Source of the DNA: a candidate division KSB1 bacterium
Lineage (GTDB): Bacteria; Zhuqueibacterota; Zhuqueibacteria; JANLFK01; Oleimicrobiaceae
Assembly (NCBI GenBank): GCA_024655945.1
Contig: JANLFK010000009.1
Span: forward strand, 1-64,000
Length of the DNA stretch: 64,000 nt
Reading direction: 5' to 3'
Shown: positions 1 through 64,000 of the stretch, piece by piece
Position numbering within the stretch: the first letter of the stretch is position 1
Layout of the letters: the number at the start of each line of letters is the position of its first letter
The notes under the pieces: model-generated
The model's input: the letters and a program-made list of their open reading frames with translations, nothing else
Databases searched by the model: none
What the model was told of the DNA's origin: nothing
Program-made: the position numbers and the translations under genes

Positions 1-503
1 AAATTCTCCTCCGCGACGGCAAGGGCGCAAAAGACCGGATAGCCATGCTGCCGGAGTCGCTGAAGAAACCCCTGCAAGACCACCTGCAAAAGGTCAAGGC
101 GATTCAGGAGAAAGACTTGCGTGACGGCTACGGCCGGGTTGCATTGCCCGATGCACTTGATCGCAAGTACCCGAACGCCTCTCGCGGGTGGCGCTGGCAA
201 TGGGTCTTCCCGCAAGAGCATTGCTGGACGAATCCCAAGACCGGGCAGCAAGGGCGGCATCACGTCCATGAAGCCATCCTCCAGAAGGCGGTGGCGCAAG
301 CGGTGAGGGAGGCTGGACTGACCAAGCGGGCGACGTGCCACACCTTCCGCCACTCTTTTGCTACGCATCTGCTGGCCGGTGGGTATGACATCCGCACTGT
401 CCCGGAGCTTCTCGAGCACAAGGACGTGAAAACGGCGATCAGCTATACCCATGTACTGAACCGAGGTGGGAAAGGCGTTAAAAGCCCAGTTGACGAGCCG
501 TGA
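1..503 (+). CDS. intI: Integron integrase IntI, C-terminal part (5' end outside window)
   Basis: Tyrosine recombinase that moves gene cassettes at attI/attC sites. The frame is already open at base 3, so the gene starts left of the window. About 166 residues are visible. They include the GKG-K-R strand carrying the catalytic lysine, an insert rich in Arg/Lys/Trp ([20 protein letters not shown]) that is diagnostic of IntI rather than XerC/D, the [12 protein letters not shown] box with its H-x-x-R, the box-II His in ELLEHKDV, and the nucleophile Tyr in [11 protein letters not shown]. The Gly usually preceding the box-II His (LGH) is Glu here. In the usual integron layout the array lies beyond the integrase 5' end, which would be outside the window to the left. 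Whether it is active cannot be judged from this part. Confidence 0.9.
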
Positions 504-519
504 GCGTAGCGTTGTGCGT

Positions 520-540
520 GTTAGATGGAAACCATATAAC
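520..540. other. Small hairpin with an attC/attI-like GTTAGATGG core
   Basis: GTTAGATGG and CCATATAAC flank a three-base AAA and can form a 9-bp stem with one mismatch, starting 17 bases after the integrase stop. GTTAGATG fits the GTTRRRY core used by integron integrases. No matching partner core was found at attC distance, so this may be a relic site or chance. Confidence 0.3.
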
Positions 541-546
541 ATGACA

Positions 547-1521
547 GGCTCCTCACGCGAATTTGTGCACGAATGTGGGCGTCTTGAGGCCACCGAGACA
601 GTGGAGCAACAGGGTAGAAAAGACCACCGGGGATCGGTAGCCCCGTGCCCTGATGCTGATCGCCTTGGCACTGGCATTGATTGCCTCCACAAGGCCATTG
701 TCAATGGGAAGCTCAAAGTAGGCGAGCACCCCCTCGCGATGCCTGCTGAGCAGGGAGGCGAACTCGTGCAACGGGCGCAGTTGGGACTCCATGGCCATGG
801 TGATGCAGTGCTCCAGGAACGCGGCTGCGTCATGGCGACTGCGTTGCTGCCAGAGATGACGGAACTGCTCCTTGAGCAGATAGGCGCGACTGATGCGGAG
901 ATTCAATCCCTCTAAGTAGCTCAGGCGTTGTCGCCCCGGCGACCAGGAGCGCTCCGGGGGACTCGGCCGTGAGGGGTCTTTCAACCAGAGGTAGCGTGTC
1001 CCCCTCAACAGCTCCGGATTGCTCTTGCGCGACGGTGTGCCTCCTGGCGTCTCACCTGGTCGACGGCATGCATGAGATGACGCACAAGATGGAACCGGTC
1101 AAAGACCAGCGGGGCGGAGGGGACCGCCTGCCTGGGGACACCAAACAGGCGTCTACTCCGCCTATGGCCAACAAGCGTCCCCACTCGGCCAACGCCAGAG
1201 TGAGCGGGTACGACAACGAGCTCTTCCCCTGGCTCTGCGGGACAGACGGTGGCGCACTGGGCGGCGGCTGCCGCAACGGGCACATTCCCGATGCCGGCCG
1301 GGGTTGAGCCCAAGGTGAATGGTCAGTCCCTTGAGGTCACCGGTGACGCTTGCGACAAAATGATCCTTGATTCCCAAAGTCCACTTTACCATCTTTTCAA
1401 TCGGCATGAGAGACCTCTTCGTAGCTCTGGGTATTGCGTATTGCCCCAAAAGTCACGAATATCCCTCATGCCTTTCAAGTAGTTACCTCCACCACACCGT
1501 GCACAAATTCTGGAGAGGAGC
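547..1521 (-). mobile_element. Degenerate ISL3-family insertion sequence, copy 1
   Basis: The terminal inverted repeats are visible. The left end (547-570) reads GGCTCCTC, five variable bases, then AATTTGTGCAC. The right end (1499-1521) is its inverse, GTGCACAAATT, five bases, then GAGGAGC. The element is about 975 bp, shorter than intact ISL3 elements, and its transposase is frameshifted. I see no clear target-site duplication. The right end stops 21 bases before the start codon of the secreted-protein pseudogene at 1543. Confidence 0.75.
553..1449 (-). pseudogene. ISL3-type transposase, frameshifted and internally deleted
   Basis: Three minus-strand pieces in different frames together resemble an ISL3 transposase. 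An N-terminal piece (about 1449-1300) has a Cys-x2-Cys motif after HLGLNPGRHRE. A middle piece (about 1313-1005) has VFDRFHLVRHLMHAVDQVRRQEA with the second catalytic Asp. A C-terminal piece (1008-553) starts RGTRYLWLKDP and carries the final catalytic Glu in DNGLVEAINA. The join near 1030 is a frameshift: shifting one base restores SNPELLRGTRY. I could not find the block with the first catalytic Asp, so an internal deletion is likely. It cannot encode an active transposase. Confidence 0.75.
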
Positions 1522-1542
1522 AAGAAAAAAGGAGGACAGGAG

Positions 1543-2739
1543 ATGAAAAACTTCCATTATGGCCTAGCTTTTTTACTGGGGCTGCTTCTGGCTCTTTGGT
1601 CTCTTGAACCAGGGATGGCACAACCCCTCCAGCATCGCCTTTTGATTGCCACATCCCGTGACTGACTTGTCTGGCAAAAGCAATCCTTGGTGGCGTGTGA
1701 TTCGGCCGATGTGCCTGATGCCGTCGTTACAGCCGAAGGCAAGGTCTATCTCTATTTTTAAGGCTTGACGAAGCAAATCAAGAACGGGATGTTGGCAGAT
1801 CAGGATGTCATCAAGGTGGGCATCTCGGCGGACGGGTTTCAGGATTGGACATTTCACAAAGTTGACATTCCCGGCAGTGAGAATTTTCTTGGCCGACGAC
1901 CATGCGATCCAGATGTCATCTTCAAAGGGGGCCTCTTACGGCTCTATTTTACCGCTTCTCCATCCGACGCTATTCTTCCCAGAACCTATTCTGCCGTTTC
2001 TCAGGATGGCATTCATTTTACTTTGGAGGATGGGTTTCGCTTTGGCGTAAACGGACAAGCTGTTCTTGACCCTTCCTTGTTATGGACGGGCGACACCTTG
2101 CGCTATTTCGCCGGTGGGGCGCGCGATTTTGAGAACTGGTGCGCCTACTCGTTCGATGGTCTTACTTTTTTCCAACGGCCCAATCTTGATGCCAACGGGA
2201 TTATGATGGCCAATGGTATCGCCCTCCCCGGAGGAGGCTATCGGTTTTATGGCTTCTCGAATAGAGCTCCCCGAGAAGGCATCTATTCTCTGTATTCTTC
2301 TGATGGAAACCAATGGACTCTGGAAGAAGGCGTCCGTCTCCCCTATGACCCGTCCTCGGAACTGGAATACGTAGAGGTCAAAGATCCGGCGATCGTCTGG
2401 ATGGATTCGCTCTTCATAATGTATTATGTGACGGAAAAAAGGATGACCGGTGTGAAACCAGAGCCTCAGATACCCAAACAGATGCGATTGTACCAAAACG
2501 CCCCCAATCCTTTCAATGGTCAGACCAGGATTATTTTCTTTTTGCCCAAAAGGGATATGGTCCGACTGTCCGTTTACGACCTACAGGGCCATGAGGTGGT
2601 GGTGTTAGTCCATCCACAATGCGAGGCGGGCGAGCATTCCGTTACCCTTGATGCTGGCGATCTTCCGTCCGGCATTTACCTCTATTCCCTACGCGCCGGT
2701 TCTGCTGTTCAATCGAAGAAATTCGCGTTACTCCGCTGA
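1543..2739 (+). pseudogene. Secreted beta-propeller-like protein with T9SS C-terminal domain, broken by two in-frame stops
   Basis: An ATG at 1543 follows GGAGG and encodes a typical signal peptide ending near GMAQP. The same frame is interrupted by TGA at 1663 and TAA at 1759, then stays open to 2739. The middle has repeated DP-hydrophobic motifs (DPSLLWTGDTLRYF, KDPAIVWMDSLFIMYY) and SxDG turns, resembling five-bladed-propeller glycosidase folds such as GH32/GH43. I cannot assign a family or active site. The last 90 residues, from MRLYQNAPNPFNG to the KKFALLR end, are a T9SS type A-like sorting domain. The remaining open part could restart at TTG 1765 but would lack a signal peptide. Base composition is less GC-rich than its neighbours. 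It lies between two IS remnants. Confidence 0.7.
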
Positions 2740-2760
2740 AACGGCGTTGGTAAGAATCGG

Positions 2761-3370
2761 GGCTCCTCACCCGAATTTGTGCACGGATGTGAACCTCTTG
2801 AGGCTGCCGAGGGAGTGGAGCAATGGGCCAGAAAAGAGCGCCGTCGATCGCCGCCCCCTGGGTCTGATGCTCATGGTCTTCACACTGGCATTCATAGCTT
2901 CCACAAAGCCGTTGTCAACGGGAACCAGGGGATAGGTCAACACCTTATCGCCGAGCCTGCTCTGAAAGCAGCCGAGTTCGAGCATCGGTGCAGTGGAACC
3001 TCCACGGCTATGGTGCTTCAATGCTTCATCCATAAGCGCCGGTGCTTGAGGGCGGCTCTGTCGCCACAGGTGGCTTGGGGGCTCTCCCCGTGACGAGCCT
3101 GGTCACGCGGTGCCTTTAGATGGCCGATGCGCTATTGCTTCGGCGGGCCGCGTCGCTCTGTAGGGTAGTGCCTGGATGGCTCTTTCCTCACTCCAGGTCG
3201 GTTGGCTTGCCTTATGGGCTGGGAACGTCTTTCACGGGCTGTCTTCTTCGCGCCTCGCCCAGCTGACTGCACGCATGAGATGACCTGCAAAATGGCTCCT
3301 TTCGCAGAAGCAGCGAGGCGCAGGGTCGCCCTCTGGCAAAGGGCCTCACGAGTAGCAGCTCGGCCAGCGC
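2761..3370 (-). mobile_element. ISL3-family insertion sequence remnant, copy 2
   Basis: It begins with the same end as copy 1 (GGCTCCTC, five bases, AATTTGTGCAC at 2761-2784). On the minus strand it encodes a diverged transposase C-terminus (3033-2767) with VDNGFVEAMNASVKT, the conserved final Glu region. Similarity to copy 1 can be followed by eye to about 3370, including a CATGAGATGAC stretch near 3275 matching one near 1073. No right terminal repeat was found, so that end is lost. It has the same orientation as copy 1. Bases 2740-3456 otherwise hold no credible gene. Confidence 0.65.
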
Positions 3371-3456
3371 ACAACTGTTCAGGATGCTTTGGCTCGGAGT
3401 TGCTGCGGTGGGGTGCTGCGCGGCGGCTTCAACGGAGGCTTGAGGCGCAAAGGGTT

Positions 3457-3661
3457 AACCTCCGGGATGTTTTCGCAGGCGCAGCGGACGAGCGCGTCGG
3501 CAAGCGAAACCGGTGGACCAACCTCCCACGAGGTCTTTGGCGAAAATCGACGAGGGGCGAACCTCCGGGAGGTTTTTGCAGGGCGCGCAGATGGGCACGG
3601 GGCGAGCGAACGTCGCAGGCCAACCTCCCGGAGGTTTTGGGTCTCGCGAAAAAATTACTTG
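3457..3661. repeat. Two tandem ~103-bp repeats built of AACCTCC...GGAGGTT palindromes
   Basis: AACCTCC starts at 3457, 3520, 3560 and 3622. The first and third units read AACCTCCGGGA(T/G)GTTTT followed by TGCAGG or CGCAGG. The second and fourth read AACCTCCC, two bases, GAGGT followed by a T/G run. Spacing of about 63, 40 and 62 bases makes two copies of a two-part repeat of about 103 bp. Units at 3560 and 3622 are perfect palindromes followed by T-runs, so the RNA could fold like small intrinsic terminators. The block ends just before the LacI promoter. Confidence 0.7.
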
Positions 3662-3687
3662 ACTTTTGGCGATTTTTTTCGTAACAT
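3659..3687 (+). promoter_or_regulatory. Sigma70-type promoter for the LacI regulator and module 1
   Basis: TTGACT at 3659-3664 and TAACAT at 3682-3687 are separated by 17 bases. Transcription would start near 3694, giving a leader of about 75 bases to the ATG at 3769. The repeat block immediately upstream may insulate it. Confidence 0.65.
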
Positions 3688-3698
3688 ACGGCGCTTTT

Positions 3699-3712
3699 TG
3701 GAAGGGCTTCCA
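3699..3712. promoter_or_regulatory. Candidate operator palindrome for the LacI-family regulator
   Basis: TGGAAGGGCTTCCA has perfect 6-bp arms around two bases. It begins 12 bases after the -10 box, where a LacI-type repressor would block initiation. Autoregulation is inferred. I did not see the same palindrome at the other promoters. Confidence 0.4.
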
Positions 3713-3768
3713 GGCCCTGCGGCAGTGCGTCTCAGCAAACGCTCGCTCAATCGCCGACGAGACCAGTC

Positions 3769-4812
3769 ATGCCGGTGACTATCTACGATGTGGCCAGGCG
3801 CGCCGGAGTCGGCATCGGCACCGTGTCGCGCGCCATCAACGATAGCCCGCTCATCGCAGCCACCACCAAGGCTCGGGTCCTGAAGGCCATTCAGGAACTG
3901 AACTATCGCCCCCATGCCCTCGCCCAAGGTCTGGCCCGCAACAAGACCGACATGATCGCCATCATCCTGCCCATTTTCACGGGCTATTTTTTTGTCGAGC
4001 TGCTGCGCGGCGTGCAGGAAGAGGCTATCCGCCATCACTACGACTTGATCCTCTACAGCGTTCATCAGACCGACAAGTTGGAGCTCTTTTTGGAGCGCAC
4101 CCTGCGTGAGCGCCGCGTCGACGGCGTGTTGCTCATCTCGCTGCCCATATCTGATCGTTACGCCCGCAAATTCGTAAGTGCCAGAGTGCCCATCGTCCTG
4201 GTGGACAGCTTCCATCCAGCCTTGGATTCCATCACTGTGGAGAATCGGGAAGGCGCGTATCAGGCGACACGTCACCTGCTGCAACTTGGCCATCGGCGCG
4301 TGGGCATGATTGTCGGCCATCTGCGCAGCTTGCCGGCGCGGGTGCGGCTGCAGGGGTATCGTCAGGCCTTGGCTGACTCAGGCGTTCCGGTGGACGAACG
4401 CTACGTGGTGGTGGTCGACTCGATCCCTGGCCAGGACGGGTTCTGCAGGGAAGCAGGTTACCGGGCCATGAGGCAACTTCTCGCCTTGGGTGATGAGCGC
4501 CCCACCGCAGTGTTCGTCTCAAGTGACGTCCAGGCAGAAGGGGCGATGCGTGCAGCCAGCGAGGCAGGCGTGCGAGTGCCTGAGGATATAGCCATTGTCG
4601 GTTTTGACGACATCGAGATTGCCGAGCTGCTCGGTTTGACCACAATGCACCAGCCCATGCTGGAGATGGGGCGCCTGGCCGTGGACAGGCTGGCGGAGCG
4701 CATCAGGCAACCGCAGGCGCCGCGCTTTGCGCGCACCTTTGCCACCAGCCTGGTGGTGCGGCGCAGTTGTGGGACACATGCTTCTGTCGAGGGCCAGGTG
4801 ACCATCGCCTGA
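3769..4812 (+). CDS. LacI-family transcriptional regulator
   Basis: A 347-residue protein of normal LacI length. Residues 1-60 form the LacI helix-turn-helix and hinge helix (TIYDVARRAGVGIGTVSRAINDS, then LNYRPHALAQGLA). Residues 60-340 are a periplasmic-binding-protein-like effector domain with the usual IILP, DGVLL, GHRRVGMIVG and VAIVGFDDIEIAELL blocks. It probably binds a sugar ligand and controls the transport locus that follows 37-52 bases later. Its own promoter and a palindrome lie directly upstream, so it may repress itself and the co-transcribed receptor module. The effector is unknown; maltodextrin is a guess from the amylase and GH31 genes downstream. Confidence 0.93.
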   Translation: MPVTIYDVARRAGVGIGTVSRAINDSPLIAATTKARVLKAIQELNYRPHALAQGLARNKTDMIAIILPIFTGYFFVELLRGVQEEAIRHHYDLILYSVHQTDKLELFLERTLRERRVDGVLLISLPISDRYARKFVSARVPIVLVDSFHPALDSITVENREGAYQATRHLLQLGHRRVGMIVGHLRSLPARVRLQGYRQALADSGVPVDERYVVVVDSIPGQDGFCREAGYRAMRQLLALGDERPTAVFVSSDVQAEGAMRAASEAGVRVPEDIAIVGFDDIEIAELLGLTTMHQPMLEMGRLAVDRLAERIRQPQAPRFARTFATSLVVRRSCGTHASVEGQVTIA

Positions 4813-4864
4813 GGGGAGAAGAGTCAACCTCCGCGACAGTGGGAGAAATGTGGAGTGGCATGCA

Positions 4865-7800
4865 ATGAGAATGGTGCACCGCTGTGTGCGTAATGCTGCG
4901 GTCGGCCTCGTGCTGATGACTCTGCCAAGTCTCGTCGGGGCAGGCACCACCGGCAAGATCGCAGGCATGGTTCTGGACGCCGAGACCGGCGAGCCCCTGC
5001 CTGGGGCAAACATCACCTTGGAAGGGACCACAATGGGGGCCGCCACCGACGGCACCGGGCGGTACGTGGTGCTCTTTGTGCCGCCTGGCACTTATACCTT
5101 GCGCGCCAGCATGATAGGCTACTCGCCGATGCGCGTGGAGAACGTGCGCGTCTCCATCGATCTGACCACAGAGATCAACTTCAAGCTGCGGAGCACGGTT
5201 CTGGAATTAGGCGAGGCGGTCACGGTGGTAGCCGAGCGGCCCATGGTGGTCAAGGACTTGACCGCGAGCACGGCCGTCATGGGATCTGAGGAGATCAAGG
5301 CCCTGCCGGTGACCGAGGTGCACGAGGCGTTGGCGCTGACTGCCGGGTTGGTGCGCGATGCCGGCGGCGGGCTGCACATCCGCGGCGGCCGCTCCGGCGA
5401 GATAAGCTACTGGATCGACGGCATCCCGGTCACTGACGTCTACGACGGGGGCACGGTCGTTGACGTGAACAAGAACATGGTGCAAGAGCTGCAGGTGGTA
5501 AGCGGGGCCTTCAATGCTGAGTACGGACAGGCCATGTCGGGGATTGTCAACATCTCCACCAAGGAAGGTGGGAATACGTTTGGCGGCTCCTTTACCACCT
5601 ACCTTGGCGATCACCTGAGCACGCACGACAATATCTTTCCGCACATCAAGAACATCAACCCGGTGGCCATTCGCAACGTGGAGGGCAGCTTGGAAGGGCC
5701 CATATGGCGCGACAAACTCTCCTACTTTGTGAACGCGCGCTACATCTACTTTGACGGCTGGCTGTTCGGACAGCGCCGCTACCGGCCGCATGCGGTGACC
5801 GCCAGTGTCGTCCTGCCGGAGCAGGTGGTGGAGCAGGTGTTCCCAGAGTTTTTGGAGGAAAGCAGGGTGGTGGGACCTGGCCAGCGGGGCTTCCAGTACG
5901 TCCTGGGCACGAATGTCCTGCTGGACTCGGTCCTGACGCAGAATGAGCTCCGCGCGCGCAACATCAGTGCCGACTCGTTTGCGGTCTATTACCAGAAGCT
6001 GCGTGCCTCCCACCAGGGTGCGCGCGGCGATGGCGCCTTTGTGCCCATGAACTGGAACCGCAAACTCTACTTGCAGGGCAAGCTCATGTACAAACCGGTG
6101 CCCTGGCTGCAGCTGGCGTACAATGTGATCCTGGACGATGTCGACTACCAGGACTATCAGCGCGATTACAAGTGCAACCCCGACGGTCAGTTGCAGCGGT
6201 TTAGAACAGGACTGACCAACATCGTCAAGGTCACCCATCTCGTCTCCTCGAAAACTTTTTATACGCTCGGCCTCTCGCAGTTCAGCAAGGCGTACAAGAG
6301 CTGGACCTACGAAGACCCCCATGACCCGCGCTATGTCCATCCCGACATCGGTTTGCAAGGGGCCTACAGCTTCAAGACGGGTGGCACCGACAACGCGCGC
6401 TTCGAGCGGCGGACGGATACCTACTTAGCAAAATTCGATCTCACCAGCCAGGTGACCGCCACCCACCAGCTCAAAGGGGGGCTCGAATTCCGCAAGCACA
6501 AGGTCTACCAGCGAGACGTGACCCTGCAACCGGTTCTCACGCAGTCAGCCATCGATCCGCTCTTCGAGAGTCCTTTCATCGCCACCCGCGTTCTGCCTGA
6601 TTCGACTATCTACGCCAGCCAGTACACGCATCGCCCCACCGAGTTTTCCGCCTATCTGCAGGACAAGATGGAGTTCAAGAACTTTATCGTCAACGTGGGC
6701 GTGCGCATGGACTACTTCGAGCCGGATGGCGTGGTGCTGACTGATGAGACCGACCCGACCATCTACAATCCCATCAAGCCGCAGAACCGCTATCACGACT
6801 GGGGGAGCGATGGCCGGCCAGGAACGCACGACTTGGACGGCACCGAGGGGAACGGCATCTGGGACGCCGGCGAGCCGGCCGTCACGCTGGCGGAGCGGCA
6901 GCAGTATTGGTACAAGAAGGCCAGCGCCAAGGTGCAGGTGAGCCCAAGGCTCGGAGTGTCTTTCCCTATCACGGACAGGGGTGTGATTCACTTCTCCTAC
7001 GGGCATTTTTTCCAGATTCCCCGGTTCGAGCGCTTGTACCAGAACCCGGATTTTGAGTTGGGAACCGGCACAGGGAACCTGGGGGTGATCGGCAACGCCG
7101 ACCTGAAGCCTGAGCAGACGGTGAGCGGCGAGATCGGCCTGCAGCAGCAACTGACCGAGGACCTGTCGCTGCATGTGACCGGCTACTTCCGCGACGTCCG
7201 CAATTTGGCCGGGACCCAGGCCCAAGAGATTGTGCTGTTCGGCGGGTTTGGGCGGTATAGCAAGCTGGTCAACAGCGACTTTGGCTTCATTAGAGGCATC
7301 ATCGTGTCGCTGAACAAGCGTTTCTCGGGTGGCCTGGCCGCCTCGCTGGACTACACCATGCAGATTGCCAAGGGGACCAACTCCGACCCGGAGCAGGCAC
7401 GCAACGCCCTGAGCGGCGGTGCATTGCCGGAGGTACAGCTCACCCCATTGGACTGGGATCAGCGGCACACCTTGAATGGCACGGTCTCATATGCTGGGCG
7501 AGGGTACGGGGCAAGCCTCATCGGGCAACTGGGGAGCGGCCTGCCCTACACGCCTCGCTCTACTGCCGACATCTCGACCCTGCTGACCAACAGCCAGCGC
7601 AAGCCGGGTAACCTGAACATCGACTTGCGAGCGTACAAGGAGTTCCGGCTGCGGCCCGGGGTGCTCACCCTGTTCGTGCGGGTGTTCAACGTTCTGGACA
7701 GGCTCAATGAAGTGAATGTTTACAACGACACCGGACGTGCGGGCTTTACCTATGACGAAGCGGTAGCCAGGTCAAGCAACCCTCTGCAGCTGGTGAACAC

Positions 7801-7891
7801 CCTGGAGGACTGGTTTACCAATCCCACGCATTATTCGGAACCCCGCAGGGTAGAGGTAGGGCTGACCTTCGACTTTGGCCAGGCGCGTTAG
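4865..7891 (+). CDS. TonB-dependent receptor, module 1 (SusC-like class)
   Basis: Outer-membrane active transporter of about 1,008 residues. I prefer ATG 4865 (GGAG 9 bases upstream) to GTG 4850. A signal peptide ends near LPSLVGAG. A carboxypeptidase-regulatory-like domain follows (about 25-105, GKIAGMVLDAETGEPLPGAN). Next are the plug (about 115-230, with LHIRGGRSGEISYWIDGIPV and AEYGQAMSGIVNISTKEGG) and a long beta-barrel to the C-terminus ending VGLTFDFGQAR. An acidic turn around nt 6798-6885 (GSDGRPGTHDLDGTEGNG) matches motifs in the next gene. It follows the LacI gene in the same direction, with no intervening promoter seen, and has a paralogue at 15889. A glycan substrate is inferred from the locus. 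Confidence 0.9.
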   Translation: MRMVHRCVRNAAVGLVLMTLPSLVGAGTTGKIAGMVLDAETGEPLPGANITLEGTTMGAATDGTGRYVVLFVPPGTYTLRASMIGYSPMRVENVRVSIDLTTEINFKLRSTVLELGEAVTVVAERPMVVKDLTASTAVMGSEEIKALPVTEVHEALALTAGLVRDAGGGLHIRGGRSGEISYWIDGIPVTDVYDGGTVVDVNKNMVQELQVVSGAFNAEYGQAMSGIVNISTKEGGNTFGGSFTTYLGDHLSTHDNIFPHIKNINPVAIRNVEGSLEGPIWRDKLSYFVNARYIYFDGWLFGQRRYRPHAVTASVVLPEQVVEQVFPEFLEESRVVGPGQRGFQYVLGTNVLLDSVLTQNELRARNISADSFAVYYQKLRASHQGARGDGAFVPMNWNRKLYLQGKLMYKPVPWLQLAYNVILDDVDYQDYQRDYKCNPDGQLQRFRTGLTNIVKVTHLVSSKTFYTLGLSQFSKAYKSWTYEDPHDPRYVHPDIGLQGAYSFKTGGTDNARFERRTDTYLAKFDLTSQVTATHQLKGGLEFRKHKVYQRDVTLQPVLTQSAIDPLFESPFIATRVLPDSTIYASQYTHRPTEFSAYLQDKMEFKNFIVNVGVRMDYFEPDGVVLTDETDPTIYNPIKPQNRYHDWGSDGRPGTHDLDGTEGNGIWDAGEPAVTLAERQQYWYKKASAKVQVSPRLGVSFPITDRGVIHFSYGHFFQIPRFERLYQNPDFELGTGTGNLGVIGNADLKPEQTVSGEIGLQQQLTEDLSLHVTGYFRDVRNLAGTQAQEIVLFGGFGRYSKLVNSDFGFIRGIIVSLNKRFSGGLAASLDYTMQIAKGTNSDPEQARNALSGGALPEVQLTPLDWDQRHTLNGTVSYAGRGYGASLIGQLGSGLPYTPRSTADISTLLTNSQRKPGNLNIDLRAYKEFRLRPGVLTLFVRVFNVLDRLNEVNVYNDTGRAGFTYDEAVARSSNPLQLVNTLEDWFTNPTHYSEPRRVEVGLTFDFGQAR

Positions 7892-7918
7892 GAAAGCGGT
7901 TTAGCGCGGAGAGTGATT

Positions 7919-10900
7919 ATGAGGAGCCGATTCGGCATAGTGGCAGCGCTGCTGGTGGTAGGAGCGCTGGCAATGGCGGACAGGGCGCAGGCGCAGAGCG
8001 GCCGTCAGTACCGTCGCGACGCGGTGATGCGCGGCAACCTGGTGAAGACGGTCTTTGGCAATTGGGGCGTCATCGGACAGCCGGCGCAAAGAGGGAAACG
8101 CGGGGCCTGGATCTACGACGACAACGGCTATATCGGTGACGTGAGCCCGTTGGTGGGCGCCGAGGTTGTTGCCCAGGGCAAGACGTTCCATTCGGTGGTC
8201 GTCTGTCCAGTGGACCGGCCCACCACGCAACACGAGCTATCGCCTTCCGGCACCTACTGGGGGTTCGAGCCGGTGGCCGGGTACTTCAACGAGTACTCGC
8301 AAGGTGTCGCGCTCTACAGCGACCCCCGCTCGTGGCCGCCGGTGTGGCCAGACAAAATGAATGACCCCTTCGACCCCGGCTGGCCAGGCTCGTGGAACGG
8401 TTTTTTTGGCAAGACAACCACGGCCTCGGAAGAGTGCTTCTTTGTGCTGGATGACCAGAACGACGAGGAGTTCAACGTCGCGCAGTACAACCGCTGGGGC
8501 GTGGCCTTCAAGCCGGACGCGCGCAACCCCAATCGCAACGGCCTGGGCCTGCAGGTGAAAGTGCGCGGCATGCAGTGGTCGGACTTTTTGGCCCAGGACT
8601 GTATCTTTTGGCTCTACGAGATTACCAACACCAGCACCACCGACTACAGCAAGGTCGTCTTCGGCATGTTGGTGGGCACTTATGTGGGCGTCACTTCAAC
8701 AGAAGATTATCGCGAATATGATGACGACTACTCGTTCTTCGATGTGGAGAAGGACCTCACCTACACGGCGGACTTTGATGATGATTGCAGCCGAAACCCA
8801 CGTTGGACCGGGCCGGTGGGAGTGGTCGGCTATGCTTTTCTCGAAAGCCCAGGCAACGGATACGACGGCATCGACAACGACGGTGACGCCGACCAGCATC
8901 CGTTCATCCCAGCCACTGGGCCGTTCTTTGTGCAGGCCGACTTTCAAAAGCGCGTCATCCGCGCGGGCGACAAGGTGGTGGTGATCGACGACGACTACCA
9001 TCGCACGGTGGTAACGGTACCCCCGCGCGATACCACCTTCGTCACACGCGGCGCCGCCAGAGGGGTGCCCTACCTGGTGCAGGTCAAGCCAGGCGTGACC
9101 GAGCTGGTGGAAGGCAATGTGGTCATCCAGGACGGCTTGGAGGTGGTCAACCCAAATGCCTACGATGGCATTGACAACGACCTCGATGGGCTGATCGACG
9201 AGAACTACTACCTACACTACTACCAGATTCGCAAGGATCGCACGGGCAAGGTGCTCATCGACCGCTTCAATCCGGTGCGGCACAAAGACTACATCACCGG
9301 CTTGGGCCTGAACGACCCCCTCATCGATGAGAAGCGGGACGATGGCATCGACAACGATGGCGATTGGAATGCCGAATATGACGATGTAGGAGCCGATGGG
9401 GTACCAGGCACTAACGATCCGGGCGAGGGCGATGGCCGGCCGACTCCTGGCGAGCCGAATTTCGACCAGACCGACGTGGATGAGTCTGACCAGATCGGCC
9501 TGACGAGCTTTGAGTACTTCACGCCTGCCCGTGCTTTCTCCATGGCTGACGACGAGGACCTCTGGCGGCGCCTGGCACCCGGCTATTTTGAAGTCCCCTC
9601 CTCGATCGTGAACAACAAACCGGAGCGGGGCGAAGACGGCGACTTTATCTACGGCTCCGGCTACTTCCCCCTGCGCGCGGGTGAGACGCAGCGTTTCTCA
9701 CTGGCGCTGGTCTACGGAGAGGGAGGCGGCCCGCAGGTGGACATCGCTGACCTGCTGAAGAACCGCGAGACGGTGCAAAAGATCTACAACAGCGACTACC
9801 GTTTTCCGCCGCCACCGGAGAAGCCCATGCTCACCGTGGTCCCAGGCGACGGGAAAGTCACCCTCTACTGGGACCGGCGCGCCGAAGAGTCCGTAGACCC
9901 GGTGCTAAAGGTGAAGGACTTTGAGGGGTACAAGATCTACCGCGCCACCGACCACAACTTCAACGAGGTGTTCGGCGTCACCGATGCGGACGGCCGACCC
10001 ATCCAGTACAAGCCCATTGCGCAGTTTGACCTGAAGAACGGCATCAAAGGCTACTTCCGCGGAAGTGCAGAGCTCTTCCAGCAGAGCCATGGCGCCTCCT
10101 TCTACCTGGGCAACGATACCGGCCTCGAGCACAGCTACGTGGACTATGACGTGGAAAACGGGCGGCGCTACTTCTACGCCGTGGTGGCCTACGACCGGGG
10201 CGATGAGACTTTAGACATCTTCCCGAAAGAGAACGACAAACGCATCGATGTGTTGCCCTCCGGTGAGGTGCGGACCTATCGCAACACGGCGGTGGCCATC
10301 CCCAATGCAGCGGTGGCAGGCTATGTTCCCCCGCAGGGGAGTATGCTGGTGCCGCCGCTGTCCAGCGTCGGTACTGGCAAGCTCTTCTACGTGGTCGTCG
10401 ACGAGCAGGCACAGACCGGGCACACCTACCGCGTTGAGTTCCTGGACACGGGGAACGACGGCGTCGACAACGATGGCGACTGGAATGCGCTCACCGATGA
10501 TGTGGGTTCCGACGGCAAGCCGAACACCGACGATCCCGATGGCACAGAGGGCAATGGGCTGCCTGACCCGGGCGAACCTAATGTCGACGCCCGGGACCCC
10601 GAAGAGTATTTCGTGCCCACCACCACCTTCTACTCGGTGCAGAAGGTGACTCCCGTGACGAGCACCTTTGTGGCGCGCGACACGTTCTCGGTGGCGTTGC
10701 CCAACACGCACCTTGTTGCCGGGACGATTGTGGTCAAGGACGGCAGCGGCAGGGAGGTCGCACCATCGAAGTACGAGCTGGACCTTGTACGCGGCCGCAT
10801 TCGTGGACGCCAGTCAGGCGACTTGCTTTATGGAGAAGCCTATTCTGTTACCTACCAGTACCATCCGGTCTATCGCAGCCCGTTCATCGAGGGCAGCCCG

Positions 10901-11782
10901 TGGGTCGGCGAGACCAAGGACACCGACATCTTCGACGGCGTGCGCTTAGCGTTCAACAATGATTGGAGGGTGAGGCTGGACACGCTCGCTTCCCGCTGGA
11001 GTCACCCGGAGAAGGGATACAACTTCAAGCTGACCATTGTCGACACCTACTTTGGGGTGGAGAGGCTCATGGGCTACTGGCACCCGGCGGACTACCGCAT
11101 CGAGTTCGCCGATGGGGTAATTGACACCTCGCTGGGTATCCCCAAGTATTACGTCGATCCCATCCCGGTGAACTTTAAGGTGTACAACCTCACCGATGGG
11201 CGCTACATCGACTTTGTGTTTGTCGACATGAACGGCGACGGCAAACTGACGCCCTTTGACGAGCTTATCCTTGTCGAAAACGGCCTGCAGGGGGAACAGC
11301 TGTACACTTACGACATCACCTTCACGAGCCGCACCGGCCAGGCTTTCGTCTACGGCGCCGGGGACACACTGACCATCGTGACCAGGAAGCCATTCCGGGC
11401 AGGAGATGTTTTCGAGTTCACCACGGAACGGCCCGAGCTGAGTGCTGAGCAGGCGGCGCGGGAGTTGGAACGGGTGAAGGTGGTGCCAAACCCGTACGTG
11501 GTCGCCACTGCCCATGAGCTTCCCTTGCCGCCGGCAGTGGTCAGTGGGCGCGGTGAGCGGAAGATGGACTTTATCCACTTGCCGGCGCGGGCCAAGGTGC
11601 ACATCTTCACCTCCCGTGGTGAGCACGTGGTCACGTTGGAGCACGACGGCAACATCCACGATGGGGCCGTGTCGTGGAATCTCAAGACCAAGGAGAACCT
11701 GGACGTAGCCGCGGGCATCTACTTTTACGTGGTCGAGTCCCCTGTTGGCAAAAAGACGGGCAAGATTGCGATTATCAAGTAG
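7919..11782 (+). CDS. Large secreted partner protein with FN3-like segment and VPNPY C-terminal domain, module 1
   Basis: About 1,287 residues. ATG 7919 is preferred to GTG 7913 because GGAGAG lies 5 bases upstream. A signal peptide ends near DRAQAQ. No lipobox is present. The N-terminal half shares blocks with the paralogue at 18404 (SDPRSWP, FFVLDDQNDEEF, FWLYEITNTS). DGIDNDGD-type acidic repeats occur near nt 8870, 9170, 9345 and 10460, resembling calcium-binding loops. An FN3-like segment lies around nt 9820-10210 (DGKVTLYWDRRAEESVDP). The C-terminus (VKVVPNPYVV to KKTGKIAIIK) resembles a T9SS-type sorting domain. It follows the receptor by 27 bases and precedes the PorV-like gene. I do not recognise a named family; a surface glycan-binding role replacing SusD is only a hypothesis. 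Confidence 0.7.
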   Translation: MRSRFGIVAALLVVGALAMADRAQAQSGRQYRRDAVMRGNLVKTVFGNWGVIGQPAQRGKRGAWIYDDNGYIGDVSPLVGAEVVAQGKTFHSVVVCPVDRPTTQHELSPSGTYWGFEPVAGYFNEYSQGVALYSDPRSWPPVWPDKMNDPFDPGWPGSWNGFFGKTTTASEECFFVLDDQNDEEFNVAQYNRWGVAFKPDARNPNRNGLGLQVKVRGMQWSDFLAQDCIFWLYEITNTSTTDYSKVVFGMLVGTYVGVTSTEDYREYDDDYSFFDVEKDLTYTADFDDDCSRNPRWTGPVGVVGYAFLESPGNGYDGIDNDGDADQHPFIPATGPFFVQADFQKRVIRAGDKVVVIDDDYHRTVVTVPPRDTTFVTRGAARGVPYLVQVKPGVTELVEGNVVIQDGLEVVNPNAYDGIDNDLDGLIDENYYLHYYQIRKDRTGKVLIDRFNPVRHKDYITGLGLNDPLIDEKRDDGIDNDGDWNAEYDDVGADGVPGTNDPGEGDGRPTPGEPNFDQTDVDESDQIGLTSFEYFTPARAFSMADDEDLWRRLAPGYFEVPSSIVNNKPERGEDGDFIYGSGYFPLRAGETQRFSLALVYGEGGGPQVDIADLLKNRETVQKIYNSDYRFPPPPEKPMLTVVPGDGKVTLYWDRRAEESVDPVLKVKDFEGYKIYRATDHNFNEVFGVTDADGRPIQYKPIAQFDLKNGIKGYFRGSAELFQQSHGASFYLGNDTGLEHSYVDYDVENGRRYFYAVVAYDRGDETLDIFPKENDKRIDVLPSGEVRTYRNTAVAIPNAAVAGYVPPQGSMLVPPLSSVGTGKLFYVVVDEQAQTGHTYRVEFLDTGNDGVDNDGDWNALTDDVGSDGKPNTDDPDGTEGNGLPDPGEPNVDARDPEEYFVPTTTFYSVQKVTPVTSTFVARDTFSVALPNTHLVAGTIVVKDGSGREVAPSKYELDLVRGRIRGRQSGDLLYGEAYSVTYQYHPVYRSPFIEGSPWVGETKDTDIFDGVRLAFNNDWRVRLDTLASRWSHPEKGYNFKLTIVDTYFGVERLMGYWHPADYRIEFADGVIDTSLGIPKYYVDPIPVNFKVYNLTDGRYIDFVFVDMNGDGKLTPFDELILVENGLQGEQLYTYDITFTSRTGQAFVYGAGDTLTIVTRKPFRAGDVFEFTTERPELSAEQAARELERVKVVPNPYVVATAHELPLPPAVVSGRGERKMDFIHLPARAKVHIFTSRGEHVVTLEHDGNIHDGAVSWNLKTKENLDVAAGIYFYVVESPVGKKTGKIAIIK

Positions 11783-11817
11783 CGCCCATTCACTCTGGTC
11801 ATAAGCAGGAGTGAACA

Positions 11818-12843
11818 ATGCGAGTGGCACGTAGTGCGTGGTTGATAGGCGTGGCAGCCCTGGCGTTGGCTGCGACAGGTACGACATGGGCCCAGACGAA
11901 AGTGGGGACCACTGCGGTGCCCTTCTTGGGCATCAGTGTGGGCCCGCGGGCGACCGGGATGGGTGGCGCCTTTGCCGCCGTGAGCAACGATGCGACAGGC
12001 CTGCACTACAACCCCGGCGCCCTTTCCCAAATGCCCAATTCGCAACTGGTGGTGGCGCACACCCGCTGGCTATTGGGCACCAACCTCAATTGGGTAGGCC
12101 TGAGCCTCAAGCTGGATGCCGACAATGCCATTGGCCTGAGCTTCACCCATCTCGACTACGGAGAGGAGGAGGTGACCACGGTCTACCTGCCGGAGGGGAC
12201 AGGCGAGCGCTGGGGGGCAACCGACATGGCTGCCGCACTGAGCTACTGCCGGAACCTCACCGATCGCTTTTCCATTGGCGGCAGCGTGAAGTACATCCAG
12301 CAGAAGCTGTGGAACGAAACGGCCAGCGCGCTCGCCTTGGATGTAGGGCTCCTGTTTGTCACGCAGTTCAAAGACCTCAGGCTGGGGATGAGCATCAGCA
12401 ACTTTGGCACGGATATGCGCCACGACGGCCGCGACCTCCTGCACAGGGTTGACCTGGACCCCGAGCACATCGGACACAACGAAACCATCGTGGGCAAGCT
12501 CAAGACCGAGAGTTGGCCTCTGCCGCTGTTTTTCCGCGTCGGTCTGGCCATGGACGTGCTTCGCCAACAGAACTACCGTCTCACCGTGGCGGCCGATGCC
12601 TTCAGGCCGAGCGACAACACCGAAACGGTGAACGTGGGCGCGGAGTTCGAGCTGTTCAGGCTGCTGACCGTGCGCGGCGGTTACAAATCCCTGTTCAGAA
12701 GCAGCAGCGAAGAGGGGTTGACTGCCGGCGTGGGGGTGCGCCTGGCGCTGGACCCAAGGCTGGCCTGGCAGTTTGACTACACCTTCGCGGACTTTGGGCT
12801 TTTTGAGCCGGTGCACATGGTTGGCGCCTCGGTCACCTTCTAA
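11818..12843 (+). CDS. PorV/UPF0164-like outer-membrane protein, module 1
   Basis: A 341-residue protein with a signal peptide ending at TTWAQT. The N-terminal block (VGPRATGMGGAFAAVSNDATGLHYNPGALSQ) is typical of the PorV/PorQ (UPF0164) family of FadL-like beta-barrels. The rest is alternating beta strands ending in an aromatic residue (GASVTF), as expected for an outer-membrane barrel. In T9SS bacteria PorV shuttles CTD cargo from the translocon to the attachment machinery. Placement between two genes for T9SS-tailed proteins fits a dedicated shuttle. The equivalent in module 2 is the same length. Confidence 0.8.
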   Translation: MRVARSAWLIGVAALALAATGTTWAQTKVGTTAVPFLGISVGPRATGMGGAFAAVSNDATGLHYNPGALSQMPNSQLVVAHTRWLLGTNLNWVGLSLKLDADNAIGLSFTHLDYGEEEVTTVYLPEGTGERWGATDMAAALSYCRNLTDRFSIGGSVKYIQQKLWNETASALALDVGLLFVTQFKDLRLGMSISNFGTDMRHDGRDLLHRVDLDPEHIGHNETIVGKLKTESWPLPLFFRVGLAMDVLRQQNYRLTVAADAFRPSDNTETVNVGAEFELFRLLTVRGGYKSLFRSSSEEGLTAGVGVRLALDPRLAWQFDYTFADFGLFEPVHMVGASVTF

Positions 12844-13073
12844 GGGGGGGCGATCTCACGAAGGACAGAATGACGGGGTATCTGGCCGAGGGAGGAGCAG
12901 TAAGGCGACGGGAAAGGAGGTGATGCAGGGGGGGCGTGGGGTGACATTGGTTGGGCTTCTTGAAGACGCACACGCGCGGCCCTTTGTGAAGGCGGCGTTG
13001 TGTGTCGGCAGACGCGGTGTGCGCTCGGGTTATTCCCCGGGCACGAAGGATGGAAAAAGCAAAGAGGTGGAAC
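12844..13073. other. 230-bp leader with a 12-base anti-Shine-Dalgarno complement
   Basis: The space between the PorV-like gene and the next start is unusually long for this operon. AAAGGAGGTGAT at 12913-12924 perfectly complements the conserved 3' end of 16S rRNA. It lies about 150 bases before the real start, which has its own GAGGTGG. A short frame begins at the ATG right after it (12923) and runs to 13084, overlapping the next start, but the spacing is too tight for normal initiation. No strong terminator or promoter was seen. Confidence 0.45.
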
Positions 13074-15608
13074 ATGACACGTAGCAGAACGCTTGCCTTG
13101 TTGGCGCTGGCGGTAGTGTTGCCGTTGGTGAGTGGTTGCTTCACCATTCTCAGCGTTGACCAGGTCACAACGGCCACCACTGGCTCCAAGATTGTGGCCA
13201 CCATCGAGGTGCGTACCGAGGGCACCGATGCCAATCCGCATCATGGCATCTTTGCGGTGTTGGTGCCCAACGACTGGACCGTTGACTCGGTGTACTATTC
13301 TGGCGACTTTGGTCCCGACTATGCGACCTATCTACCCGCAGATGTAGCTGACGGCGACCCGGGTGGCCAAGTGGACTACTGGGAGCCGGCTCTTGAGCAA
13401 AACTTCCCAAGCGGGCCGGATATGAAGTGGGTGGTTTACCAGGGGAACAACGCCTATCCGTCGAACCTGGACACCGGGTATGTCGACGTGACGGTGGAAA
13501 TGACCGTCGGCAGGAGCTCTGGTAACTTCAACATTGGCTACTTCGTCACCAATGCGGCGCTTGACTTTTCCGACCGCAGCTACTATGACATCAAGCTGGA
13601 TAACCCCATCCGGGTGACAAGCGGCGGCCCTGTGCGTGTCACTTTTGTGGCGAACACGGCGACGGTGCCGGACACGTTGGGGCCGAGCTCGACGGTGCAG
13701 GTGCGAGGCAGTGGTGGGCCGTTGACGTGGAGTGGGGCATCGCCGGTGTTTTTGCAGAATGTGGGTGGCGACTACTGGAAGGGGACGGCGGAGTTCACTC
13801 CTGGGGAGCGGGTGGAGTTTAAGTTTTACACCAATGCGCACGACACGGTGTATGGGGGAGCGGAGTGGGAGCACCAGGGTTGGGAGGGGGATGTGGCGAC
13901 CGGCAATCGGGTGTTGGTGGTGGGGGATGCGGACACGACCTTGCCGTTGCAGTTTGTGAATGGCTGGTTGTGGGGTGCGGAGCAGTATGCGCGGCCGTGG
14001 GTAGAGGAGCCGAACAGTTTTGTGGTATGGGTGCGGGTGAATGTGCAGGGGTGGGAGGATTTCAACCCGGCGGCGCAGGTGATAGGGTTGCGGGGTTCGA
14101 ACAATGTGGATTGGGGTCAGACGGGTGAGATTTCGTGGGGGCGGACGTATCCGTTGGTGCGGGAGAGCGACCATGTGAACATGGGTTCTCGGCAGTACAG
14201 TGGGGGGTATTTCTACAGTGGTGCGGTGCATGTGCCGGATCAGTATGCGGGGCATGGGATAGAGTTCAAGGTGGTGGTGCACCGTGCGGGTGCGGCGTTG
14301 GATGAGGATTGGGGCAATTTGGTGTACAATCCGAGTTTGCAGAATCACGTGGACTTGAGTGGGGTGGACACGACGGTGCACTGGTTTTGGTTTGACAACA
14401 AGCGGCCGCGCGCGGTGGAGCATCGGGATCAGGTGGTGGTGACGTGGGTAGCGGATTTGGGGCAGGCGATTGCGAATTTTGGTTTTGCGCATGGGGACAC
14501 GTTGTTGGTGCGCTCGGGGTATTTTGGCACGGCGGCGGGGGTGCGCACGGTGCAGATGCGGCGGCTTGGGTTTACCTCGCGCTACACGGCCACCGACACG
14601 GTGGTGGCCACGATAGGGGGGAAGTTGGACTACCAGTACTACAAGGTGAAGAAGGGGATAGAGTATCGTGAGATTTACTATAACTTTTACTATGCTGGGG
14701 AGACGGTGGGGGAGGCGGAGCGGCGGGTGGTGGATCCGATAGGGGGGGCGGTCATCACGGTGGAGGATGTGGTGGCCAGCAAGTCGGACATACACCGGAT
14801 GCCGTTGTTCCGGAACACGGCGGTGGTGGCGCGGCCGGTGACGGTGACGTTCACCTGTGATGCGCGGCCTGCGGTGTACCAGGTGTTGGCGGGGAGCACG
14901 TTGCGGGACATTCAGGGGACCTTGCATGTGACCTCAGCCGATCAGGTGGTGGCGTGGGGTTTGGCGATGAACGGGCCGGCCACGGGAGACTGGGGTACCT
15001 GGGGTGCGGGCTTGATGGCGGATCCGGCGCACCGCATGTACGATGACGGCACGCATGGTGACCTGGTGGCGGGGGACACGGTGTACACGTTGGTGTGCTT
15101 TTACTCGCCTGATTCGAACGATGTGGTGGGTCAGGAGTTCAAGTTTGGGGTAGGGGGAGGCGACAATGAGGGTGGTTATGGGAACAACCACATCGAGAAC
15201 ATCGACGACAGTGTGCCGGCTTCCATGGTTGCGTCGCAGTTTGGCAGCATTGATCCGGTGTTTTACAGTGCGTGGGATTATGACAATCAGCGGCCGAGGA
15301 CGGGGGTGGAGGTGGTGAGTCGGGAGGTGCCGAGGGAGTATCGGTTGGGCAACTACCCGAACCCGTTCAATCCGGAGACGGAGGTGCGGTACGAGGTGGC
15401 ACGGGCGGGGCGCGTGCGGGTGGAGGTGTACAACCTGCTTGGGGTGCGGATAGCGCGTTTGGTGGATGAGGAGCAGATGCCCGGGACCTACCGTGTGCGG
15501 TGGGACGGCCGCGATGAGCTGGGACGCCAGGTGGTTTCCGGGGTGTATGTGTGTCGGCTGGTGGCTGGTGAGGTGGTGAAGACGGCCAAGATGGTGTTGG
15601 TGCGCTAA
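13074..15608 (+). CDS. Surface lipoprotein with starch-binding-like repeats and T9SS domain, module 1
   Basis: About 844 residues from ATG 13074, which has GAGGTGG upstream. The signal peptide ends in a lipobox, LVSGC, giving a lipid-anchored Cys. Residues from about 20 to 185 (SVDQVTTATTGSKIVATIEV) look like the DUF4961-type domain found near SusCD operons. From codon VRVTF at nt 13632 to the stop, the protein is the shared duplicated module: a CBM-like beta domain (VQVRGSGGPLTWSG, FKFYTNAHDTVYGG), further beta domains, and a T9SS sorting domain (YPNPFNPETEV to KMVLVR). A lipobox together with a T9SS tail is odd. A SusE/F-like glycan-binding role is inferred from context. A terminator-like hairpin follows. 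Confidence 0.75.
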   Translation: MTRSRTLALLALAVVLPLVSGCFTILSVDQVTTATTGSKIVATIEVRTEGTDANPHHGIFAVLVPNDWTVDSVYYSGDFGPDYATYLPADVADGDPGGQVDYWEPALEQNFPSGPDMKWVVYQGNNAYPSNLDTGYVDVTVEMTVGRSSGNFNIGYFVTNAALDFSDRSYYDIKLDNPIRVTSGGPVRVTFVANTATVPDTLGPSSTVQVRGSGGPLTWSGASPVFLQNVGGDYWKGTAEFTPGERVEFKFYTNAHDTVYGGAEWEHQGWEGDVATGNRVLVVGDADTTLPLQFVNGWLWGAEQYARPWVEEPNSFVVWVRVNVQGWEDFNPAAQVIGLRGSNNVDWGQTGEISWGRTYPLVRESDHVNMGSRQYSGGYFYSGAVHVPDQYAGHGIEFKVVVHRAGAALDEDWGNLVYNPSLQNHVDLSGVDTTVHWFWFDNKRPRAVEHRDQVVVTWVADLGQAIANFGFAHGDTLLVRSGYFGTAAGVRTVQMRRLGFTSRYTATDTVVATIGGKLDYQYYKVKKGIEYREIYYNFYYAGETVGEAERRVVDPIGGAVITVEDVVASKSDIHRMPLFRNTAVVARPVTVTFTCDARPAVYQVLAGSTLRDIQGTLHVTSADQVVAWGLAMNGPATGDWGTWGAGLMADPAHRMYDDGTHGDLVAGDTVYTLVCFYSPDSNDVVGQEFKFGVGGGDNEGGYGNNHIENIDDSVPASMVASQFGSIDPVFYSAWDYDNQRPRTGVEVVSREVPREYRLGNYPNPFNPETEVRYEVARAGRVRVEVYNLLGVRIARLVDEEQMPGTYRVRWDGRDELGRQVVSGVYVCRLVAGEVVKTAKMVLVR

Positions 15609-15672
15609 GGGGCCGCTGCTCACCAGCAACGCATGAAGACCCGAGGGGAGAAGGCCCATGGCTTTCTCCCCT
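13632..15672 (+). repeat. Long direct repeat, copy 1 (2,041 bp)
   Basis: Matches 23331-25371 at a constant offset of 9,699 bases. It runs from GTGCGTGTCACT through the stop codon and the following hairpin. In the line-by-line reading I saw one substitution (GCC versus ACC, Ala/Thr near the C-terminus). Sequences outside both ends are unrelated. Confidence 0.95.
15645..15671 (+). terminator. Strong hairpin after module 1
   Basis: GGGGAGAAGGCC and GGCTTTCTCCCC form a 12-bp stem (one G-T pair) around the loop CAT. No T-run follows, so it may stabilise the mRNA 3' end or act with Rho rather than terminate alone. It lies inside the repeated segment. Confidence 0.6.
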
Positions 15673-15775
15673 GGGCCTGGTTGAGTGTGTCGCTGGGGGC
15701 ATCGTCCGCGCTTTCCGAACGAATTCCGATATGCATCCTCGGGGCGCGGTCAGGCCGTGAGAGCAAGAATCGTAC

Positions 15776-15804
15776 TTGACAATTCAGGGGAATGTGGCTA
15801 TATT
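15776..15804 (+). promoter_or_regulatory. Near-consensus sigma70 promoter for module 2
   Basis: TTGACA at 15776-15781 and TATATT at 15799-15804 are separated by 17 bases. The expected transcript leader to ATG 15889 is about 80 bases. This makes module 2 a separate transcription unit from module 1. Confidence 0.8.
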
Positions 15805-15888
15805 GAAGGCGGGCGTTATCGCGCTGCGGCATGACATCGAAGTGAGCGCTTGATTTTTGGGAGCAGTCTCAGTTTTTCTGGAGGAACC

Positions 15889-18354
15889 ATGAGGGTGCGG
15901 AGGCGTTTGCTGTGTGTCCTGTGCTTGGCGATAGCCTCGCAGCTCCTGGCCGGCACGACGGGAAAGGTCACCGGCGTGGTGAGGGACAAGGCCAGCGGCT
16001 TGCCCCTTGCGGGCGCAAGCGTGCTCGTCGAAGGAACCATGCTGGGCGCGGCCACTGGTTCAGATGGCACCTTCTTCATCATCAACGTGCCGCCAGGGAG
16101 CTATTCGCTGACCGCGCAGATGATGGGCTACAGCCGCACCACCGTCGCTGGGGTGCGGGTAAACGCCGATCTCACGACCAGGGTTGACTTTGCGCTGCCG
16201 GAGACCACCATAACTCTGCCGGAGGTCGTGGTCACGGCGGAGAGGCCTTTCATCCAGAGGGATGTGACCAGCAGCATCGCGGTGGTTGACCAGGAACGCA
16301 TAGACGCCCTGCCGGTGCAGAGCTTCACCGAGGTGCTGGCCACGCAAGCCGGAGTAATCGCCCGAGGAAGTAGCCTCCACATTCGCGGTGGGCGCGGCAA
16401 CGAGGTCGGGTACCTGGTCGACGGCATGTATGTGGAAGATCCGCTGTTCGGGGGTCTGGGTACCAGGGTCAACAACGACGCCATCAAGGAGCTCACCCTT
16501 CTGAGCGGCACCTTCAGCGCAGAGTACGGGGACGCACTGAGCGGCATTGTCAACATCGTCACCAGGGAGGGCTCTGATGTTGTTTCCGGCAGTATAGAGA
16601 CGCGAACGAGCCAGTTCGGGATAGCCCCTTATCATGACTACGGCGAGTGGCGTACCAACGGCTACGTGAGCGGCCCGCTGCTGAAGAGCAAGCTCTCCTA
16701 TTTTCTTTCCGGCGAACAGAATCAGCGAGACAGCTGGTTGCCTTTTGGCTATCGGCGAGAGGCAACGGGCTTTGCCAAGCTGACAGCGCGCCCGGCCCCT
16801 TGGCTGAAAGTCGCCATAAGCGGTCGCTACAGCGAGACCAAGAGCCAGCCGTACAACCACCTCTGGAAATACATCCCTGAACAGTACACCCGCACGCGGT
16901 CACATAGTCGACAGGCCATCTTGTCTTTGACACATTCGGTCTCTGCCCGGATGTTCTACGATGTGCGGCTGTCGGTGTTCAGTCAAGACTACTACAGCGG
17001 GGTTGACAAGGACACCTCGGAGTATGTGCCTCCTGCAGTGCGGCAGTATGTGCCGTGGGCTGGCAACGGCTACGAGTTCTACAGCAAGGCGGATCCCTTG
17101 CAGCTCACCAAGAGCAAGACGCACACCCTCGACCTGAAGAGCGATTTCGTGTGGCAGATCGGCCAGCGCAACGAGCTAAAGTCGGGCTTCGAGGTCAAGC
17201 AACACCATCTCCGCCTATTCGACATCTATGACCCCACCAGGGATTTTCCGTACATCAACGACTACAATCAGAAACCGCTGGAGGGCTCGGCGTACCTGCA
17301 GGACAAGATCGAGTACCCCTACCTGACGGTGAACATCGGCCTGCGTTTTGACTATGCCAATGCGCGCACCAAGTTCCGCGCTAGCCCGTTAGACCCTGCC
17401 AGCGAGCAGAAGGTCAAGCCCAAATGGCAGCTCAGTCCGCGTATCGGCATCGCTCATCCGGTGAGCGAGCGCACCAAACTACACTTTGCCTATGGGCACT
17501 TTTTCCAGAATCCGGAATACCAGTACTTCTACGAAAACCGGCAATACGATTTGAACGTGCGTGAGCCTCTCTTCGGGCAGCCGGACCTTGATGCCGAAAA
17601 GACGGTGGCCTACGAGACCGGGCTCGCCCACCAGTTCAGCAATGCGTTGGCCGCCCACGTGACCGCCTATTACAAGGACGTGACCGGACTGATTGGCACG
17701 CACTACTACATGCCCTACTTCTCCGGCAGATATGTGGGATACACGCTGTACGTGAACGAGGATTACGCGAACATCAAGGGTTTTGAGGTCAATGTGGAGT
17801 ACCGGCCAAAGCCGGCAGTGCAAGGCTCGTTGACTTACACCTACTCGGTGGCCAAAGGGAGTGCCTCTTCCGAGACAGAGCAATATCCTGGCACGCAGGA
17901 ATCCACGCTGCTCTACTTTTTGGACTTTGACAAGACACACGTGCTCAATGCCTCTCTCAGTGCCCGCTTTGGTACAGGAGAGGGCCCAGAACTCCTGGGG
18001 GTCTACCCCTTGGCCCATACTGATTGGAGTTTCATGCTGAGCGCCAGCAGCGGTTTCCCTTACACGCCTTCCGGGCGCGATGTGGGTTTCGTGATCAGGA
18101 ATTCGGCGCGCATGCCCTCCAACTACACGCTGGACTGCGAGGTCGGGCGAACGTTTCCCCTGATGGGCGTGAAGGTGCGGCTCTTTGTCGAGACGCTAAA
18201 CCTGACCAACTTCAAGAACGTCGTCTACGTCTATCCTGATACCGGAGAACCGGATTTTACGCGCCAGGGAAATCATTCCCTGGAATATATGCGCGACCCA
18301 AGCAACTATGGGCCACCGCGCCGCCTGCGTATCGGACTTGGCGTGCGGTTGTGA
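15889..18354 (+). CDS. TonB-dependent receptor, module 2 (SusC-like class)
   Basis: About 821 residues. ATG 15889 is chosen because TGGAGGA lies just upstream; an earlier TTG at 15850 has no such site. The signal peptide ends near ASQLLAGTTG. A carboxypeptidase-regulatory-like domain (GKVTGVVRDKASGLPLAGAS), a plug (LHIRGGRGNEVGYLVDGMYV, AEYGDALSGIVNIVTREG) and a barrel follow. It shares the plug layout and the barrel motif YGHFFQNPEYQYFYEN with the module 1 receptor (YGHFFQIPRFERLYQN). It lacks that receptor's acidic GSDG...GEP insertion and is about 190 residues shorter, suggesting a different ligand size. Its own promoter lies 85 bases upstream. Confidence 0.9.
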   Translation: MRVRRRLLCVLCLAIASQLLAGTTGKVTGVVRDKASGLPLAGASVLVEGTMLGAATGSDGTFFIINVPPGSYSLTAQMMGYSRTTVAGVRVNADLTTRVDFALPETTITLPEVVVTAERPFIQRDVTSSIAVVDQERIDALPVQSFTEVLATQAGVIARGSSLHIRGGRGNEVGYLVDGMYVEDPLFGGLGTRVNNDAIKELTLLSGTFSAEYGDALSGIVNIVTREGSDVVSGSIETRTSQFGIAPYHDYGEWRTNGYVSGPLLKSKLSYFLSGEQNQRDSWLPFGYRREATGFAKLTARPAPWLKVAISGRYSETKSQPYNHLWKYIPEQYTRTRSHSRQAILSLTHSVSARMFYDVRLSVFSQDYYSGVDKDTSEYVPPAVRQYVPWAGNGYEFYSKADPLQLTKSKTHTLDLKSDFVWQIGQRNELKSGFEVKQHHLRLFDIYDPTRDFPYINDYNQKPLEGSAYLQDKIEYPYLTVNIGLRFDYANARTKFRASPLDPASEQKVKPKWQLSPRIGIAHPVSERTKLHFAYGHFFQNPEYQYFYENRQYDLNVREPLFGQPDLDAEKTVAYETGLAHQFSNALAAHVTAYYKDVTGLIGTHYYMPYFSGRYVGYTLYVNEDYANIKGFEVNVEYRPKPAVQGSLTYTYSVAKGSASSETEQYPGTQESTLLYFLDFDKTHVLNASLSARFGTGEGPELLGVYPLAHTDWSFMLSASSGFPYTPSGRDVGFVIRNSARMPSNYTLDCEVGRTFPLMGVKVRLFVETLNLTNFKNVVYVYPDTGEPDFTRQGNHSLEYMRDPSNYGPPRRLRIGLGVRL

Positions 18355-18403
18355 GGTCGCATTGGGTGCGTCAGCAGTGGCTCGGCCTACGAGGAACCAT
18401 GCC

Positions 18404-21202
18404 ATGCGAAGAACCCTTCTCTTTGTTCTGCTTTCGATCTTGGTGAGTGCCTCGCTTGCTGGGGCGCAACAGCTTTCCGGAGGGAAAGACAAAGACAGGG
18501 AAGCTGCAAACGACTTGGCAAAGCCTTTGGGTATCAAGGATCGGGCTGCCGGCATTCACAACGCCAGCAACATCGGCCTGTTTTTCGAGAACCGAGGCAA
18601 GCTCTACCCAAGGCGGTTGAGCCAGGGTCCCAGCGGCGAGTACCCCTACGGCAGCGGACGGCACTACATCTACCGCATCAACCCGTTCGTCGGTATTCCT
18701 GGCAATGTGATTCAAGGACGCTTCACCACCAACGAGGAGTGGGAAGCCGTAGGTGGCTACCATAACCCGGCGTTCGCAAAAGTGGCGATGAGCGACGACC
18801 CATCGTCGTGGCCGGCGACAGGTTGGCCGGTGCGGGACGCCGCCGGCAACCCCATCATCAAGTCTGACCAGGACGCTTTCTGTGTCTACAGTGACAGCAA
18901 TAACACGGTGAAGCGGCTCGGGGTACATATCGCCCAGACCAGCTACGCCTTCGGTCTGAAGTCCTTAGAGGACATGATCTTTTTTGCTTTTGACGTAATC
19001 AACAAGGGCGAATCTGACTTAGATTCGCTCTATTTCGCCCTCTATGTGGACATCGACGTCGGCAACGTCTCTGGCGGCGACCCGGAGTACGCAGACGACC
19101 ACGTGGCCTTTGAGGAGTCGTTGAACCTGCTTTACTTCTACGACGATGGCTACACCTCGGAATGGGTGGGCAATACTACCGGCTACTTCGGCTGCGCCTT
19201 CTTGAAGACTCCGGTGGTGGATGGGAAGCAGCTGGGAGTGACCGATTGGCACTACAACCTCTATGATGATGACATGGACCTGGACACGGTACAGTACCGT
19301 ATCATGAGCTCGGATCCGCGGCTGTTTAGTTCTCCATTGGGCAACCGGTATTTCCACGTGGGCAACCTGCCGACCTTGCACTACGACGATCCAAACACAA
19401 TTCCCGCCAGTGGGCTGGACGTCGTCGCCACCATGAGTTCTGGGCCGTACACGCTCAAGGTGGGAGATACGCTCACCTTCATGACGGCCATCGTCGCCGG
19501 GAAAGATCTGGGGCAGCTGCTCTCCAATACGCTCATGGCGCTGAAAGCGGCAGAACTCAATTTCGAGATGGCAAAGCCCCCTTCGCCGCCCGCGCTTACT
19601 GCCGTTGCTGGCGATGGCCGCGTGACGCTCTACTGGGACAATCGGCCGGAAAGCGAGCGGGATCCGTTTTCCAACCGGCTCGATTTTCAGGGCTATCGGC
19701 TCTACAAGTCCATCGACGGCGGGGTGCATTGGGACCAGATCGACCGCAACGAGAACCCCAATGTAGGCCCCGACCCCGTACCTCTCGCTGAGTTTGATGT
19801 GATAGACGGTATCGGGCTCGACACGGGCCTGCAGTACAGCTACGTGGACACCAACGTCGTCAACGGTTTCGAGTATTGGTACACGATCACCAGCTATGAC
19901 CAGGGCGACTCCACGGTGGAGAGCCTGGAATCGCCGCGGGGCAACACCTTGGCGGCCATCAACACGGTGGCGGCCACGCCGCGCAGCGAGCCTTTGGACC
20001 TGGTACCAGGCGCTGTGGGCTCGATAGAGCACGCTGGGCCTTCGGACTTTTTCCTGGCGGTGAGCTTGGCAGATGCGCGGCAATGTGGCGGATTTCAGTA
20101 TGAGGTGAGCTTCCCCCCGGTGGCGAGAATTGTCAGGGGCAATCTCAATACGCAGGCCTTGGTGACCGTGGTGGATGCAGCGCTCGTTTCCGGCGACGTT
20201 TACGGCGTTACCTTTGACGATGCAGGGCGGCTCCGTATACGCAACCAGACGCAGGGGCGCGATGTTATCGTGGGACATGCCTATGTCTCCGGGGAGACTG
20301 TCCAGTTCGAAGGCCTGGCCTTGACCCTTGTTGACCCGGATCCGGACGCACCGCCCACGCTGGTGCCGGAGCCGGGGGACTCGTTGGTCATTCAGACGGG
20401 TATCCGCGCCCAGCGTTCGGATGGAACGGAGGTACTCTCGCCCCGCATCGTGGAGTGGAAGCGCTGGCTGGCCACCACGGATGGCCTGCTCCTGCAAGTC
20501 ATTCCCTCGGGGTACTTCGACCCCGTAGCCCGCGTCAGTGGAGCCGCCATGGTGGAGCTCACCCCGACAGTGGTGGACAAGTCGAAGATCATCGAGATGA
20601 TTTACACCCTGAGCTTTGCCGATCCGGTGACGAGTGCGGGTGGCAAGCAGCGTGCGGTCCTTCAGGTGACCAACTGGAGCGGGCAGGTTGTGGCGCGGAG
20701 TGATTCGCTGCCCAGCGGAGGGAGCGTGGCCTTCGGAGGAATCGCTGTGCGCATCGTCTTTGACGAAAAGAGTGCACCGGGGGCAGGCAATGTCTTCCGC
20801 ATTCGCACAAACATTCCCGATCCACCGCGCGCCAGCGACCGCTACACGTTTGCGGTGCAGGCGCCTTCGACTGGAGGCCGGCTGCGCGACGAGGACCTGG
20901 CGAAGGTCAAAGTGGTGCCCAATCCCTACGTGGTTTCGTCGCTATTTGAACCAGAGTTTGGCGAGCTGCGGCGCGAGCCCCTTCGCCAGATCCAGTTCAT
21001 TCACCTGCCCGCAGAGTGTACCATCCATGTCTTTACCCTGGATGGCGATTTGATCAAGACGATCCACCACACCAACGGCACTGGGACGGAGAGCTGGGAT
21101 CTACGGGCTGAGGGGGGACGAGAACTGAGTTCCGGTGTGTACCTGTACATGGTGAGCACCAAGACGGCACGGCATGTCAGCCGTTTCGCGGTGATAAAGT
21201 AG
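18404..21202 (+). CDS. Large secreted partner protein with FN3-like segment and VPNPY C-terminal domain, module 2
   Basis: About 932 residues from ATG 18404, with GAGGAA 7 bases upstream. The signal peptide ends near SLAGAQQ. It is a paralogue of the protein at 7919. Shared blocks are SDDPSSWP, the acidic DQDAFCVYSDSNN segment, MIFFAFDVINKGESDLDSLYF, and the FN3-like part (DGRVTLYWDNRPESERDPF, nt about 19610-19920). The C-terminus (VKVVPNPYVV to SRFAVIK) resembles a T9SS-type sorting domain. It lacks most of the DGIDNDGD acidic repeats, which explains the shorter length. The catalytic role, if any, is unknown. Genetic linkage to the receptor and PorV-like gene suggests a surface partner of the receptor. 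Confidence 0.7.
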   Translation: MRRTLLFVLLSILVSASLAGAQQLSGGKDKDREAANDLAKPLGIKDRAAGIHNASNIGLFFENRGKLYPRRLSQGPSGEYPYGSGRHYIYRINPFVGIPGNVIQGRFTTNEEWEAVGGYHNPAFAKVAMSDDPSSWPATGWPVRDAAGNPIIKSDQDAFCVYSDSNNTVKRLGVHIAQTSYAFGLKSLEDMIFFAFDVINKGESDLDSLYFALYVDIDVGNVSGGDPEYADDHVAFEESLNLLYFYDDGYTSEWVGNTTGYFGCAFLKTPVVDGKQLGVTDWHYNLYDDDMDLDTVQYRIMSSDPRLFSSPLGNRYFHVGNLPTLHYDDPNTIPASGLDVVATMSSGPYTLKVGDTLTFMTAIVAGKDLGQLLSNTLMALKAAELNFEMAKPPSPPALTAVAGDGRVTLYWDNRPESERDPFSNRLDFQGYRLYKSIDGGVHWDQIDRNENPNVGPDPVPLAEFDVIDGIGLDTGLQYSYVDTNVVNGFEYWYTITSYDQGDSTVESLESPRGNTLAAINTVAATPRSEPLDLVPGAVGSIEHAGPSDFFLAVSLADARQCGGFQYEVSFPPVARIVRGNLNTQALVTVVDAALVSGDVYGVTFDDAGRLRIRNQTQGRDVIVGHAYVSGETVQFEGLALTLVDPDPDAPPTLVPEPGDSLVIQTGIRAQRSDGTEVLSPRIVEWKRWLATTDGLLLQVIPSGYFDPVARVSGAAMVELTPTVVDKSKIIEMIYTLSFADPVTSAGGKQRAVLQVTNWSGQVVARSDSLPSGGSVAFGGIAVRIVFDEKSAPGAGNVFRIRTNIPDPPRASDRYTFAVQAPSTGGRLRDEDLAKVKVVPNPYVVSSLFEPEFGELRREPLRQIQFIHLPAECTIHVFTLDGDLIKTIHHTNGTGTESWDLRAEGGRELSSGVYLYMVSTKTARHVSRFAVIK

Positions 21203-21217
21203 ACAACAGAGGAGTTC

Positions 21218-22243
21218 ATGCGCATGCAGAGGACTCTTACCCTATTTGCGGCGGTGAGCGTTGCGGCAATGCTCGCGCTCGCCCTGCCTGGCCCCGCGCA
21301 GGCCCAGAATCCTAATTTGGGCACCGCTGGGGCGCAGTTTCTGCAGATTCCGGTCGGAGCACAGGCGGTGGGCATGGCAGGGGCTTACCTGGGGATGGCC
21401 GAGGACGCTGTGGCCCTGTTCTGGAATCCGGCGGGCATCACCTACGTGGAGCGGCAGGCGGTCCACTTCTCGCACCTGCAGTGGTTCGCAACCGTCCACA
21501 TGACCTCTGTGGCCTATGTGCTCAACCTTGAGCGCTGGGGAGTCTTTGGTGTCTCCGCAAACTCCTTAGGCATGGACAAGATGGAGGTGACCACCGAGCT
21601 GCAGCCAGAAGGGAGCGGCGAGTTCTGGGATGCGCAGGACGTCTCGTTGGGGGTGACGTACGCCCGCGGATTGACCGACCGCATGTCGGTGGGCGTGACC
21701 GCCAAGTACGTGCGCCAGAGGATCTGGCACGAGAGCGCCAGCGGCGTGGCCTTCGATGTGGGTACGCAGTACCGGCTGGACTTCCGCCAGCTGGTTATCG
21801 CCATGGCTATGACGAACTTTGGCGCCGACCTGCGCTTGGATGGTCGCGACCTCGATGTGGTCCACGACCGCAATGTCTCGATCCCTCGCAACCGCCTCAC
21901 CCCGGCACGGCTCCAGACAGAGACCTATCCGTTGCCGTTGCACTTTCAGGTGGGCATTGCCTTCGATGTGTACCGTTCGCCTTTCCTGGCCTTGCGGGCA
22001 GCCGTGGATGCGGCACACCCGAACGACAACAACGAGCGGATCAATCTCGGTGCGGAGCTGGCCCTGCGGCAGGTCGCCTTCCTGCGGGCGGGGTATCGCT
22101 ACAACTACGATGAGGAGGACTGGACGCTGGGGGCGGGAGTGCGACTACCCTTGGCGCGCTCGCGGGTGCGCGTGGACTATGCCTACTCGTTTTTCAACCT
22201 TCTGGATGACGTGCAGAGGTTCTCCCTGGGGATAGAGTTCTGA
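21218..22243 (+). CDS. PorV/UPF0164-like outer-membrane protein, module 2
   Basis: A 341-residue protein starting at ATG 21218 after GAGGAG, 15 bases past the previous stop. The signal peptide ends at GPAQAQ. The family block VGAQAVGMAGAYLGMAEDAVALFWNPAGI is clear, as is the second motif LTDRMSVGVTAKYVRQRIWHESASGVAFDVG, parallel to the module 1 copy. The C-terminus ends in Phe (RFSLGIEF), as in outer-membrane barrels. The likely role is a T9SS cargo shuttle or a related surface-export function. Two such genes in 10 kb, each beside T9SS-tailed partners, argue for dedicated pairs. Confidence 0.8.
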   Translation: MRMQRTLTLFAAVSVAAMLALALPGPAQAQNPNLGTAGAQFLQIPVGAQAVGMAGAYLGMAEDAVALFWNPAGITYVERQAVHFSHLQWFATVHMTSVAYVLNLERWGVFGVSANSLGMDKMEVTTELQPEGSGEFWDAQDVSLGVTYARGLTDRMSVGVTAKYVRQRIWHESASGVAFDVGTQYRLDFRQLVIAMAMTNFGADLRLDGRDLDVVHDRNVSIPRNRLTPARLQTETYPLPLHFQVGIAFDVYRSPFLALRAAVDAAHPNDNNERINLGAELALRQVAFLRAGYRYNYDEEDWTLGAGVRLPLARSRVRVDYAYSFFNLLDDVQRFSLGIEF

Positions 22244-22478
22244 GGTGGTGCATGTGCCGGTGCGGGCGCCTGGGTGCTGTCCACACACGGGCGGATGGTG
22301 TGCAGCGGTTGTCCATGGGGGCAAAATGGGGAAAGGAGGTGATGTGGAGAGCGCTGGTCTTGGAGCAGGGGGCAGAGTTCGTGGCAACGGCGAGCAACAA
22401 CAAGGCGAATGGCGAATGAGCAGGGCAAGCGTGCGCGAGCATGCGAAGATCGGTTGCAGTAGCCGAGGGAGGTAGAAA
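22244..22478. other. 235-bp leader with a second 12-base anti-Shine-Dalgarno complement
   Basis: AAAGGAGGTGAT occurs again at 22332-22343, about 135 bases before the true start, in the same place as in module 1. The ATG overlapping its end opens a 25-codon frame ending at TGA 22417-22419. The rest of the two leaders shows little similarity, so this element stands out. Confidence 0.45.
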
Positions 22479-25307
22479 ATGGAAAAGCGGGTTTTTCTCT
22501 TGGTCGCCTTGGTCGCTGTGCTGATGATGGCATCCCAATCGTTTGCACAGGCCAGGGGCGAGACAGGGGCAGTGGGATTGTATCTGACCAACGCGGGGCA
22601 GATTCGACTCTACGCGCCGAGTAACTCAGGGACGCGGCATGTGGGTCGCATCACAATGTCGGCAGGCCTCTCCATGGACGCCGTGTATGACTACGTCCAG
22701 GATGCCGACAAGGTAATCAACGCCTACAAGCTTGCCACACCCACCAAGGCCGACGTGGAGCTGTACACGGAGGCCGACAATAGCTACTCCAATCTGCCGC
22801 CGAACGTGCACGTGCGCGTGCACCTCTATGGCTGGAACAATGACAAGTTCTTTTTGGCGCGCTTTGCGGTGGTCAACATGGCTGCAGAGACCGTGCAGCT
22901 CTACCTGGGTGCCACGGTAGTGCCGATGGTTGGCGCAGGATACGACGGTACTTGCGAATGGAATGCCACCCACCGCATCGCCTACAACTATCGCGGCACC
23001 GATCCCCCACACCTGGGCGTGGCGCTGGTTTCTGGGGAGCCGTATTCCTACAAGATCCGTGACTGGCACGACTACTCGCCAGATCCCAACTCGGACCAGG
23101 CGCACGACTCCACGCGCTTCAAGATGCTGACCGAGACGGGCTTTGACGGTCCGCTGACGTTCGGCGTAGACGGGGCAATCTACAATGTTAACGCTGGTGC
23201 CTACACCCTTGCCCCCGGCGACTCGGCGGTTCTCACCTACGCGGTAGTGTACGGCGACGGGCTGGCCGATCTGCTCGCCAATGTGCAAGCAGCCAGGGCG
23301 CGCTATCGTGCTGCATTCCCCCCATCTCGCGTGCGTGTCACTTTTGTGGCGAACACGGCGACGGTGCCGGACACGTTGGGGCCGAGCTCGACGGTGCAGG
23401 TGCGAGGCAGTGGTGGGCCGTTGACGTGGAGTGGGGCATCGCCGGTGTTTTTGCAGAATGTGGGTGGCGACTACTGGAAGGGGACGGCGGAGTTCACTCC
23501 TGGGGAGCGGGTGGAGTTTAAGTTTTACACCAATGCGCACGACACGGTGTATGGGGGAGCGGAGTGGGAGCACCAGGGTTGGGAGGGGGATGTGGCGACC
23601 GGCAATCGGGTGTTGGTGGTGGGGGATGCGGACACGACCTTGCCGTTGCAGTTTGTGAATGGCTGGTTGTGGGGTGCGGAGCAGTATGCGCGGCCGTGGG
23701 TAGAGGAGCCGAACAGTTTTGTGGTATGGGTGCGGGTGAATGTGCAGGGGTGGGAGGATTTCAACCCGGCGGCGCAGGTGATAGGGTTGCGGGGTTCGAA
23801 CAATGTGGATTGGGGTCAGACGGGTGAGATTTCGTGGGGGCGGACGTATCCGTTGGTGCGGGAGAGCGACCATGTGAACATGGGTTCTCGGCAGTACAGT
23901 GGGGGGTATTTCTACAGTGGTGCGGTGCATGTGCCGGATCAGTATGCGGGGCATGGGATAGAGTTCAAGGTGGTGGTGCACCGTGCGGGTGCGGCGTTGG
24001 ATGAGGATTGGGGCAATTTGGTGTACAATCCGAGTTTGCAGAATCACGTGGACTTGAGTGGGGTGGACACGACGGTGCACTGGTTTTGGTTTGACAACAA
24101 GCGGCCGCGCGCGGTGGAGCATCGGGATCAGGTGGTGGTGACGTGGGTAGCGGATTTGGGGCAGGCGATTGCGAATTTTGGTTTTGCGCATGGGGACACG
24201 TTGTTGGTGCGCTCGGGGTATTTTGGCACGGCGGCGGGGGTGCGCACGGTGCAGATGCGGCGGCTTGGGTTTACCTCGCGCTACACGGCCACCGACACGG
24301 TGGTGGCCACGATAGGGGGGAAGTTGGACTACCAGTACTACAAGGTGAAGAAGGGGATAGAGTATCGTGAGATTTACTATAACTTTTACTATGCTGGGGA
24401 GACGGTGGGGGAGGCGGAGCGGCGGGTGGTGGATCCGATAGGGGGGGCGGTCATCACGGTGGAGGATGTGGTGGCCAGCAAGTCGGACATACACCGGATG
24501 CCGTTGTTCCGGAACACGGCGGTGGTGGCGCGGCCGGTGACGGTGACGTTCACCTGTGATGCGCGGCCTGCGGTGTACCAGGTGTTGGCGGGGAGCACGT
24601 TGCGGGACATTCAGGGGACCTTGCATGTGACCTCAGCCGATCAGGTGGTGGCGTGGGGTTTGGCGATGAACGGGCCGGCCACGGGAGACTGGGGTACCTG
24701 GGGTGCGGGCTTGATGGCGGATCCGGCGCACCGCATGTACGATGACGGCACGCATGGTGACCTGGTGGCGGGGGACACGGTGTACACGTTGGTGTGCTTT
24801 TACTCGCCTGATTCGAACGATGTGGTGGGTCAGGAGTTCAAGTTTGGGGTAGGGGGAGGCGACAATGAGGGTGGTTATGGGAACAACCACATCGAGAACA
24901 TCGACGACAGTGTGCCGGCTTCCATGGTTGCGTCGCAGTTTGGCAGCATTGATCCGGTGTTTTACAGTGCGTGGGATTATGACAATCAGCGGCCGAGGAC
25001 GGGGGTGGAGGTGGTGAGTCGGGAGGTGCCGAGGGAGTATCGGTTGGGCAACTACCCGAACCCGTTCAATCCGGAGACGGAGGTGCGGTACGAGGTGGCA
25101 CGGGCGGGGCGCGTGCGGGTGGAGGTGTACAACCTGCTTGGGGTGCGGATAGCGCGTTTGGTGGATGAGGAGCAGATGCCCGGGACCTACCGTGTGCGGT
25201 GGGACGGCCGCGATGAGCTGGGACGCCAGGTGGTTTCCGGGGTGTATGTGTGTCGGCTGGTGGCTGGTGAGGTGGTGAAGACGACCAAGATGGTGTTGGT
25301 GCGCTAA
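22479..25307 (+). CDS. Secreted protein with starch-binding-like repeats and T9SS domain, module 2
   Basis: A 942-residue protein from ATG 22479 with GGGAGGT upstream. It has an ordinary signal peptide (ends MASQSFAQ) and no lipobox, unlike the module 1 counterpart. Residues about 25-284 are a distinct N-terminal region (TGAVGLYLTNAGQIRLYAP and so on) somewhat like the N-terminal parts of the large secreted partners. From VRVTF at nt 23331 to the end it is essentially identical to the 13074 protein: CBM-like beta domains, then the T9SS tail with YPNPFNPETEV. The single difference seen is Thr for Ala near the end. A glycan-binding surface role is inferred. Confidence 0.75.
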   Translation: MEKRVFLLVALVAVLMMASQSFAQARGETGAVGLYLTNAGQIRLYAPSNSGTRHVGRITMSAGLSMDAVYDYVQDADKVINAYKLATPTKADVELYTEADNSYSNLPPNVHVRVHLYGWNNDKFFLARFAVVNMAAETVQLYLGATVVPMVGAGYDGTCEWNATHRIAYNYRGTDPPHLGVALVSGEPYSYKIRDWHDYSPDPNSDQAHDSTRFKMLTETGFDGPLTFGVDGAIYNVNAGAYTLAPGDSAVLTYAVVYGDGLADLLANVQAARARYRAAFPPSRVRVTFVANTATVPDTLGPSSTVQVRGSGGPLTWSGASPVFLQNVGGDYWKGTAEFTPGERVEFKFYTNAHDTVYGGAEWEHQGWEGDVATGNRVLVVGDADTTLPLQFVNGWLWGAEQYARPWVEEPNSFVVWVRVNVQGWEDFNPAAQVIGLRGSNNVDWGQTGEISWGRTYPLVRESDHVNMGSRQYSGGYFYSGAVHVPDQYAGHGIEFKVVVHRAGAALDEDWGNLVYNPSLQNHVDLSGVDTTVHWFWFDNKRPRAVEHRDQVVVTWVADLGQAIANFGFAHGDTLLVRSGYFGTAAGVRTVQMRRLGFTSRYTATDTVVATIGGKLDYQYYKVKKGIEYREIYYNFYYAGETVGEAERRVVDPIGGAVITVEDVVASKSDIHRMPLFRNTAVVARPVTVTFTCDARPAVYQVLAGSTLRDIQGTLHVTSADQVVAWGLAMNGPATGDWGTWGAGLMADPAHRMYDDGTHGDLVAGDTVYTLVCFYSPDSNDVVGQEFKFGVGGGDNEGGYGNNHIENIDDSVPASMVASQFGSIDPVFYSAWDYDNQRPRTGVEVVSREVPREYRLGNYPNPFNPETEVRYEVARAGRVRVEVYNLLGVRIARLVDEEQMPGTYRVRWDGRDELGRQVVSGVYVCRLVAGEVVKTTKMVLVR

Positions 25308-25371
25308 GGGGCCGCTGCTCACCAGCAACGCATGAAGACCCGAGGGGAGAAGGCCCATGGCTTTCTCCCCT
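23331..25371 (+). repeat. Long direct repeat, copy 2 (2,041 bp)
   Basis: Partner of 13632-15672. Codon use inside the repeat favours G at third positions (GTG, TTG, GGG, CGG), unlike the C-favouring genes around it. Identity stops sharply at CCCCT, after which the amylase region begins. Confidence 0.95.
25344..25370 (+). terminator. Strong hairpin after module 2
   Basis: Exact copy of the hairpin at 15645-15671, carried by the long repeat. An ATG at 25332 just before it is therefore unlikely to start the amylase. Confidence 0.55.
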
Positions 25372-25403
25372 CTTGGTCATGCGGCGAACGAAAGGGCGGG
25401 CTG

Positions 25404-28400
25404 TTGGTCAAGAAAGTGCTTTCGCCAAGGTTGAGAGCCGGTGCGGCCGTGATTGGTCTCCTGAGCCTGACAACGTGGGTGCAAGGTCAGGGTCTGGTGC
25501 AGGTGACCTTTCGGCACTACCCGACCTCCACAAGGGTGGTGCGCGCCTTTGTGCCCGGAACGTTCAATAACTGGGGTCCGAACAGTAACGGGCGCATCTA
25601 TCCCAACGCGCCATCCCAGATGGAGTATGTCGACTCGCTGGGTTTCTACGTGAAGCGCGTTGCTCTGACTGTGGGCACGACGCAGCAGTACAAGTTCCAT
25701 GAACACTACGACCCCTCGGGCGCGCTGTGGCAGTGGTTCACCGACCCCCTCAATCCGCGCATCAACTACGCGGACAACAACAATTCCGTCCTGCCGGTTG
25801 AGCCGGCCATGGTGTTTGAACTTTGGCCGCCCAAGGACGCGGTGCTGAGCAATCAGACGCCCACGATTGTGGCCGCCATATGCGTCGTGCAGGGGGATTC
25901 TGTCCTGCTCGAACAGTCGACGGTGAGCGTCGATGGCAAGGTGTGGGGCAGCTTTGCCGGCCGCATGGTGGAGGGGTTATCTCTTCTCCGCTTTCCTCTT
26001 CGGGAGCTGACCAGCGGTGTGCATGCGGTACGCGTGGACGTGCGCACTCGGCAAGGGCGACACGCGAGTGATTCCACGTTTTTCACTTACGTGGCGGGGG
26101 CGGTGTATTTCGAGACGCCCTCTACCGACAGCTGCTGGGCCGGTGCCCGCACCATTCGCTGGCGCACGGCGCCGGGGGTGGTCGCGCGCACGGTGACTCT
26201 CTACCAAGTGGGCAGCCACCCGCTCGTGTTTCAACCTTCCGCTTCCGGGGAGTACCAGTGGACCGTCAATCTGCGCTACGGGATGAATCGCTTTGTGGTG
26301 ACGGTCACCGACACCGGTGGCGTGACCAGCACCTCAGACACCCTTTGCTTGCGCTACCCGCCGCCACAGGCGCCACAGCCGCAGATTGCCTTTGAGCGCG
26401 TCGGGCGGAAAATACGCGTCTCTGGCAGGGGGAACGACCCGCAGGGCAAGAGCGTCAGTTTTCTTTGGTCCTGTCAGGAGACGAACCCGGCAGCGCTCGT
26501 CGGAGTGGAGGGGCGTAGCGATTCGACCTTCGAAATCGATCTCCCGCCCGTTCCCGGTGACTATGCACTGAAATTGACTGTCACCGACCCGGATGGGCAT
26601 GTGAACTCCACAGTCAACTTTTTCAGCGTGGTAAACGACTCTGAGCTCGTGATTCCTCAGCTCTCCACTGTTCCCCTCTGGGTGGCACAGGCGTGCGTGT
26701 ACTGCATGTTTGTGAGGTCGTTTACCCCGCAAGGGACGTTGCGGGCGGCCACCGATAGCCTCGATCACATCCGGCGAATGGGGTGCAACGTCATCTGGGT
26801 GCTGCCGGTGATGGACGTGGAGGGCACAGTCGATCAGGGAACAAACATTGGCTACAACATCGTCGATTTCTACCATGTCGAGCCTTACTACGGCACGGAG
26901 GATGACTTCCGCCAGTTCGTGCGCCGCGCCCACGAGTTAGGGCTACGGGTGATTTTGGACGTCACGCCCAATCACACCAGCCGTTCGCACCCATTGGCCT
27001 TGAACGTGCGCGCCAAGAAGCGCTTTAGCAGGTACTACGACTTTTATCAACACTCCATCATTCCGCACGATGACAACGGCTTAGGACAGAGTGTGTCCGC
27101 AGACGGTATCGTGTACTACTCCGGCTTTTCGGACGCCTTGCTGAACTGGAACTGGGCTGACGAGGAGGCGCGGCAGTACATGCTGGCTGTTTACACGCAC
27201 TGGCTGCGCACCTATGAGGTCGACGGCTTCCGCCTTGACGTGTACTGGGGGCCACACCGTCGCTATGGGCGCGCTGCCTTCGATGAGCCGCTTCGCCAGG
27301 CCCTGCGCGCGGCAAAGGCCGATATCATGCTCTTGGGAGAGAGCAACGGCACCGGCAGCGGCTCGGAGGTGCAATATGCCGACCAAGGTGGCGGCATGGA
27401 TGTGGGCTATGACTGGATGCTCAGCGGAGCGGTCGACCGCTTCCCTACCATCTCCACGCTGGACGCTCGTCTGTACAATGCTGGGTATCGACCTGGGCCA
27501 AACTCGTTCTTCCTGCGCTTCTTGGAGAATCAGGATGAAGACCGCGTGGCCTACCGCTACACCAGCATCGAAAAGACCGTGCCAGTGTCCACAGCCGTGT
27601 TCTTGAGCACCGGCATCCCTCTCTTGTACCAGGGGCAGGAGGTAGGCATGGGATATGGGATGTCTGGAAGCAGAGACTACCGGGTGCGCTCCACGGTCAA
27701 TTGGCAGAACCCAGCGGCCACCGTCCTGGCCAGGCACTACCAGAAATTGGTGCACATCAGGGCCCAGTTCCCCGCGTTTGCCAGGCAGTTCGAGGACAGC
27801 AACGGCGACTTGCGCATCGATGGCGCGGACCGCTCCGTACAGGTGCGCTTGTCCACCAGTGCCGCGGATGTCTATGCCTTCGGACGCCCCTGGCAGGATC
27901 AAAACGGCGTCGTGGTCATGAACTTTTCTGGCACCCCTGTGGCCTGTGAGGTGGTGGTTCAGCCCATCTCGTGGGCAGAGTTCAGCGACCCCTTCGACCC
28001 GGCGAAGTGGTACTATCTGAACGACCTCTATGCTGGCCAGTCCTCGCCCATGCTGGGCGCGTCGTTGGACAGGCTGCGGGTGAGCCTGGCCGCCTACGGC
28101 GTAGGGGTTTTCACCATCAGTACCGTTGAGCAGCGAGTGCAGCTGCCGCCGCTCACGGTGGCCGTGGACAGACCGGACCAGGAGGGCGCGATTGTCGGCT
28201 GGCAGTTACTTCAAAACTACCCCAATCCATTCAACTCTGTGACCAAGATCCGCTACTGGCTGGCCAGTGCCTGCGAGGTGCATCTGCAAGTCTTCGATGT
28301 ACGAGGCAGGAGGGTGAAAACCCTGTTTGAAGGTGGCCAATCGGAAGGGGAGCACGTGGCAATGTGGGACGGGAGCGCCGAGGACGGCAAGCAGGTTCCC

Positions 28401-28472
28401 ACTGGACTCTACTTCGTGCGGCTGCTGACCAGGGAATGGACAGACGTGCGCAAAATGGTCTTGGTCAGATGA
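25404..28472 (+). CDS. Secreted GH13 alpha-amylase-family enzyme with N-terminal glycogen-binding-like domain and T9SS tail
   Basis: About 1,022 residues from TTG 25404. The earlier ATG 25332 sits before a repeated hairpin, so I reject it, but the exact start is uncertain. A signal peptide ends near TTWVQGQ. A CBM48-like domain follows (FVPGTFNNWGPNSNGRI), then Ig-like segments. The GH13 catalytic domain shows region I DVTPNHTS, region II DGFRLDVYW with nucleophile Asp612, region III LLGESNG with acid/base Glu646, and region IV ENQDED with Asp711. The T9SS sorting domain runs from LLQNYPNPFN to KMVLVR. It should cleave alpha-glucans at the cell surface. Region I has Thr-Pro in place of the common Val-x. 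It overlaps the esterase gene by four bases. Confidence 0.9.
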   Translation: MVKKVLSPRLRAGAAVIGLLSLTTWVQGQGLVQVTFRHYPTSTRVVRAFVPGTFNNWGPNSNGRIYPNAPSQMEYVDSLGFYVKRVALTVGTTQQYKFHEHYDPSGALWQWFTDPLNPRINYADNNNSVLPVEPAMVFELWPPKDAVLSNQTPTIVAAICVVQGDSVLLEQSTVSVDGKVWGSFAGRMVEGLSLLRFPLRELTSGVHAVRVDVRTRQGRHASDSTFFTYVAGAVYFETPSTDSCWAGARTIRWRTAPGVVARTVTLYQVGSHPLVFQPSASGEYQWTVNLRYGMNRFVVTVTDTGGVTSTSDTLCLRYPPPQAPQPQIAFERVGRKIRVSGRGNDPQGKSVSFLWSCQETNPAALVGVEGRSDSTFEIDLPPVPGDYALKLTVTDPDGHVNSTVNFFSVVNDSELVIPQLSTVPLWVAQACVYCMFVRSFTPQGTLRAATDSLDHIRRMGCNVIWVLPVMDVEGTVDQGTNIGYNIVDFYHVEPYYGTEDDFRQFVRRAHELGLRVILDVTPNHTSRSHPLALNVRAKKRFSRYYDFYQHSIIPHDDNGLGQSVSADGIVYYSGFSDALLNWNWADEEARQYMLAVYTHWLRTYEVDGFRLDVYWGPHRRYGRAAFDEPLRQALRAAKADIMLLGESNGTGSGSEVQYADQGGGMDVGYDWMLSGAVDRFPTISTLDARLYNAGYRPGPNSFFLRFLENQDEDRVAYRYTSIEKTVPVSTAVFLSTGIPLLYQGQEVGMGYGMSGSRDYRVRSTVNWQNPAATVLARHYQKLVHIRAQFPAFARQFEDSNGDLRIDGADRSVQVRLSTSAADVYAFGRPWQDQNGVVVMNFSGTPVACEVVVQPISWAEFSDPFDPAKWYYLNDLYAGQSSPMLGASLDRLRVSLAAYGVGVFTISTVEQRVQLPPLTVAVDRPDQEGAIVGWQLLQNYPNPFNSVTKIRYWLASACEVHLQVFDVRGRRVKTLFEGGQSEGEHVAMWDGSAEDGKQVPTGLYFVRLLTREWTDVRKMVLVR

Positions 28473-31102
28473 CCCGTTGGCACCGGAGAAGGGTTGCGCA
28501 CGAGGGCGCTCGGCATTTGTCTTCGGCGATCGTCTTTTTGACGATCTGCCTGGCGAGCGCACCTTCATGGGCGCAGGGAAAGGGCAGGGTGGAACGGGTC
28601 ACCTTCTTCAGCCAGGCGCTGGGAATCAACAAGAGTGTCAACGTCTACTTGCCGCCAGGCTACGGCGTGCAGGGGGAGTACTACCCGGTGGTCTACCTGT
28701 TTCGTGGGCACGAGCGGGAGTGGGTGAACCGCGACGAGGAGGCCAGTCGCCGAGGCAGGAACATCCAGGACATTGCGGACGAGCTCTACGCCAAGGGGCT
28801 CATCGGCAAGATGATCTTGGTGATGCCTGGCCTCTCTTCGGACGACAACACCGTGCCGGGATTGGGCGTGAATTTCGTGCAGGTGGCAGCGGCTGGAGGC
28901 AAGAGCGGGATCGGCAGCGGACGTTTCGAGGACTTTATGCTCGATGATGTCATCCCGTACATCGACGTGCACTACCGAACGCTCCCGAGCCGCACGCAGC
29001 GAGGAGTGGATGGCTTCTCCCTGGGCGGCTACACCGCGATGATGTTTATCACCAAGCACCCGGAACTCTTCTGCTCAGCCGGTGCTTACGATGGCACGAT
29101 GATGTGGGTTGACCTGGACGACCCGCGCGCCGCCGGCCCTTTGGACGACGGCACCTGGCTGGGTTCATCGCTCTTTGACCCCGCCTTTGGCAGGCCGCGG
29201 GACCTTGCCGTGATGCTCAGCTACAATCCCTGCAACTTGGTGCGCGATGCCACACCGGGCAGATTGGCATTGTTGTCCACCTGCCAGTTTTTGATTCACA
29301 GCGCCGGGAGCGAGCGGGCAGGCAACCTGCAGCGTTCGCAGCACATGGTCGACGTGCTCCGCTCCCGGGGGCTGGAGAACGCTTTCGCCGATATTCGTCT
29401 CGCAGCGAATGCCGAGCACAACTGGTGGTTTGCCGACGAGCACATGCGCCTCGTCTTGCCCCTCCACTGGCAGAAGTTCCAGAACCCGACGTGCACCATG
29501 CCTCTTCGCCTTCTCGCGCCTGAGCCGGGCAGCCGTGTGGCTGGGCCGACAACGGTGGTCTGGTCACCCGGCCTTTTGCTGGCCCGCGCGTTCACCTTCC
29601 TCTCCTTCAGCCGCGACGAAGGGCAGCATTGGTTTCCCCTTGCCACGTTGACCTCCCCGGACACGACCTTTGTCTGGAACACCGCTGAGGTCGCCGACGG
29701 CACGTGCTACCGGTTGCGGGTGCTGGTGGTGGCGGATTCCCTTGCCGGCGTGACCTCGACGCAGGGCAGATTTACCGTGGACAATCCGGGAAACGGCCCG
29801 CCGGACTTGGCACTCCTGCATCCGCAGGAAGGCGAGGTGCTCATCGGTACCCAGCTTCTCACGTGGTTTGCTGACGATGCCGAGGGTGATTCGCTGCTCT
29901 TTAGCGCCGACTATTCATCCGACGACGGCCAAGACTGGAAGCCCCTCTTTGGCTGGCAGCAGGGAGTGCGGTCATTCGTCTGGCAGACGCCTCTCTTCGA
30001 AAACAGCCCTATGTACCGCCTTCTGCTGCGCTGCTCCGATGGGACGGCCACCGTGGTGGATACCTCCTCGCGCTTTGTTGTGGATAACCCCCGCACGGTG
30101 CTCGGCCAGGCCGTAGTGCGGCACGTCGCGGGGAACGGTTCCGGCAGCGTTGTCGTTCACGTCGTATCACCGAGCGAGGTAAGGGATGCCCTTTACCGCG
30201 TCACCTTCCGAGAAAACCCCACGCGCTACGATGTGTGGGAGGTGGGGAGCGGCACTCAGGTTGTGGCCGGCGCAACGGAGGTGGACGGCGCCACAGAAGG
30301 CCCCCTGTTCGACGGCATGCGCCTCGTGGTGGCCGACTTTGCGCAGGCGGAAGTGAACGAGGACAGTACCGGGTGGGCAGTTGGCGCATCCACGCTCTCC
30401 TACCGCATCTACTTGCCGACAGTGGACTTGGGAAGTGAACTGCTGGTTGCCGTCCCCTGGCCGGCGGACTATGCCATCACCCTGTTCTCGCAGGTGGTGG
30501 ATACTTCCAGCGGCTTGTGGGGCGCCCAGCCGCTGCCGATGATGTTCACGGTGCAGGAGTTGGTCTCAGGAGCTGCAGCAGAGGTCGTCTTCAACGACCA
30601 GGACGCCGATGCCAGCATTTCTGCGGGGGACGAGCTCTTCTTAGTGGCGCGCGACGAGCAGGGCCAGCCGGTGCTGACGTGGACGATCACCTTCAGCGGC
30701 CTGCCTGGCGCCTTGCCGCCCGTTCCCGGGGATGTTTTCGTGCTCAAGACCAAGAAGCCTTTCACCTCTCGGGATGTCTTTGAGTTCAGCCCGCTGAGGA
30801 GCGGGGTTGCCGCAGCCGGCACCGCGATCGGGCCGGGAGCTCTGGTCGTTAATGCGTATCCGAACCCCTTTAACGAGGCGGTGACGATCACCTGGACGCT
30901 GCCGGCGGCAAGCCTGCGGATTTTTGACCTGCGCGGCAGATTGGTGCGCCAGATGCGTCTGGCGGCCGAAGCGAGTGGCCAGCGCGCTGTGCTGTGGGAC
31001 GGGGCCGACGATGGTGGCTGGCAATTGCCCAGCGGCGTGTACCTCATTCGCGTGCAAGTCGGCCAAGGCACAAGGACAAGCAAGGTGGTGCTTATGCGAT
31101 GA
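28469..31102 (+). CDS. Secreted esterase-D-like alpha/beta hydrolase with T9SS tail
   Basis: About 877 residues. ATG 28469 overlaps the amylase stop as ATGA, so translation is probably coupled. The signal peptide ends near SAPSWAQG. Residues about 40-330 form a putative-esterase (esterase D) domain, with the nucleophile elbow GFSLGG (Ser184) and a downstream AEHNWWF segment that may supply the His. Ig/FN3-like beta domains follow (PGSRVAGPTTVVWSPG, PQEGEVLIGTQLLTW). A T9SS domain ends the protein (NAYPNPFNEAVTITW to KVVLMR). It may remove acyl groups from the glycan attacked by the amylase. The substrate is not evident from sequence. Confidence 0.8.
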   Translation: MTRWHRRRVAHEGARHLSSAIVFLTICLASAPSWAQGKGRVERVTFFSQALGINKSVNVYLPPGYGVQGEYYPVVYLFRGHEREWVNRDEEASRRGRNIQDIADELYAKGLIGKMILVMPGLSSDDNTVPGLGVNFVQVAAAGGKSGIGSGRFEDFMLDDVIPYIDVHYRTLPSRTQRGVDGFSLGGYTAMMFITKHPELFCSAGAYDGTMMWVDLDDPRAAGPLDDGTWLGSSLFDPAFGRPRDLAVMLSYNPCNLVRDATPGRLALLSTCQFLIHSAGSERAGNLQRSQHMVDVLRSRGLENAFADIRLAANAEHNWWFADEHMRLVLPLHWQKFQNPTCTMPLRLLAPEPGSRVAGPTTVVWSPGLLLARAFTFLSFSRDEGQHWFPLATLTSPDTTFVWNTAEVADGTCYRLRVLVVADSLAGVTSTQGRFTVDNPGNGPPDLALLHPQEGEVLIGTQLLTWFADDAEGDSLLFSADYSSDDGQDWKPLFGWQQGVRSFVWQTPLFENSPMYRLLLRCSDGTATVVDTSSRFVVDNPRTVLGQAVVRHVAGNGSGSVVVHVVSPSEVRDALYRVTFRENPTRYDVWEVGSGTQVVAGATEVDGATEGPLFDGMRLVVADFAQAEVNEDSTGWAVGASTLSYRIYLPTVDLGSELLVAVPWPADYAITLFSQVVDTSSGLWGAQPLPMMFTVQELVSGAAAEVVFNDQDADASISAGDELFLVARDEQGQPVLTWTITFSGLPGALPPVPGDVFVLKTKKPFTSRDVFEFSPLRSGVAAAGTAIGPGALVVNAYPNPFNEAVTITWTLPAASLRIFDLRGRLVRQMRLAAEASGQRAVLWDGADDGGWQLPSGVYLIRVQVGQGTRTSKVVLMR

Positions 31103-31146
31103 CAGGACTTTCGACGGAAAGGAACGGCTACTGAGGAGGAGGTGCG

Positions 31147-32979
31147 ATGGTTCTGATTGACTACGTGGTGGTGGGCATCTATCTCATCGCAATAGTGATC
31201 GTGGGTCTGCTGCTGCAGCGGCGTGCCTCTGCTGGCATCGACTCGTACTTTCTGGGCAACCGGCGGCTGCCCTGGTGGCTCTTGGGGTGCTCGGGCATGG
31301 CCTCCTGCCTGGACGTGAGCGGCACGATGATTAACACTGCCTGGATCTTTGCCCTGGGCGTGAGCGGTCTCTTCATCGAAATCCGTGGCGGGGTCACGCT
31401 GCTCATGGCCTTTCTGATGATTTTCACCGGCAAGTGGCAGAGACGGGCCCAGGTGATGACTATGGCCGAGTGGATGCGCTTCCGCTTCGGCGAAGGGCGC
31501 CAGGGCGACGTGGCCCGCCTGGTGGCCGCCATCTCGACTATCGTCATGACCATTGCCATGCTCACCTACTTTGCCGTGGGTTCGGGAAAATTCATCGGCA
31601 CCTTTTTGGGTATCCCACCGTTTCTTGGCATGTCCTCGGAGTTCTGGGCCGCCACCCTGATGATCGTGCTGGCGATGATCTATACCGTGGCCAGCGGGCT
31701 CTACGGCGTGGTGTGGACTGACCTGTTCCAGAGCATGTTGATTTTTGCAGTCATCGCCTACACGGCGATACTTTCCTTCCACGTCGCTTTGCCAGAGGTT
31801 TTCTCCATTTCCGTGCCGCTAAAGGATGGCGGCTTTCAGGCCGTCCAGGCGACGCGCGCCACCTGGACCAGTGCCTTGCCCCGCTGGAAGGTGGATTTCC
31901 CCGCAGACTCGGCCTATGCCATCTACAACCTGTTCGGCATAAGCATCCTTTTCTACCTCATCAAGGTGACCATTGAAGGATACGGCGGCGGCAGTGGCTT
32001 TATTGTGCAGCGCCACTTTGCGGCGCGCAGCGACCGCGAGGCAGGGCTGCTGAGCCTGTTCTGGATATTCCTCCTTTCCTTTCGCTGGGTGTTCATTGCT
32101 GCCATCGCGGTGCTGGGCATCTCCTATGGGGCAAATCACCATCTCATAAGCGACCCAGAGACGGTGATTCCGGTGGTCATTCGTGACCTCACCCACACGG
32201 GCGTGCGCGGGTTGATGGTGGCCGGCCTCATGGCCGCGGCGATGTCCACTTTCGACTCCACGGTCAACGCCGGTGCCGCCTACTGGGTGAAGGACATCTA
32301 CCAGGCGTTCATCAACCCCGAGGCCAGCGAGCGCGCGCTGATGGTGCACGGGCGGGTGGCATCGGTGGCGGTGGTGCTCATTGGCCTGCTGTTCAGCGTG
32401 GTGGTCAAAAACATCAACCAGATCTGGGGATGGATCACCATGAGCATCAGCGCCGGGTTATTTATTCCGGTTCTCTTGCGCTGGTACTGGTGGCGGATGA
32501 ACGGCTATGGCTTTGCCCTTGGCACAGTAGCAGGCATGGTGGCCGCCGTTCTGCAGCGCCTCCTGCTTCCGGATGTGCCTGAGTACGTGGCCTTCAGCCT
32601 CGCCAGCGGGAGCTCGCTTGTGGGGACGATCCTGGGCACCTTGGCCACCAGGCCCACCGATCGGCAGGTGTTGCGCAACTTCTACTGCACCACGCGTCCC
32701 TTTGGATTCTGGGGGCCGGTCAGGGAGGTGTTTTCCCCGCAGGTCCAGGACAAGCTGCGCGGGGAGCACCGCCGCGACATCGTGTCGACTTTCATGGCCG
32801 TGCCCTGGCAGCTTGTCCTTTTCCTGCTCTGGATGATGGTCATCATGCATCGCTGGGACCAGTTCAAATATGGGTTGGTGTTGCTTGTCGCCCTGTCGAT
32901 CGGGCTTTACTTCACCTGGTTCCGTCACTTGGGCAAAGAGGTCCCTGCCCAGGGGCGAGGAGGCGCAACTGTCAGTTAA
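31147..32979 (+). CDS. Sodium/solute symporter (SSS/SLC5 family)
   Basis: A 610-residue integral membrane protein with many hydrophobic helices and the SSS opening MVLIDYVVVGIYLIAIVIVG, followed by the NRRLPWWLLGCSGMASCLDVSGTM segment typical of the family. It has a good site (GAGGAGGTG) before ATG 31147 and follows the esterase by 44 bases. The likely role is sodium-coupled uptake of a sugar or small solute released by the surface enzymes. It lies immediately before a sugar ABC importer, so the locus has two alternative inner-membrane routes. The substrate cannot be read from the sequence. Confidence 0.85.
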   Translation: MVLIDYVVVGIYLIAIVIVGLLLQRRASAGIDSYFLGNRRLPWWLLGCSGMASCLDVSGTMINTAWIFALGVSGLFIEIRGGVTLLMAFLMIFTGKWQRRAQVMTMAEWMRFRFGEGRQGDVARLVAAISTIVMTIAMLTYFAVGSGKFIGTFLGIPPFLGMSSEFWAATLMIVLAMIYTVASGLYGVVWTDLFQSMLIFAVIAYTAILSFHVALPEVFSISVPLKDGGFQAVQATRATWTSALPRWKVDFPADSAYAIYNLFGISILFYLIKVTIEGYGGGSGFIVQRHFAARSDREAGLLSLFWIFLLSFRWVFIAAIAVLGISYGANHHLISDPETVIPVVIRDLTHTGVRGLMVAGLMAAAMSTFDSTVNAGAAYWVKDIYQAFINPEASERALMVHGRVASVAVVLIGLLFSVVVKNINQIWGWITMSISAGLFIPVLLRWYWWRMNGYGFALGTVAGMVAAVLQRLLLPDVPEYVAFSLASGSSLVGTILGTLATRPTDRQVLRNFYCTTRPFGFWGPVREVFSPQVQDKLRGEHRRDIVSTFMAVPWQLVLFLLWMMVIMHRWDQFKYGLVLLVALSIGLYFTWFRHLGKEVPAQGRGGATVS

Positions 32980-32992
32980 GGCGCACGCGGCC

Positions 32993-34219
32993 ATGCGCAA
33001 GCTTCTCCTGGCGATCCTGGTGGGCTTGGTGCTACCCGGTTGTTCCCGCAACGAGCGGCGCATCATGGTCTGGACCTCGTTGCGCCCCGTGGAGCGTCAG
33101 GTGCTGGCCGCGCAACTGGCCAAATTCGCCGAGCGCCACCCGGGATGGCAGTTCGGCCAGCTCTTCTACGGGCCGGAGGAGTGCCGCACCAATTTCATTA
33201 TCTCCGCCTTGGGTGGGAGCGGTCCGGCCTTGCTGCACGGCGCCAGCGACAATGTCGGCCCATTGGTGGAGTTGGGGGTGATCCAGCCCATCGAGCCGCA
33301 TGTGAGCCAGGCCTTCTTGGATAGCTTCCTCACCACGCCCATTGTGGCGAACACCTGGTACCGGGGACACCTCTACCAGGTCGCCGACCGCCTGGGAAAC
33401 CACCTCTGCCTGGTCTACAACAAGAAGATAGTGAAGCGAGCTCCCAGAACCATCAGCGAGCTCATCGAGTTCGGCAAGAACTTTTGCCGGGATGAAAACG
33501 GCGACGGCAAACCGGACCGCTATGCCTTGGCCTGGAACTACACCGAGCCGTTCTTCGTGGTGCCGTTCATCGGCGGGTACGGCGGTTGGATCATGGACGA
33601 GCAGAACAGGCCTACCCTGGACACCCCGGCCGTGGTCAAAGCGGGCAGGCTCATTTACGAGCTGGCGCATGTGCACAAGATCATCCCGGTGGAATGCGAC
33701 TATGAGATTGCCAATGCCCTGTTCAAAGATGGCATAGCGGCGATGATTATCAATGGCCCGTGGTCGTGGGGCACCTACATTGAAAGCGGCATCGACATCG
33801 GCCTGGCCAGGATCCCCATGATTGATGAGACCGGCCTGTGGCCCACGCCCATGGTGTCGCCCTTGGGCTATTCGCTGAACGCCAATCTGCGGGGCGAACG
33901 CTTGCGTGTGGCTGTGGAGCTGTTGCGTTTTCTCACCTCCACAGAGGTGGAGTTAGAATTCACCCGGATCGCCAGCACGATACCATCGCGGGTCGACGCC
34001 TACGAGCACCCGGTGGTGCGCGACAATGAGCTGCTGCAGCGCTCCATCGACCAGCTGGTGGTGGGGAGGCCCATGCCGGTGGTCACCGAGCTGCGCATGA
34101 TTTGGGATGCTATGCGTCCGAGCTACCAGGGCCTTTTCACGGGGGCCGTGTCGCCGGAGCGCGCCGCCAAGGACATGCAGCAGATGGCCCTTCGTCTGAT
34201 CCGCGAGAGCAGGGATTAG
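32993..34219 (+). CDS. Sugar ABC transporter substrate-binding lipoprotein (MalE-type)
   Basis: About 408 residues from ATG 32993, 13 bases past the symporter stop. The signal peptide ends in a lipobox, LVLPGC, so the binding protein is lipid-anchored. It has the family 1 extracellular solute-binding pattern: a MVWTSLRPVERQVL start, ALLHGASDNVGPLVELGVIQPI, YNKKIVKRAPRTISELIEFGK, FKDGIAAMIINGPWSWG, and the late PRVxP-like segment. It hands sugar to the two permeases that follow at four-base spacings. No ATPase gene is present in the cluster. Confidence 0.88.
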   Translation: MRKLLLAILVGLVLPGCSRNERRIMVWTSLRPVERQVLAAQLAKFAERHPGWQFGQLFYGPEECRTNFIISALGGSGPALLHGASDNVGPLVELGVIQPIEPHVSQAFLDSFLTTPIVANTWYRGHLYQVADRLGNHLCLVYNKKIVKRAPRTISELIEFGKNFCRDENGDGKPDRYALAWNYTEPFFVVPFIGGYGGWIMDEQNRPTLDTPAVVKAGRLIYELAHVHKIIPVECDYEIANALFKDGIAAMIINGPWSWGTYIESGIDIGLARIPMIDETGLWPTPMVSPLGYSLNANLRGERLRVAVELLRFLTSTEVELEFTRIASTIPSRVDAYEHPVVRDNELLQRSIDQLVVGRPMPVVTELRMIWDAMRPSYQGLFTGAVSPERAAKDMQQMALRLIRESRD

Positions 34220-34223
34220 GAGC

Positions 34224-35111
34224 ATGGCCGCCTACCAGAGCCACACCAACCGCTTAGCCTACGTCTATGTGCTGCCAGCCCTCGTGGTCATGGGCGCAGT
34301 GGTTGCCTATCCGTTCGTCTACAACGTCGTTATTTCCTTCTCCAACATGAACCTGACGCACTTCCGCGACTGGCGGCTCAAGGGATTGAACAACTATGGC
34401 GCAGTGCTCAGCGATCGGCTCTTCTGGTACTTTTTGGGCAAGACCTGCCTGTGGACGGTGCTCAACGTGGTCTGCCACGTGGTCATCGGCGTGTTTCTGG
34501 CCCTGGTCCTGGACAAGGATCTGCGTGGCAGGACAGTCTTTCGCACCGTGCTCATTCTGCCGTGGGCGGTGCCGCAGTACATCACGGCGCTCACCTGGCG
34601 CGGCATGTTCAACGCGGAATACGGAGCGATAAGCTTGCTTCTGGAGAGGGCGCTGGGAATCAAGGTGCCCTGGCTCTCCACCGAGTGGGGGGCCTTTGCT
34701 GCCTGTCTGATCACCAACATCTGGCTTGGGTTCCCGTTCATGATGATCGTCGCCTTGGGCGGCTTGCAGAGCATCCCCGACGAGCTGTACGAGGCTGCAG
34801 CCATCGATGGTTCCTCCTGGTGGCATCGTTTGCGGCACGTCACCGTCCCGCTGCTCAAGCCGGTAATGGTGCCGGCGGTGACTTTGGGCGTGATTTGGAC
34901 GTTCAACAACTTTAACGTGGTGTGGCTGGTGAGCAACGGGGGCGAGCCCTCTGACAAGACGCACATTCTGGTCTCTTGGGTCTACAAGGCTGGGTTCACC
35001 TATTTCCGCATGGGCTATGCCGCAGCCTTTTCCATGGTCATCTTTGCCATCCTGCTGATGTTCAGCTGGAACTTTATCAAGCGTACCAAGGCGACGGAGG
35101 CAGTGTACTGA
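34224..35111 (+). CDS. Sugar ABC transporter permease (MalF-type)
   Basis: A 295-residue membrane protein with about six helices. The EAA loop that contacts the ATPase is clear: EAAAIDGSSWWHRLRHVTVP, followed by LL. Start ATG 34224 has TAGGAG upstream and lies four bases after the binding-protein stop, so the genes are co-transcribed. It should form a heterodimer with the next permease. The short N-terminus (one helix before the core) differs from enterobacterial MalF, which has a large periplasmic loop. Confidence 0.9.
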   Translation: MAAYQSHTNRLAYVYVLPALVVMGAVVAYPFVYNVVISFSNMNLTHFRDWRLKGLNNYGAVLSDRLFWYFLGKTCLWTVLNVVCHVVIGVFLALVLDKDLRGRTVFRTVLILPWAVPQYITALTWRGMFNAEYGAISLLLERALGIKVPWLSTEWGAFAACLITNIWLGFPFMMIVALGGLQSIPDELYEAAAIDGSSWWHRLRHVTVPLLKPVMVPAVTLGVIWTFNNFNVVWLVSNGGEPSDKTHILVSWVYKAGFTYFRMGYAAAFSMVIFAILLMFSWNFIKRTKATEAVY

Positions 35112-35115
35112 ACCG

Positions 35116-35958
35116 ATGCGCGGGCCACGAACACTTTCGCCCCTGGGCAAAGCGCTGAGCTATGTGGTGCTGAGCTTGTTTGCTCTGTTTGCGCTCTACC
35201 CGATCCTGTGTGTCTTTTCGGTGTCGTTGCGCCCGGGCGACCGGCTGCTCAGTAAGTCGTTAGCGATCATCCCGGCGGATGCCACGCTGCAGTCCTACCA
35301 GCGCCTGCTGCTCGAGGAGCCGTTTCTGCGCTGGATGGCCAACAGCAGCTTGGTCTCGGCGGTGGTGACATTGGTGGGCGTCAGCTTGGCTGCCACTGCG
35401 GGCTATGCTTTCTCCCGCTATCGCTTCGTCGGGCGCGACCAGGCCATGGTGGCCCTCATCACCACGCAAATGTTCCCGGTGACCATGCTCCTTTTGCCGC
35501 TGTTCATCGTGCTCATCAAGCTCAAGGCTTACGATTCCTACTGGGCCCTAATCGTCGCCTATTCTGCCACTGCGCTTCCCTTCACTACCTGGCAGATGAA
35601 AGGTTACTACGACACCATACCCTTCAGCCTGGAAGAGGCGGCCGCCATTGACGGGTGCTCGCCGCTGCGCACCTTCTGGCAAATTGTGCTGCCGCTTGCT
35701 GCCCCGGCCTTGGTGATCACCGCGCTCTTTTCTTTCATGACGGCTTGGTCGGAGTATTTGGTGGCCAATGTGCTCATTCAGGACCAGGACCTCTTGACTC
35801 TGCCGTTGGGCCTGAAGATGTTCCAGTCCAACATGGAAGTGGCCTGGGGGCTCTACTCGGCGGGTGCAATCATCGTGAGCATTCCGGTGGTGGCGCTGTT
35901 CCTTTTCCTGAGCAGATGGCTGGTCTCTGGACTGACCTTGGGGGGCGTCAAGGGGTAA
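35116..35958 (+). CDS. Sugar ABC transporter permease (MalG-type)
   Basis: A 280-residue membrane protein with six predicted helices. The canonical EAA motif reads EEAAAIDGCSPLRTFWQIVL, followed by PL. It ends LTLGGVKG, a common C-terminus in this family (V-x-G-x-x-KG). It pairs with the preceding permease. The next gene in the same direction is a peptidoglycan glycosyltransferase rather than a MalK-like ATPase, so a shared ATPase encoded elsewhere would be needed. Confidence 0.9.
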   Translation: MRGPRTLSPLGKALSYVVLSLFALFALYPILCVFSVSLRPGDRLLSKSLAIIPADATLQSYQRLLLEEPFLRWMANSSLVSAVVTLVGVSLAATAGYAFSRYRFVGRDQAMVALITTQMFPVTMLLLPLFIVLIKLKAYDSYWALIVAYSATALPFTTWQMKGYYDTIPFSLEEAAAIDGCSPLRTFWQIVLPLAAPALVITALFSFMTAWSEYLVANVLIQDQDLLTLPLGLKMFQSNMEVAWGLYSAGAIIVSIPVVALFLFLSRWLVSGLTLGGVKG

Positions 35959-36002
35959 GAGGTTGGCTTGTGAGAGAGTGAGCGACCAAGGGGGGAGAGG
36001 TG

Positions 36003-37241
36003 ATGGCGATGGCGAACCAGGAGCAGTACATTGCGGCCCCTGCCAGGGACGGGCGACGCTGGTGGTGGCGCTGCCTGGTGGCTCTGCTTGTGGTGTGTGC
36101 CTTGGGGATCGCGGCCGTTGCCGGCGCGTTGTGGTGGTTGCTGCATGACCTGCCCGGGGAAGATGCCATTCGCGCCTACCGTCCTGCCACGGCCACCGAG
36201 GTGCACGACCTGCAAGGGCGATTTATCTTCTCGGTGACCGCCGGGGTCAGTCGCTTGTGGCGGCCGCTGGCCCAGATCTCGCCGTGGCTGGTCAAGGCAG
36301 TCATCACCAGCGAGGACGACACCTTCTTCCAGCATGAGGGGATCCGCACGGAGATGATCAAGGAGGCGCTGGCCAAGGATTGGAAGTCCCGGCGCTGGGC
36401 ACGAGGCGCCAGCACGATTACCCAGCAACTGGCCAAGAATGCTTTTCTTTCCAAGGAAAAGACCCTCACTCGCAAGCTCCGCGAGCTGGTGGTGGCACGG
36501 CGGATGGAGAAAGTGCTTCCCAAGCAGCGCATTCTTGAGCTCTACCTCAACGTCGTGGAGTGGGGCGACGGCGTGTACGGCGCCGAGGCTGCAGCGCGCT
36601 ACTATTTCGGCAAGCCGGCCACTGCCATCACCCTTCCGGAGGCCGCGATGTTAGCGGGCATGCTCCCCAATCCGAAGTACCGCAATCCGTTTCTGCGCTT
36701 CGAGAAGGTCATGGGGCATCAGAAGCGGGTGCTGCATCTCATGCGCAACAACGGCGTGATTAGCGCGGAGGAGCACCAGGCCGCCCTAGAGGCGCCAGTG
36801 GTCCTGAATCCGGAGGGACCGAAGGCGCTGCGGCGCAGCTTGGCCAGGAGCGGCGACTGCTTCAAGGACACGCTGGTGCGCTACCTGCGCAGCCGGCTGG
36901 GTGAGGCGCGGCTGTTCGCGGGCCAGCCCGTGACGCTGACTCTGGACCTGGAGGTGCAGCGGGCACTGGCGTCGCGCGCCGGGGGTGAGGGGCCGCTCAT
37001 TGTGGTCGCCAAGCGCGAAGGGCGCATCGTGGCCTTTGTCTGCACCGACTCCACCCATGCCCAGACGCTTCTTCTGCTCGCGAAAGCGCACGAGGTAGAG
37101 GAGGAGGCTACTTCGGCGGGCGTCGACTCCTCCAGCTCGACGTGGTTGGCTCCCCTCGGCGACTGCGCGCTCGAGGTCATCAGCGATGAGGATTTGATGC
37201 ATGAAGACTTGCTCTTGCAGCCCTCCAGGGCACGGCGATAA
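36003..37241 (+). CDS. GT51 peptidoglycan glycosyltransferase with truncated PBP1-like C-terminus
   Basis: About 412 residues from ATG 36003 (GGGGAGAGG upstream). One N-terminal transmembrane helix (about 20-45) anchors it. The GT51 domain (about 60-245) shows the catalytic Glu in SEDDTFFQHEG, GASTITQQLAKNAF, and ILELYLNVVEWGDGVYGAEAA. It polymerises lipid II into glycan strands. At about 240 residues MtgA would end here, but this protein continues about 165 residues. QPVTLTLDLEVQRALASRA and GPLIVVAKREGRIVAFV resemble the start of a PBP1 transpeptidase module, yet no SxxK, SxN or KTG motif follows. It looks like a bifunctional PBP that lost its transpeptidase. Confidence 0.85.
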   Translation: MAMANQEQYIAAPARDGRRWWWRCLVALLVVCALGIAAVAGALWWLLHDLPGEDAIRAYRPATATEVHDLQGRFIFSVTAGVSRLWRPLAQISPWLVKAVITSEDDTFFQHEGIRTEMIKEALAKDWKSRRWARGASTITQQLAKNAFLSKEKTLTRKLRELVVARRMEKVLPKQRILELYLNVVEWGDGVYGAEAAARYYFGKPATAITLPEAAMLAGMLPNPKYRNPFLRFEKVMGHQKRVLHLMRNNGVISAEEHQAALEAPVVLNPEGPKALRRSLARSGDCFKDTLVRYLRSRLGEARLFAGQPVTLTLDLEVQRALASRAGGEGPLIVVAKREGRIVAFVCTDSTHAQTLLLLAKAHEVEEEATSAGVDSSSSTWLAPLGDCALEVISDEDLMHEDLLLQPSRARR

Positions 37242-37998
37242 GCCGCCTGGCGCGTGGGCGGTCTCCCTGCGCGCGATCGTGCTCGCGGTGGCTTTGAGCT
37301 GCGCGTTCCTCGTTGCCGCTTGCAGTTCGGCGCGGCGCCTGAGCGACAAGGCCGAGCACAAGTCACGCTTAGAGGCTCTTCATCGCGCCTTGGGCAACAT
37401 GACCCTGGTGGGCGACTACCAAGGCGCCATGGGCCTGGTTCAGGAGATGCTGTTCTTGGACAGCACCTTCATCTATTTGGACGACTACCAGCAGCTCTAC
37501 CAGTGTGGGTTACGCACCGGGCTGGTGAACACGGCCTGCGTGGCACTTCACTTTGGCAGATGGCGCGCCTCCCGCCTCAAGGACCCTGGCAACCGCGACG
37601 CCGCGCTGAGCGCGTTCCAGGGGTGGCTTACCATGCTCCACTACCGCGCAGCCGCGCGGGAGCTCACCGTGCTGGATGGGCATCTGGGAAACCTGCTCAG
37701 TCAAGGGGTCGATGCCTTTCCTTGCCTGCCTGTGGGCGGTGTGGCAGCAGTGCAACGGCGCGTCAAGACGCCGCGCGGTTACGAGGCTCCGCCAGGGGTG
37801 GTGACCGTGCAGGTCACGGTCAACGAGCAGGGCCGCGTGGTGGACTGCGCCGTGGTTGGCCCGCTGGAGCCGGTCGCCGATCAGGCGGTGATCGAGGCGG
37901 CCTATCGCACCTTTTTCTTCCCCGCTTTTGTCAAAGAGAAGCCCGTGGGTGCCACCGCGGTGGTAGAAGTGCCGGTGCGCGCCCGGGGCCAGCGCTGA
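37201..37998 (+). CDS. Lipoprotein with TonB-type C-terminal domain
   Basis: A 265-residue protein. Its start overlaps the previous gene by 41 bases. A signal sequence with lipobox VAAC lies around residue 40. The middle (about 45-165) is helical. The last 70 residues (PPGVVTVQVTVNEQGRVVDC, AVIEAAYRTFFFPAF, TAVVEVPVR) match the TonB C-terminal fold. A normal TonB has an inner-membrane helix and a Pro-rich linker, and neither is present. It may sit in the periplasm on a lipid anchor and act on receptors or the envelope rather than energise transport. The long overlap leaves the start slightly uncertain; no better start was seen before the lipobox. Confidence 0.7.
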   Translation: MKTCSCSPPGHGDKPPGAWAVSLRAIVLAVALSCAFLVAACSSARRLSDKAEHKSRLEALHRALGNMTLVGDYQGAMGLVQEMLFLDSTFIYLDDYQQLYQCGLRTGLVNTACVALHFGRWRASRLKDPGNRDAALSAFQGWLTMLHYRAAARELTVLDGHLGNLLSQGVDAFPCLPVGGVAAVQRRVKTPRGYEAPPGVVTVQVTVNEQGRVVDCAVVGPLEPVADQAVIEAAYRTFFFPAFVKEKPVGATAVVEVPVRARGQR

Positions 37999-38137
37999 GT
38001 CATCGGCACGCCCGAGCGCTGCGGCGCGTGGACCGCGGACTCAAGGCGCTCGCATTTGGGACCTGGTCCCGCCGAGCTGCTCCGCTTCTCGAGTGGATCC
38101 CCAATGGCACACCATTCGCAAGAGGAGGGAGATGTCA
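37999..38137. other. Intergenic gap with a short perfect palindrome
   Basis: GGGACCTGGTCCC at 38058-38070 is a perfect palindrome upstream of the GH31 gene. I see no clear promoter boxes. It may be an operator or chance. Confidence 0.25.
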
Positions 38138-40582
38138 ATGGGCAGGGCTTTGAGAACATGGGCACTTTGGCTACTCTTCCCCAGTCTTGCCACTGCCGGC
38201 TACCGCAGCTTAGGCGAGGTCAAGGGGAGCTCCTGGCAGGACAATCGCCTCACCCTTGACTGCGGTGGCCCGCAAGTACAAATCACCGTGCTTGCCTCTG
38301 ACTTGGTGCGCGTGCGGCTGGGGCCTGCTGGGGAATTTGGCCCCGATTTTTCCTACGCACTGCTGGGGCGTGACTGGCCGCGCCTCTCATGCGCGGTTAC
38401 CGAGGACGAGACCCAGATCGTCCTGCGCACTACCGAGCTCCAGGTGCGCATCCAGCGGATGCCGTGCCGGGTGACTTTCTGCACGGCCGAGGGGGCGGAG
38501 CTGTGCCGCGACCTTGAGGCCATGGGCATGGCCTGGGATGGCCCGCGCGTACAGTGCTTCAAGATGTTGCATCCCGAGGAGATCTTTTATGGTCTGGGGG
38601 AGAAGACTGGACGCCTCAATAAGCGCGGCAGGTCATGGGTGATGTGGAACACCGACCACCCTGGCTATGACTCCGCTACCGACCCGCTTTACCAGTCGCA
38701 TCCGTTTTTCATCGCCATGCGCGGCGGGAACGCCTACGGCATATTTCTCGACAACAGCTACCGCAGCACGTTCAGGTTCGGCGCCGGAACCTCGGCCTTC
38801 TACTCGTTCGGCGCAGACGGAGGCGAGCTGGATTACTACTTCATCTGGGGCCCCAGTCTGAAGAAGATACTCACCCGCTACAGCGAGTTAGTGGGGCGCA
38901 TGCCACTTCCTCCGCTGTGGGCGCTGGGCTTCCAGCAGTGCCGCTGGAGCTACTACCCGGAATCGGAGGTGCGCACCCTCGCCCAGACCTTCCGGAACAA
39001 AGGGATCCCCTGCGATGCAATCTACCTGGATATCCACTACATGGACGGCTACCGTTGCTTCACTTGGGACGCGAACCGCTTTCCTCGGCCACAGCAGATG
39101 CTGGCGGATTTGGGCGCGCTCGGGTTCAAGGTGGTGGTCATCATTGACCCGGGCATCAAGGTCGACCCCGCCTATTGGGTGTGCGCCGAGGGGTTGGCCG
39201 GCGACCACTTCTGTCGGCTGCCGGATGGCACGCTGCACGTCAGCCAGGTGTGGCCAGGGGACTGCTACTTTCCGGACTTTACCAGGCCCACGACTCGACA
39301 GTGGTGGGGCAGCCTCTATGCGGGTCTCATCGCCGACGGTGTGTCCGGCTTCTGGAACGACATGAATGAACCTGGCGTCTGGGGCGGCACATTCCCGGAC
39401 ATCGTCCAGCACTCCCACACCGGCCAGCTTGTCGACCATTTGGCAGTCCACAATGTCTACGGGCTGGAGATGGCCCGCGGCACTTACGAGGGTGTGCGGA
39501 AGTTGCGGCCGGACAAGCGTCCCTTCGTCCTCACGCGCGCTGGCTTCGCCGGAGTGCAACGGTATGCCGCAGTCTGGACTGGCGACAACGTGGCCAACTG
39601 GGAACACCTGCGGTTAGCGCTCACCATGTGCCTGGGCCTCGGCATGTCGGGCGTGCCGTTCGTGGGGTTTGACATCGGCGGCTTCGAGGGGAGCCCCACA
39701 CCGGAGCTCTTCACCCGCTTTCTCCAGCTTGGCATCCTCACGCCCCTCTGCCGCAACCATACCTCCTATGGCACCCGCGACCAGGAGCCTTGGGCGTTTG
39801 GCGACAGCTTCGAGGAGATGAACCGGCGCGCCATCCGCCTGCGCTATGAGCTCTTGCCCTATCTGTACGACGTTTTTCGCGAGGCCTCCCTCACCGGCAT
39901 TCCGGTAATGCGCCCGTTGGTACTGGAGTTCCAGAAAGACCCGGCCACATGGGAGCTCGACGACCAGTTCTTGGTAGGCGACGCACTCCTGGTCGCTCCC
40001 GTGCTCAGCGAAGGGGCGCGCATGCGGTGGGTCTACCTGCCGGAAGGGCAGTGGTACGACCTGGCCACCAACCAGCTCCATCGCGGGCCGGTCAGGGTCA
40101 TGGTGGATGCGCCACTGGAGCGCGTGCCGCTCTTTGTCCGCGCCGGCACGGTGATCCCCATGCAGGAGCCCGTGAATTTCGTGGGCGAGCGGCCGGCCGC
40201 GCCGCTCATCTTGGGCGTTTATCCGGGCGACCGCTCATCTGTCGATTCGCTGTACGAGGATGCCGGGGACGGGTTTGCCTATGAACAGGGCGAGTATGCC
40301 CTGCGGCTGATTTCTCTCGCCAGGGATAGACAGGCGCTGCGCGTGGCATTGGGCCCCAGGCGGGGCACCTACCAGCCGCCGCGGAGCCATGTGCTGCTCA
40401 GAGTGAACGGCTGCGCACGAGTGCCGCGGCAGGTGACGATGCAGGGACAGGTCTTGCCGCACGTGGACAGCATGGACCGCCTGCAGAATGTGGACCGGGG
40501 CTGGTTCTACGAGGCAGAGCGGATGATCACCTGGGTCAAGCTGCCGGAGAGCCCAGGGGAAGTCAATATAGAGCTGCGATGA
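38138..40582 (+). CDS. Secreted GH31 alpha-glucosidase-family enzyme
   Basis: About 814 residues. ATG 38138 lies 9 bases after GGAGG; ATG 38132 is too close. The signal peptide ends near PSLATAGYRS. A GH31 N-terminal beta-sandwich occupies about 20-230. The catalytic barrel carries the nucleophile Asp408 in FWNDMNEPG and the acid/base Asp483 in VWTGDN. The following LRLALTMCLGLGMSGVPFVG and GFDIGGFEGSPTPELFTRF blocks are typical of the family. C-terminal beta domains follow. No T9SS tail is present, so it probably works in the periplasm on oligosaccharides imported by the receptor modules. Alpha-glucosidase is most likely; alpha-xylosidase or another GH31 activity cannot be excluded. Confidence 0.9.
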   Translation: MGRALRTWALWLLFPSLATAGYRSLGEVKGSSWQDNRLTLDCGGPQVQITVLASDLVRVRLGPAGEFGPDFSYALLGRDWPRLSCAVTEDETQIVLRTTELQVRIQRMPCRVTFCTAEGAELCRDLEAMGMAWDGPRVQCFKMLHPEEIFYGLGEKTGRLNKRGRSWVMWNTDHPGYDSATDPLYQSHPFFIAMRGGNAYGIFLDNSYRSTFRFGAGTSAFYSFGADGGELDYYFIWGPSLKKILTRYSELVGRMPLPPLWALGFQQCRWSYYPESEVRTLAQTFRNKGIPCDAIYLDIHYMDGYRCFTWDANRFPRPQQMLADLGALGFKVVVIIDPGIKVDPAYWVCAEGLAGDHFCRLPDGTLHVSQVWPGDCYFPDFTRPTTRQWWGSLYAGLIADGVSGFWNDMNEPGVWGGTFPDIVQHSHTGQLVDHLAVHNVYGLEMARGTYEGVRKLRPDKRPFVLTRAGFAGVQRYAAVWTGDNVANWEHLRLALTMCLGLGMSGVPFVGFDIGGFEGSPTPELFTRFLQLGILTPLCRNHTSYGTRDQEPWAFGDSFEEMNRRAIRLRYELLPYLYDVFREASLTGIPVMRPLVLEFQKDPATWELDDQFLVGDALLVAPVLSEGARMRWVYLPEGQWYDLATNQLHRGPVRVMVDAPLERVPLFVRAGTVIPMQEPVNFVGERPAAPLILGVYPGDRSSVDSLYEDAGDGFAYEQGEYALRLISLARDRQALRVALGPRRGTYQPPRSHVLLRVNGCARVPRQVTMQGQVLPHVDSMDRLQNVDRGWFYEAERMITWVKLPESPGEVNIELR

Positions 40583-40631
40583 ACTGTTCTGGGCAGGATT
40601 GGCGAGATAGTGCGGCCAGCAGGGAGCCATC

Positions 40632-41966
40632 ATGGGTATCAAAGCGAAGCTGAACGCCTTCGACACCACCATGATCGTCGTCAGCCTGGTCATCGGCATT
40701 GGCATCTTCCGCACGCCGGCGATGGTGGCCGCCGCTACCAAGAGCACCGGCCTCTTCTTTGCCGCCTGGGTGTTGGGTGGGCTCATCAGCCTGATAGGGG
40801 CGCTCACCTTTGCCGAAATCGGCTCCCGCTTTCCCAAGCCTGGAGCCTACTACAAGGTGGTGGCGGAGTGCCACGGTTCGTGGCTGGCCTTCATGTTGAA
40901 CTGGATCAACGTGCTCTTTGTCAATGGCGTGGGCGCCGCAGCCGTGGCCACCATCGGCGCCGAGTACCTCTGTCCCATTCTCCTGCCAGCTCACTCGCGT
41001 ACGCACCTGGCCACACAGCTCAGCGCGGCAGGGCTCATTGTCATCTTGTTTGTGATCAACTACCTGGGCATCAGGACGGGCGCCTGGGTGCAGGACGTGC
41101 TGACGGTACTGAAGATCGTCATGATCGCGGCCATCGTCCTCGCAGCGCTGCGTTCTGGGCAGCAGGAAGGGGTGGCGGCGGCCGCCTCTGGGCGCACAAG
41201 GCCTGCTTGGCTCGCCCTGGGCACGGGGCTCATTTCGGTCCTCTACGCGTACGGCGGCTATCAATGCACCATCAACTTTGGCGCCGACGTGAAAGGCTCT
41301 GCGGCAACGATGCCCAGAGGGATCTTCTTTGGTATCGCTATCATCATCGCCTGCTACCTGCTCCTCAACGCTGCCTATCATCGTGTGCTGGGGATTGCTG
41401 GCATTGCTGGCGCCGACCTGGTCGCCGCCGAGGTGGCGCGGCGCTGCTTTGGCGAGCTCGGCCATCTGTTCATCTCGCTGGCCATTGTCCTTTCGGCGCT
41501 CGGTTTCCTCAACGTTACCCTGATGCAGATCCCGCGCGCCTACTATGCCATGGCCGCGGATGGAGTGCTGCCTGCGGTGTTCATGCGGGTGAACGGCAGG
41601 ACGCAGGTGCAGGAGTTCACGCTGACCTTTTTCGTGTGCACGATTTTGCTCTCCATCGCTTTTCTGGGGACCTTCCAGCGGATGGTGGGCTACATCATGT
41701 TTCTGGACTGCCTGACCATCGCGGTGGTGGCCTCGACGGTCTTTGTGCTGCGCCGGCGAGGGGGCGGTGCAGGCTACAGGGTGCCATTGTACCCTGTGCT
41801 GCCTGTGCTGTTTGTACTGAGCATGCTGGTGGTGCCGGCGGCGGTGGCGATCACCCAGCCCATGACAGCGGTGGCGGGTGCAGGGGTGTGCCTGCTGGGC
41901 TATCCGGTGTTTGTCCTGTTGCGGCGGGTGGTGCCTCGGCGGGAGTGGTCCCAGGGGCAAAGGTAG
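40632..41966 (+). CDS. APC-family amino acid permease
   Basis: A 444-residue membrane protein with about 12 hydrophobic helices. The N-terminal motif VVSLVIGIGIFRTPAMVAAA and LIGALTFAEIGSRFPKPGAYY are diagnostic of the amino acid/polyamine/organocation superfamily. ATG 40632 has GGGAG upstream. It follows the GH31 gene by 49 bases. The substrate is unknown; a link to the sugar locus is not obvious. A decayed copy of its C-terminal end lies just downstream. Confidence 0.88.
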   Translation: MGIKAKLNAFDTTMIVVSLVIGIGIFRTPAMVAAATKSTGLFFAAWVLGGLISLIGALTFAEIGSRFPKPGAYYKVVAECHGSWLAFMLNWINVLFVNGVGAAAVATIGAEYLCPILLPAHSRTHLATQLSAAGLIVILFVINYLGIRTGAWVQDVLTVLKIVMIAAIVLAALRSGQQEGVAAAASGRTRPAWLALGTGLISVLYAYGGYQCTINFGADVKGSAATMPRGIFFGIAIIIACYLLLNAAYHRVLGIAGIAGADLVAAEVARRCFGELGHLFISLAIVLSALGFLNVTLMQIPRAYYAMAADGVLPAVFMRVNGRTQVQEFTLTFFVCTILLSIAFLGTFQRMVGYIMFLDCLTIAVVASTVFVLRRRGGGAGYRVPLYPVLPVLFVLSMLVVPAAVAITQPMTAVAGAGVCLLGYPVFVLLRRVVPRREWSQGQR

Positions 41967-42020
41967 CCGCGCCCGCGGTCTCGCCTCATTGCGCTTGACC
42001 GCCGGTTTCGATCCTAGGTA

Positions 42021-42155
42021 ATGCGACCGGCTTTGCTCTTTGTGCTGAGCGCGCCGGTGGCAGTGGCGGTCACGCAGCCGATGACGCCGGTAGCGGCTGC
42101 AAGGTTTTATCTTGTGGCGCTTACCATCTTACCCCTGTTGCAGCGGGTAGTTTAA
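42021..42155 (+). pseudogene. Decayed second copy of the APC permease C-terminus
   Basis: A 44-codon frame reads LLFVLSAPVAVAVTQPMTPV and ends LLQRVV. It parallels LFVLSMLVVPAAVAITQPMT and LLRRVV at the end of the permease at 40632. The rest of that paralogue is missing, so this is a relic of a tandem duplication or deletion. The remainder of 41967-42252 holds nothing I recognise. Confidence 0.6.
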
Positions 42156-42252
42156 GATAAGCAGGAGCACCGCCCCGAGTCACCCTAGGCGGGAGAGCAG
42201 GCCACGGCCGGACACGGAGCCCCACGGCATACGGCAGACTACCCGTGGCGCC

Positions 42253-43488
42253 TCAGTCTTGCCCCAACAAGCCAAATTGCTTATGATACGCTTCTGGAAC
42301 GGTCCTTTCTACCCAACGGTAGAAAGCCTGCGCGTCTTTGCCATCAAAGCCCTTGTCGCGCCACTGCTGCAGGCGGCGGCGGGCTTCGGCCAGCAGCTTT
42401 TCTTCCAGGGGGAGCAAGCGCTGCAGGATGCCTGTCCCTTGCTTGTTCAACAGCGCTGCCAAGTTCAGATAATTGCGCCCCGCGTCCCTGGTGAACGGAA
42501 AGCAACGCCCCTTCAGCGCCAGCGCGGCCGTGCACAGCGGCGCCTTTCCCTTGGCGTCGGCCACCAGCACCTTGGGAAGCTCCGGCCCTGCAGCTACCCA
42601 CAGGGGGATCGCCACCGTGCAGAGCGGAAAGCCGAGCATCGTCCACATGGTAGTCAGAGCCGCCGGCTCACCCTGGCGCACACCCTGAACCACCACGCAG
42701 GAAGAAGAGCTGTAGCGCGGAATAAAATCGGCAAAGCTGACAAAGGCGGGTTGCTCATCGCTCTTCGGAAGATTCTGGGTCAGGTCCACGCCGGTGAGCC
42801 CGTGGCGCAGGCAGCGGCTCACCGCCCGCGTCATGAATTCCACGGTGAGGCCGTTGGCGAGGGAGGCCGTATAGAAAAGTTGCTCGGCGCTGGCGAAGCG
42901 GATCAAGCCATAGTCCTGTTTGCGCTCGCCGGTATAGGAGTAGTTCGTGCGAATCAGATAGCCGAAGGGCGCCACGACTGGATCGTTGGCGTCGAATTTG
43001 GTGAAAGAGTAGTTGCCCGTCTCAAAGTACGCGGCGCCACCCCGCGCGTCGATGACGCCAAAGTTCGCCTCCACTCCCAGCGGCTTGGGCAGCGTGCGCA
43101 GGAGCTGTTCAAAGTCGGCGACGGTGGCGCAACTCTGCAAGGCGCGCTTCATGAGCACCCCCTCCTGGTCCTTCAGCCTGGTCGTGTCGTTGACGTTCAG
43201 GTTGTAGGAGGCAGAGTTCATGATGGCAAAGCCGGCGCTGTTGCAGCCAACCCAGACCTCAGCACCTGTGGAGTCGGCAGCGTTGACCAGACCGATGTAC
43301 GGGTAGCGGCCATCGGCAAAGTACACCAGCCGGCTTTCCAAGGCGTCGCTGTCGCGGTGCTTGAGGAGCAGAGGTCTGCCGTCTGGGGTGGCTTTGCCGG
43401 AGACGACGGCGGTGGTGCAAGCCGCTGCCGTCGCAGCGAACACCATGTTCAGCCCTGCGAGAAGAACCAAAATGTTGCGGTGCTTCAT
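42253..43488 (-). CDS. Secreted N-terminal-nucleophile amidase-like hydrolase (C45/linear-amide hydrolase type)
   Basis: About 411 residues from ATG at 43488, with GGGAG upstream. The signal peptide ends AATAAA and the next residue is Cys24, starting CTTAVVSGKATPDGRPLLLK. That Cys-Thr-Thr start, followed by PLLLKHRDSD and EVWVGCNSAGFAIMNS, resembles N-terminal-nucleophile amidases of the penicillin acylase/IAT and C69/C45 groups, where the exposed N-terminal Cys is the catalyst. Signal peptidase cleavage would generate the active site directly. An alternative reading is lipoprotein processing at the same Cys, but the preceding residues are a poor lipobox. It probably hydrolyses an amide or acyl-amino-acid bond. 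The substrate is unknown. Confidence 0.65.
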   Translation of the reverse strand: MKHRNILVLLAGLNMVFAATAAACTTAVVSGKATPDGRPLLLKHRDSDALESRLVYFADGRYPYIGLVNAADSTGAEVWVGCNSAGFAIMNSASYNLNVNDTTRLKDQEGVLMKRALQSCATVADFEQLLRTLPKPLGVEANFGVIDARGGAAYFETGNYSFTKFDANDPVVAPFGYLIRTNYSYTGERKQDYGLIRFASAEQLFYTASLANGLTVEFMTRAVSRCLRHGLTGVDLTQNLPKSDEQPAFVSFADFIPRYSSSSCVVVQGVRQGEPAALTTMWTMLGFPLCTVAIPLWVAAGPELPKVLVADAKGKAPLCTAALALKGRCFPFTRDAGRNYLNLAALLNKQGTGILQRLLPLEEKLLAEARRRLQQWRDKGFDGKDAQAFYRWVERTVPEAYHKQFGLLGQD

Positions 43489-43529
43489 CGTCCTCTCCCT
43501 CAGTTGGAGAACGAGCGGTTGACGATAGA

Positions 43530-43565
43530 AAAAGGCAGGGGGTGACACACAGGCATGTCACCCCC
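43530..43565 (-). terminator. Rho-independent terminator after bacterioferritin
   Basis: GGGGGTGACA (43538-43547) and TGTCACCCCC (43556-43565) form a perfect 10-bp stem with an 8-base loop. On the minus strand it is followed by TGCCTTTTTC. It lies 40-75 bases past the bfr stop and separates that gene from the hydrolase gene. Confidence 0.85.
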
Positions 43566-43605
43566 AGTACAGTTCACCATTTGGTTGGATGGACGGCGTT
43601 GCGGC

Positions 43606-44073
43606 TCATCCGATCTTGTCGGCCAGGTAGTTCTGGATGCCCACTTGCTTGATCTGCTCGAGCTGGCTCTCGATCCAGTCGATGTGGGTCTCCTCGTCCT
43701 TGAGAATGGACTCCAAGAGCTCGCGTGTCCCAAAGTCGCCCACCTCGCCTGCCAACTTGATGCTCTCGCGGTAGCCGTCGATGGCCGCCTTCTCCGCCTG
43801 CCAGTCGTTCTGGTGCTGCTTTTCCACCTCTGCGCCGATGTGCATGGGGTGCAGCTTGCTGACGATGGGGGTGCCTTCCAAGAAAAGGATGCGGCCGATC
43901 AGCTTCTCCGCATGGCGCATCTCCTCGATGGCCCGCTTCTCGATGGCTTCATGGAGCTTCTGGTAGCCCCAATCGTCGTTCATCTCCGAGTGAACCATGT
44001 ACTGGCTGATGGCAGTGAGCTCCTCAGCCAGCCGCGCGTTGAGCGTGGCAATGATTTTTTCGTCGCCTTTCAT
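43606..44073 (-). CDS. bfr: Bacterioferritin
   Basis: A 155-residue four-helix iron-storage protein. The start at 44073 has GGGAGGG upstream; the longer frame to 44127 adds non-conserved residues. All ferroxidase ligands fall at the classic bacterioferritin numbers: Glu18, Glu51, His54, Glu94, Glu127 and His130. Met52, the axial haem ligand at the dimer interface, is present (IEEMRHAEK). The protein should oxidise Fe(II) and store iron in a 24-subunit shell. It is monocistronic, with its own promoter and terminator. Confidence 0.95.
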   Translation of the reverse strand: MKGDEKIIATLNARLAEELTAISQYMVHSEMNDDWGYQKLHEAIEKRAIEEMRHAEKLIGRILFLEGTPIVSKLHPMHIGAEVEKQHQNDWQAEKAAIDGYRESIKLAGEVGDFGTRELLESILKDEETHIDWIESQLEQIKQVGIQNYLADKIG

Positions 44074-44185
44074 GTGAGGCCCTCCCGGTCTGGAACTTCG
44101 TAGTACACTTCCAAGTCTCTGGCTCAATTAGCTGCATGCGCCCGGCGTGCCTGCCAGGTACGCTCGGCATCCTTGTGCCTGTTCA

Positions 44186-44214
44186 ATTATAGCAAATCGT
44201 CAGGAACAAGTCAA
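44186..44214 (-). promoter_or_regulatory. Near-consensus sigma70 promoter for bfr
   Basis: On the minus strand, TTGACT (44214-44209) and TATAAT (44191-44186) are separated by 17 bases. The leader to the bfr start is about 105 bases. I did not identify a Fur-type operator. Confidence 0.85.
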
Positions 44215-44337
44215 GCTGTTTGTGGCGCAGGAAGGCGTCGGGTCGGTGAGCAGCTTCGGCGCAGGAGCGGGTGGTCAGGGCAGCGTGCTCGACCCGCAAA
44301 GAAGGGGGTGGGCAAGGAATTTTTCTATTGCGTTTTT

Positions 44338-44366
44338 CCCGGCAATTCCGTAGACTATAGCCAGTT
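44338..44366 (+). promoter_or_regulatory. Possible promoter for the YgjP-like peptidase gene
   Basis: TTGCGT (44338-44343) and TAGACT (44361-44366) are separated by 17 bases, 37 bases before ATG 44403. The boxes are weaker than those of bfr. The 329-base gap 44074-44402 therefore holds two divergent promoters and nothing else I recognise. Confidence 0.45.
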
Positions 44367-44402
44367 TGCCACGAGGAGTTTGCAGCATAGATTCTGGAGC
44401 TC

Positions 44403-45152
44403 ATGGAGGACGACCTGCACATCTTGCACCTTTCTGGTTGTGCGGTGCGCTGTCGGGTGCGGCGGCACCGCCGGTCCGGCCACTTTCGCCTAACTGTGCG
44501 TCGGGACGGCGTGGTGGTGATCAGTGTGCCCGGGCGCCTGTCGCGCGAGGAGACCAGGAAGCTGGTGCGCGCGCACGAAGGGTGGATCTTGCGTCGTCTC
44601 TCCCTGCTGCGGGAACGCCAGCTTGCTTTTCCCCCCTTCAGGTTGGAGCAAGGCGCGGCCTTGCCCCTCTGGGGTCAAGTGTATCGCTTGCACTTGGAGC
44701 GTGAGCCGACGCTCCTCTGGCCCCGCTGGCGCTGTGCCGATGGCCGGCTGGTAGTCTCCGCCAGCGAGCTGAGTACGCCCATCCTCTGCGGCTGCGTGGT
44801 AGGCTGGTACAAGGCGATGGCGCGGCGACATCTGCGGGGGCGCATTGCCTACTGGGCGGGCCGCATGGAGGTGGCGCCGCGGCGGTTCGCCGTCAAGAAC
44901 CAGCATTCTCTGTGGGGAAGCTGCTCGCGAAAGGGCAACCTCAACATCAACTGGCGCATCATGCTCCTCGCGCCGGAGGTGGCGGACTACTTGCTGGTCC
45001 ACGAGCTGGCCCACCTGCGCGAAGCGAATCACTCGCCCCGCTTCTGGGCGCTGGTGGCAAGGTTTTGCCCGCGCTACCGGCACCTGCGGCGGCAACTTGC
45101 CTCGCTCAACCATTGGCTCGGCTTTCCGGAGGCGATGTTCATCGAGTGTTGA
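44403..45152 (+). CDS. YgjP/DUF45-like zinc metallopeptidase
   Basis: A 249-residue protein with the M48-like/WLM-type zinc motif LLVHELAHLREANHSPRFW (HExxH plus downstream Glu/His) near residues 197-215. The family opening, FRLTVRRDGVVVISVPGRLS, and the segment KNQHSLWGSCSRKGNLNINWRI are typical of YgjP/DUF45. It is cytoplasmic, with no signal peptide. The function in most bacteria is unproven. It is followed 10 bases later by the deacylase gene. Confidence 0.88.
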   Translation: MEDDLHILHLSGCAVRCRVRRHRRSGHFRLTVRRDGVVVISVPGRLSREETRKLVRAHEGWILRRLSLLRERQLAFPPFRLEQGAALPLWGQVYRLHLEREPTLLWPRWRCADGRLVVSASELSTPILCGCVVGWYKAMARRHLRGRIAYWAGRMEVAPRRFAVKNQHSLWGSCSRKGNLNINWRIMLLAPEVADYLLVHELAHLREANHSPRFWALVARFCPRYRHLRRQLASLNHWLGFPEAMFIEC

Positions 45153-45162
45153 AGAACAGGCT

Positions 45163-46791
45163 ATGCGGAGAATCACGCTCATGCTCAGGAAGAAGCTCCT
45201 TGCGTTGTTGGTCGCAGCGGTGGCACTGACCTCGCTGAGCTGCAACTTGCTCAGCCGGCGGTACAGCCTGCTTATCAAGTCCGGGATGATTCTGGACGGG
45301 AGCGGCGGCCCAGCATTCCAGGCTGACATCGGCGTCATTGGCGGGCGGATTGCGGAAATCGGCACCATCCGAAACGCACAGGCCGAGCACACCATGGATG
45401 CCGCCGGCCTCTATGTGGCGCCGGGGTTCATCGACGTGCACACGCACACGGACCGGGACATTGCCGAGCACCCGGACGTGCTCAACTACCTCCTGCAGGG
45501 AGTCACCACCGTGGTGGGAGGCAACTGCGGCGACTCCGAGTACCCTTTGGCAGAGCTCTTTCACACGCTGGAAGAGGAGGGAATTGCGATTAACTTTGCT
45601 TCGCTGGTGGGACACAACACGATCCGCCACATAGTGTTGGGCGATAGCGACAAAGTGGTCACGCCTGAAGCATTGGCCAAGATGAAGGAGCTGGTGGACC
45701 AGGAGATGCGCGCTGGAGCGATCGGCTTAAGCACCGGGCTCGCCTATGTGCCCGGTCGTTTTTCGAGCACCGAGGAGATTATCGAGCTCGCGAGGGCGGT
45801 GCAGCCCAATGGCGGCATCTACGCCACACACCTCCGCGACCAGGGACAGGCGATCAGGCAGGCCATAGAGGAGGCGTTGCGCGTCGGCAAGGAGGCGGGC
45901 GTGGCGGTGCAGATCTCGCACATCAAGCTCGCAGACGAAGCGGTGTGGGGTAGCTACGAGCTTATCACCCAGCCGGTGGAAGCGGCGCGCGCCGCCGGAG
46001 TTGCGGTGTGGCTGGACCAGTACCCCTACACGGCGACCAGCTCGGGTTTTGCCAGCAGCTTTCCTGCCTGGGCGGTGGAAGGTGGTCACGAGGCGTTTGT
46101 GGAGCGGCTCAAGGACGCCGCCACCTACGCGCGCATCAAGAAGGCGCTCATTGCCAGGCGCCTGACCTCGCAGCGGGGCATCGACAAGGTGGCGGCCATC
46201 TACATCGCCCGGGACAAGAACCACCCGGAGTACGAGGGAAAGAATCTGGCGGAGATACTCGCCCTGCGGGGAAAGCAGCCGACGGTAGCCAACGCTGCCG
46301 ACTTGATCATCGAGCTTGAGCGTGACGACCAGCCCAGCGCCATCTTCTTCCAGATGGCTGAGGAGGACGTGGTCGCGCTCATGAAACTGCCCTACACCAT
46401 GATTGCCTCAGACGGCGGCATTGCCGTGCCGAGCACCGGTTCACCGCATCCGCGGGCTTATGGCACTTTCCCGCGCGTCCTGGGGCGCTACGTGCGCGAA
46501 CAGGGCGTGCTTTGCTTGCCGGAGGCGGTGGCCAAGATGACCAGCCAGCCTGCCCGGGCCATGGGCTTTGCAGACCGCGGGGCGATCAAAAAGGGCTACT
46601 GCGCCGACCTGGTGGTGTTTGACCCCGCCCAGGTAGAGGACTGCGCGACGTTTGCCAACCCTCACCAGTACCCGAGGGGGATCCGCTACGTGGTGGTCAA
46701 TGGCAAGATTGCCGCGCAGGATGGGGAGATTCGCATCCGCGATGCGGGCCGTGTGCTGTATGGCAGAGGGCGAACGGGCGCGGCACACTGA
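45163..46791 (+). CDS. N-acyl-D-amino-acid deacylase (D-aminoacylase), lipoprotein-like
   Basis: About 542 residues from ATG 45163; ATG 45181 is also possible. A signal sequence ends LTSLSCN, possibly a lipobox. The amidohydrolase barrel shows the metal motif APGFIDVHTHTDRDI, the family Cys in VVGGNCGDSEYP, the barrel His in YATHLRDQG and QISHIK, and Asp in MIASDGGIAVPST. A C-terminal RGIRYVVVNGKI strand closes the amidohydrolase beta-domain. It should hydrolyse N-acyl-D-amino acids or related peptides. It sits upstream of a tricorn-type protease, which suggests extracytoplasmic peptide use. The longer open frame from 44845 overlaps the peptidase gene and is rejected. Confidence 0.88.
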   Translation: MRRITLMLRKKLLALLVAAVALTSLSCNLLSRRYSLLIKSGMILDGSGGPAFQADIGVIGGRIAEIGTIRNAQAEHTMDAAGLYVAPGFIDVHTHTDRDIAEHPDVLNYLLQGVTTVVGGNCGDSEYPLAELFHTLEEEGIAINFASLVGHNTIRHIVLGDSDKVVTPEALAKMKELVDQEMRAGAIGLSTGLAYVPGRFSSTEEIIELARAVQPNGGIYATHLRDQGQAIRQAIEEALRVGKEAGVAVQISHIKLADEAVWGSYELITQPVEAARAAGVAVWLDQYPYTATSSGFASSFPAWAVEGGHEAFVERLKDAATYARIKKALIARRLTSQRGIDKVAAIYIARDKNHPEYEGKNLAEILALRGKQPTVANAADLIIELERDDQPSAIFFQMAEEDVVALMKLPYTMIASDGGIAVPSTGSPHPRAYGTFPRVLGRYVREQGVLCLPEAVAKMTSQPARAMGFADRGAIKKGYCADLVVFDPAQVEDCATFANPHQYPRGIRYVVVNGKIAAQDGEIRIRDAGRVLYGRGRTGAAH

Positions 46792-46872
46792 CGTGCCGTC
46801 ACGTCCCGTTGCCACCAGAGGGTGAGTTATGCGAAGTTGCCGGAGTAATGCGTCAAGCAATGGAGGGTCGCC

Positions 46873-49800
46873 ATGAAGAGAGTGCTCGTCTCTTGGATCG
46901 TTTTGCTCATCACGGCAACTATGTCCCACGCCGCCATCGAAGGGCGCTTCATGCAGTACCCCGACATCCGCGGCGACAGGATCGTCTTCACCTTCGAGGG
47001 GGACTTGTGGACCGTGCCGGCAAGCGGCGGCCTGGCCATGCGCCTCACCAGCCACCCGGGCAACGAGTTCTCCGCCAAATTCTCCCCGGATGGGCAGTGG
47101 ATCGCCTTTTCGGCCAACTACCAGCGCGGGCCGAACGTCTACCTCATGCCCATCGACGGCGGCACGCCCAAGCGCCTCACCTACCGCGGCCAGGCACAGG
47201 TGGTCACCTGGACGCCCGACAGCAAGAAGATTGTCTACCGCGCCAGCTTTGAGAACACCTTCCGCCCCATCGTCAAGCTCTTTGCCGTCTCTATCGACGG
47301 AACCTATCCGGAAAGACTCCCGGTGCCCAGGGGCATCCTCTGCTCGTTCTCGGCCGATGGCAGCAAGATGGTCTACAACCCGCGCGGCCGGGAAGAGTAC
47401 TACTGGAAAAGGTACAAGGGTGGCCAGTACCCGGACATCTGGCTCTATGACTTTCGCAGCAAGGAGTTCCGCAAGCTCACCAACTACGTGGGCAAGAATG
47501 CCTACCCCATGTGGATTGGGGAGGCGATGTACTACGTCTCCGACCAGGGCGAAAATGGCATTGCCAATATCTATCGCTATGACTTTGCCTCAGGCCAGAT
47601 CACTCAGGTGACCAACTATACCGACGTGGACGTGCAGATGCCATCCACCGACGGGCGCTCCATCGTCTACCTGCACGCCGGCTACCTGCACGTGCTGGAT
47701 CTGGCGTCAGGGCAGAGTCGGCGCGTGGAGGTGCAAATCCCCACCGACGGCTGGCAGCTTGCGGAGCGAACCATCAACCCCAAGGACTATATCCACAGCA
47801 TGTCCATTAGTGCCGACGGCAAGACGGCAGTGTTCGAGGCGCGAGGCGACGTGTTCACAGTGCCGGCCGAGGAAGGACAGCAGGCGCGCAACCTCACCAA
47901 CAGCCCGAGCACGCGCGAGCGCTACCCGCAGTTGTCCCCGGACGGAAAGTGGCTGGCCTTCTTCTCCGACCGCAGCGGCGAGTATGAGCTCTACCTCCTG
48001 GACATGCAAAACGAGGGCCCTTGGCGCCAACTGACCGATGGCCTGCGCACCACGGTCTACCACCTGGAGTGGTCGCCGGACGGCAGCAAGATCCTGTTCG
48101 GCACCAAGGACTTTTGCATCTACTACGTGGACGTAAAGACAGGGCAGCTCACCAAGGTCGCCTGCTCCAACCAGCTCAAGAACGACGAGTTCTATTGGGA
48201 AATTAGCGACTACTGCTGGTCGCCGGACAGCAAGTGGATTGCGTACTCATTCGTGCAGTACAACCGCAATAGCAAGATCTTCCTCTACAGCCTCGAACAG
48301 AAGAGCAGCTACCCGGTGACCGACGAGTTCTACGATTGCCTGAACCCCTCCTTTGACCCTGAGGGGGAGTATCTGTACTTTCTTTCCTACCGCAACTTTG
48401 ACGCGCGCATGGATGTTTTCGAGGACAACCATGTGATCCCCAATCCGGTCAAGGTGATGTTGGTGCAGCTCAAGGCCGGGCAGAAGCCGCCCTTCGAAAA
48501 AGGCAGCGAGGCGGAGCAGAAGAGCCCCGCGCCGTTCCGCATTGACATAGAGGGCATCGGCGAACGCATCTTTTCCGTGCCGGTAGAAGCGGGCAACTAC
48601 TTCTACCTGAAGGCAGGGAAGGGCTACCTCACCTGGGTAGCCAGCCAAGGGTTTGGGGAGGATGAGTACGACCAAATCCTTACGCCCAAGGGGGATGCGC
48701 GCTGGCTGCTGCACATCTTTGACGTGGCCGCCGGCAAGGAGGTGGTCATCGACAAGAAGATCAGCGACTGGCGTCTGTCCGTGCAAGGGGAGCACATGCT
48801 GGTGCGCAAGGGCAACGAGTACTTTGTCACCACCCCGGGCAAGGCCTACTCGGCAAAGGACCTTGGCCAGAAACTGAACTTGGAGCAGATGAGCTATCGC
48901 GTGCAGCCGCGCAAGGAGTGGGAGCAGATCTTCTCGGACACCTGGCGGTGGTATCGCGATTTCTTCTACGACCCAGGCATGCACGGCCGCGACTGGCAAA
49001 AAATGGGCGAGTTCTATCGGTCGTATGTGCCGCAGCTCCGCTCGCGCGAGGACCTGAACTGGCTGCTCTCCCAGATGGTGGGCGAGCTCTGCGTGTCGCA
49101 CACCTACATCTCCGGCGGCGATAGGGGCCCGCTGCTGCCTCCCGAGGACCCGACGTTCCCCGGCCTGTTGGGCGCGGAGTTGGAGCCGTCGACGAGCGGC
49201 TACTATCGTTTCGCGCGTATCTTTGGCCCCACGGACTATGACCGAGACTTGAAAGGACCGCTTGTGCGGCCCGACATTGACCTGAAGGAGGGGGACTATC
49301 TCATCGCCATCAACGGCAGGGAAGTGCGCGTTCCGGAGAATCCCTACCAGTACCTGCAAATGACGGCCGGGCAGAAGGTGAAGGTGACCGTAAACCGGCG
49401 TCCTTCTGCAGTGGGGGCCGCCACCTATGAGGTGGAGCCCGTGCGCTCGGAAAACAGCCTGCGCTACAATCGCTGGCTTGCCGATAACATCAAGAAGGTG
49501 CTGGCGGCGAGCAATGGCGAGCTCGGCTACATGCACATCACCGCCATGGGCTCCGGCAACACGGCGCAGTTCGACAAGTTTTGGAGGGCCTTCCGCTACA
49601 AGAAGGGGCTGATCATCGATGTGCGCGGCAACGGCGGCGGCTGGACGGAGTACTTTCTCATCGACAAGTTAGAGCGCAAGATGGTGGCCTACAACTGCCT
49701 CAAGGAGATGGTGCCGTTCCGCTACCCGGGCAGCGCGTCCAACGCCCACCTGGTCGTGTTGACTAATGAGTACAACGGCTCGGATGGCGAGGCTTTTGTG

Positions 49801-50115
49801 GAGCATTTCAAGGCCAGGAAGTTGGGCACGGTGATCGGCACGCCTTCCTGGGGTGGGTTGGTGGGCATCGTCAACGGCCAGACCACCATTGACAACGGGC
49901 TGGTGCACCAGTCCAACAATGCCTTCTATGGCCGCGAGGGCACGTGGTGGGTCGAAAACCACGGCGCTGACCCCGACATCCTCGTGGAGAACGACCCGGC
50001 TTCGGAAATGGCTGGCCACGACAAGCAACTGGAAACGGCCATCGCTTTCCTGTTAGAGAAAATCAAGACCGAGCCGTTTGTCTTCCCGGAAAAGCCGGCC
50101 TATCCGAAGAAGTAA
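46873..50115 (+). CDS. Tricorn-type protease (S41 family, secreted)
   Basis: A 1,080-residue protein from ATG 46873 with GGAGGG upstream. The signal peptide ends near TMSHAAIEG. Residues about 25-540 are two beta-propellers made of PD40/TolB-like repeats (FSPDGQWIAFSAN, LSPDGKWLAFFSDRSGEYEL, WSPDGSKILFG). The C1, PDZ and C2 domains follow. The catalytic His is His743 in ELCVSHTYISGGD. The nucleophile Ser is Ser970 in NEYNGSDGEAF, and the preceding VRGNGGGWTEYF loop fits the oxyanion region. The length and order match Tricorn (about 1,070 residues). It should cut peptides of moderate length outside the cytoplasm. Confidence 0.92.
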   Translation: MKRVLVSWIVLLITATMSHAAIEGRFMQYPDIRGDRIVFTFEGDLWTVPASGGLAMRLTSHPGNEFSAKFSPDGQWIAFSANYQRGPNVYLMPIDGGTPKRLTYRGQAQVVTWTPDSKKIVYRASFENTFRPIVKLFAVSIDGTYPERLPVPRGILCSFSADGSKMVYNPRGREEYYWKRYKGGQYPDIWLYDFRSKEFRKLTNYVGKNAYPMWIGEAMYYVSDQGENGIANIYRYDFASGQITQVTNYTDVDVQMPSTDGRSIVYLHAGYLHVLDLASGQSRRVEVQIPTDGWQLAERTINPKDYIHSMSISADGKTAVFEARGDVFTVPAEEGQQARNLTNSPSTRERYPQLSPDGKWLAFFSDRSGEYELYLLDMQNEGPWRQLTDGLRTTVYHLEWSPDGSKILFGTKDFCIYYVDVKTGQLTKVACSNQLKNDEFYWEISDYCWSPDSKWIAYSFVQYNRNSKIFLYSLEQKSSYPVTDEFYDCLNPSFDPEGEYLYFLSYRNFDARMDVFEDNHVIPNPVKVMLVQLKAGQKPPFEKGSEAEQKSPAPFRIDIEGIGERIFSVPVEAGNYFYLKAGKGYLTWVASQGFGEDEYDQILTPKGDARWLLHIFDVAAGKEVVIDKKISDWRLSVQGEHMLVRKGNEYFVTTPGKAYSAKDLGQKLNLEQMSYRVQPRKEWEQIFSDTWRWYRDFFYDPGMHGRDWQKMGEFYRSYVPQLRSREDLNWLLSQMVGELCVSHTYISGGDRGPLLPPEDPTFPGLLGAELEPSTSGYYRFARIFGPTDYDRDLKGPLVRPDIDLKEGDYLIAINGREVRVPENPYQYLQMTAGQKVKVTVNRRPSAVGAATYEVEPVRSENSLRYNRWLADNIKKVLAASNGELGYMHITAMGSGNTAQFDKFWRAFRYKKGLIIDVRGNGGGWTEYFLIDKLERKMVAYNCLKEMVPFRYPGSASNAHLVVLTNEYNGSDGEAFVEHFKARKLGTVIGTPSWGGLVGIVNGQTTIDNGLVHQSNNAFYGREGTWWVENHGADPDILVENDPASEMAGHDKQLETAIAFLLEKIKTEPFVFPEKPAYPKK

Positions 50116-50479
50116 AAGGAGGGGCCTGATAGCGGTTGGGTGAATGGGCTGCCGGACGAGACCATGCTGGCTAGGGCTCGTTCTGGAGGCCAAAAGCAAT
50201 CCTTAGCGGGAGCGCGCGGCGCGTCCGGTTCTCAGGGTGAGCGCTCATGAGCCCAATGCCGAGACAGAGTTTGAGCTGGCCTTTGGGTGCTGGCTGACTA
50301 CCCAGAAGCGCTGCGAGATGTTGCTCAGGTCGAGCGCGATCGCCGAACTCTTGCTGAGATATGGACATCGAAAACCTTGTGAGATCCTCAAACGCTCGTG
50401 AGCTTCGCCATACCGTGTTCGGATTGGAGATAGACAGGCACAGTAACGCAAATCGACAGGGTCAGGAAGAGGAGGCAGC
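50116..50479. other. 364-bp intergenic region, no gene recognised
   Basis: It lies between the tricorn-type protease and the symporter. Short minus-strand frames of 65-92 codons cover parts of it but show no signal, motif or ribosome site I can support. No strong terminator or promoter boxes were found by eye. Confidence 0.4.
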
Positions 50480-52585
50480 GTGAATTTCCTTGGATTGCAT
50501 CTTCTCGATTGGGCGATCATCATCGTCTACTTTTCCACCATGGTCCTCATCGGCACCTGGACGCGGCGGAGAGTCAAAAACACCCGCGATTTCTACCAGG
50601 GAGGCCGCAGCTTTGGCAAATTCCTTACTACGGCGATGCACTTTGGCACCATTACCAGTGCTGACCAGGCGGCTGGCGTGGCGCGGGAGATCTACCGCCA
50701 GGGGCTCTCCGGCATGTGGTTTCAGAACCTCCCTCTGCTGTTCACCCCATTTTATTGGTTCGTCTCGATTCTCCAACGCCGTGCGCGCTATGTCGGGCCG
50801 GGCGACATCTACCTGCACCGGTTCGAGAGCAAGTTCTTGGCGGCGCTGTTTGCGCTCTATATTCTGCTCAGCGCCATTTACGGCGGTTCCATCGGATATT
50901 TGCTCACCGGCAAGACCCTGCAGGCGATGATGGTCAAGCCCGAGAGCGAATACACCGTGGAGGAGCGGCGCAGCGTCGCCGAGTTCAACGAGCTGCAGAC
51001 CATGCTGCAGAAGCAGAGCTACGGCGACCTCACCGCAGAAGAGAAAGAGCGCCTGACGGTTCTGCAGGAGAAGCTGAAGCGCAACGAGCTTCACGCCTAC
51101 ATCTCCTATCTCAACATGGACGTGTTCTACGTGGTCTACGCGTTGATTGTGGGCAGCTACACGGTGTTGGGGGGTCTGTTTGCGGCGGTGCTCAACGATG
51201 TGATTCAGAGCATGTTGATTCTCATTCTCTCGTTCTTGTTGCTGCCGGTGGGGTTGCACGCCCTTGGCGGCTTCCAGGGCCTGCACGCGCGGGTCCCGGA
51301 CTATATGTTCGAGATCTTTGGCAGCGCGGCCACCAGCGAGTACACCTGGTACTTTGTGCTGGCCATGGTGACCATCAACCTCATCATCCTGCCGCCGCGC
51401 AATTTCACCTATGGTGGTTCGCCCAAAGACGACTTTTCTGCCCGCATGGGGATGGTCACCGGCGCCTTCATCAAGCGCTTCGCGATGATCGGCTGGGCGC
51501 TGACTGGCCTCATTGCTGTCGGGTTGTATCGCGGCCAGCTTTCTGATCCGACGAATATTTGGGGACACATGACCCGCGACCTCTTGGGAGTCGGCTTTGT
51601 CGGCCTGATGATTGCCTCCATCATGGCCGCGAACATGTCCTCCATCAGCGCCAGCAGCCTGGAATGGTCGGCTGCGTTCACGAAGAACATTTTCCTGCCC
51701 TTAGCGCCGCGCGCCAGCGAGAAGCTGCAGGTGATTGTCGGGCGCATCGTCATCTTCGTGGTGCTGGGCTCGACTATCTACTTTGCCCGCATGGTGGACG
51801 ACATCTTTGTAGTTTTCAAATACGTGCTCTCGGTGGGCACCATCATCGGGCCGGCGTTGTGGTTGGTGTACTTCTGGCGGCGGCTCACCACCAAGGCGGT
51901 GGTGGTGCAGATGCTGCTGTCCATCATGCTCACGGTAGTGGTGCCGAACGTGGTGCCGGCCATCAACAACAACCGCGAGAACCCACGTCTGACGGTGCAG
52001 ACCCATGAGCGCGTGGAGACCATCCGGGTGAAGGCGGTGGCCGAAGATGTGGCAGCAGGCAGGGCCGAACAGGTGGGGCAGCTCATCGACAAGCAGAAGG
52101 TCAATCCGCCGGTGGGCGTGTTCTACGAGACGGTGGTGCGCAAGAACCCAGACGACCCCAACTCGCCGCTGGTGGGACAGGGCATCTTTCGCGTCCAACT
52201 GTATCTGATCTCGCTGCTGGGATTCGACTTGCGGGCGCTGTCCAAACCGCAGCTTGCCACGCTGTCGTTCGTTTTCGACATCATCTTTCCGTTCGTGGTC
52301 TTGTTCCTGGTGAGCCTGGTCGCCAAGCCGAATTCGGAGAAGGTGCTGCGCGAGTTCTACGCCTGCGTGCACACGCCGGCCGTTGCCGACATCGAGGAGG
52401 ACACGCGGCGGGTACGCGCAGCCATCGAGAATCCGGAAATCGTGGAGCGCAACAAGCTCTTTCCGGGCACGAACTGGGAGTTCTGGAAACCGACCAAGCA
52501 GGACATCTGGGGGTTTGTCATCTGCTGGCTGCTGGTAGGGGCCATTATTGGCCTCTACCTGGTGGTGATGGGGATAGGCGCCTGA
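50480..52585 (+). CDS. Sodium/solute symporter (SSS/SLC5 family) with large soluble insertions
   Basis: A 701-residue membrane protein starting at GTG 50480, 7 bases after GAGGAGG. The SSS core is clear (LDWAIIIVYFSTMVLIGTWT, the TSADQAAGVAREIYRQGLSGMW helix, GLMIASIMAANMSSISASSLEW). Two insertions are unusual: a charged segment of about 60 residues near 155-215 (EERRSVAEFNELQTMLQKQS) and another of about 90 residues near 490-580 (NNNRENPRLTVQTHERVETI). It is longer than the related symporter at 31147. It may carry the amino acids or peptides released by the preceding protease, but the substrate is unknown. Confidence 0.85.
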   Translation: MNFLGLHLLDWAIIIVYFSTMVLIGTWTRRRVKNTRDFYQGGRSFGKFLTTAMHFGTITSADQAAGVAREIYRQGLSGMWFQNLPLLFTPFYWFVSILQRRARYVGPGDIYLHRFESKFLAALFALYILLSAIYGGSIGYLLTGKTLQAMMVKPESEYTVEERRSVAEFNELQTMLQKQSYGDLTAEEKERLTVLQEKLKRNELHAYISYLNMDVFYVVYALIVGSYTVLGGLFAAVLNDVIQSMLILILSFLLLPVGLHALGGFQGLHARVPDYMFEIFGSAATSEYTWYFVLAMVTINLIILPPRNFTYGGSPKDDFSARMGMVTGAFIKRFAMIGWALTGLIAVGLYRGQLSDPTNIWGHMTRDLLGVGFVGLMIASIMAANMSSISASSLEWSAAFTKNIFLPLAPRASEKLQVIVGRIVIFVVLGSTIYFARMVDDIFVVFKYVLSVGTIIGPALWLVYFWRRLTTKAVVVQMLLSIMLTVVVPNVVPAINNNRENPRLTVQTHERVETIRVKAVAEDVAAGRAEQVGQLIDKQKVNPPVGVFYETVVRKNPDDPNSPLVGQGIFRVQLYLISLLGFDLRALSKPQLATLSFVFDIIFPFVVLFLVSLVAKPNSEKVLREFYACVHTPAVADIEEDTRRVRAAIENPEIVERNKLFPGTNWEFWKPTKQDIWGFVICWLLVGAIIGLYLVVMGIGA

Positions 52586-52604
52586 GTCGACGCACCTCCG
52601 CGGC

Positions 52605-52637
52605 GGAGGCCGGCCGTCAGCGCGGCGGCTGGCCTCC
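52605..52637. terminator. Hairpin between convergent genes
   Basis: GGAGGCCGGCC (52605-52615) pairs with GGCTGGCCTCC (52627-52637) in an 11-bp stem with one G-T pair. A competing stem, CCTCCGC/GCGGAGG, lies just upstream. It sits between the stops of the symporter (+) and the small membrane protein (-), so it could end both transcripts. There is no T-run. Confidence 0.5.
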
Positions 52638-52655
52638 CTGGGCGGACATCCGGCT

Positions 52656-52988
52656 TCAAACGCGGCCTTTTTTGGCGAGCAGGTAGGAGACGACCAGCGC
52701 CCCGCCCGCCAGCACGACGCAGGAGGTGAGCGTCGCCTCGGGTTGCATGTCGTCCGGCACCAGGAAGAAGCCGATGATCAGGCCCAGGCCGATGGCGATG
52801 AGCACCAAGGCCCATTTGAGCGCCGAGGCCGCTGCCACCTCGCCGCGAAGGAGTTGCGCGAGGTCCTGGCCGGTCAGGCCCTTGTCGATGGCCATGCGGC
52901 GCGTCTTGTTGTCTGCCACCACTTTCACGATCCAGACGACGCTGGCGAAGAAGGCAACGACCACCACCATGGGCATGAGGTATTCCAT
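52656..52988 (-). CDS. Small two-part membrane protein (DUF6249-like)
   Basis: A 110-residue protein with AAGGAGG before its ATG at 52988. It has an N-terminal helix (MVVVVAFFASVVWIVKVVA), a charged middle (DNKTRRMAIDKGLTGQDLAQ), and two C-terminal helices. This helix-MAIEKG-helix-helix layout matches DUF6249-type proteins often found beside ECF sigma factors. It diverges from the sigma factor gene across a 128-base gap with a perfect inverted repeat. The function is unknown. Confidence 0.7.
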   Translation of the reverse strand: MEYLMPMVVVVAFFASVVWIVKVVADNKTRRMAIDKGLTGQDLAQLLRGEVAAASALKWALVLIAIGLGLIIGFFLVPDDMQPEATLTSCVVLAGGALVVSYLLAKKGRV

Positions 52989-53054
52989 TCTTCGTTCCTC
53001 CTTGTCTTTCTGGGTTATTCTTTGCGCGCCTCATTTGACCGACATGCAGGGGAA

Positions 53055-53086
53055 ATGTTGCACCATTGCGCCATGAGGTGCAACAT
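53055..53086. promoter_or_regulatory. Perfect 10-bp inverted repeat upstream of the sigma factor gene
   Basis: ATGTTGCACC (53055-53064) and GGTGCAACAT (53077-53086) flank 12 bases, between divergent genes. It could be an operator for a dimeric regulator or an RNA hairpin in the sigma factor leader. It overlaps the earliest possible start of that frame, which supports the later start at 53117. Confidence 0.55.
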
Positions 53087-53116
53087 CCCATCAAGTTGCC
53101 GGTCGAATTAGATGCG

Positions 53117-53701
53117 ATGAGGAGCCGAGAACAGGCCTTAGGCGCGTCAGAGCTTGTGGCAAGGGTTCTGGCAGGTGACCGCTCTGCCTTTCGCCTGCTG
53201 GTGGAGGAGTACGAAGGGCTGGTGGGGCACATTGTCTTCCGCATGGTCAAGGAGCCCGAAGACCGCCAGGACCTTTGCCAGGAGGTCTTTCTGCGCGTGT
53301 ATCGCCACCTCCCGGAGTTCCGCGGCGACTGCAAACTCTCCACCTGGATTGCGCGGATTGCCTACAACAGCTGTTTGAACTGGCTGCAGAAGAAGAGGCC
53401 GCAGCTCTACGAGCGGAGCGCAGCAGATGGACCTTCGCTCGACGAGCTCCCCGCTCCTCATCCTTCGCCAGAGGAAGCCGCCACCCGGCAAGACCTGCGC
53501 GAACGCCTGGAGCAAGAGATTATGGCACTGGCAACCCCCTACAGGACAGTGCTGACCCTCTACCACGTGGAGCACATGAGCTATGCGGAGATTGGCAGGG
53601 TGATGGGTCTGCCGCAAGGCACAATAAAGAGCTACCTCTTTCGCGCCAGGAAGCGGCTTAAGGACCGACTGTTGGCCCGCTATGAACGGGAGGAGCTATG
53701 A
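53117..53701 (+). CDS. ECF-type RNA polymerase sigma factor
   Basis: About 194 residues from ATG 53117. A longer reading from TTG 53066 runs through the inverted repeat, so I prefer 53117, although its ribosome site is weak. Region 2 (FRLLVEEYEGLVGHIVFRMV, DLCQEVFLRVYRHLPEFRGD, KLSTWIARIAYN) and region 4 (YRTVLTLYHVEHMSYAEIGR, GTIKSYLFRARKRLKDRL) are complete. It directs RNA polymerase to a stress or envelope regulon. It overlaps the anti-sigma gene by four bases (ATGA). Confidence 0.92.
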   Translation: MRSREQALGASELVARVLAGDRSAFRLLVEEYEGLVGHIVFRMVKEPEDRQDLCQEVFLRVYRHLPEFRGDCKLSTWIARIAYNSCLNWLQKKRPQLYERSAADGPSLDELPAPHPSPEEAATRQDLRERLEQEIMALATPYRTVLTLYHVEHMSYAEIGRVMGLPQGTIKSYLFRARKRLKDRLLARYEREEL

Positions 53702-54186
53702 GCGAGCACCTCACTGACCGGCAACTGCAACAATGGCTCGAGGAGGGAGCGCCAGAAGAGGGAGACGTGGCTCGTCACCTCGCTTGCTGTCGGCGCTGCT
53801 CAGCCCAGGCGCAGGCTTATCTGCGTCTGTGGGGCGACTTGGCCGTGCCGCCGGCGGTCTGCCTGCCGGAGGACTTTGCGCGACGGGTGGCGGCGCAAGC
53901 CACGCCAAGGAGCACATGGGCCGCAAGGGTGGCTGCGCTGCTGGGCCTGTTGGCTTATGCCGGGATTGGCTGTCTGGCGGCCTGCTACTACAAACTCCAT
54001 CTTTTCATGTGGGCAGCCTTTGCTGCCGCCTGGTCGGCTGCGCAGCACCTTTTCGGTTCTTTCAGGCATCTTTCGCTCGCCAGCCCCTTCTGTCCGCAGC
54101 AGTTTGTGTTGCTGGCCATAGTGGCCGCGGTGCTGCTCACCGTAGGTCTGCTGGACCGCCTCCTTTCCCGCTTGATTTTGAAGTGA
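53698..54186 (+). CDS. Zinc-binding anti-sigma factor (membrane)
   Basis: A 162-residue protein coupled to the sigma factor by a four-base overlap. The N-terminal part has the zf-HC2 pattern (DVARHLACCRRCSAQAQAYL: His-x3-Cys-x2-Cys). Two hydrophobic segments follow (about 80-125 and 138-155), placing it in the inner membrane. It probably holds the ECF sigma factor inactive until a signal releases it. The output regulon is not visible here. Confidence 0.8.
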   Translation: MSEHLTDRQLQQWLEEGAPEEGDVARHLACCRRCSAQAQAYLRLWGDLAVPPAVCLPEDFARRVAAQATPRSTWAARVAALLGLLAYAGIGCLAACYYKLHLFMWAAFAAAWSAAQHLFGSFRHLSLASPFCPQQFVLLAIVAAVLLTVGLLDRLLSRLILK

Positions 54187-54219
54187 AGTGTCCTCCGGCC
54201 AGATCCGCAAAGAAAACAG

Positions 54220-54248
54220 TTGCATTTTCCCCCTCAAATGCGTACCAT
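54220..54248 (+). promoter_or_regulatory. Possible promoter for the beta-helix lipoprotein gene
   Basis: TTGCAT (54220-54225) and TACCAT (54243-54248) are separated by 17 bases, 66 bases before ATG 54315. Confidence 0.4.
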
Positions 54249-54314
54249 TTGTCCAGCCCTGAGCTGCGCGGGCTCGGACTTGCTGCTGGCACGGCGTGAA
54301 GCCTTGGAGGAATC

Positions 54315-56561
54315 ATGCGAAAATTGTCGTTGTGCGTTGTCTTGTTCTTTTCTGTGCTCATGACCCTGGGCTGCCAGGAGCGCACCCGTCGTCCGCTTGC
54401 GCTCTACATCTCGCCACAGGGCAACGATGCCTGGTCGGGCCGGCGGCCCAGTGCCAATGCGGCCCCGAGTGACGGGCCCTTTGCCACGCTGGCGCGGGCA
54501 CGGGAGGAGATCCGGGCGCTGCGCCGTGCGGGGCAGTTCCCTGCGCATGGGGTGAGGGTCTTTCTGCGCGGCGGGGACTATGCCCTGGCCAGCACTTTCG
54601 AGCTCACGGCCGAAGACTCTGGAAGCGTCGCCGGACGAGTAGTCTGGGCCAGCTACCCAGGCGAGACGGCGCGACTGGTGGGCGGCAGGCCACTCAGCGG
54701 CTGGCGGAAGGTGGATGATGGGCGCGTTCTTGCCAGGCTCAACCCTGAAGCAAGGTCACACGTCCTAGCGGTGGACCTGCACGCCTTGGCGATCAGCGAG
54801 GTGGGGCGGCGCCAGCGCTCAGGGATGGGACTTCCGGAAGTTCCCGCGCCGCTAGAACTGTTCTTTCGCGGGCAGCGAATGACCGTGGCCCGCTACCCAA
54901 ACGAGGGGTGGCTGCGCATTGTGGAGGTGCCGCAGCACGGGCCGCGCTTGCTGTATGAGGGTGTAGCACACACGCCCAAGGATGGCCTGCCGCGCGGCCG
55001 CCACTATGGCCGCTTCGTCTACCCAGGGGACCGGCCCGCCCACTGGCAGCCGCAGGAGGTGTGGATGCATGGGTTCTGGTCCTGGGATTGGGCGGACGCC
55101 TATCTGCCGGTGGGCCGCATCGACACGGCCCGCCACGAGATCTATCCCGCTGAGCCGCACCACCATTATGGCTACACCAAGGAGCAGCCCTTCTACTTCC
55201 TGAACGTGCTCGAAGAATTGGACGCACCGGGGGAGTACTACGTGGAACCAGACAAAGGGATGCTTTACTTCTGGCCGCCAGAAGAAGTCCGGCCTGGCGA
55301 CCTGTGGGTCTCAGAGCTGGCTGAGGACATGGTCAGACTTTCGACCACGGCCTTTGTCTCCCTCGAGGGGCTGGTCTTCGAGTTCACGCGGGGCAACGCA
55401 GTGCGCATCACTGGCGGGCATGACAACGTGCTGGCCGGGTGTGTCGTTCGCAACATTGGCAACAGTGGCGTGACCGTGAGCGGAGGGGTGCGCAACGGTG
55501 TGCAAAGCTGCGATATCCACGACACGGGAGATGGAGGGATCCGGCTGATCGGTGGAGACAGACTTTCGCTGCTCCCTGCGTCTCATTTTGCCCTCAACAA
55601 CCACATCTACCGGATTAGCCGCATTAACCTCACCTACCGTGATGCCATACGGGTGGAGGGCGTGGGCAATCATGTAGCGCACAATCTTGTTCATGATGCC
55701 CCGCACGAAGCGATCTACTTCAACGGCAACGAGCACGTCATCGAATACAATGAGATCTATGACGTGGTCAAGGAGACGGGCGACGCTGGAGCAATATATG
55801 GCGGACGCGACTACACCTGGCGCGGTACGGTGGTCCGCTACAACTTCATTCACGATCTGCACGGCCCCGGTCTGTTTGGGGTGATGGGAGTCTACCTGGA
55901 CGATTTCATGAGCGGCACGGCCGTGGTGGGCAATGTGTTCTATCGCGCCGGCAGGGCGGTCTTTCTCGGCGGAGGGAGGGACAACCTGGTGGAGAACAAC
56001 GTGTTCGTTGACTGCCAGGCCTCGGTGCACATCGATGCACGGGGCCTCACCTGGGCCCGCAACTACTTCGACGGCGGGTACACGTGGCTGACCGACCGCA
56101 TGCGCGACGTCAACTACGACCAACCACCCTTCAGCACGCGCTATCCGGAGCTCCTGGGCTACTATGCGGACAATCCGGCAGTGCCGCGCGGCAACAAGGT
56201 GCTGCGCAACGTCTCCGCCGGAGGCACCTGGCTGGATATCGAAGACGGGGTGGACCCGGGCCTACTGGAAATGCGCGACAACGTCATCGCTGACCCCGTG
56301 CTCTGCTACTGGCGCGGGCCGGAGGTGAAGGATGCTCCCACAGGCACCGTGTACAAGAACGACGACCCGCAGTTCCGCGAGGAGCTCGCAGGCAACGCGA
56401 TCTTGGAAGGAGACCCAGGTTTCGTGGCCAAAGAACGCGGCGATTTCCGGTTGCGCAAGGGTTCCGTAGCCTTGCAAAGAGGATTTGTCAATCCGCCGAT
56501 AGAAGAGATCGGGCTCTATCGCGATCGCTTCCGTCGCCACCTGCCGGAGAAGGGTCGCTGA
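54315..56561 (+). CDS. Right-handed beta-helix lipoprotein, GH141-like
   Basis: A 748-residue protein from ATG 54315 with TTGGAGGA upstream. The signal sequence ends LMTLGC, a likely lipidation Cys. The opening LYISPQGNDAWSGRRP with DGPFATLARAREEIRALR is characteristic of GH141 and related plant-polysaccharide beta-helix enzymes. PbH1 repeats follow (about 350-560: AVRITGGHDNVLAGCVVRNI, HNLVHDAPHEAIYFNG, VENNVFVDC). GH141 includes alpha-L-fucosidases and xylanases, so a surface or periplasmic glycan role is likely. I cannot name catalytic residues with confidence. Confidence 0.7.
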   Translation: MRKLSLCVVLFFSVLMTLGCQERTRRPLALYISPQGNDAWSGRRPSANAAPSDGPFATLARAREEIRALRRAGQFPAHGVRVFLRGGDYALASTFELTAEDSGSVAGRVVWASYPGETARLVGGRPLSGWRKVDDGRVLARLNPEARSHVLAVDLHALAISEVGRRQRSGMGLPEVPAPLELFFRGQRMTVARYPNEGWLRIVEVPQHGPRLLYEGVAHTPKDGLPRGRHYGRFVYPGDRPAHWQPQEVWMHGFWSWDWADAYLPVGRIDTARHEIYPAEPHHHYGYTKEQPFYFLNVLEELDAPGEYYVEPDKGMLYFWPPEEVRPGDLWVSELAEDMVRLSTTAFVSLEGLVFEFTRGNAVRITGGHDNVLAGCVVRNIGNSGVTVSGGVRNGVQSCDIHDTGDGGIRLIGGDRLSLLPASHFALNNHIYRISRINLTYRDAIRVEGVGNHVAHNLVHDAPHEAIYFNGNEHVIEYNEIYDVVKETGDAGAIYGGRDYTWRGTVVRYNFIHDLHGPGLFGVMGVYLDDFMSGTAVVGNVFYRAGRAVFLGGGRDNLVENNVFVDCQASVHIDARGLTWARNYFDGGYTWLTDRMRDVNYDQPPFSTRYPELLGYYADNPAVPRGNKVLRNVSAGGTWLDIEDGVDPGLLEMRDNVIADPVLCYWRGPEVKDAPTGTVYKNDDPQFREELAGNAILEGDPGFVAKERGDFRLRKGSVALQRGFVNPPIEEIGLYRDRFRRHLPEKGR

Positions 56562-56774
56562 GGCGTTGCTGGGCAAGTGGGAAACTTCGCGAGATGGACG
56601 AAGACACTGGCCTTGGGGCTCCGAGCCAGATGGAGCTTTCGCGTAAGCGGCACCGGGTACCTGATGGAGGCAAAATCTTCTGTGCGAGCCGTCACACCGG
56701 GGGAGCGGCAGCTTTCGTACCTTGCCAGTGGCGTCAGGGGAAAGGGATCGGAGTCACACGAAGGAGACTGGCGA
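56562..56774. other. 213-bp leader, unexplained
   Basis: It separates the beta-helix gene from the next gene. It stays open in the downstream frame (ATG-like start at 56577), but the encoded residues are basic and look non-coding. I compared it by eye with common riboswitch cores and found no match. Confidence 0.35.
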
Positions 56775-58460
56775 TTGGAACGAGCGCATCCCCGGACTGA
56801 AAACAGACTGCTGACAGGGTGGCGACAGATGGGGCTTGTTGTCCTGTTCTCTTCCCTCTGTGCGGCCACGCACCTTTGGGCGCGGATTGACCGGCCCTAC
56901 GAGCCGACGGTGGTGGCCGGAGATTCGTTGCTTGCGGCAGCGATGCTGCCCGTCGCTGATGTGCGCCTTTGGGCATATCGGGCCGAAGAGGACCAGTGGC
57001 AGGCGATCCCTTTTCAGATCGACGAGGTGAATCCGCGGGTGCGGCCGTGGGACCGCTACTTTGTGGCCGAAGATTCGCTCCTCGGCATCCTGGACCTGGA
57101 CGATGAGCTCGTGCTCATGGCCAGAGACCTCGGCGACAGAGCCGATAGCACGCAATGGCCCGCCACAGGCGACTCCTTGCGCTTTGAGCTGGCCTTCTTC
57201 GATTCGTTGGACGGCACAATGGGGTATGCTTATCTCTACTGGCAAGGGCCGCAGACGGGCGTGCCGAACCCTTACGGCCTGGCCTATGACAGCTTGCAGG
57301 ACAGGGTCTCCAACACCAACTATCAGGTTGGCTTCAACGCCACAGGCCAGCTCGCGGACGTGGTCATTTCCCGCGAGGTAGGCGGCTCGGGCGTCGACCT
57401 TTTCGACCGCTTCAAGGTGCGGGCAATCGGGTCCTTTCTCATTTTCCCAATCTACATGGACGAGGAGCTGATCAGGGCAGAACAATGGTACGCCCGCGTG
57501 GGGCCGGTCCGCATCATCCGCAATCTCAATGGTCGTTTCCAAGGAAAGATTGCCTTGGTTGATGTCGACCAGCCGTTTACCCAAACCGTCTTCTTCTACC
57601 CCTATTCTGGTTCTTTCGAGTTGGCCGCCTTGCCCCTGGAGCAGGCTAAGGACTTGGGCGTGACGGTGTCCGTGCTGCGCGCCTCTTGGGACATGAGTCC
57701 AAGTGCCGCGGGCATGCGCTTCTACAGCGCGCGCAACACGGCCGGCGTACCCGTGGACGGTATCAAGGACCAGGTCGACCCTGCCTGCAGCCCTGGTCAG
57801 TTGAACTGGACGTTGGTTACGGGTGCCGCCGGCACGATGGTCAATCTTTTCCATGTGCCACAGTTGGGAGACCGAATTGGGTTGTACTACTACGATGCCA
57901 CCGACGGCAAGACCGCGGACGGGAGCGCCCTGTCCAAAGACACGGGGGACATGCTCTCCTATGGGGACAACGGCTTTCTCCTTTCGGGCAACATCCAGAA
58001 CTACTTTGCCCCAGGCGCGACCTTCAGCGTGGTCTACCGCAACTATTTCTTGCCGCCGGGTTTTTCGCCCGAGCAGGCGGCTCGTTTGTGTGAGCAGGCG
58101 GCGCATCCTTTGCGGGTGACGGTCTCCTTGCAGCGACGTTGGGCTTCCCCCAGTGCCGTGGCCGCCAGTTCCAACGAGGGCCCGGCGGAGCTTGCCCTTG
58201 CTGCCTATCCCAACCCAGTGCACGCGACTACCGTATTGTCCTTCAGACTCGCGCGGCGCAGCCGGGTGGTGCTTGAGGTTTATGACGTCGCGGGCAGGTG
58301 CATGGCGCGCATCGTTGATGAAGAGTTGCCGCCTGGCCTGCACCATCGTCCCTGGTACGGACGCGATGGCGCAGGCAGGCAGGTGCCATCAGGACTGTAC
58401 TTTGCGCGCTTAGCTGCGGATGGGGCGGGAGGTGTGACGAAGTTGCTTCTGGTGCGGTGA
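56775..58460 (+). CDS. Secreted protein of unknown function with T9SS tail
   Basis: About 561 residues if TTG 56775 is used (AAGGAG 9 bases upstream); ATG 56829 is the alternative. A signal peptide ends near AATHLWA. The body is beta-rich, with repeated acidic turns (DLDDELVLMARDLGD, YFVAEDSLLGILDL). The last 85 residues, from LAAYPNPVHATTVLSF to LLLVR, are a T9SS-type sorting domain. I recognise no catalytic family. It is followed seven bases later by a lipoprotein gene and then a TonB-dependent receptor, so it may be the surface partner of that receptor. Confidence 0.7.
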   Translation: MERAHPRTENRLLTGWRQMGLVVLFSSLCAATHLWARIDRPYEPTVVAGDSLLAAAMLPVADVRLWAYRAEEDQWQAIPFQIDEVNPRVRPWDRYFVAEDSLLGILDLDDELVLMARDLGDRADSTQWPATGDSLRFELAFFDSLDGTMGYAYLYWQGPQTGVPNPYGLAYDSLQDRVSNTNYQVGFNATGQLADVVISREVGGSGVDLFDRFKVRAIGSFLIFPIYMDEELIRAEQWYARVGPVRIIRNLNGRFQGKIALVDVDQPFTQTVFFYPYSGSFELAALPLEQAKDLGVTVSVLRASWDMSPSAAGMRFYSARNTAGVPVDGIKDQVDPACSPGQLNWTLVTGAAGTMVNLFHVPQLGDRIGLYYYDATDGKTADGSALSKDTGDMLSYGDNGFLLSGNIQNYFAPGATFSVVYRNYFLPPGFSPEQAARLCEQAAHPLRVTVSLQRRWASPSAVAASSNEGPAELALAAYPNPVHATTVLSFRLARRSRVVLEVYDVAGRCMARIVDEELPPGLHHRPWYGRDGAGRQVPSGLYFARLAADGAGGVTKLLLVR

Positions 58461-58467
58461 GGCCGCG

Positions 58468-59298
58468 ATGCGGCGAGGAATCGGCAAAGGGATCCTCCTT
58501 GGGGCGGTGGCAGCCTTTGTCGGCTGTCAGGTGGACCACGGCCTATACCCGGTGGACTATGAGATCCGTGGCAACGTCATCTTCTTTGCCGGGCAGCCAC
58601 CGGCAAACACCGATCGCGTCGAAGTGTTCGCCCTCAAGGAGTTTCCCCCCAAGGACCCGCAGAACTTGCTCTACGCGGGTCAGTCAGGGGCGCTGAACTA
58701 TAGCATAGGCGACAGCGTTCCCTACGCAATTCAGGTGTCGCCCACGTCATACGAGCTCGCAGGCGTGGTCTGGAAGGAGAAGGGATCTGGCTGGAACCTG
58801 ACCGGGCTGATGGGAATCTACACGGGTAGCTTGCACTCGTTCCTCCCTGCTACGGTGCAAGTCTCCAAGGAGAACCCAGTGGCGGAGGGGATCGACATTT
58901 ACGCCAACTGGGAAGTGGTGACCAAGGACGCCGCTATTTCCGGGCGGATACGGTACGCCGGTGAGTGGCCCGCGCAGACCTCCATGGTGCTGCTCGCCGT
59001 CTACCGCGTGAAGCCCACCTCAGAGTTCCAGCACTTCTTGTTTGAGAACGTCGACTACTCTCAGCCGGTGTTCGTGGACTCTTCCTCCTATCGTCTTCGC
59101 GTGAGCGCGGGCGGGTACAACTATGTGGTCCTGTTCTGGGTGCCGAAGAAGATGAGCAGCCTTGCCGACCTGGTGACCTTGGGTTTCTACGCCGATCCGG
59201 CTGAACCTGCGCGGCCGGGGACGGTAATCGTCTCCAGCGGAGGGCAGGCGAGGGACGTGGACATCCAGGTGGATTTTTCCGGCGTGACTTTTCCCTGA
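58468..59298 (+). CDS. Putative lipoprotein upstream of a TonB-dependent receptor
   Basis: A 276-residue protein whose signal sequence ends AFVGCQ, a lipobox. The rest is beta-rich, with DYEIRGNVIFFAGQPPANTD near the start and a similar strand pattern at AAISGRIRYAGEWPAQTSMV, suggesting two related beta domains. The family was not recognised. It lies between the T9SS-tailed gene and the receptor, with short gaps (7 and 12 bases), so the three are probably one operon and this may be a ligand-binding partner. Confidence 0.65.
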   Translation: MRRGIGKGILLGAVAAFVGCQVDHGLYPVDYEIRGNVIFFAGQPPANTDRVEVFALKEFPPKDPQNLLYAGQSGALNYSIGDSVPYAIQVSPTSYELAGVVWKEKGSGWNLTGLMGIYTGSLHSFLPATVQVSKENPVAEGIDIYANWEVVTKDAAISGRIRYAGEWPAQTSMVLLAVYRVKPTSEFQHFLFENVDYSQPVFVDSSSYRLRVSAGGYNYVVLFWVPKKMSSLADLVTLGFYADPAEPARPGTVIVSSGGQARDVDIQVDFSGVTFP

Positions 59299-59310
59299 GA
59301 GGTCCCCACC

Positions 59311-61557
59311 ATGACGATCCGCCTGAGGCATGACCTGCGCTGCCTTCGTCACTTGGCCAGAGGAGGCCGGGTTGCCGTTGGCCGGTGGCGGATGGTTGGA
59401 GCTCTGGCGCTGCTCGTGGGCCTTTCTGCCCCCGCGAGGGCAGGGGAAGTCGGGCGGATCGCCGGGAGCGTGACCGACGCCCTTGCCAAGAAGCCTCTTC
59501 CCGGGGTGAACGTGCAGGTGGAAGGAACCTTCCTCGGTGCCAGTACCGATGCGCAGGGTAGCTTTGTCATCGCCAAGGTGCCCCCAGGTATTTACACCGT
59601 GCGCGTCTCCATGATCGGGTACCGCCTTGTTCGCCTGACCGGCGTGGTAGTCCTGCCAGGGGTGACGACCTCCGTGACGGCCGCGTTGGAGCAGACTGTG
59701 GTCGACTTGAATCCTGTGGTCGTCACCGCCGACAAAGGAGAGCGTCCCCTGGATCAGACGGCGAACAGCATCGCCGTGGTCGGAGCGCGGGAAATTCGCG
59801 CCCGGCAGGCCCTGCGCGTGGACCAGGTGTTGGAAATGGTCCCCGGGGTGAGTTTTGTGCGAGAGCAGGTCAACATCCGGGGCTCCACTGGCTTCACCTT
59901 GGGGGCAGCCAATCGCACGCTGCTCCTTGTGGACGGCGTGCCGGTGATGGCGAGCGATACCGGCGAGTTCAATTGGGACCTGCTGCCGGTGCTGGACATC
60001 GAGCGGATCGAAGTGGTCAAAGGCGCCGGCTCCGCGCTGTGGGGATCCGCTGCCTTGGGCGGAGTGATCAACATCATCACCAAGGCTCCCAGCGAAGAGG
60101 GGCGAGTAGGGGTGCGAGTGGTGGCAGGCGAATACGGCCAGCCCCGCTACGAGGAGTGGCGGTGGACGGACACGCCCTTGGTTTTTGGCCGCGCGGACCT
60201 CAGCTACAGCCGCAAGTTCGGGCGGCTGGGTGTGCGCCTTTCCGCCGGCCGCCACGTCTCCACCGGCTACACGGAGGTGGGCGACTTTCGCCGCTGGAAT
60301 GTCACCGGTAAGCTTACCTACGCCTTGTCCGGCGGCTCGAACTTGACCCTGTACGGTGGCTACAACAACAACCTGACCGGCATCTTCGTAGGGTGGGACG
60401 ATCCGCGCCATCCGTTCCAGGTGCGGCCTTCTAATCGCAACAGCCGCGCAAAGATCCAGATGGCCAACTTCTACGCCCGTTACAACCTGGTGCTTTCCCC
60501 CAAGGCCGCCCTCAAGTTCCGCCTCTCCTACCTGATGACCCTGATGGGCAGCCAATTCGTCACCACCACCGACTTTAACCCGGCGCACGGCTGGGGAGCC
60601 GAGGTGCAGGGCGACCTGCTGCCAGCGCGCCAGGTAGCGATCACCTACGGCTGTGAGTGGCGCCGGGACACGGGCAGCACCAAGTACTTTGGCGAGCACC
60701 AGGGCTACACGGTGGGGCTGTACGGGCAGAGCGAATTTCGTCTCTTTCAGGGGAGGCTGAGCATTACGCCGGGCCTTCGCTACGATCGCTACCAGCTCAT
60801 CGGTGGGGTGGCGCAGGCGCTGCTCAGCCCGCGACTGGGCTTCAATTGGCGACCACACGCCAACACGGTGCTGCGCGCCTCTGCTGGGAGTGGCTTTCGG
60901 GCCGCCACCATCGCCGAGCGCTACCTTGATTTTGAGAACCGCAGCGTCATCGTGCAGGCAAATCCCGAGCTGCGCGCCGAGACCTCTTGGTCCTACGAGC
61001 TGGGCTGGCGGCAGTACCTTATTCCCGACTGCTACTTGGAGGTGGCGGCGTTTCGCACCGATTTTCACGACCTCATCGAGGTTGATTTGCGGCAGAGCCA
61101 GATCGAGTTGGGCCAGGAGAGCAAGGTGAGCGTGCGTTTTCGCAACTTGGTGCAGGCGCGCGTGCAAGGCGTGGAGCTGGCCACCTCAGGCCGCTGGTGG
61201 CAGCGGCGAGTGGGCCTCAACGCATGGCTGACCCTGATGGGGCCAAAGGACTTGACCAGCGGGGAACTGCTCGCCTACCGACCCAAGCTGATTGCGCACC
61301 TCATGCCTTCGCTTCGCATGGGCGCGTGGGAGTTGCAGGCCGAATACCGCTACGCCAGCCGCATGGAAGCCGTCAAGCTCTTCCGCTATGATGAACGAGT
61401 GCCCCAGAAGATATGGAACTTTCGTCTCATCTGGCATCTGGGGAATCTGCAAGTGCACGCTGCCGTGAACAATGCCCTGGACTACTACTACACGCAGATC
61501 GAGCGCACCATGGGGGAGATTCGCAACTTTGCACTGGGCCTGAGCGGTGAATTCTGA
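59311..61557 (+). CDS. TonB-dependent receptor, BtuB/siderophore-like class
   Basis: A 748-residue receptor. The N-terminus is long and basic; ATG 59392 is an alternative start closer to the signal peptide (LLVGLSAPARAG). A carboxypeptidase-regulatory-like domain (GRIAGSVTDALAKKPLPGVN) is followed by a plug (VNIRGSTGFTLGAANRTLLL, ERIEVVKGAGSALWGSAALG, GGVINIITKAP). The barrel ends NFALGLSGEF. The short barrel and plug style are closer to BtuB/ferric-siderophore receptors than to the SusC-like pair at 4865 and 15889. The substrate is unknown. Confidence 0.9.
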   Translation: MTIRLRHDLRCLRHLARGGRVAVGRWRMVGALALLVGLSAPARAGEVGRIAGSVTDALAKKPLPGVNVQVEGTFLGASTDAQGSFVIAKVPPGIYTVRVSMIGYRLVRLTGVVVLPGVTTSVTAALEQTVVDLNPVVVTADKGERPLDQTANSIAVVGAREIRARQALRVDQVLEMVPGVSFVREQVNIRGSTGFTLGAANRTLLLVDGVPVMASDTGEFNWDLLPVLDIERIEVVKGAGSALWGSAALGGVINIITKAPSEEGRVGVRVVAGEYGQPRYEEWRWTDTPLVFGRADLSYSRKFGRLGVRLSAGRHVSTGYTEVGDFRRWNVTGKLTYALSGGSNLTLYGGYNNNLTGIFVGWDDPRHPFQVRPSNRNSRAKIQMANFYARYNLVLSPKAALKFRLSYLMTLMGSQFVTTTDFNPAHGWGAEVQGDLLPARQVAITYGCEWRRDTGSTKYFGEHQGYTVGLYGQSEFRLFQGRLSITPGLRYDRYQLIGGVAQALLSPRLGFNWRPHANTVLRASAGSGFRAATIAERYLDFENRSVIVQANPELRAETSWSYELGWRQYLIPDCYLEVAAFRTDFHDLIEVDLRQSQIELGQESKVSVRFRNLVQARVQGVELATSGRWWQRRVGLNAWLTLMGPKDLTSGELLAYRPKLIAHLMPSLRMGAWELQAEYRYASRMEAVKLFRYDERVPQKIWNFRLIWHLGNLQVHAAVNNALDYYYTQIERTMGEIRNFALGLSGEF

Positions 61558-61584
61558 CGTCTGCAGGCGCTTGAATCGCGGAGG

Positions 61585-62742
61585 ATGACCATAGGCAGGG
61601 GAATGCCACGATCCTTTTCGCCCACAGACGTAATCGATATTCATGTGCACATAGCCGGCCCCGCGGGCGAGAACGAGAAGATGTACTACGTCTCCGAGGA
61701 GTTCAAAAGGTCCACCTCCTTCGAGGGGGTCAAGCTGGTGACCAAGCTGCGCGAAGAGCAGATTACCGGTCCGCGCTATGTGAGCGTGCTCTTCAGCCAG
61801 GTGCGCGAGTCGCGTCACGTGGACAAAGCGGTGCTGCTGGCGTTGGACGCGGTCTATGGCGAAGACGGCCACCTGCGGCGCGAGGCAACGCATCTCTACG
61901 TGGCCAACGACTACTGTGCAGGACTGGCGCGCATCTATCCGGTGTTCCTTTTCGGCTGCTCGGTGCATCCCTACGCCCCAGATGCGCTGGAACGTCTCTG
62001 GTACTGCGCCCGAGACGGAGCAGTGCTGTGCAAGTGGCTGCCCTCCGCTCAGTGCATTGACCCCACGCACCCGCTGGCGGAGCGCTTCTATCGCGCCTTG
62101 GCCCTGCTTGGCCTGCCGCTTCTCATGCACGTGGGTCCTGAGGAGACCATCCCTACGGTGCTGGACACGACGGATGAGCTCCTTTTCAACGCTGCCGCCG
62201 GGCGCTACGGCTCGCGCCCTGGCGACGGCATTTCGCTCGCTTTGCAGAACGGGGCCACGCTCATCGTGGCGCATGCAGCCACGCCGCTCGGCCCGCTCTT
62301 TGACCGGCACAACGAGTACTGGGAGCAGGTGTTTGCGCTTCTTCTTGAGCGCGTGGCGCAGGTCGCCGCCCATGTGCCGCTATACGCGGACATGTCGGCT
62401 TTCTGCCTCCCGGGCAGATTCGAGTACGTCGCCCAGGTGCTCCCTTTGGCCAGGAGGATGCCGCATCGCTTTCTCTACGGGAGCGACTATCCCATACCCG
62501 TGATCTCCTTCCGCAAGAAGGGGCTCGGCGCGCTGCTGGATGCCTTCGGCTGGCTGGCAGGCCGCGCCCTGCCGGTCAACGACTTTGACAAGAGCTTTGA
62601 ACTCTTGCGCGTGCGGTTCCCCATGGAGACCTTCACCTCGGCCGCAAGAGTGCTCCGTGCACCTGACCGGCCGATGCCCGAGCTTGATGCTTACCTGCGC
62701 CGACTGGGGGTCAAGAGGAGGAAGTTCTTCCTCTTCGGTTGA
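61585..62742 (+). CDS. TIM-barrel amidohydrolase-family protein
   Basis: A 385-residue protein. GGAGG sits directly against ATG 61585, so ATG 61603 may be the real start. The metal motif DIHVHIAG (His-x-His), later barrel residues in LLMHVGPEETIP and TLIVAHAATPLG, and the Asp in RFLYGSDYPIPV fit the amidohydrolase-2 group. It is cytoplasmic. Members range from decarboxylases to hydrolases, so the reaction is not assigned. It follows the receptor by 27 bases. Confidence 0.75.
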   Translation: MTIGRGMPRSFSPTDVIDIHVHIAGPAGENEKMYYVSEEFKRSTSFEGVKLVTKLREEQITGPRYVSVLFSQVRESRHVDKAVLLALDAVYGEDGHLRREATHLYVANDYCAGLARIYPVFLFGCSVHPYAPDALERLWYCARDGAVLCKWLPSAQCIDPTHPLAERFYRALALLGLPLLMHVGPEETIPTVLDTTDELLFNAAAGRYGSRPGDGISLALQNGATLIVAHAATPLGPLFDRHNEYWEQVFALLLERVAQVAAHVPLYADMSAFCLPGRFEYVAQVLPLARRMPHRFLYGSDYPIPVISFRKKGLGALLDAFGWLAGRALPVNDFDKSFELLRVRFPMETFTSAARVLRAPDRPMPELDAYLRRLGVKRRKFFLFG

Positions 62743-62904
62743 TGTGCCCGGCGCATGAGAGTCCTTTTCCGACCATCCACGCGCAGGCACAAACGGCATT
62801 TCGCGAGGCTCCGGCCCCACTATTGTGCGGATTCTCGGAGCAAGTCAGGTAGAACGAAGTGAGCGACTATCCGGGCAACGCCTGGGCCCATGCGGAGGGA
62901 AGAG

Positions 62905-63897
62905 ATGGTAACAGACGCAAGCCGCTACGACAGGATGACCTACCGCCGGTGTGGCAAGAGCGGGCCGAAGCTCCCGACCGTTTCGTTGGGTCTGTGGCAT
63001 AATTTCGGCGAAGTGGATGACCTTTCCACCGCCCGTGCCATCATCTTGCGCGCGTTGGACCTTGGCATCACCCACTTTGACTTGGCCAACAACTACGGTC
63101 CCCCGCCGGGGAGCGCCGAGGAGAATTTCGGCAAGATCCTCCGTCAAGACCTTGCTGGCCATCGCGACGAGCTGGTCATCTCCACCAAGGCCGGTTACTT
63201 CATGTGGCCTGGTCCGTACGGCGAGTGGGGCTCGCGTAAGCACCTGCTGGCCAGCCTGGACCAAAGCCTCAGGCGGCTGCAGTTGGAATATGTGGACATT
63301 TTCTACAGCCATCGCTTCGACCCCGAGACGCCGCTGGAAGAGACCATGGGCGCGCTGGCGCACGCCGTGCACCAGGGGAAGGCGTTGTACGTGGGCATCT
63401 CCAACTATGGTGTCGATCAGACACGTCAGGCTGCAGCACTCCTCGAGCAGATGGGTGTCCGCTGCCTGATTCACCAGCCGAAGTACAACATGCTCGACCG
63501 ACGGGCCGAAGAGGGCCTTCTCGCTACCCTTGAGGAGCTCGGCATTGGGTGCATCGCCTTTTCGCCTTTGGGGCAAGGGTTGCTGAGCGATCGCTACCTG
63601 CACGGGATTCCGCCTGATGCGCGGGCTGCCAAGCCGCATGGCTCCCTTCGGCCGGAGCAGCTTACGGAGGAAACGCTGGCCAAGGTGCGCCGCCTGGATG
63701 AGATTGCCAAGCGCCGCGGGCAGAGTTTAGCGCAGATGGTCCTCGCCTGGGTGTTGCGGCATCCGCACATGAGCTCTGCCCTGGTTGGCGCGAGCAAGGT
63801 TGCGCAACTTGAGGCCAATGTTGGCGCGCTGCGCAACCTACAGTTTTCTCTTGAGGAGCTCAAGAGCATAGACCGTGTCTTGGGGTGCGGAGCCTGA
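62905..63897 (+). CDS. yghZ: Aldo/keto reductase, YghZ/Gpr type
   Basis: A 330-residue protein from ATG 62905, which has GGAGGG five bases upstream; ATG 62890 is less likely. The AKR catalytic tetrad is present: Asp and Tyr in THFDLANNYGPPPGSAEENF, Lys in ISTKAGYFMWPGPYGEWGSR, and His in DIFYSHRFDPETP. These blocks closely match YghZ, the L-glyceraldehyde-3-phosphate reductase of the AKR14 group. The C-terminal VLRHPHMSSALVGASKVAQL fits the NADPH-binding part. It is a separate unit after a 160-base gap that holds nothing else I recognise. Confidence 0.9.
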   Translation: MVTDASRYDRMTYRRCGKSGPKLPTVSLGLWHNFGEVDDLSTARAIILRALDLGITHFDLANNYGPPPGSAEENFGKILRQDLAGHRDELVISTKAGYFMWPGPYGEWGSRKHLLASLDQSLRRLQLEYVDIFYSHRFDPETPLEETMGALAHAVHQGKALYVGISNYGVDQTRQAAALLEQMGVRCLIHQPKYNMLDRRAEEGLLATLEELGIGCIAFSPLGQGLLSDRYLHGIPPDARAAKPHGSLRPEQLTEETLAKVRRLDEIAKRRGQSLAQMVLAWVLRHPHMSSALVGASKVAQLEANVGALRNLQFSLEELKSIDRVLGCGA

Positions 63898-64000
63898 GCA
63901 TTGGGTGCAGATTGGCCACGGCATCCGGCAGTTCCCAATCCGGCGCGGGACACGGGAGCGCGATTCGCCCGAGGACGAGCCCAATCTCCTTTGTCCTCCG

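Follow-up and report, generated by a model that had tools for sequence, protein, structure and literature searches.

In this genome the conserved unit around the large SusC-like receptors is a triad of adjoining genes, which encode a TonB-dependent receptor (TBDR), a partner protein of 930-1,290 aa with a T9SS-type tail (PART) and a barrel of the PorV/PorQ family (PORV). It is not the four-gene cassette proposed in the initial annotation, which had placed a T9SS-tailed CBM-like protein (T9A) in the core; T9A proves to be a variable passenger. Such triads may do the job of the SusC-SusD pairs of gut Bacteroides. The gene content and order of the triad, its conservation, the class of the PART tail, the grouping of PORV and its PorV fold, the covariation among the members and the alpha-glucan context form the basis of the reading preferred here. 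According to it, a T9SS-exported PART is probably carried and anchored by its own PORV beside the TonB receptor, in a SusD-like role, with alpha-glucan as the ligand at this locus.

Gene organization of the locus

The window, that is, the whole 64,000-nucleotide stretch of DNA that was analysed (contig C9, positions 1-64000), belongs to a 3.94-Mb genome in 26 contigs and carries, on the + strand, eight genes in the order TBDR1, PART1, PORV1, T9A1, TBDR2, PART2, PORV2, T9A2 (Table 1). All eight were confirmed, as was the earlier description of four gene types following one another in the same order twice, and both PARTs are VVPNPY-tailed. The LacI-family gene on the 5' side is likely the regulator of the locus, and on the 3' side follow genes for a GH13 alpha-amylase with a T9SS tail, an esterase, an SSF symporter, an ABC-type sugar importer and a GH31 enzyme. 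A third and smaller TonB receptor (748 aa) at 59311-61557, with no adjoining PART or PORV and an amidohydrolase next to it, provides a non-triad contrast.

At the protein level the two units are 39% (TBDR), 32% (PART) and 39.5% (PORV) identical, and with these values of 32-40% the two triads are old paralogues. A recent tandem duplication of the whole unit was considered and rejected, near-identity being confined to the T9A block, and the tandem duplication claimed at the outset survives, in the recent sense, only for the 3' part of T9A.

Table 1. Features of the locus and its surroundings (window positions)
Feature	Position	Strand	Basis
LacI-family regulator	3769..4812	+	Pfam LacI + Peripla_BP_3
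TBDR1, large SusC-like TonB-dependent receptor	4865..7891	+	CarboxypepD_reg, Plug, PF00593, PF25183
PART1, partner: FN3-like segment, DGIDNDGD segments, VVPNPY C-terminal domain	7913..11782	+	aligns with 22 other PARTs of its own genome
PORV1, PorV/PorQ-family barrel	11818..12843	+	NF033709, 198 bits
T9A1, passenger of triad 1: lipobox-like signal, DUF4961, type A T9SS tail	13074..15608	+	Pfam, TIGR04183
2,041-bp block, copy 1	13632..15672	+	direct comparison with 23331-25371; single mismatch at 15585
TBDR2, SusC-like TonB-dependent receptor	15850..18354	+	CarboxypepD_reg, Plug, PF25183
PART2, partner with VVPNPY C-terminal domain	18404..21202	+	alignment with 57 relatives
PORV2, PorV/PorQ-family barrel	21218..22243	+	NF033709, 218 bits; PorV fold match
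T9A2, passenger of triad 2: own N-terminal part, C-terminal part as in T9A1, type A tail	22479..25307	+	TIGR04183, 28 bits
2,041-bp block, copy 2	23331..25371	+	direct comparison
T9SS-tailed GH13 alpha-amylase	25332..28472	+	PF00128, 133 bits; Por_Secre_tail
ABC sugar importer: binding protein and two permeases	32870..35958	+	SBP_bac_8, BPD_transp_1 twice
GH31 (alpha-glucosidase family)	38093..40582	+	Glyco_hydro_31 domains, 409 bits

Conservation of the triad

The genome holds 37 PorV-family matches and, with neighbourhood genes called by a simple gene caller, 19 contiguous TBDR-PART-PORV triads (a manual count; the strict automatic filter passed 18), together with three variants, of which one contains an inserted gene and two are rearranged. 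Both a PART and a PORV are found near 20 of the 32 plug-bearing TBDRs and near three TBDRs that have no Pfam plug match; the remaining TBDRs are mostly smaller. At locus L042 (9391-12449) the PART is split into frames of 947 and 81 aa, which may reflect a frameshift or an assembly error, and the receptor lies downstream of PORV rather than upstream.

Conservation of the order in relatives had been set beforehand as a check, and the order is conserved. PART is present in 69/69 genomes of the phylum, and the exact order TBDR-PART-PORV was found at 35 of 40 in-phylum loci (37 genomes), these loci being high-scoring PART matches picked regardless of their neighbours; four of the remaining five (L173, L178, L179, L183) have one extra gene and the last (L174) is unlabelled by the gene calls. 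Across phyla, 84,980 species genomes were scanned with a 6-member PART alignment, an 18-member alignment being too diverse for a contig scan, and loci were chosen by PART alone. At least 80 loci were recovered; among the matches listed, 47/80 are exact triads and 16/80 have TBDR-PART without an adjoining PORV, many of them at a contig end. The matches listed cover at least Neomarinimicrobiota, Ignavibacteria, Calditrichota, KSB1, Stahlbacteria, WOR-3, Krumholzibacteriia, Eisenbacteria, Hydrothermota and basal Bacteroidota (Rhodothermaceae, Balneolaceae), and among them the full order was seen in Neomarinimicrobiota, Ignavibacteria, Calditrichota, KSB1, Krumholzibacteriia and basal Bacteroidota. 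PART was also detected, at 1e-30, in 47/99 sampled genomes of the GTDB phylum to which the Balneolaceae genome belongs.

If TBDR and PORV each made up about 1% of genes, this order would be expected by chance at about 1 in 10,000 PARTs. The median gaps over 96 triads are 23 nt between TBDR and PART and 17 nt between PART and PORV, and the position of PORV directly 3' of PART supports the earlier suggestion that export of the surface partner is built into the uptake operon. The gene after PORV has, in most relatives, no labels common to the triad and is variable in length, and the four-gene module was set aside on this ground. A literature search, with subscription papers and preprints outside its scope, returned no report of a TBDR-PART-PORV triad or of private PorV-family carriers coupled to TBDRs.

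The partner tail and the T9SS

The genome bears a T9SS, with an SprA translocon (SprA_N, 153 bits) and PorU/PorV components: two PorU-like genes (344 and 375 bits, below the cut-off of 420) adjoin PorV2-like genes, and a near-canonical PorV on contig C13 reaches 239 bits against a cut-off of 250. On contig C5 (76611-111000; L061, L034, L036), SprA, a PorU-like sortase and a PorV2-like gene directly adjoin two tandem triads.

Among T9SS substrates, those of type A share one carrier and those of type B have private SprF-type carriers (PMC12618676, PMC12635249, PMC10994853). Against the type A model TIGR04183 (cut-off 23), PART2 scores 19.7 bits and PART1 gives no match; a PART-tail model gives 125 bits for the tail of PART1 versus 18 for type A, and 93 versus 22 for that of PART2. 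The genome's own PARTs, scored with models from other genomes, have a median of 78 bits for the PART tail versus 16 for type A, and its other tailed proteins a median of 69 bits for type A versus 13 for the PART tail. The PARTs are separated from type A tails in 23/23 cases, three apparent exceptions being duplicate or split PARTs, and on these scores the PART C-terminal domains are a class distinct from type A signals. A PDB search with the PART profile matched the tail to PorZ (1e-4) and weakly to PorU (0.03), and an AlphaFold model of PART2 of moderate confidence (pLDDT 68, pTM 0.56) has a strand-rich tail and no visible SusD-like fold. Matches of the PART N-terminal fold to a super-beta-sandwich were weak (TM ~0.2) and were set aside as evidence.

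In Porphyromonas, PorQ anchors PorZ and PorV anchors PorU (PMC5562754), and these pairs may be taken as a direct precedent for the anchoring of PART by PORV: a tailed surface protein is held there, and would be held here, by a barrel of the PorV/PorQ family, and the PART tail is related to those of PorZ and PorU. However, the Porphyromonas pairs process cargo and occur once each, whereas one genome has many triads, each coupled to a TonB receptor, and no match to a sortase domain was found in PART. Similarly, the triad shares with SprF/PorP and the type B CTD adhesins (PMC12618676, PMC12635249) an arrangement in which each substrate gene is followed immediately by a carrier gene, the mark of a dedicated carrier-substrate pair and present at 35 of the 40 loci, and perhaps also a carrier that stays bound as an anchor, as described for SprF/PorP and proposed for PORV. 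Unlike type B substrates, which neighbour a PorP/SprF-family carrier, PART neighbours a barrel of the PorV/PorQ family (PorV_fam), its tail resembles PorZ and not type B, and a TonB receptor is added. SprF further has a twin-cysteine motif, whereas PORV has no conserved cysteine, and a disulfide link to the gliding track, as for SprF, was discarded on that account. The sole conserved cysteine of the triad, there being none in TBDR either, lies in the PART tail (LPxxCTI, 79% of 95; C872 of PART2) and is absent in PART1.

The barrel and the general PorV

Both barrels exceed the cut-off of 90 bits of the PorV/PorQ family model NF033709 (Table 1). PORV1 and PORV2 score 77 and 60 bits against the PorV model NF033710 (cut-off 250) and 91 and 99 bits against the PorQ model NF033711 (cut-off 220), in both cases higher against PorQ than PorV. 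The sampled triad PORVs match PorV_fam throughout (60/60), and a model of PORV2 (pLDDT 93) has as its best PDB match the PorV of a substrate-bound T9SS translocon (8gl6_F, TM 0.72).

The grouping of these barrels was likewise a check set beforehand, and the triad PORVs stand apart from the remaining PorV copies in the genome: in a tree of 108 proteins the branch between the genome's eight non-triad PorV-family proteins and all triad PORVs has support 97/84, several non-triad rows being long branches. On the scores and, with this reservation, on the tree, the reading of the triad PORV as the general PorV was rejected. It shares with the general PorV, the carrier of substrates with type A CTDs, a barrel family and a fold, but PorV serves all type A substrates, whereas some 20 extra PORVs each lie beside one distinct-tailed substrate and branch apart from other PorVs. 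The BamG family model gave weak matches in 15/60 triad PORVs (best 2.6e-8), and PORV2 also matches BamG in BAM structures, a hint that PorV-type and BAM-associated barrels may be of common origin.

Covariation within the triad

Covariation of the PorV-like protein with the receptor, also chosen in advance as a check, was found even among the paralogues of one genome. Distance-matrix correlations were 0.86 for TBDR-PORV, 0.78 for TBDR-PART_N and 0.71 for PORV-tail, with 0/300 permutations as high, and 0.57-0.65 for within-genome paralogues, with 0/5,000 permutations as high; nearest neighbours agreed in 12/18 cases for TBDR-PORV and 11/18 for tail-PORV. Partial correlations were highest for TBDR-PORV (0.67 overall, 0.36 within genome) and low for PORV-tail (0.16, 0.25), and therefore tail recognition is not singled out. 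The covariation may be co-inheritance alone; much of it is explained in this way, so that it is compatible with contact but does not prove it.

These results bear on an alternative in which PORV is a private but recycled carrier, PART is a binding protein or adhesin that is either free or anchored separately, and the receptor has no more than its regulation in common with them, forming no complex. The general PorV acts in this manner, carrying type A substrates and then being recycled (PMC5562754, PMC12618676), and co-regulation alone can conserve operons. However, substrate and carrier genes are here 1:1 and adjoining, as for SprF-type anchors and not for recycled carriers, and no other pair covaries as strongly as TBDR-PORV; this alternative is rather unlikely.

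The receptors and the absence of SusD

TBDR1 and TBDR2 are TonB-dependent receptors, each with a PF07715 plug and a barrel recognised by PF00593 or PF25183. Against the SusC/RagA model TIGR04056 (cut-off 368) they reach 75 and 95 bits, over the N-terminal part only. The genome-wide search for SusD/RagB used PF07980 alone and gave no match; by Pfam no SusD was found in the 64-kb window, nor in PART1 or PART2, and at these scopes the earlier claim that no SusD homologue is present holds. The triad is not a SusCD member, because two defining features were tested and neither was found. PF07980 is also absent from 29/38 triad-bearing genomes.

SusCD is the textbook glycan uptake route of Bacteroidota. 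The triad resembles it in the SusC-like N-terminal domain and plug, in the gene for a large surface partner directly downstream, and in the numerous paralogues per genome beside glycoside hydrolases. It differs in having no SusD family member, in receptors that fall far below the SusC cut-off, in a partner with a T9SS-type tail where SusD is a lipoprotein, and in the inclusion of a PorV-family barrel.

Both receptors match, besides plug domains, the barrel family PF25183, which we take to include Oar-like proteins. This accords with a second alternative, in which the receptor serves secretion or assembly rather than uptake and aids the export of PART or T9A, much as the TonB-dependent Oar of Myxococcus is reported to be required for PopC secretion (PMC6434023). 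For proteins tailed in this way a T9SS is present in the genome, and orthologues sit with LacI, GH13 and sugar importers; a role of this kind is very unlikely.

The ligand

A LacI gene is also found 5' of the orthologous triads at L147, L162, L163, L181, L182 and L185. In other genera, the orthologues of triad 1 are still accompanied by a LacI regulator, by GH13 enzymes and by T9SS-tailed proteins that carry CBM_20 (below cut-off) or Ig_N_CWD1 domains, which makes an alpha-glucan or maltodextrin the most likely ligand at this locus. Other triads of the genome lie beside GH38, GH88, GHL6, GHL10, GxGYxYP, CBM9 and CBM4_9 genes, several have no carbohydrate link, and 'glycan' may therefore not hold for all triads. 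The glycan-uptake reading of the initial annotation is thus supported for the locus in the window and possibly not valid for every triad.

Proposed mechanism and implications

In the preferred reading the triad would be one outer-membrane uptake station. The T9SS translocon would export PART via its C-terminal domain, and PART would leave the translocon on its own PORV and not on the general PorV. PORV would then stay on the uncleaved tail and anchor PART at the surface, as in PorQ-PorZ and PorV-PorU, and the PORV-PART pair would lie beside the TonB receptor, with PART covering or feeding the receptor as SusD does SusC, before TonB drives import. At this locus, the GH13 with its T9SS tail would cut alpha-glucan on the outside, the T9A proteins would grip it, and it would be passed to the ABC importer and GH31. 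By its place and purpose the triad would resemble SusCD, and by its mode of delivery PorQ-PorZ or SprF-SprB. The weak PORV-tail partial correlation, the lack of a SusD-like fold in PART and the presence of SusD in 9/38 triad-bearing genomes count against this explanation. It is scarcely credible that PORV imports a second ligand as a FadL-like channel and is related to the T9SS by ancestry only: FadL and TodX are the next fold matches of PORV2 (TM ~0.5), but PorV and PorQ come closest in both fold and family, and PORV follows a T9SS-type-tailed protein almost everywhere.

An uptake station of this kind would add a third arrangement beside type A, with one common PorV, and type B, with private SprF-type carriers. 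In phyla that are known mainly through metagenomes (Neomarinimicrobiota, Calditrichota, KSB1, Ignavibacteria, Krumholzibacteriia) it would also stand as an alternative to SusCD, and many proteins now annotated as 'PorV/PorQ family' or 'T9SS sorting domain' with no role would gain one that can be tested. More broadly, it is conceivable, if somewhat doubtful, that the triads amount to a third T9SS pathway, with C-terminal signals of a separate class, some 20 private carriers of the PorV/PorQ type in each genome and permanent complexes that replace SusCD as the main nutrient uptake device across much of the FCB group. The triad poses the question of whether nutrient uptake and protein secretion can be built as one machine.

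The T9A passengers

T9A1 and T9A2 both pass the type A model TIGR04183 (26 and 28 bits; cut-off 23). They have different N-terminal parts and 2,041 bp in common with one mismatch (Table 1). In a sister species (G018), the two T9A genes do not differ from each other over the first 110 nt of the T9A block, a contig end limiting the comparison to this length, and the block of that species is 90.3% identical to that of the present genome. The block is under concerted evolution in each lineage, most simply by gene conversion. It has been homogenised separately in the two species with the same left boundary (L147 end; L199:7793-7903), which suggests continuing gene conversion between two surface proteins with unlike N-terminal parts. 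With T9A2 as query, 132 matches were found in the genome, nearly all to the tail. Finally, a lipobox-like signal stands at the start of T9A1 (LVSGC) and of its sister-species homologue (LISGC; L147:10152-10817), so that T9A1, with a type A T9SS tail as well, oddly bears two surface-anchoring signals in one protein.

Follow-up and report, generated by a model that had tools for sequence, protein, structure and literature searches.

How do two genes that begin with unrelated sequences come to end in the same 2,041 bp? The question is raised by genes A and B of a KSB1-like bacterium, which lie in a stretch of 64,000 nucleotides (hereafter the window) that, judged from its gene content, holds a putative starch-type (alpha-glucan) uptake locus. 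The features discussed below are collected in Table 1.

Table 1. Coordinates (window numbering) of the two receptor modules, their A and B genes and the block shared by these genes
Feature	Position	Strand	Remarks
R1, TonB-dependent receptor, module 1	4850-7891	+	
U1, large putative T9SS cargo, module 1	7913-11782	+	weak CHU_C match
V1, PorV/PorQ-family protein, module 1	11818-12843	+	NF033709, 197.7 bits
Gene A	13074-15608	+	lipobox-bearing DUF4961 N-terminus, body, T9SS tail
NtA, N-terminus of A, DUF4961 (PF16328)	13074-13631	+	Pfam E 6.9e-19
Shared block, copy 1	13632-15672	+	658 codons of body with stop codon and hairpin, 3' part of gene A
CBM20-like domain at body start	13632-13964, also 23331-23663	+	fold and weak Pfam match
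T9SS type A sorting tail / FlgD_ig	15354-15605, also 25053-25304	+	TIGR04183
Hairpin	15644-15672, also 25343-25371	+	13-bp stem at repeat end
R2, TonB-dependent receptor, module 2	15889-18354	+	
U2, large putative T9SS cargo, module 2	18308-21202	+	weak T9SS tail match
V2, PorV/PorQ-family protein, module 2	21218-22243	+	NF033709, 218.2 bits
Gene B	22479-25307	+	signal peptide, supersandwich N-terminus, same body, T9SS tail
NtB, N-terminus of B	22479-23330	+	mutarotase-like supersandwich fold, predicted
Shared block, copy 2	23331-25371	+	3' part of gene B, same components as copy 1
Alpha-amylase-family protein with T9SS tail	25332-28472	+	listed ORF begins inside repeat

The shared block and the genes that carry it

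The original prediction, a 2,041-bp segment with one difference and a constant offset of 9,699, was borne out by base-by-base comparison: 2,040 of the 2,041 bp are the same at that offset, and the sole mismatch (G at 15585, A at 25284) falls on the first base of an Ala/Thr codon near the C-terminus. Its predicted content, the C-terminal ~660 codons with the stop codon and a hairpin, also held. The body comprises 658 codons and the block edges are exact, as the adjoining outside bases are already unlike on both sides and the final base of the 13-bp-stem hairpin is also the final base of the block. Counting synonymous differences and looking for more copies had been suggested along with the prediction; the count is zero among the 658 common codons, and a search of the genome (3.94 Mb in 26 contigs, 97.7% complete) returned these two copies and no third, the remaining matches being short T9SS-tail stretches. 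The copies are direct repeats 9.7 kb apart, and no 25-mer is repeated beyond the block anywhere in the 64-kb window, which also contains no tRNA and no Rfam family at gathering score. The hairpin was considered as a genome-wide repeat element and rejected, since in the whole genome it is present at two places only, the two block copies.

As predicted, one binding/sorting body is joined to two unrelated N-termini: DUF4961 in A and a predicted supersandwich in B, each followed by the CBM20-containing body and a T9SS tail, with no mutual similarity detected between the two front ends. For A, the mechanical open reading frame runs from 13002, and we took the ATG at 13074 as the start because it is compatible with the sister species, G002. 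The NtB model (AlphaFold pLDDT 83) matches GH94 enzymes in Foldseek (1.4e-7), and hhalign (E 8e-5) shows a distant relationship of NtB with the N-terminal portion of U2; a PDB sequence search with the NtB alignment gave nothing significant. We also note that gene A combines an N-terminal lipobox (VSGC; ISGC in G002) with its C-terminal sorting tail, and from these motifs it appears to join two alternative surface-anchoring routes in one protein.

In the body itself, a putative array for alpha-glucan binding is followed by a sorting tail for type IX secretion. The first domain of the body superimposes on the glucoamylase starch-binding domain 2vn4 with Z 11.6 and an rmsd of 2.0 over 94 residues (28% identity), and its match to Pfam CBM_20 (E 7e-4, 19.8 bits) lies below the curated cut-off of 23.3; Foldseek with the whole body returns mostly Ig-like matches at low TM-score and is interpretable for domain 1 alone. 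The last ~80 residues of A and B score 26.3 and 28.3 bits against TIGR04183 (cut-off 23), and two components of the T9SS machinery are found elsewhere in the genome: PorU at 891 bits and SprA, likewise at 891 bits, with neighbours in frame. The dN/dS of the body is ~0.09, which places it under purifying selection. From fold and neighbouring genes, A and B are most likely two cell-surface glucan-binding proteins with the same binding face, one for each receptor module.

The two modules, R1-U1-V1-A and R2-U2-V2-B, are of the same type, with a LacI regulator upstream and, on their 3' side, the amylase, an esterase, a sodium:solute symporter, a sugar-binding protein with two permeases, and a GH31 enzyme. 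Their genes had been described as clearly diverged, and they are indeed paralogues, with protein identities of 38% for V1/V2, 29-43% for R1/R2 and 25-34% for U1/U2; at the DNA level there is hardly any similarity. R1 and R2 score 75 and 95 bits against the SusC subfamily TIGR04056, below its cut-off of 368, and no module gene has a Pfam or NCBIfam match to SusD. The combination of receptor, large T9SS-tailed protein and PorV/PorQ-family protein (4850-12843 and 15889-22243) turns up together in many genomes of the class. An uptake locus seems in each case to carry its own PorV/PorQ-like protein, without a recognisable SusD, and such units may represent a distinct type of uptake system. Literature searches found no papers on KSB1 uptake loci. 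U1 further contains three spaced repeats (8852-8895, 9329-9372 and 10445-10488; 61-84% identical in DNA) with a DGIDNDGD-like motif, whose sequence resembles that of calcium-binding repeats.

A second near-identical pair in a sister species

The genus is represented by three genomes, that of the window (G000), G001 and G002. Of the G002 contigs, C76 runs through R1-U1-V1 and the N-terminus of A to a point 110 bp into the block, where it ends; these 110 bp show no difference from the B copy of the same genome and 13 differences from G000. Contig C33 starts within the end of copy A, runs on into R2 and holds a complete B, and its first 172 bp differ at one position from its own B copy (3' untranslated) and by ~19% from G000. 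Copies A and B of G002 therefore show one difference in 282 assembled bp, over which they differ from G000 by 12-19%; these 282 bp are what is assembled of copy A, and we infer its middle from the lack of any second contig with a body.

The junction in A of G002 lies at the same base as in G000, and the gene order is also the same. Flanking dS between the two species is 1.3-2.5 (0.93 for the symporter farther downstream), and because G002 has the same fusions and junction at such distances, the two fusions predate the species split. An old duplication combined with a near-identical pair within each species implies homogenisation by gene conversion in each lineage: in both G000 and G002, the two paralogous copies resemble each other more closely than orthologous copies of the two species do. 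The limit of homogenisation is sharp, with identity stopping at the junction to the unrelated N-termini. The body as a whole differs by 9.4% between G000 and G002, and the higher divergence of the block ends (12-19%) compared with the interior (~8%) fits conversion tracts. The pattern is seen in two of the three same-genus genomes, the contigs of G001 stopping in U1 and inside body B and so not covering its A copy. In our judgement, the shared parts of A and B thus very probably go back to an old duplication of one C-terminal module, whose copies recurrent gene conversion has kept identical. The original prediction had offered recent copying or gene conversion as explanations; the sister-species pair and the near-saturated flanks speak for the second and against the first.

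With regard to mechanism, homologous recombination of the RecA type, acting between the direct repeats, would overwrite one copy with the other, and conversion tracts would end where the unrelated flanks start. That the copies stay identical may reflect nothing more than passive conversion of direct repeats lying close together; dosage or the spread of good alleles, both proposed for other cases (PMC4632066, PMC6053082), is another possible reason.

Three other readings of the repeat were weighed against recurrent conversion. Deletion or amplification is physically expected of 2 kb of identity in direct orientation around an intact receptor module, and the repeats could accordingly act as a switch, with recombination excising the 9.7-kb module 2 or raising its copy number; however, each of the three same-genus assemblies contains parts of module 2, and no rearranged form was seen among them, making this role improbable. 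Even less probable is a recent segmental duplication in this strain alone, without long-term homogenisation. Near-perfect identity on its own does appear recent, yet the shared junction, the near-identical pair of G002 and the flanking dS would then call for independent duplications to the same base, which is implausible. Finally, a ~2-kb exact repeat is difficult for short reads, and the genome is in 26 contigs, but there is very little to suggest a single real copy placed twice or a chimeric join, given that the copies differ by a distinguishing base and that the independent G002 assembly is interrupted at either end of the A block and has a copy-specific base of its own. In the latter genome the overlap is exact for 127 bp and is followed by that copy-specific base, consistent with a short-read assembly broken at a real two-copy repeat.

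Low divergence of the body between species

Conversion within genomes leaves a second feature of the block to be considered, the low divergence of the body between G000 and G002. The dS of this pair is 0.36 in the body, against 1.86 in NtA and 1.32 in NtB. Relative to the distance between G000 and G001, the distance between G000 and G002 is 1.25 times as large in the body (1.06-1.54), compared with 5.7 in U2 (4.0-7.5), 4.6 in V2 (3.1-7.6) and 2.9 in NtB (1.9-4.3); the ratio of body to flank is ~0.59-0.75 for G000-G001 and 0.13-0.26 for G000-G002. These comparisons use one continuous contig per genome in the three genomes, and flank dS near saturation is probably underestimated, which makes the contrast between body and flanks conservative.

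Pairs of genomes with a single body copy served as controls. Between G048 and G049, dS is 0.32 in the body, 0.34 in V1 and 0.41 in U1; between G011 and G027, it is 0.48 in the body, 0.42 in R2 and 0.51 in U2. Single-copy bodies thus have no deficit, indicating that the anomaly tracks the duplication rather than the sequence itself. GC-biased conversion is not supported as a cause, since GC3 of the body is not above that of the flanks.

The likeliest reason for the low divergence would be recombination between lineages that is confined to the block. We are less confident here than for conversion within genomes: incoming DNA of a related species would recombine within the block and then spread to both copies. 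That the duplicated module behind its unlike front ends forms an island of inter-species recombination is accordingly put forward as a tentative reading, at somewhat less than even chances.

In plastid inverted repeats, copy correction is associated with slower evolution. The same process, in place of inter-species exchange, could lower the divergence of the body, and the deficit is indeed present only where the body is duplicated; however, a constant slowdown predicts an equal factor in both comparisons, where ratios of 0.59-0.75 and 0.13-0.26 are seen, and the GC3 of the body is not raised. We consider slower evolution by copy correction unlikely. Constraint on synonymous sites (RNA structure, an overlapping gene or codon usage), to which the long antisense open frames across the block might point, has next to no credibility, as dS falls at the junction inside one gene (NtA to body), single-copy bodies have no deficit, and R1 has similar antisense frames yet normal dS.

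Origin of the arrangement and its known counterparts

In related families, the parts of A and B occur as separate genes. A body gene follows V1 in six genomes of four families, as judged by synteny, and in five of the six (G005, G022, G044, G048 and G049) the body comes directly after a signal peptide, G029 having another front domain. The G044 order, LacI-R1-U1-V1-body-amylase-symporter, is that of G000 minus the DUF4961 part and module 2. Five genomes from three families encode NtB as a gene by itself, which has a T9SS tail of its own and precedes R2-U2-V2 on the same strand; NtB adjoins R2 in G009, G018 and G051 and is separated from it by one gene in G011 and by a ~1-kb gap in G027. DUF4961 with a tail is likewise a separate gene in G009.

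The order in the window, body-R2-U2-V2-NtB-body, is a circular permutation of NtB-R2-U2-V2 between direct repeats. This is the product expected of a single crossover by which a circular or tandemly repeated donor entered the 3' part of the body gene. We propose that module 2, ancestrally NtB-R2-U2-V2, entered the 3' end of the module 1 body gene in this way, after which the body would be common to both N-termini; such an entry would explain the permuted order of module 2. A simpler rearrangement that merely moved NtB to last place is a possible alternative. The T9SS tails could have provided the first homology for the proposed crossover: a single degenerate 20-bp pattern for their YPNPFNP core has 31 matches across the genome.

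Several observations in other genomes concern the same parts. A 1,240-residue open frame in G061 (C7:18464-21796; L160/L169) contains two tandem bodies with 90% mutual identity; here the module has been duplicated independently, within one gene. In G022 and G030, both genomes of another genus, contigs break within the body gene (ends of G022:C27, G022:C26 and G030:C352; L173, L174, L175). The breaks lie downstream of residue 197 and ahead of ~516-523, with the part in between absent, and there too this may point to a repeat or to variability of the middle part. In G009 and G029 (L051, L056) the body is fused to a front end that by eye resembles a lamin-tail domain, a third unrelated partner. 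Module 2 of G009 and G011 (L053, L055) lies beside genes that, again by eye, resemble those for an M20-type peptidase, an RpiR-like regulator and a YfcC-like permease, neighbours from which the original substrate of module 2 may perhaps not have been starch.

In the Sus loci of Bacteroidota, a TonB receptor is accompanied by surface proteins with starch-binding domains (SusE and SusF). The locus described here resembles them in its TonB receptors, its predicted starch-binding-domain proteins and the adjoining amylase, GH31 and sugar transport genes, and differs in that no SusD was recognised, the binding proteins have T9SS tails, and each module has a PorV/PorQ-family protein. Likewise, domain 1 has the fold of CBM20, as its similarity to glucoamylase indicates, although its Pfam score is under the family cut-off and it sits in a non-catalytic multi-domain array.

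The closest precedent for the block is the pair mtrA-1/mtrA-2 of methanogens, neighbouring paralogues in which one domain is homogenised by gene conversion whereas the other part, derived from domain shuffling and fusion, stays unrelated, an arrangement kept between species (PMC4632066). The present case likewise has one homogenised domain beside an unrelated part; unlike mtrA, the block is a surface binding and secretion module and not a subunit of an enzyme complex, its identity is nearly total and reaches past the stop codon, it is unusually alike between species, and it is documented in two species of one genus only. A survey of long-lasting concerted evolution in prokaryotes reported 26 genes, all full-length, and left cases involving part of a gene to future work (PMC6053082). 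As with those genes, the paralogues here are closer than the orthologues, synonymous sites included, and synteny excludes independent duplication, but homogenisation is confined to a module.

The block is thus a new case of a known phenomenon, domain-limited concerted evolution. With mtrA as the one well-described prokaryotic domain-limited case found in the literature, it adds another, in predicted surface glucan-binding proteins of an uncultured phylum. Separate parental genes in related families allow the steps of fusion, insertion and homogenisation to be ordered, and the duplication-linked deficit in dS, together with the single-copy controls, makes exchange and copy correction testable against each other. 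If exchange between species is indeed the cause, homology limited to the block and two targets per genome would let alleles of the binding module move among related species and then spread to both copies while their neighbours diverge, and the module would evolve at the level of the genus rather than of the species.
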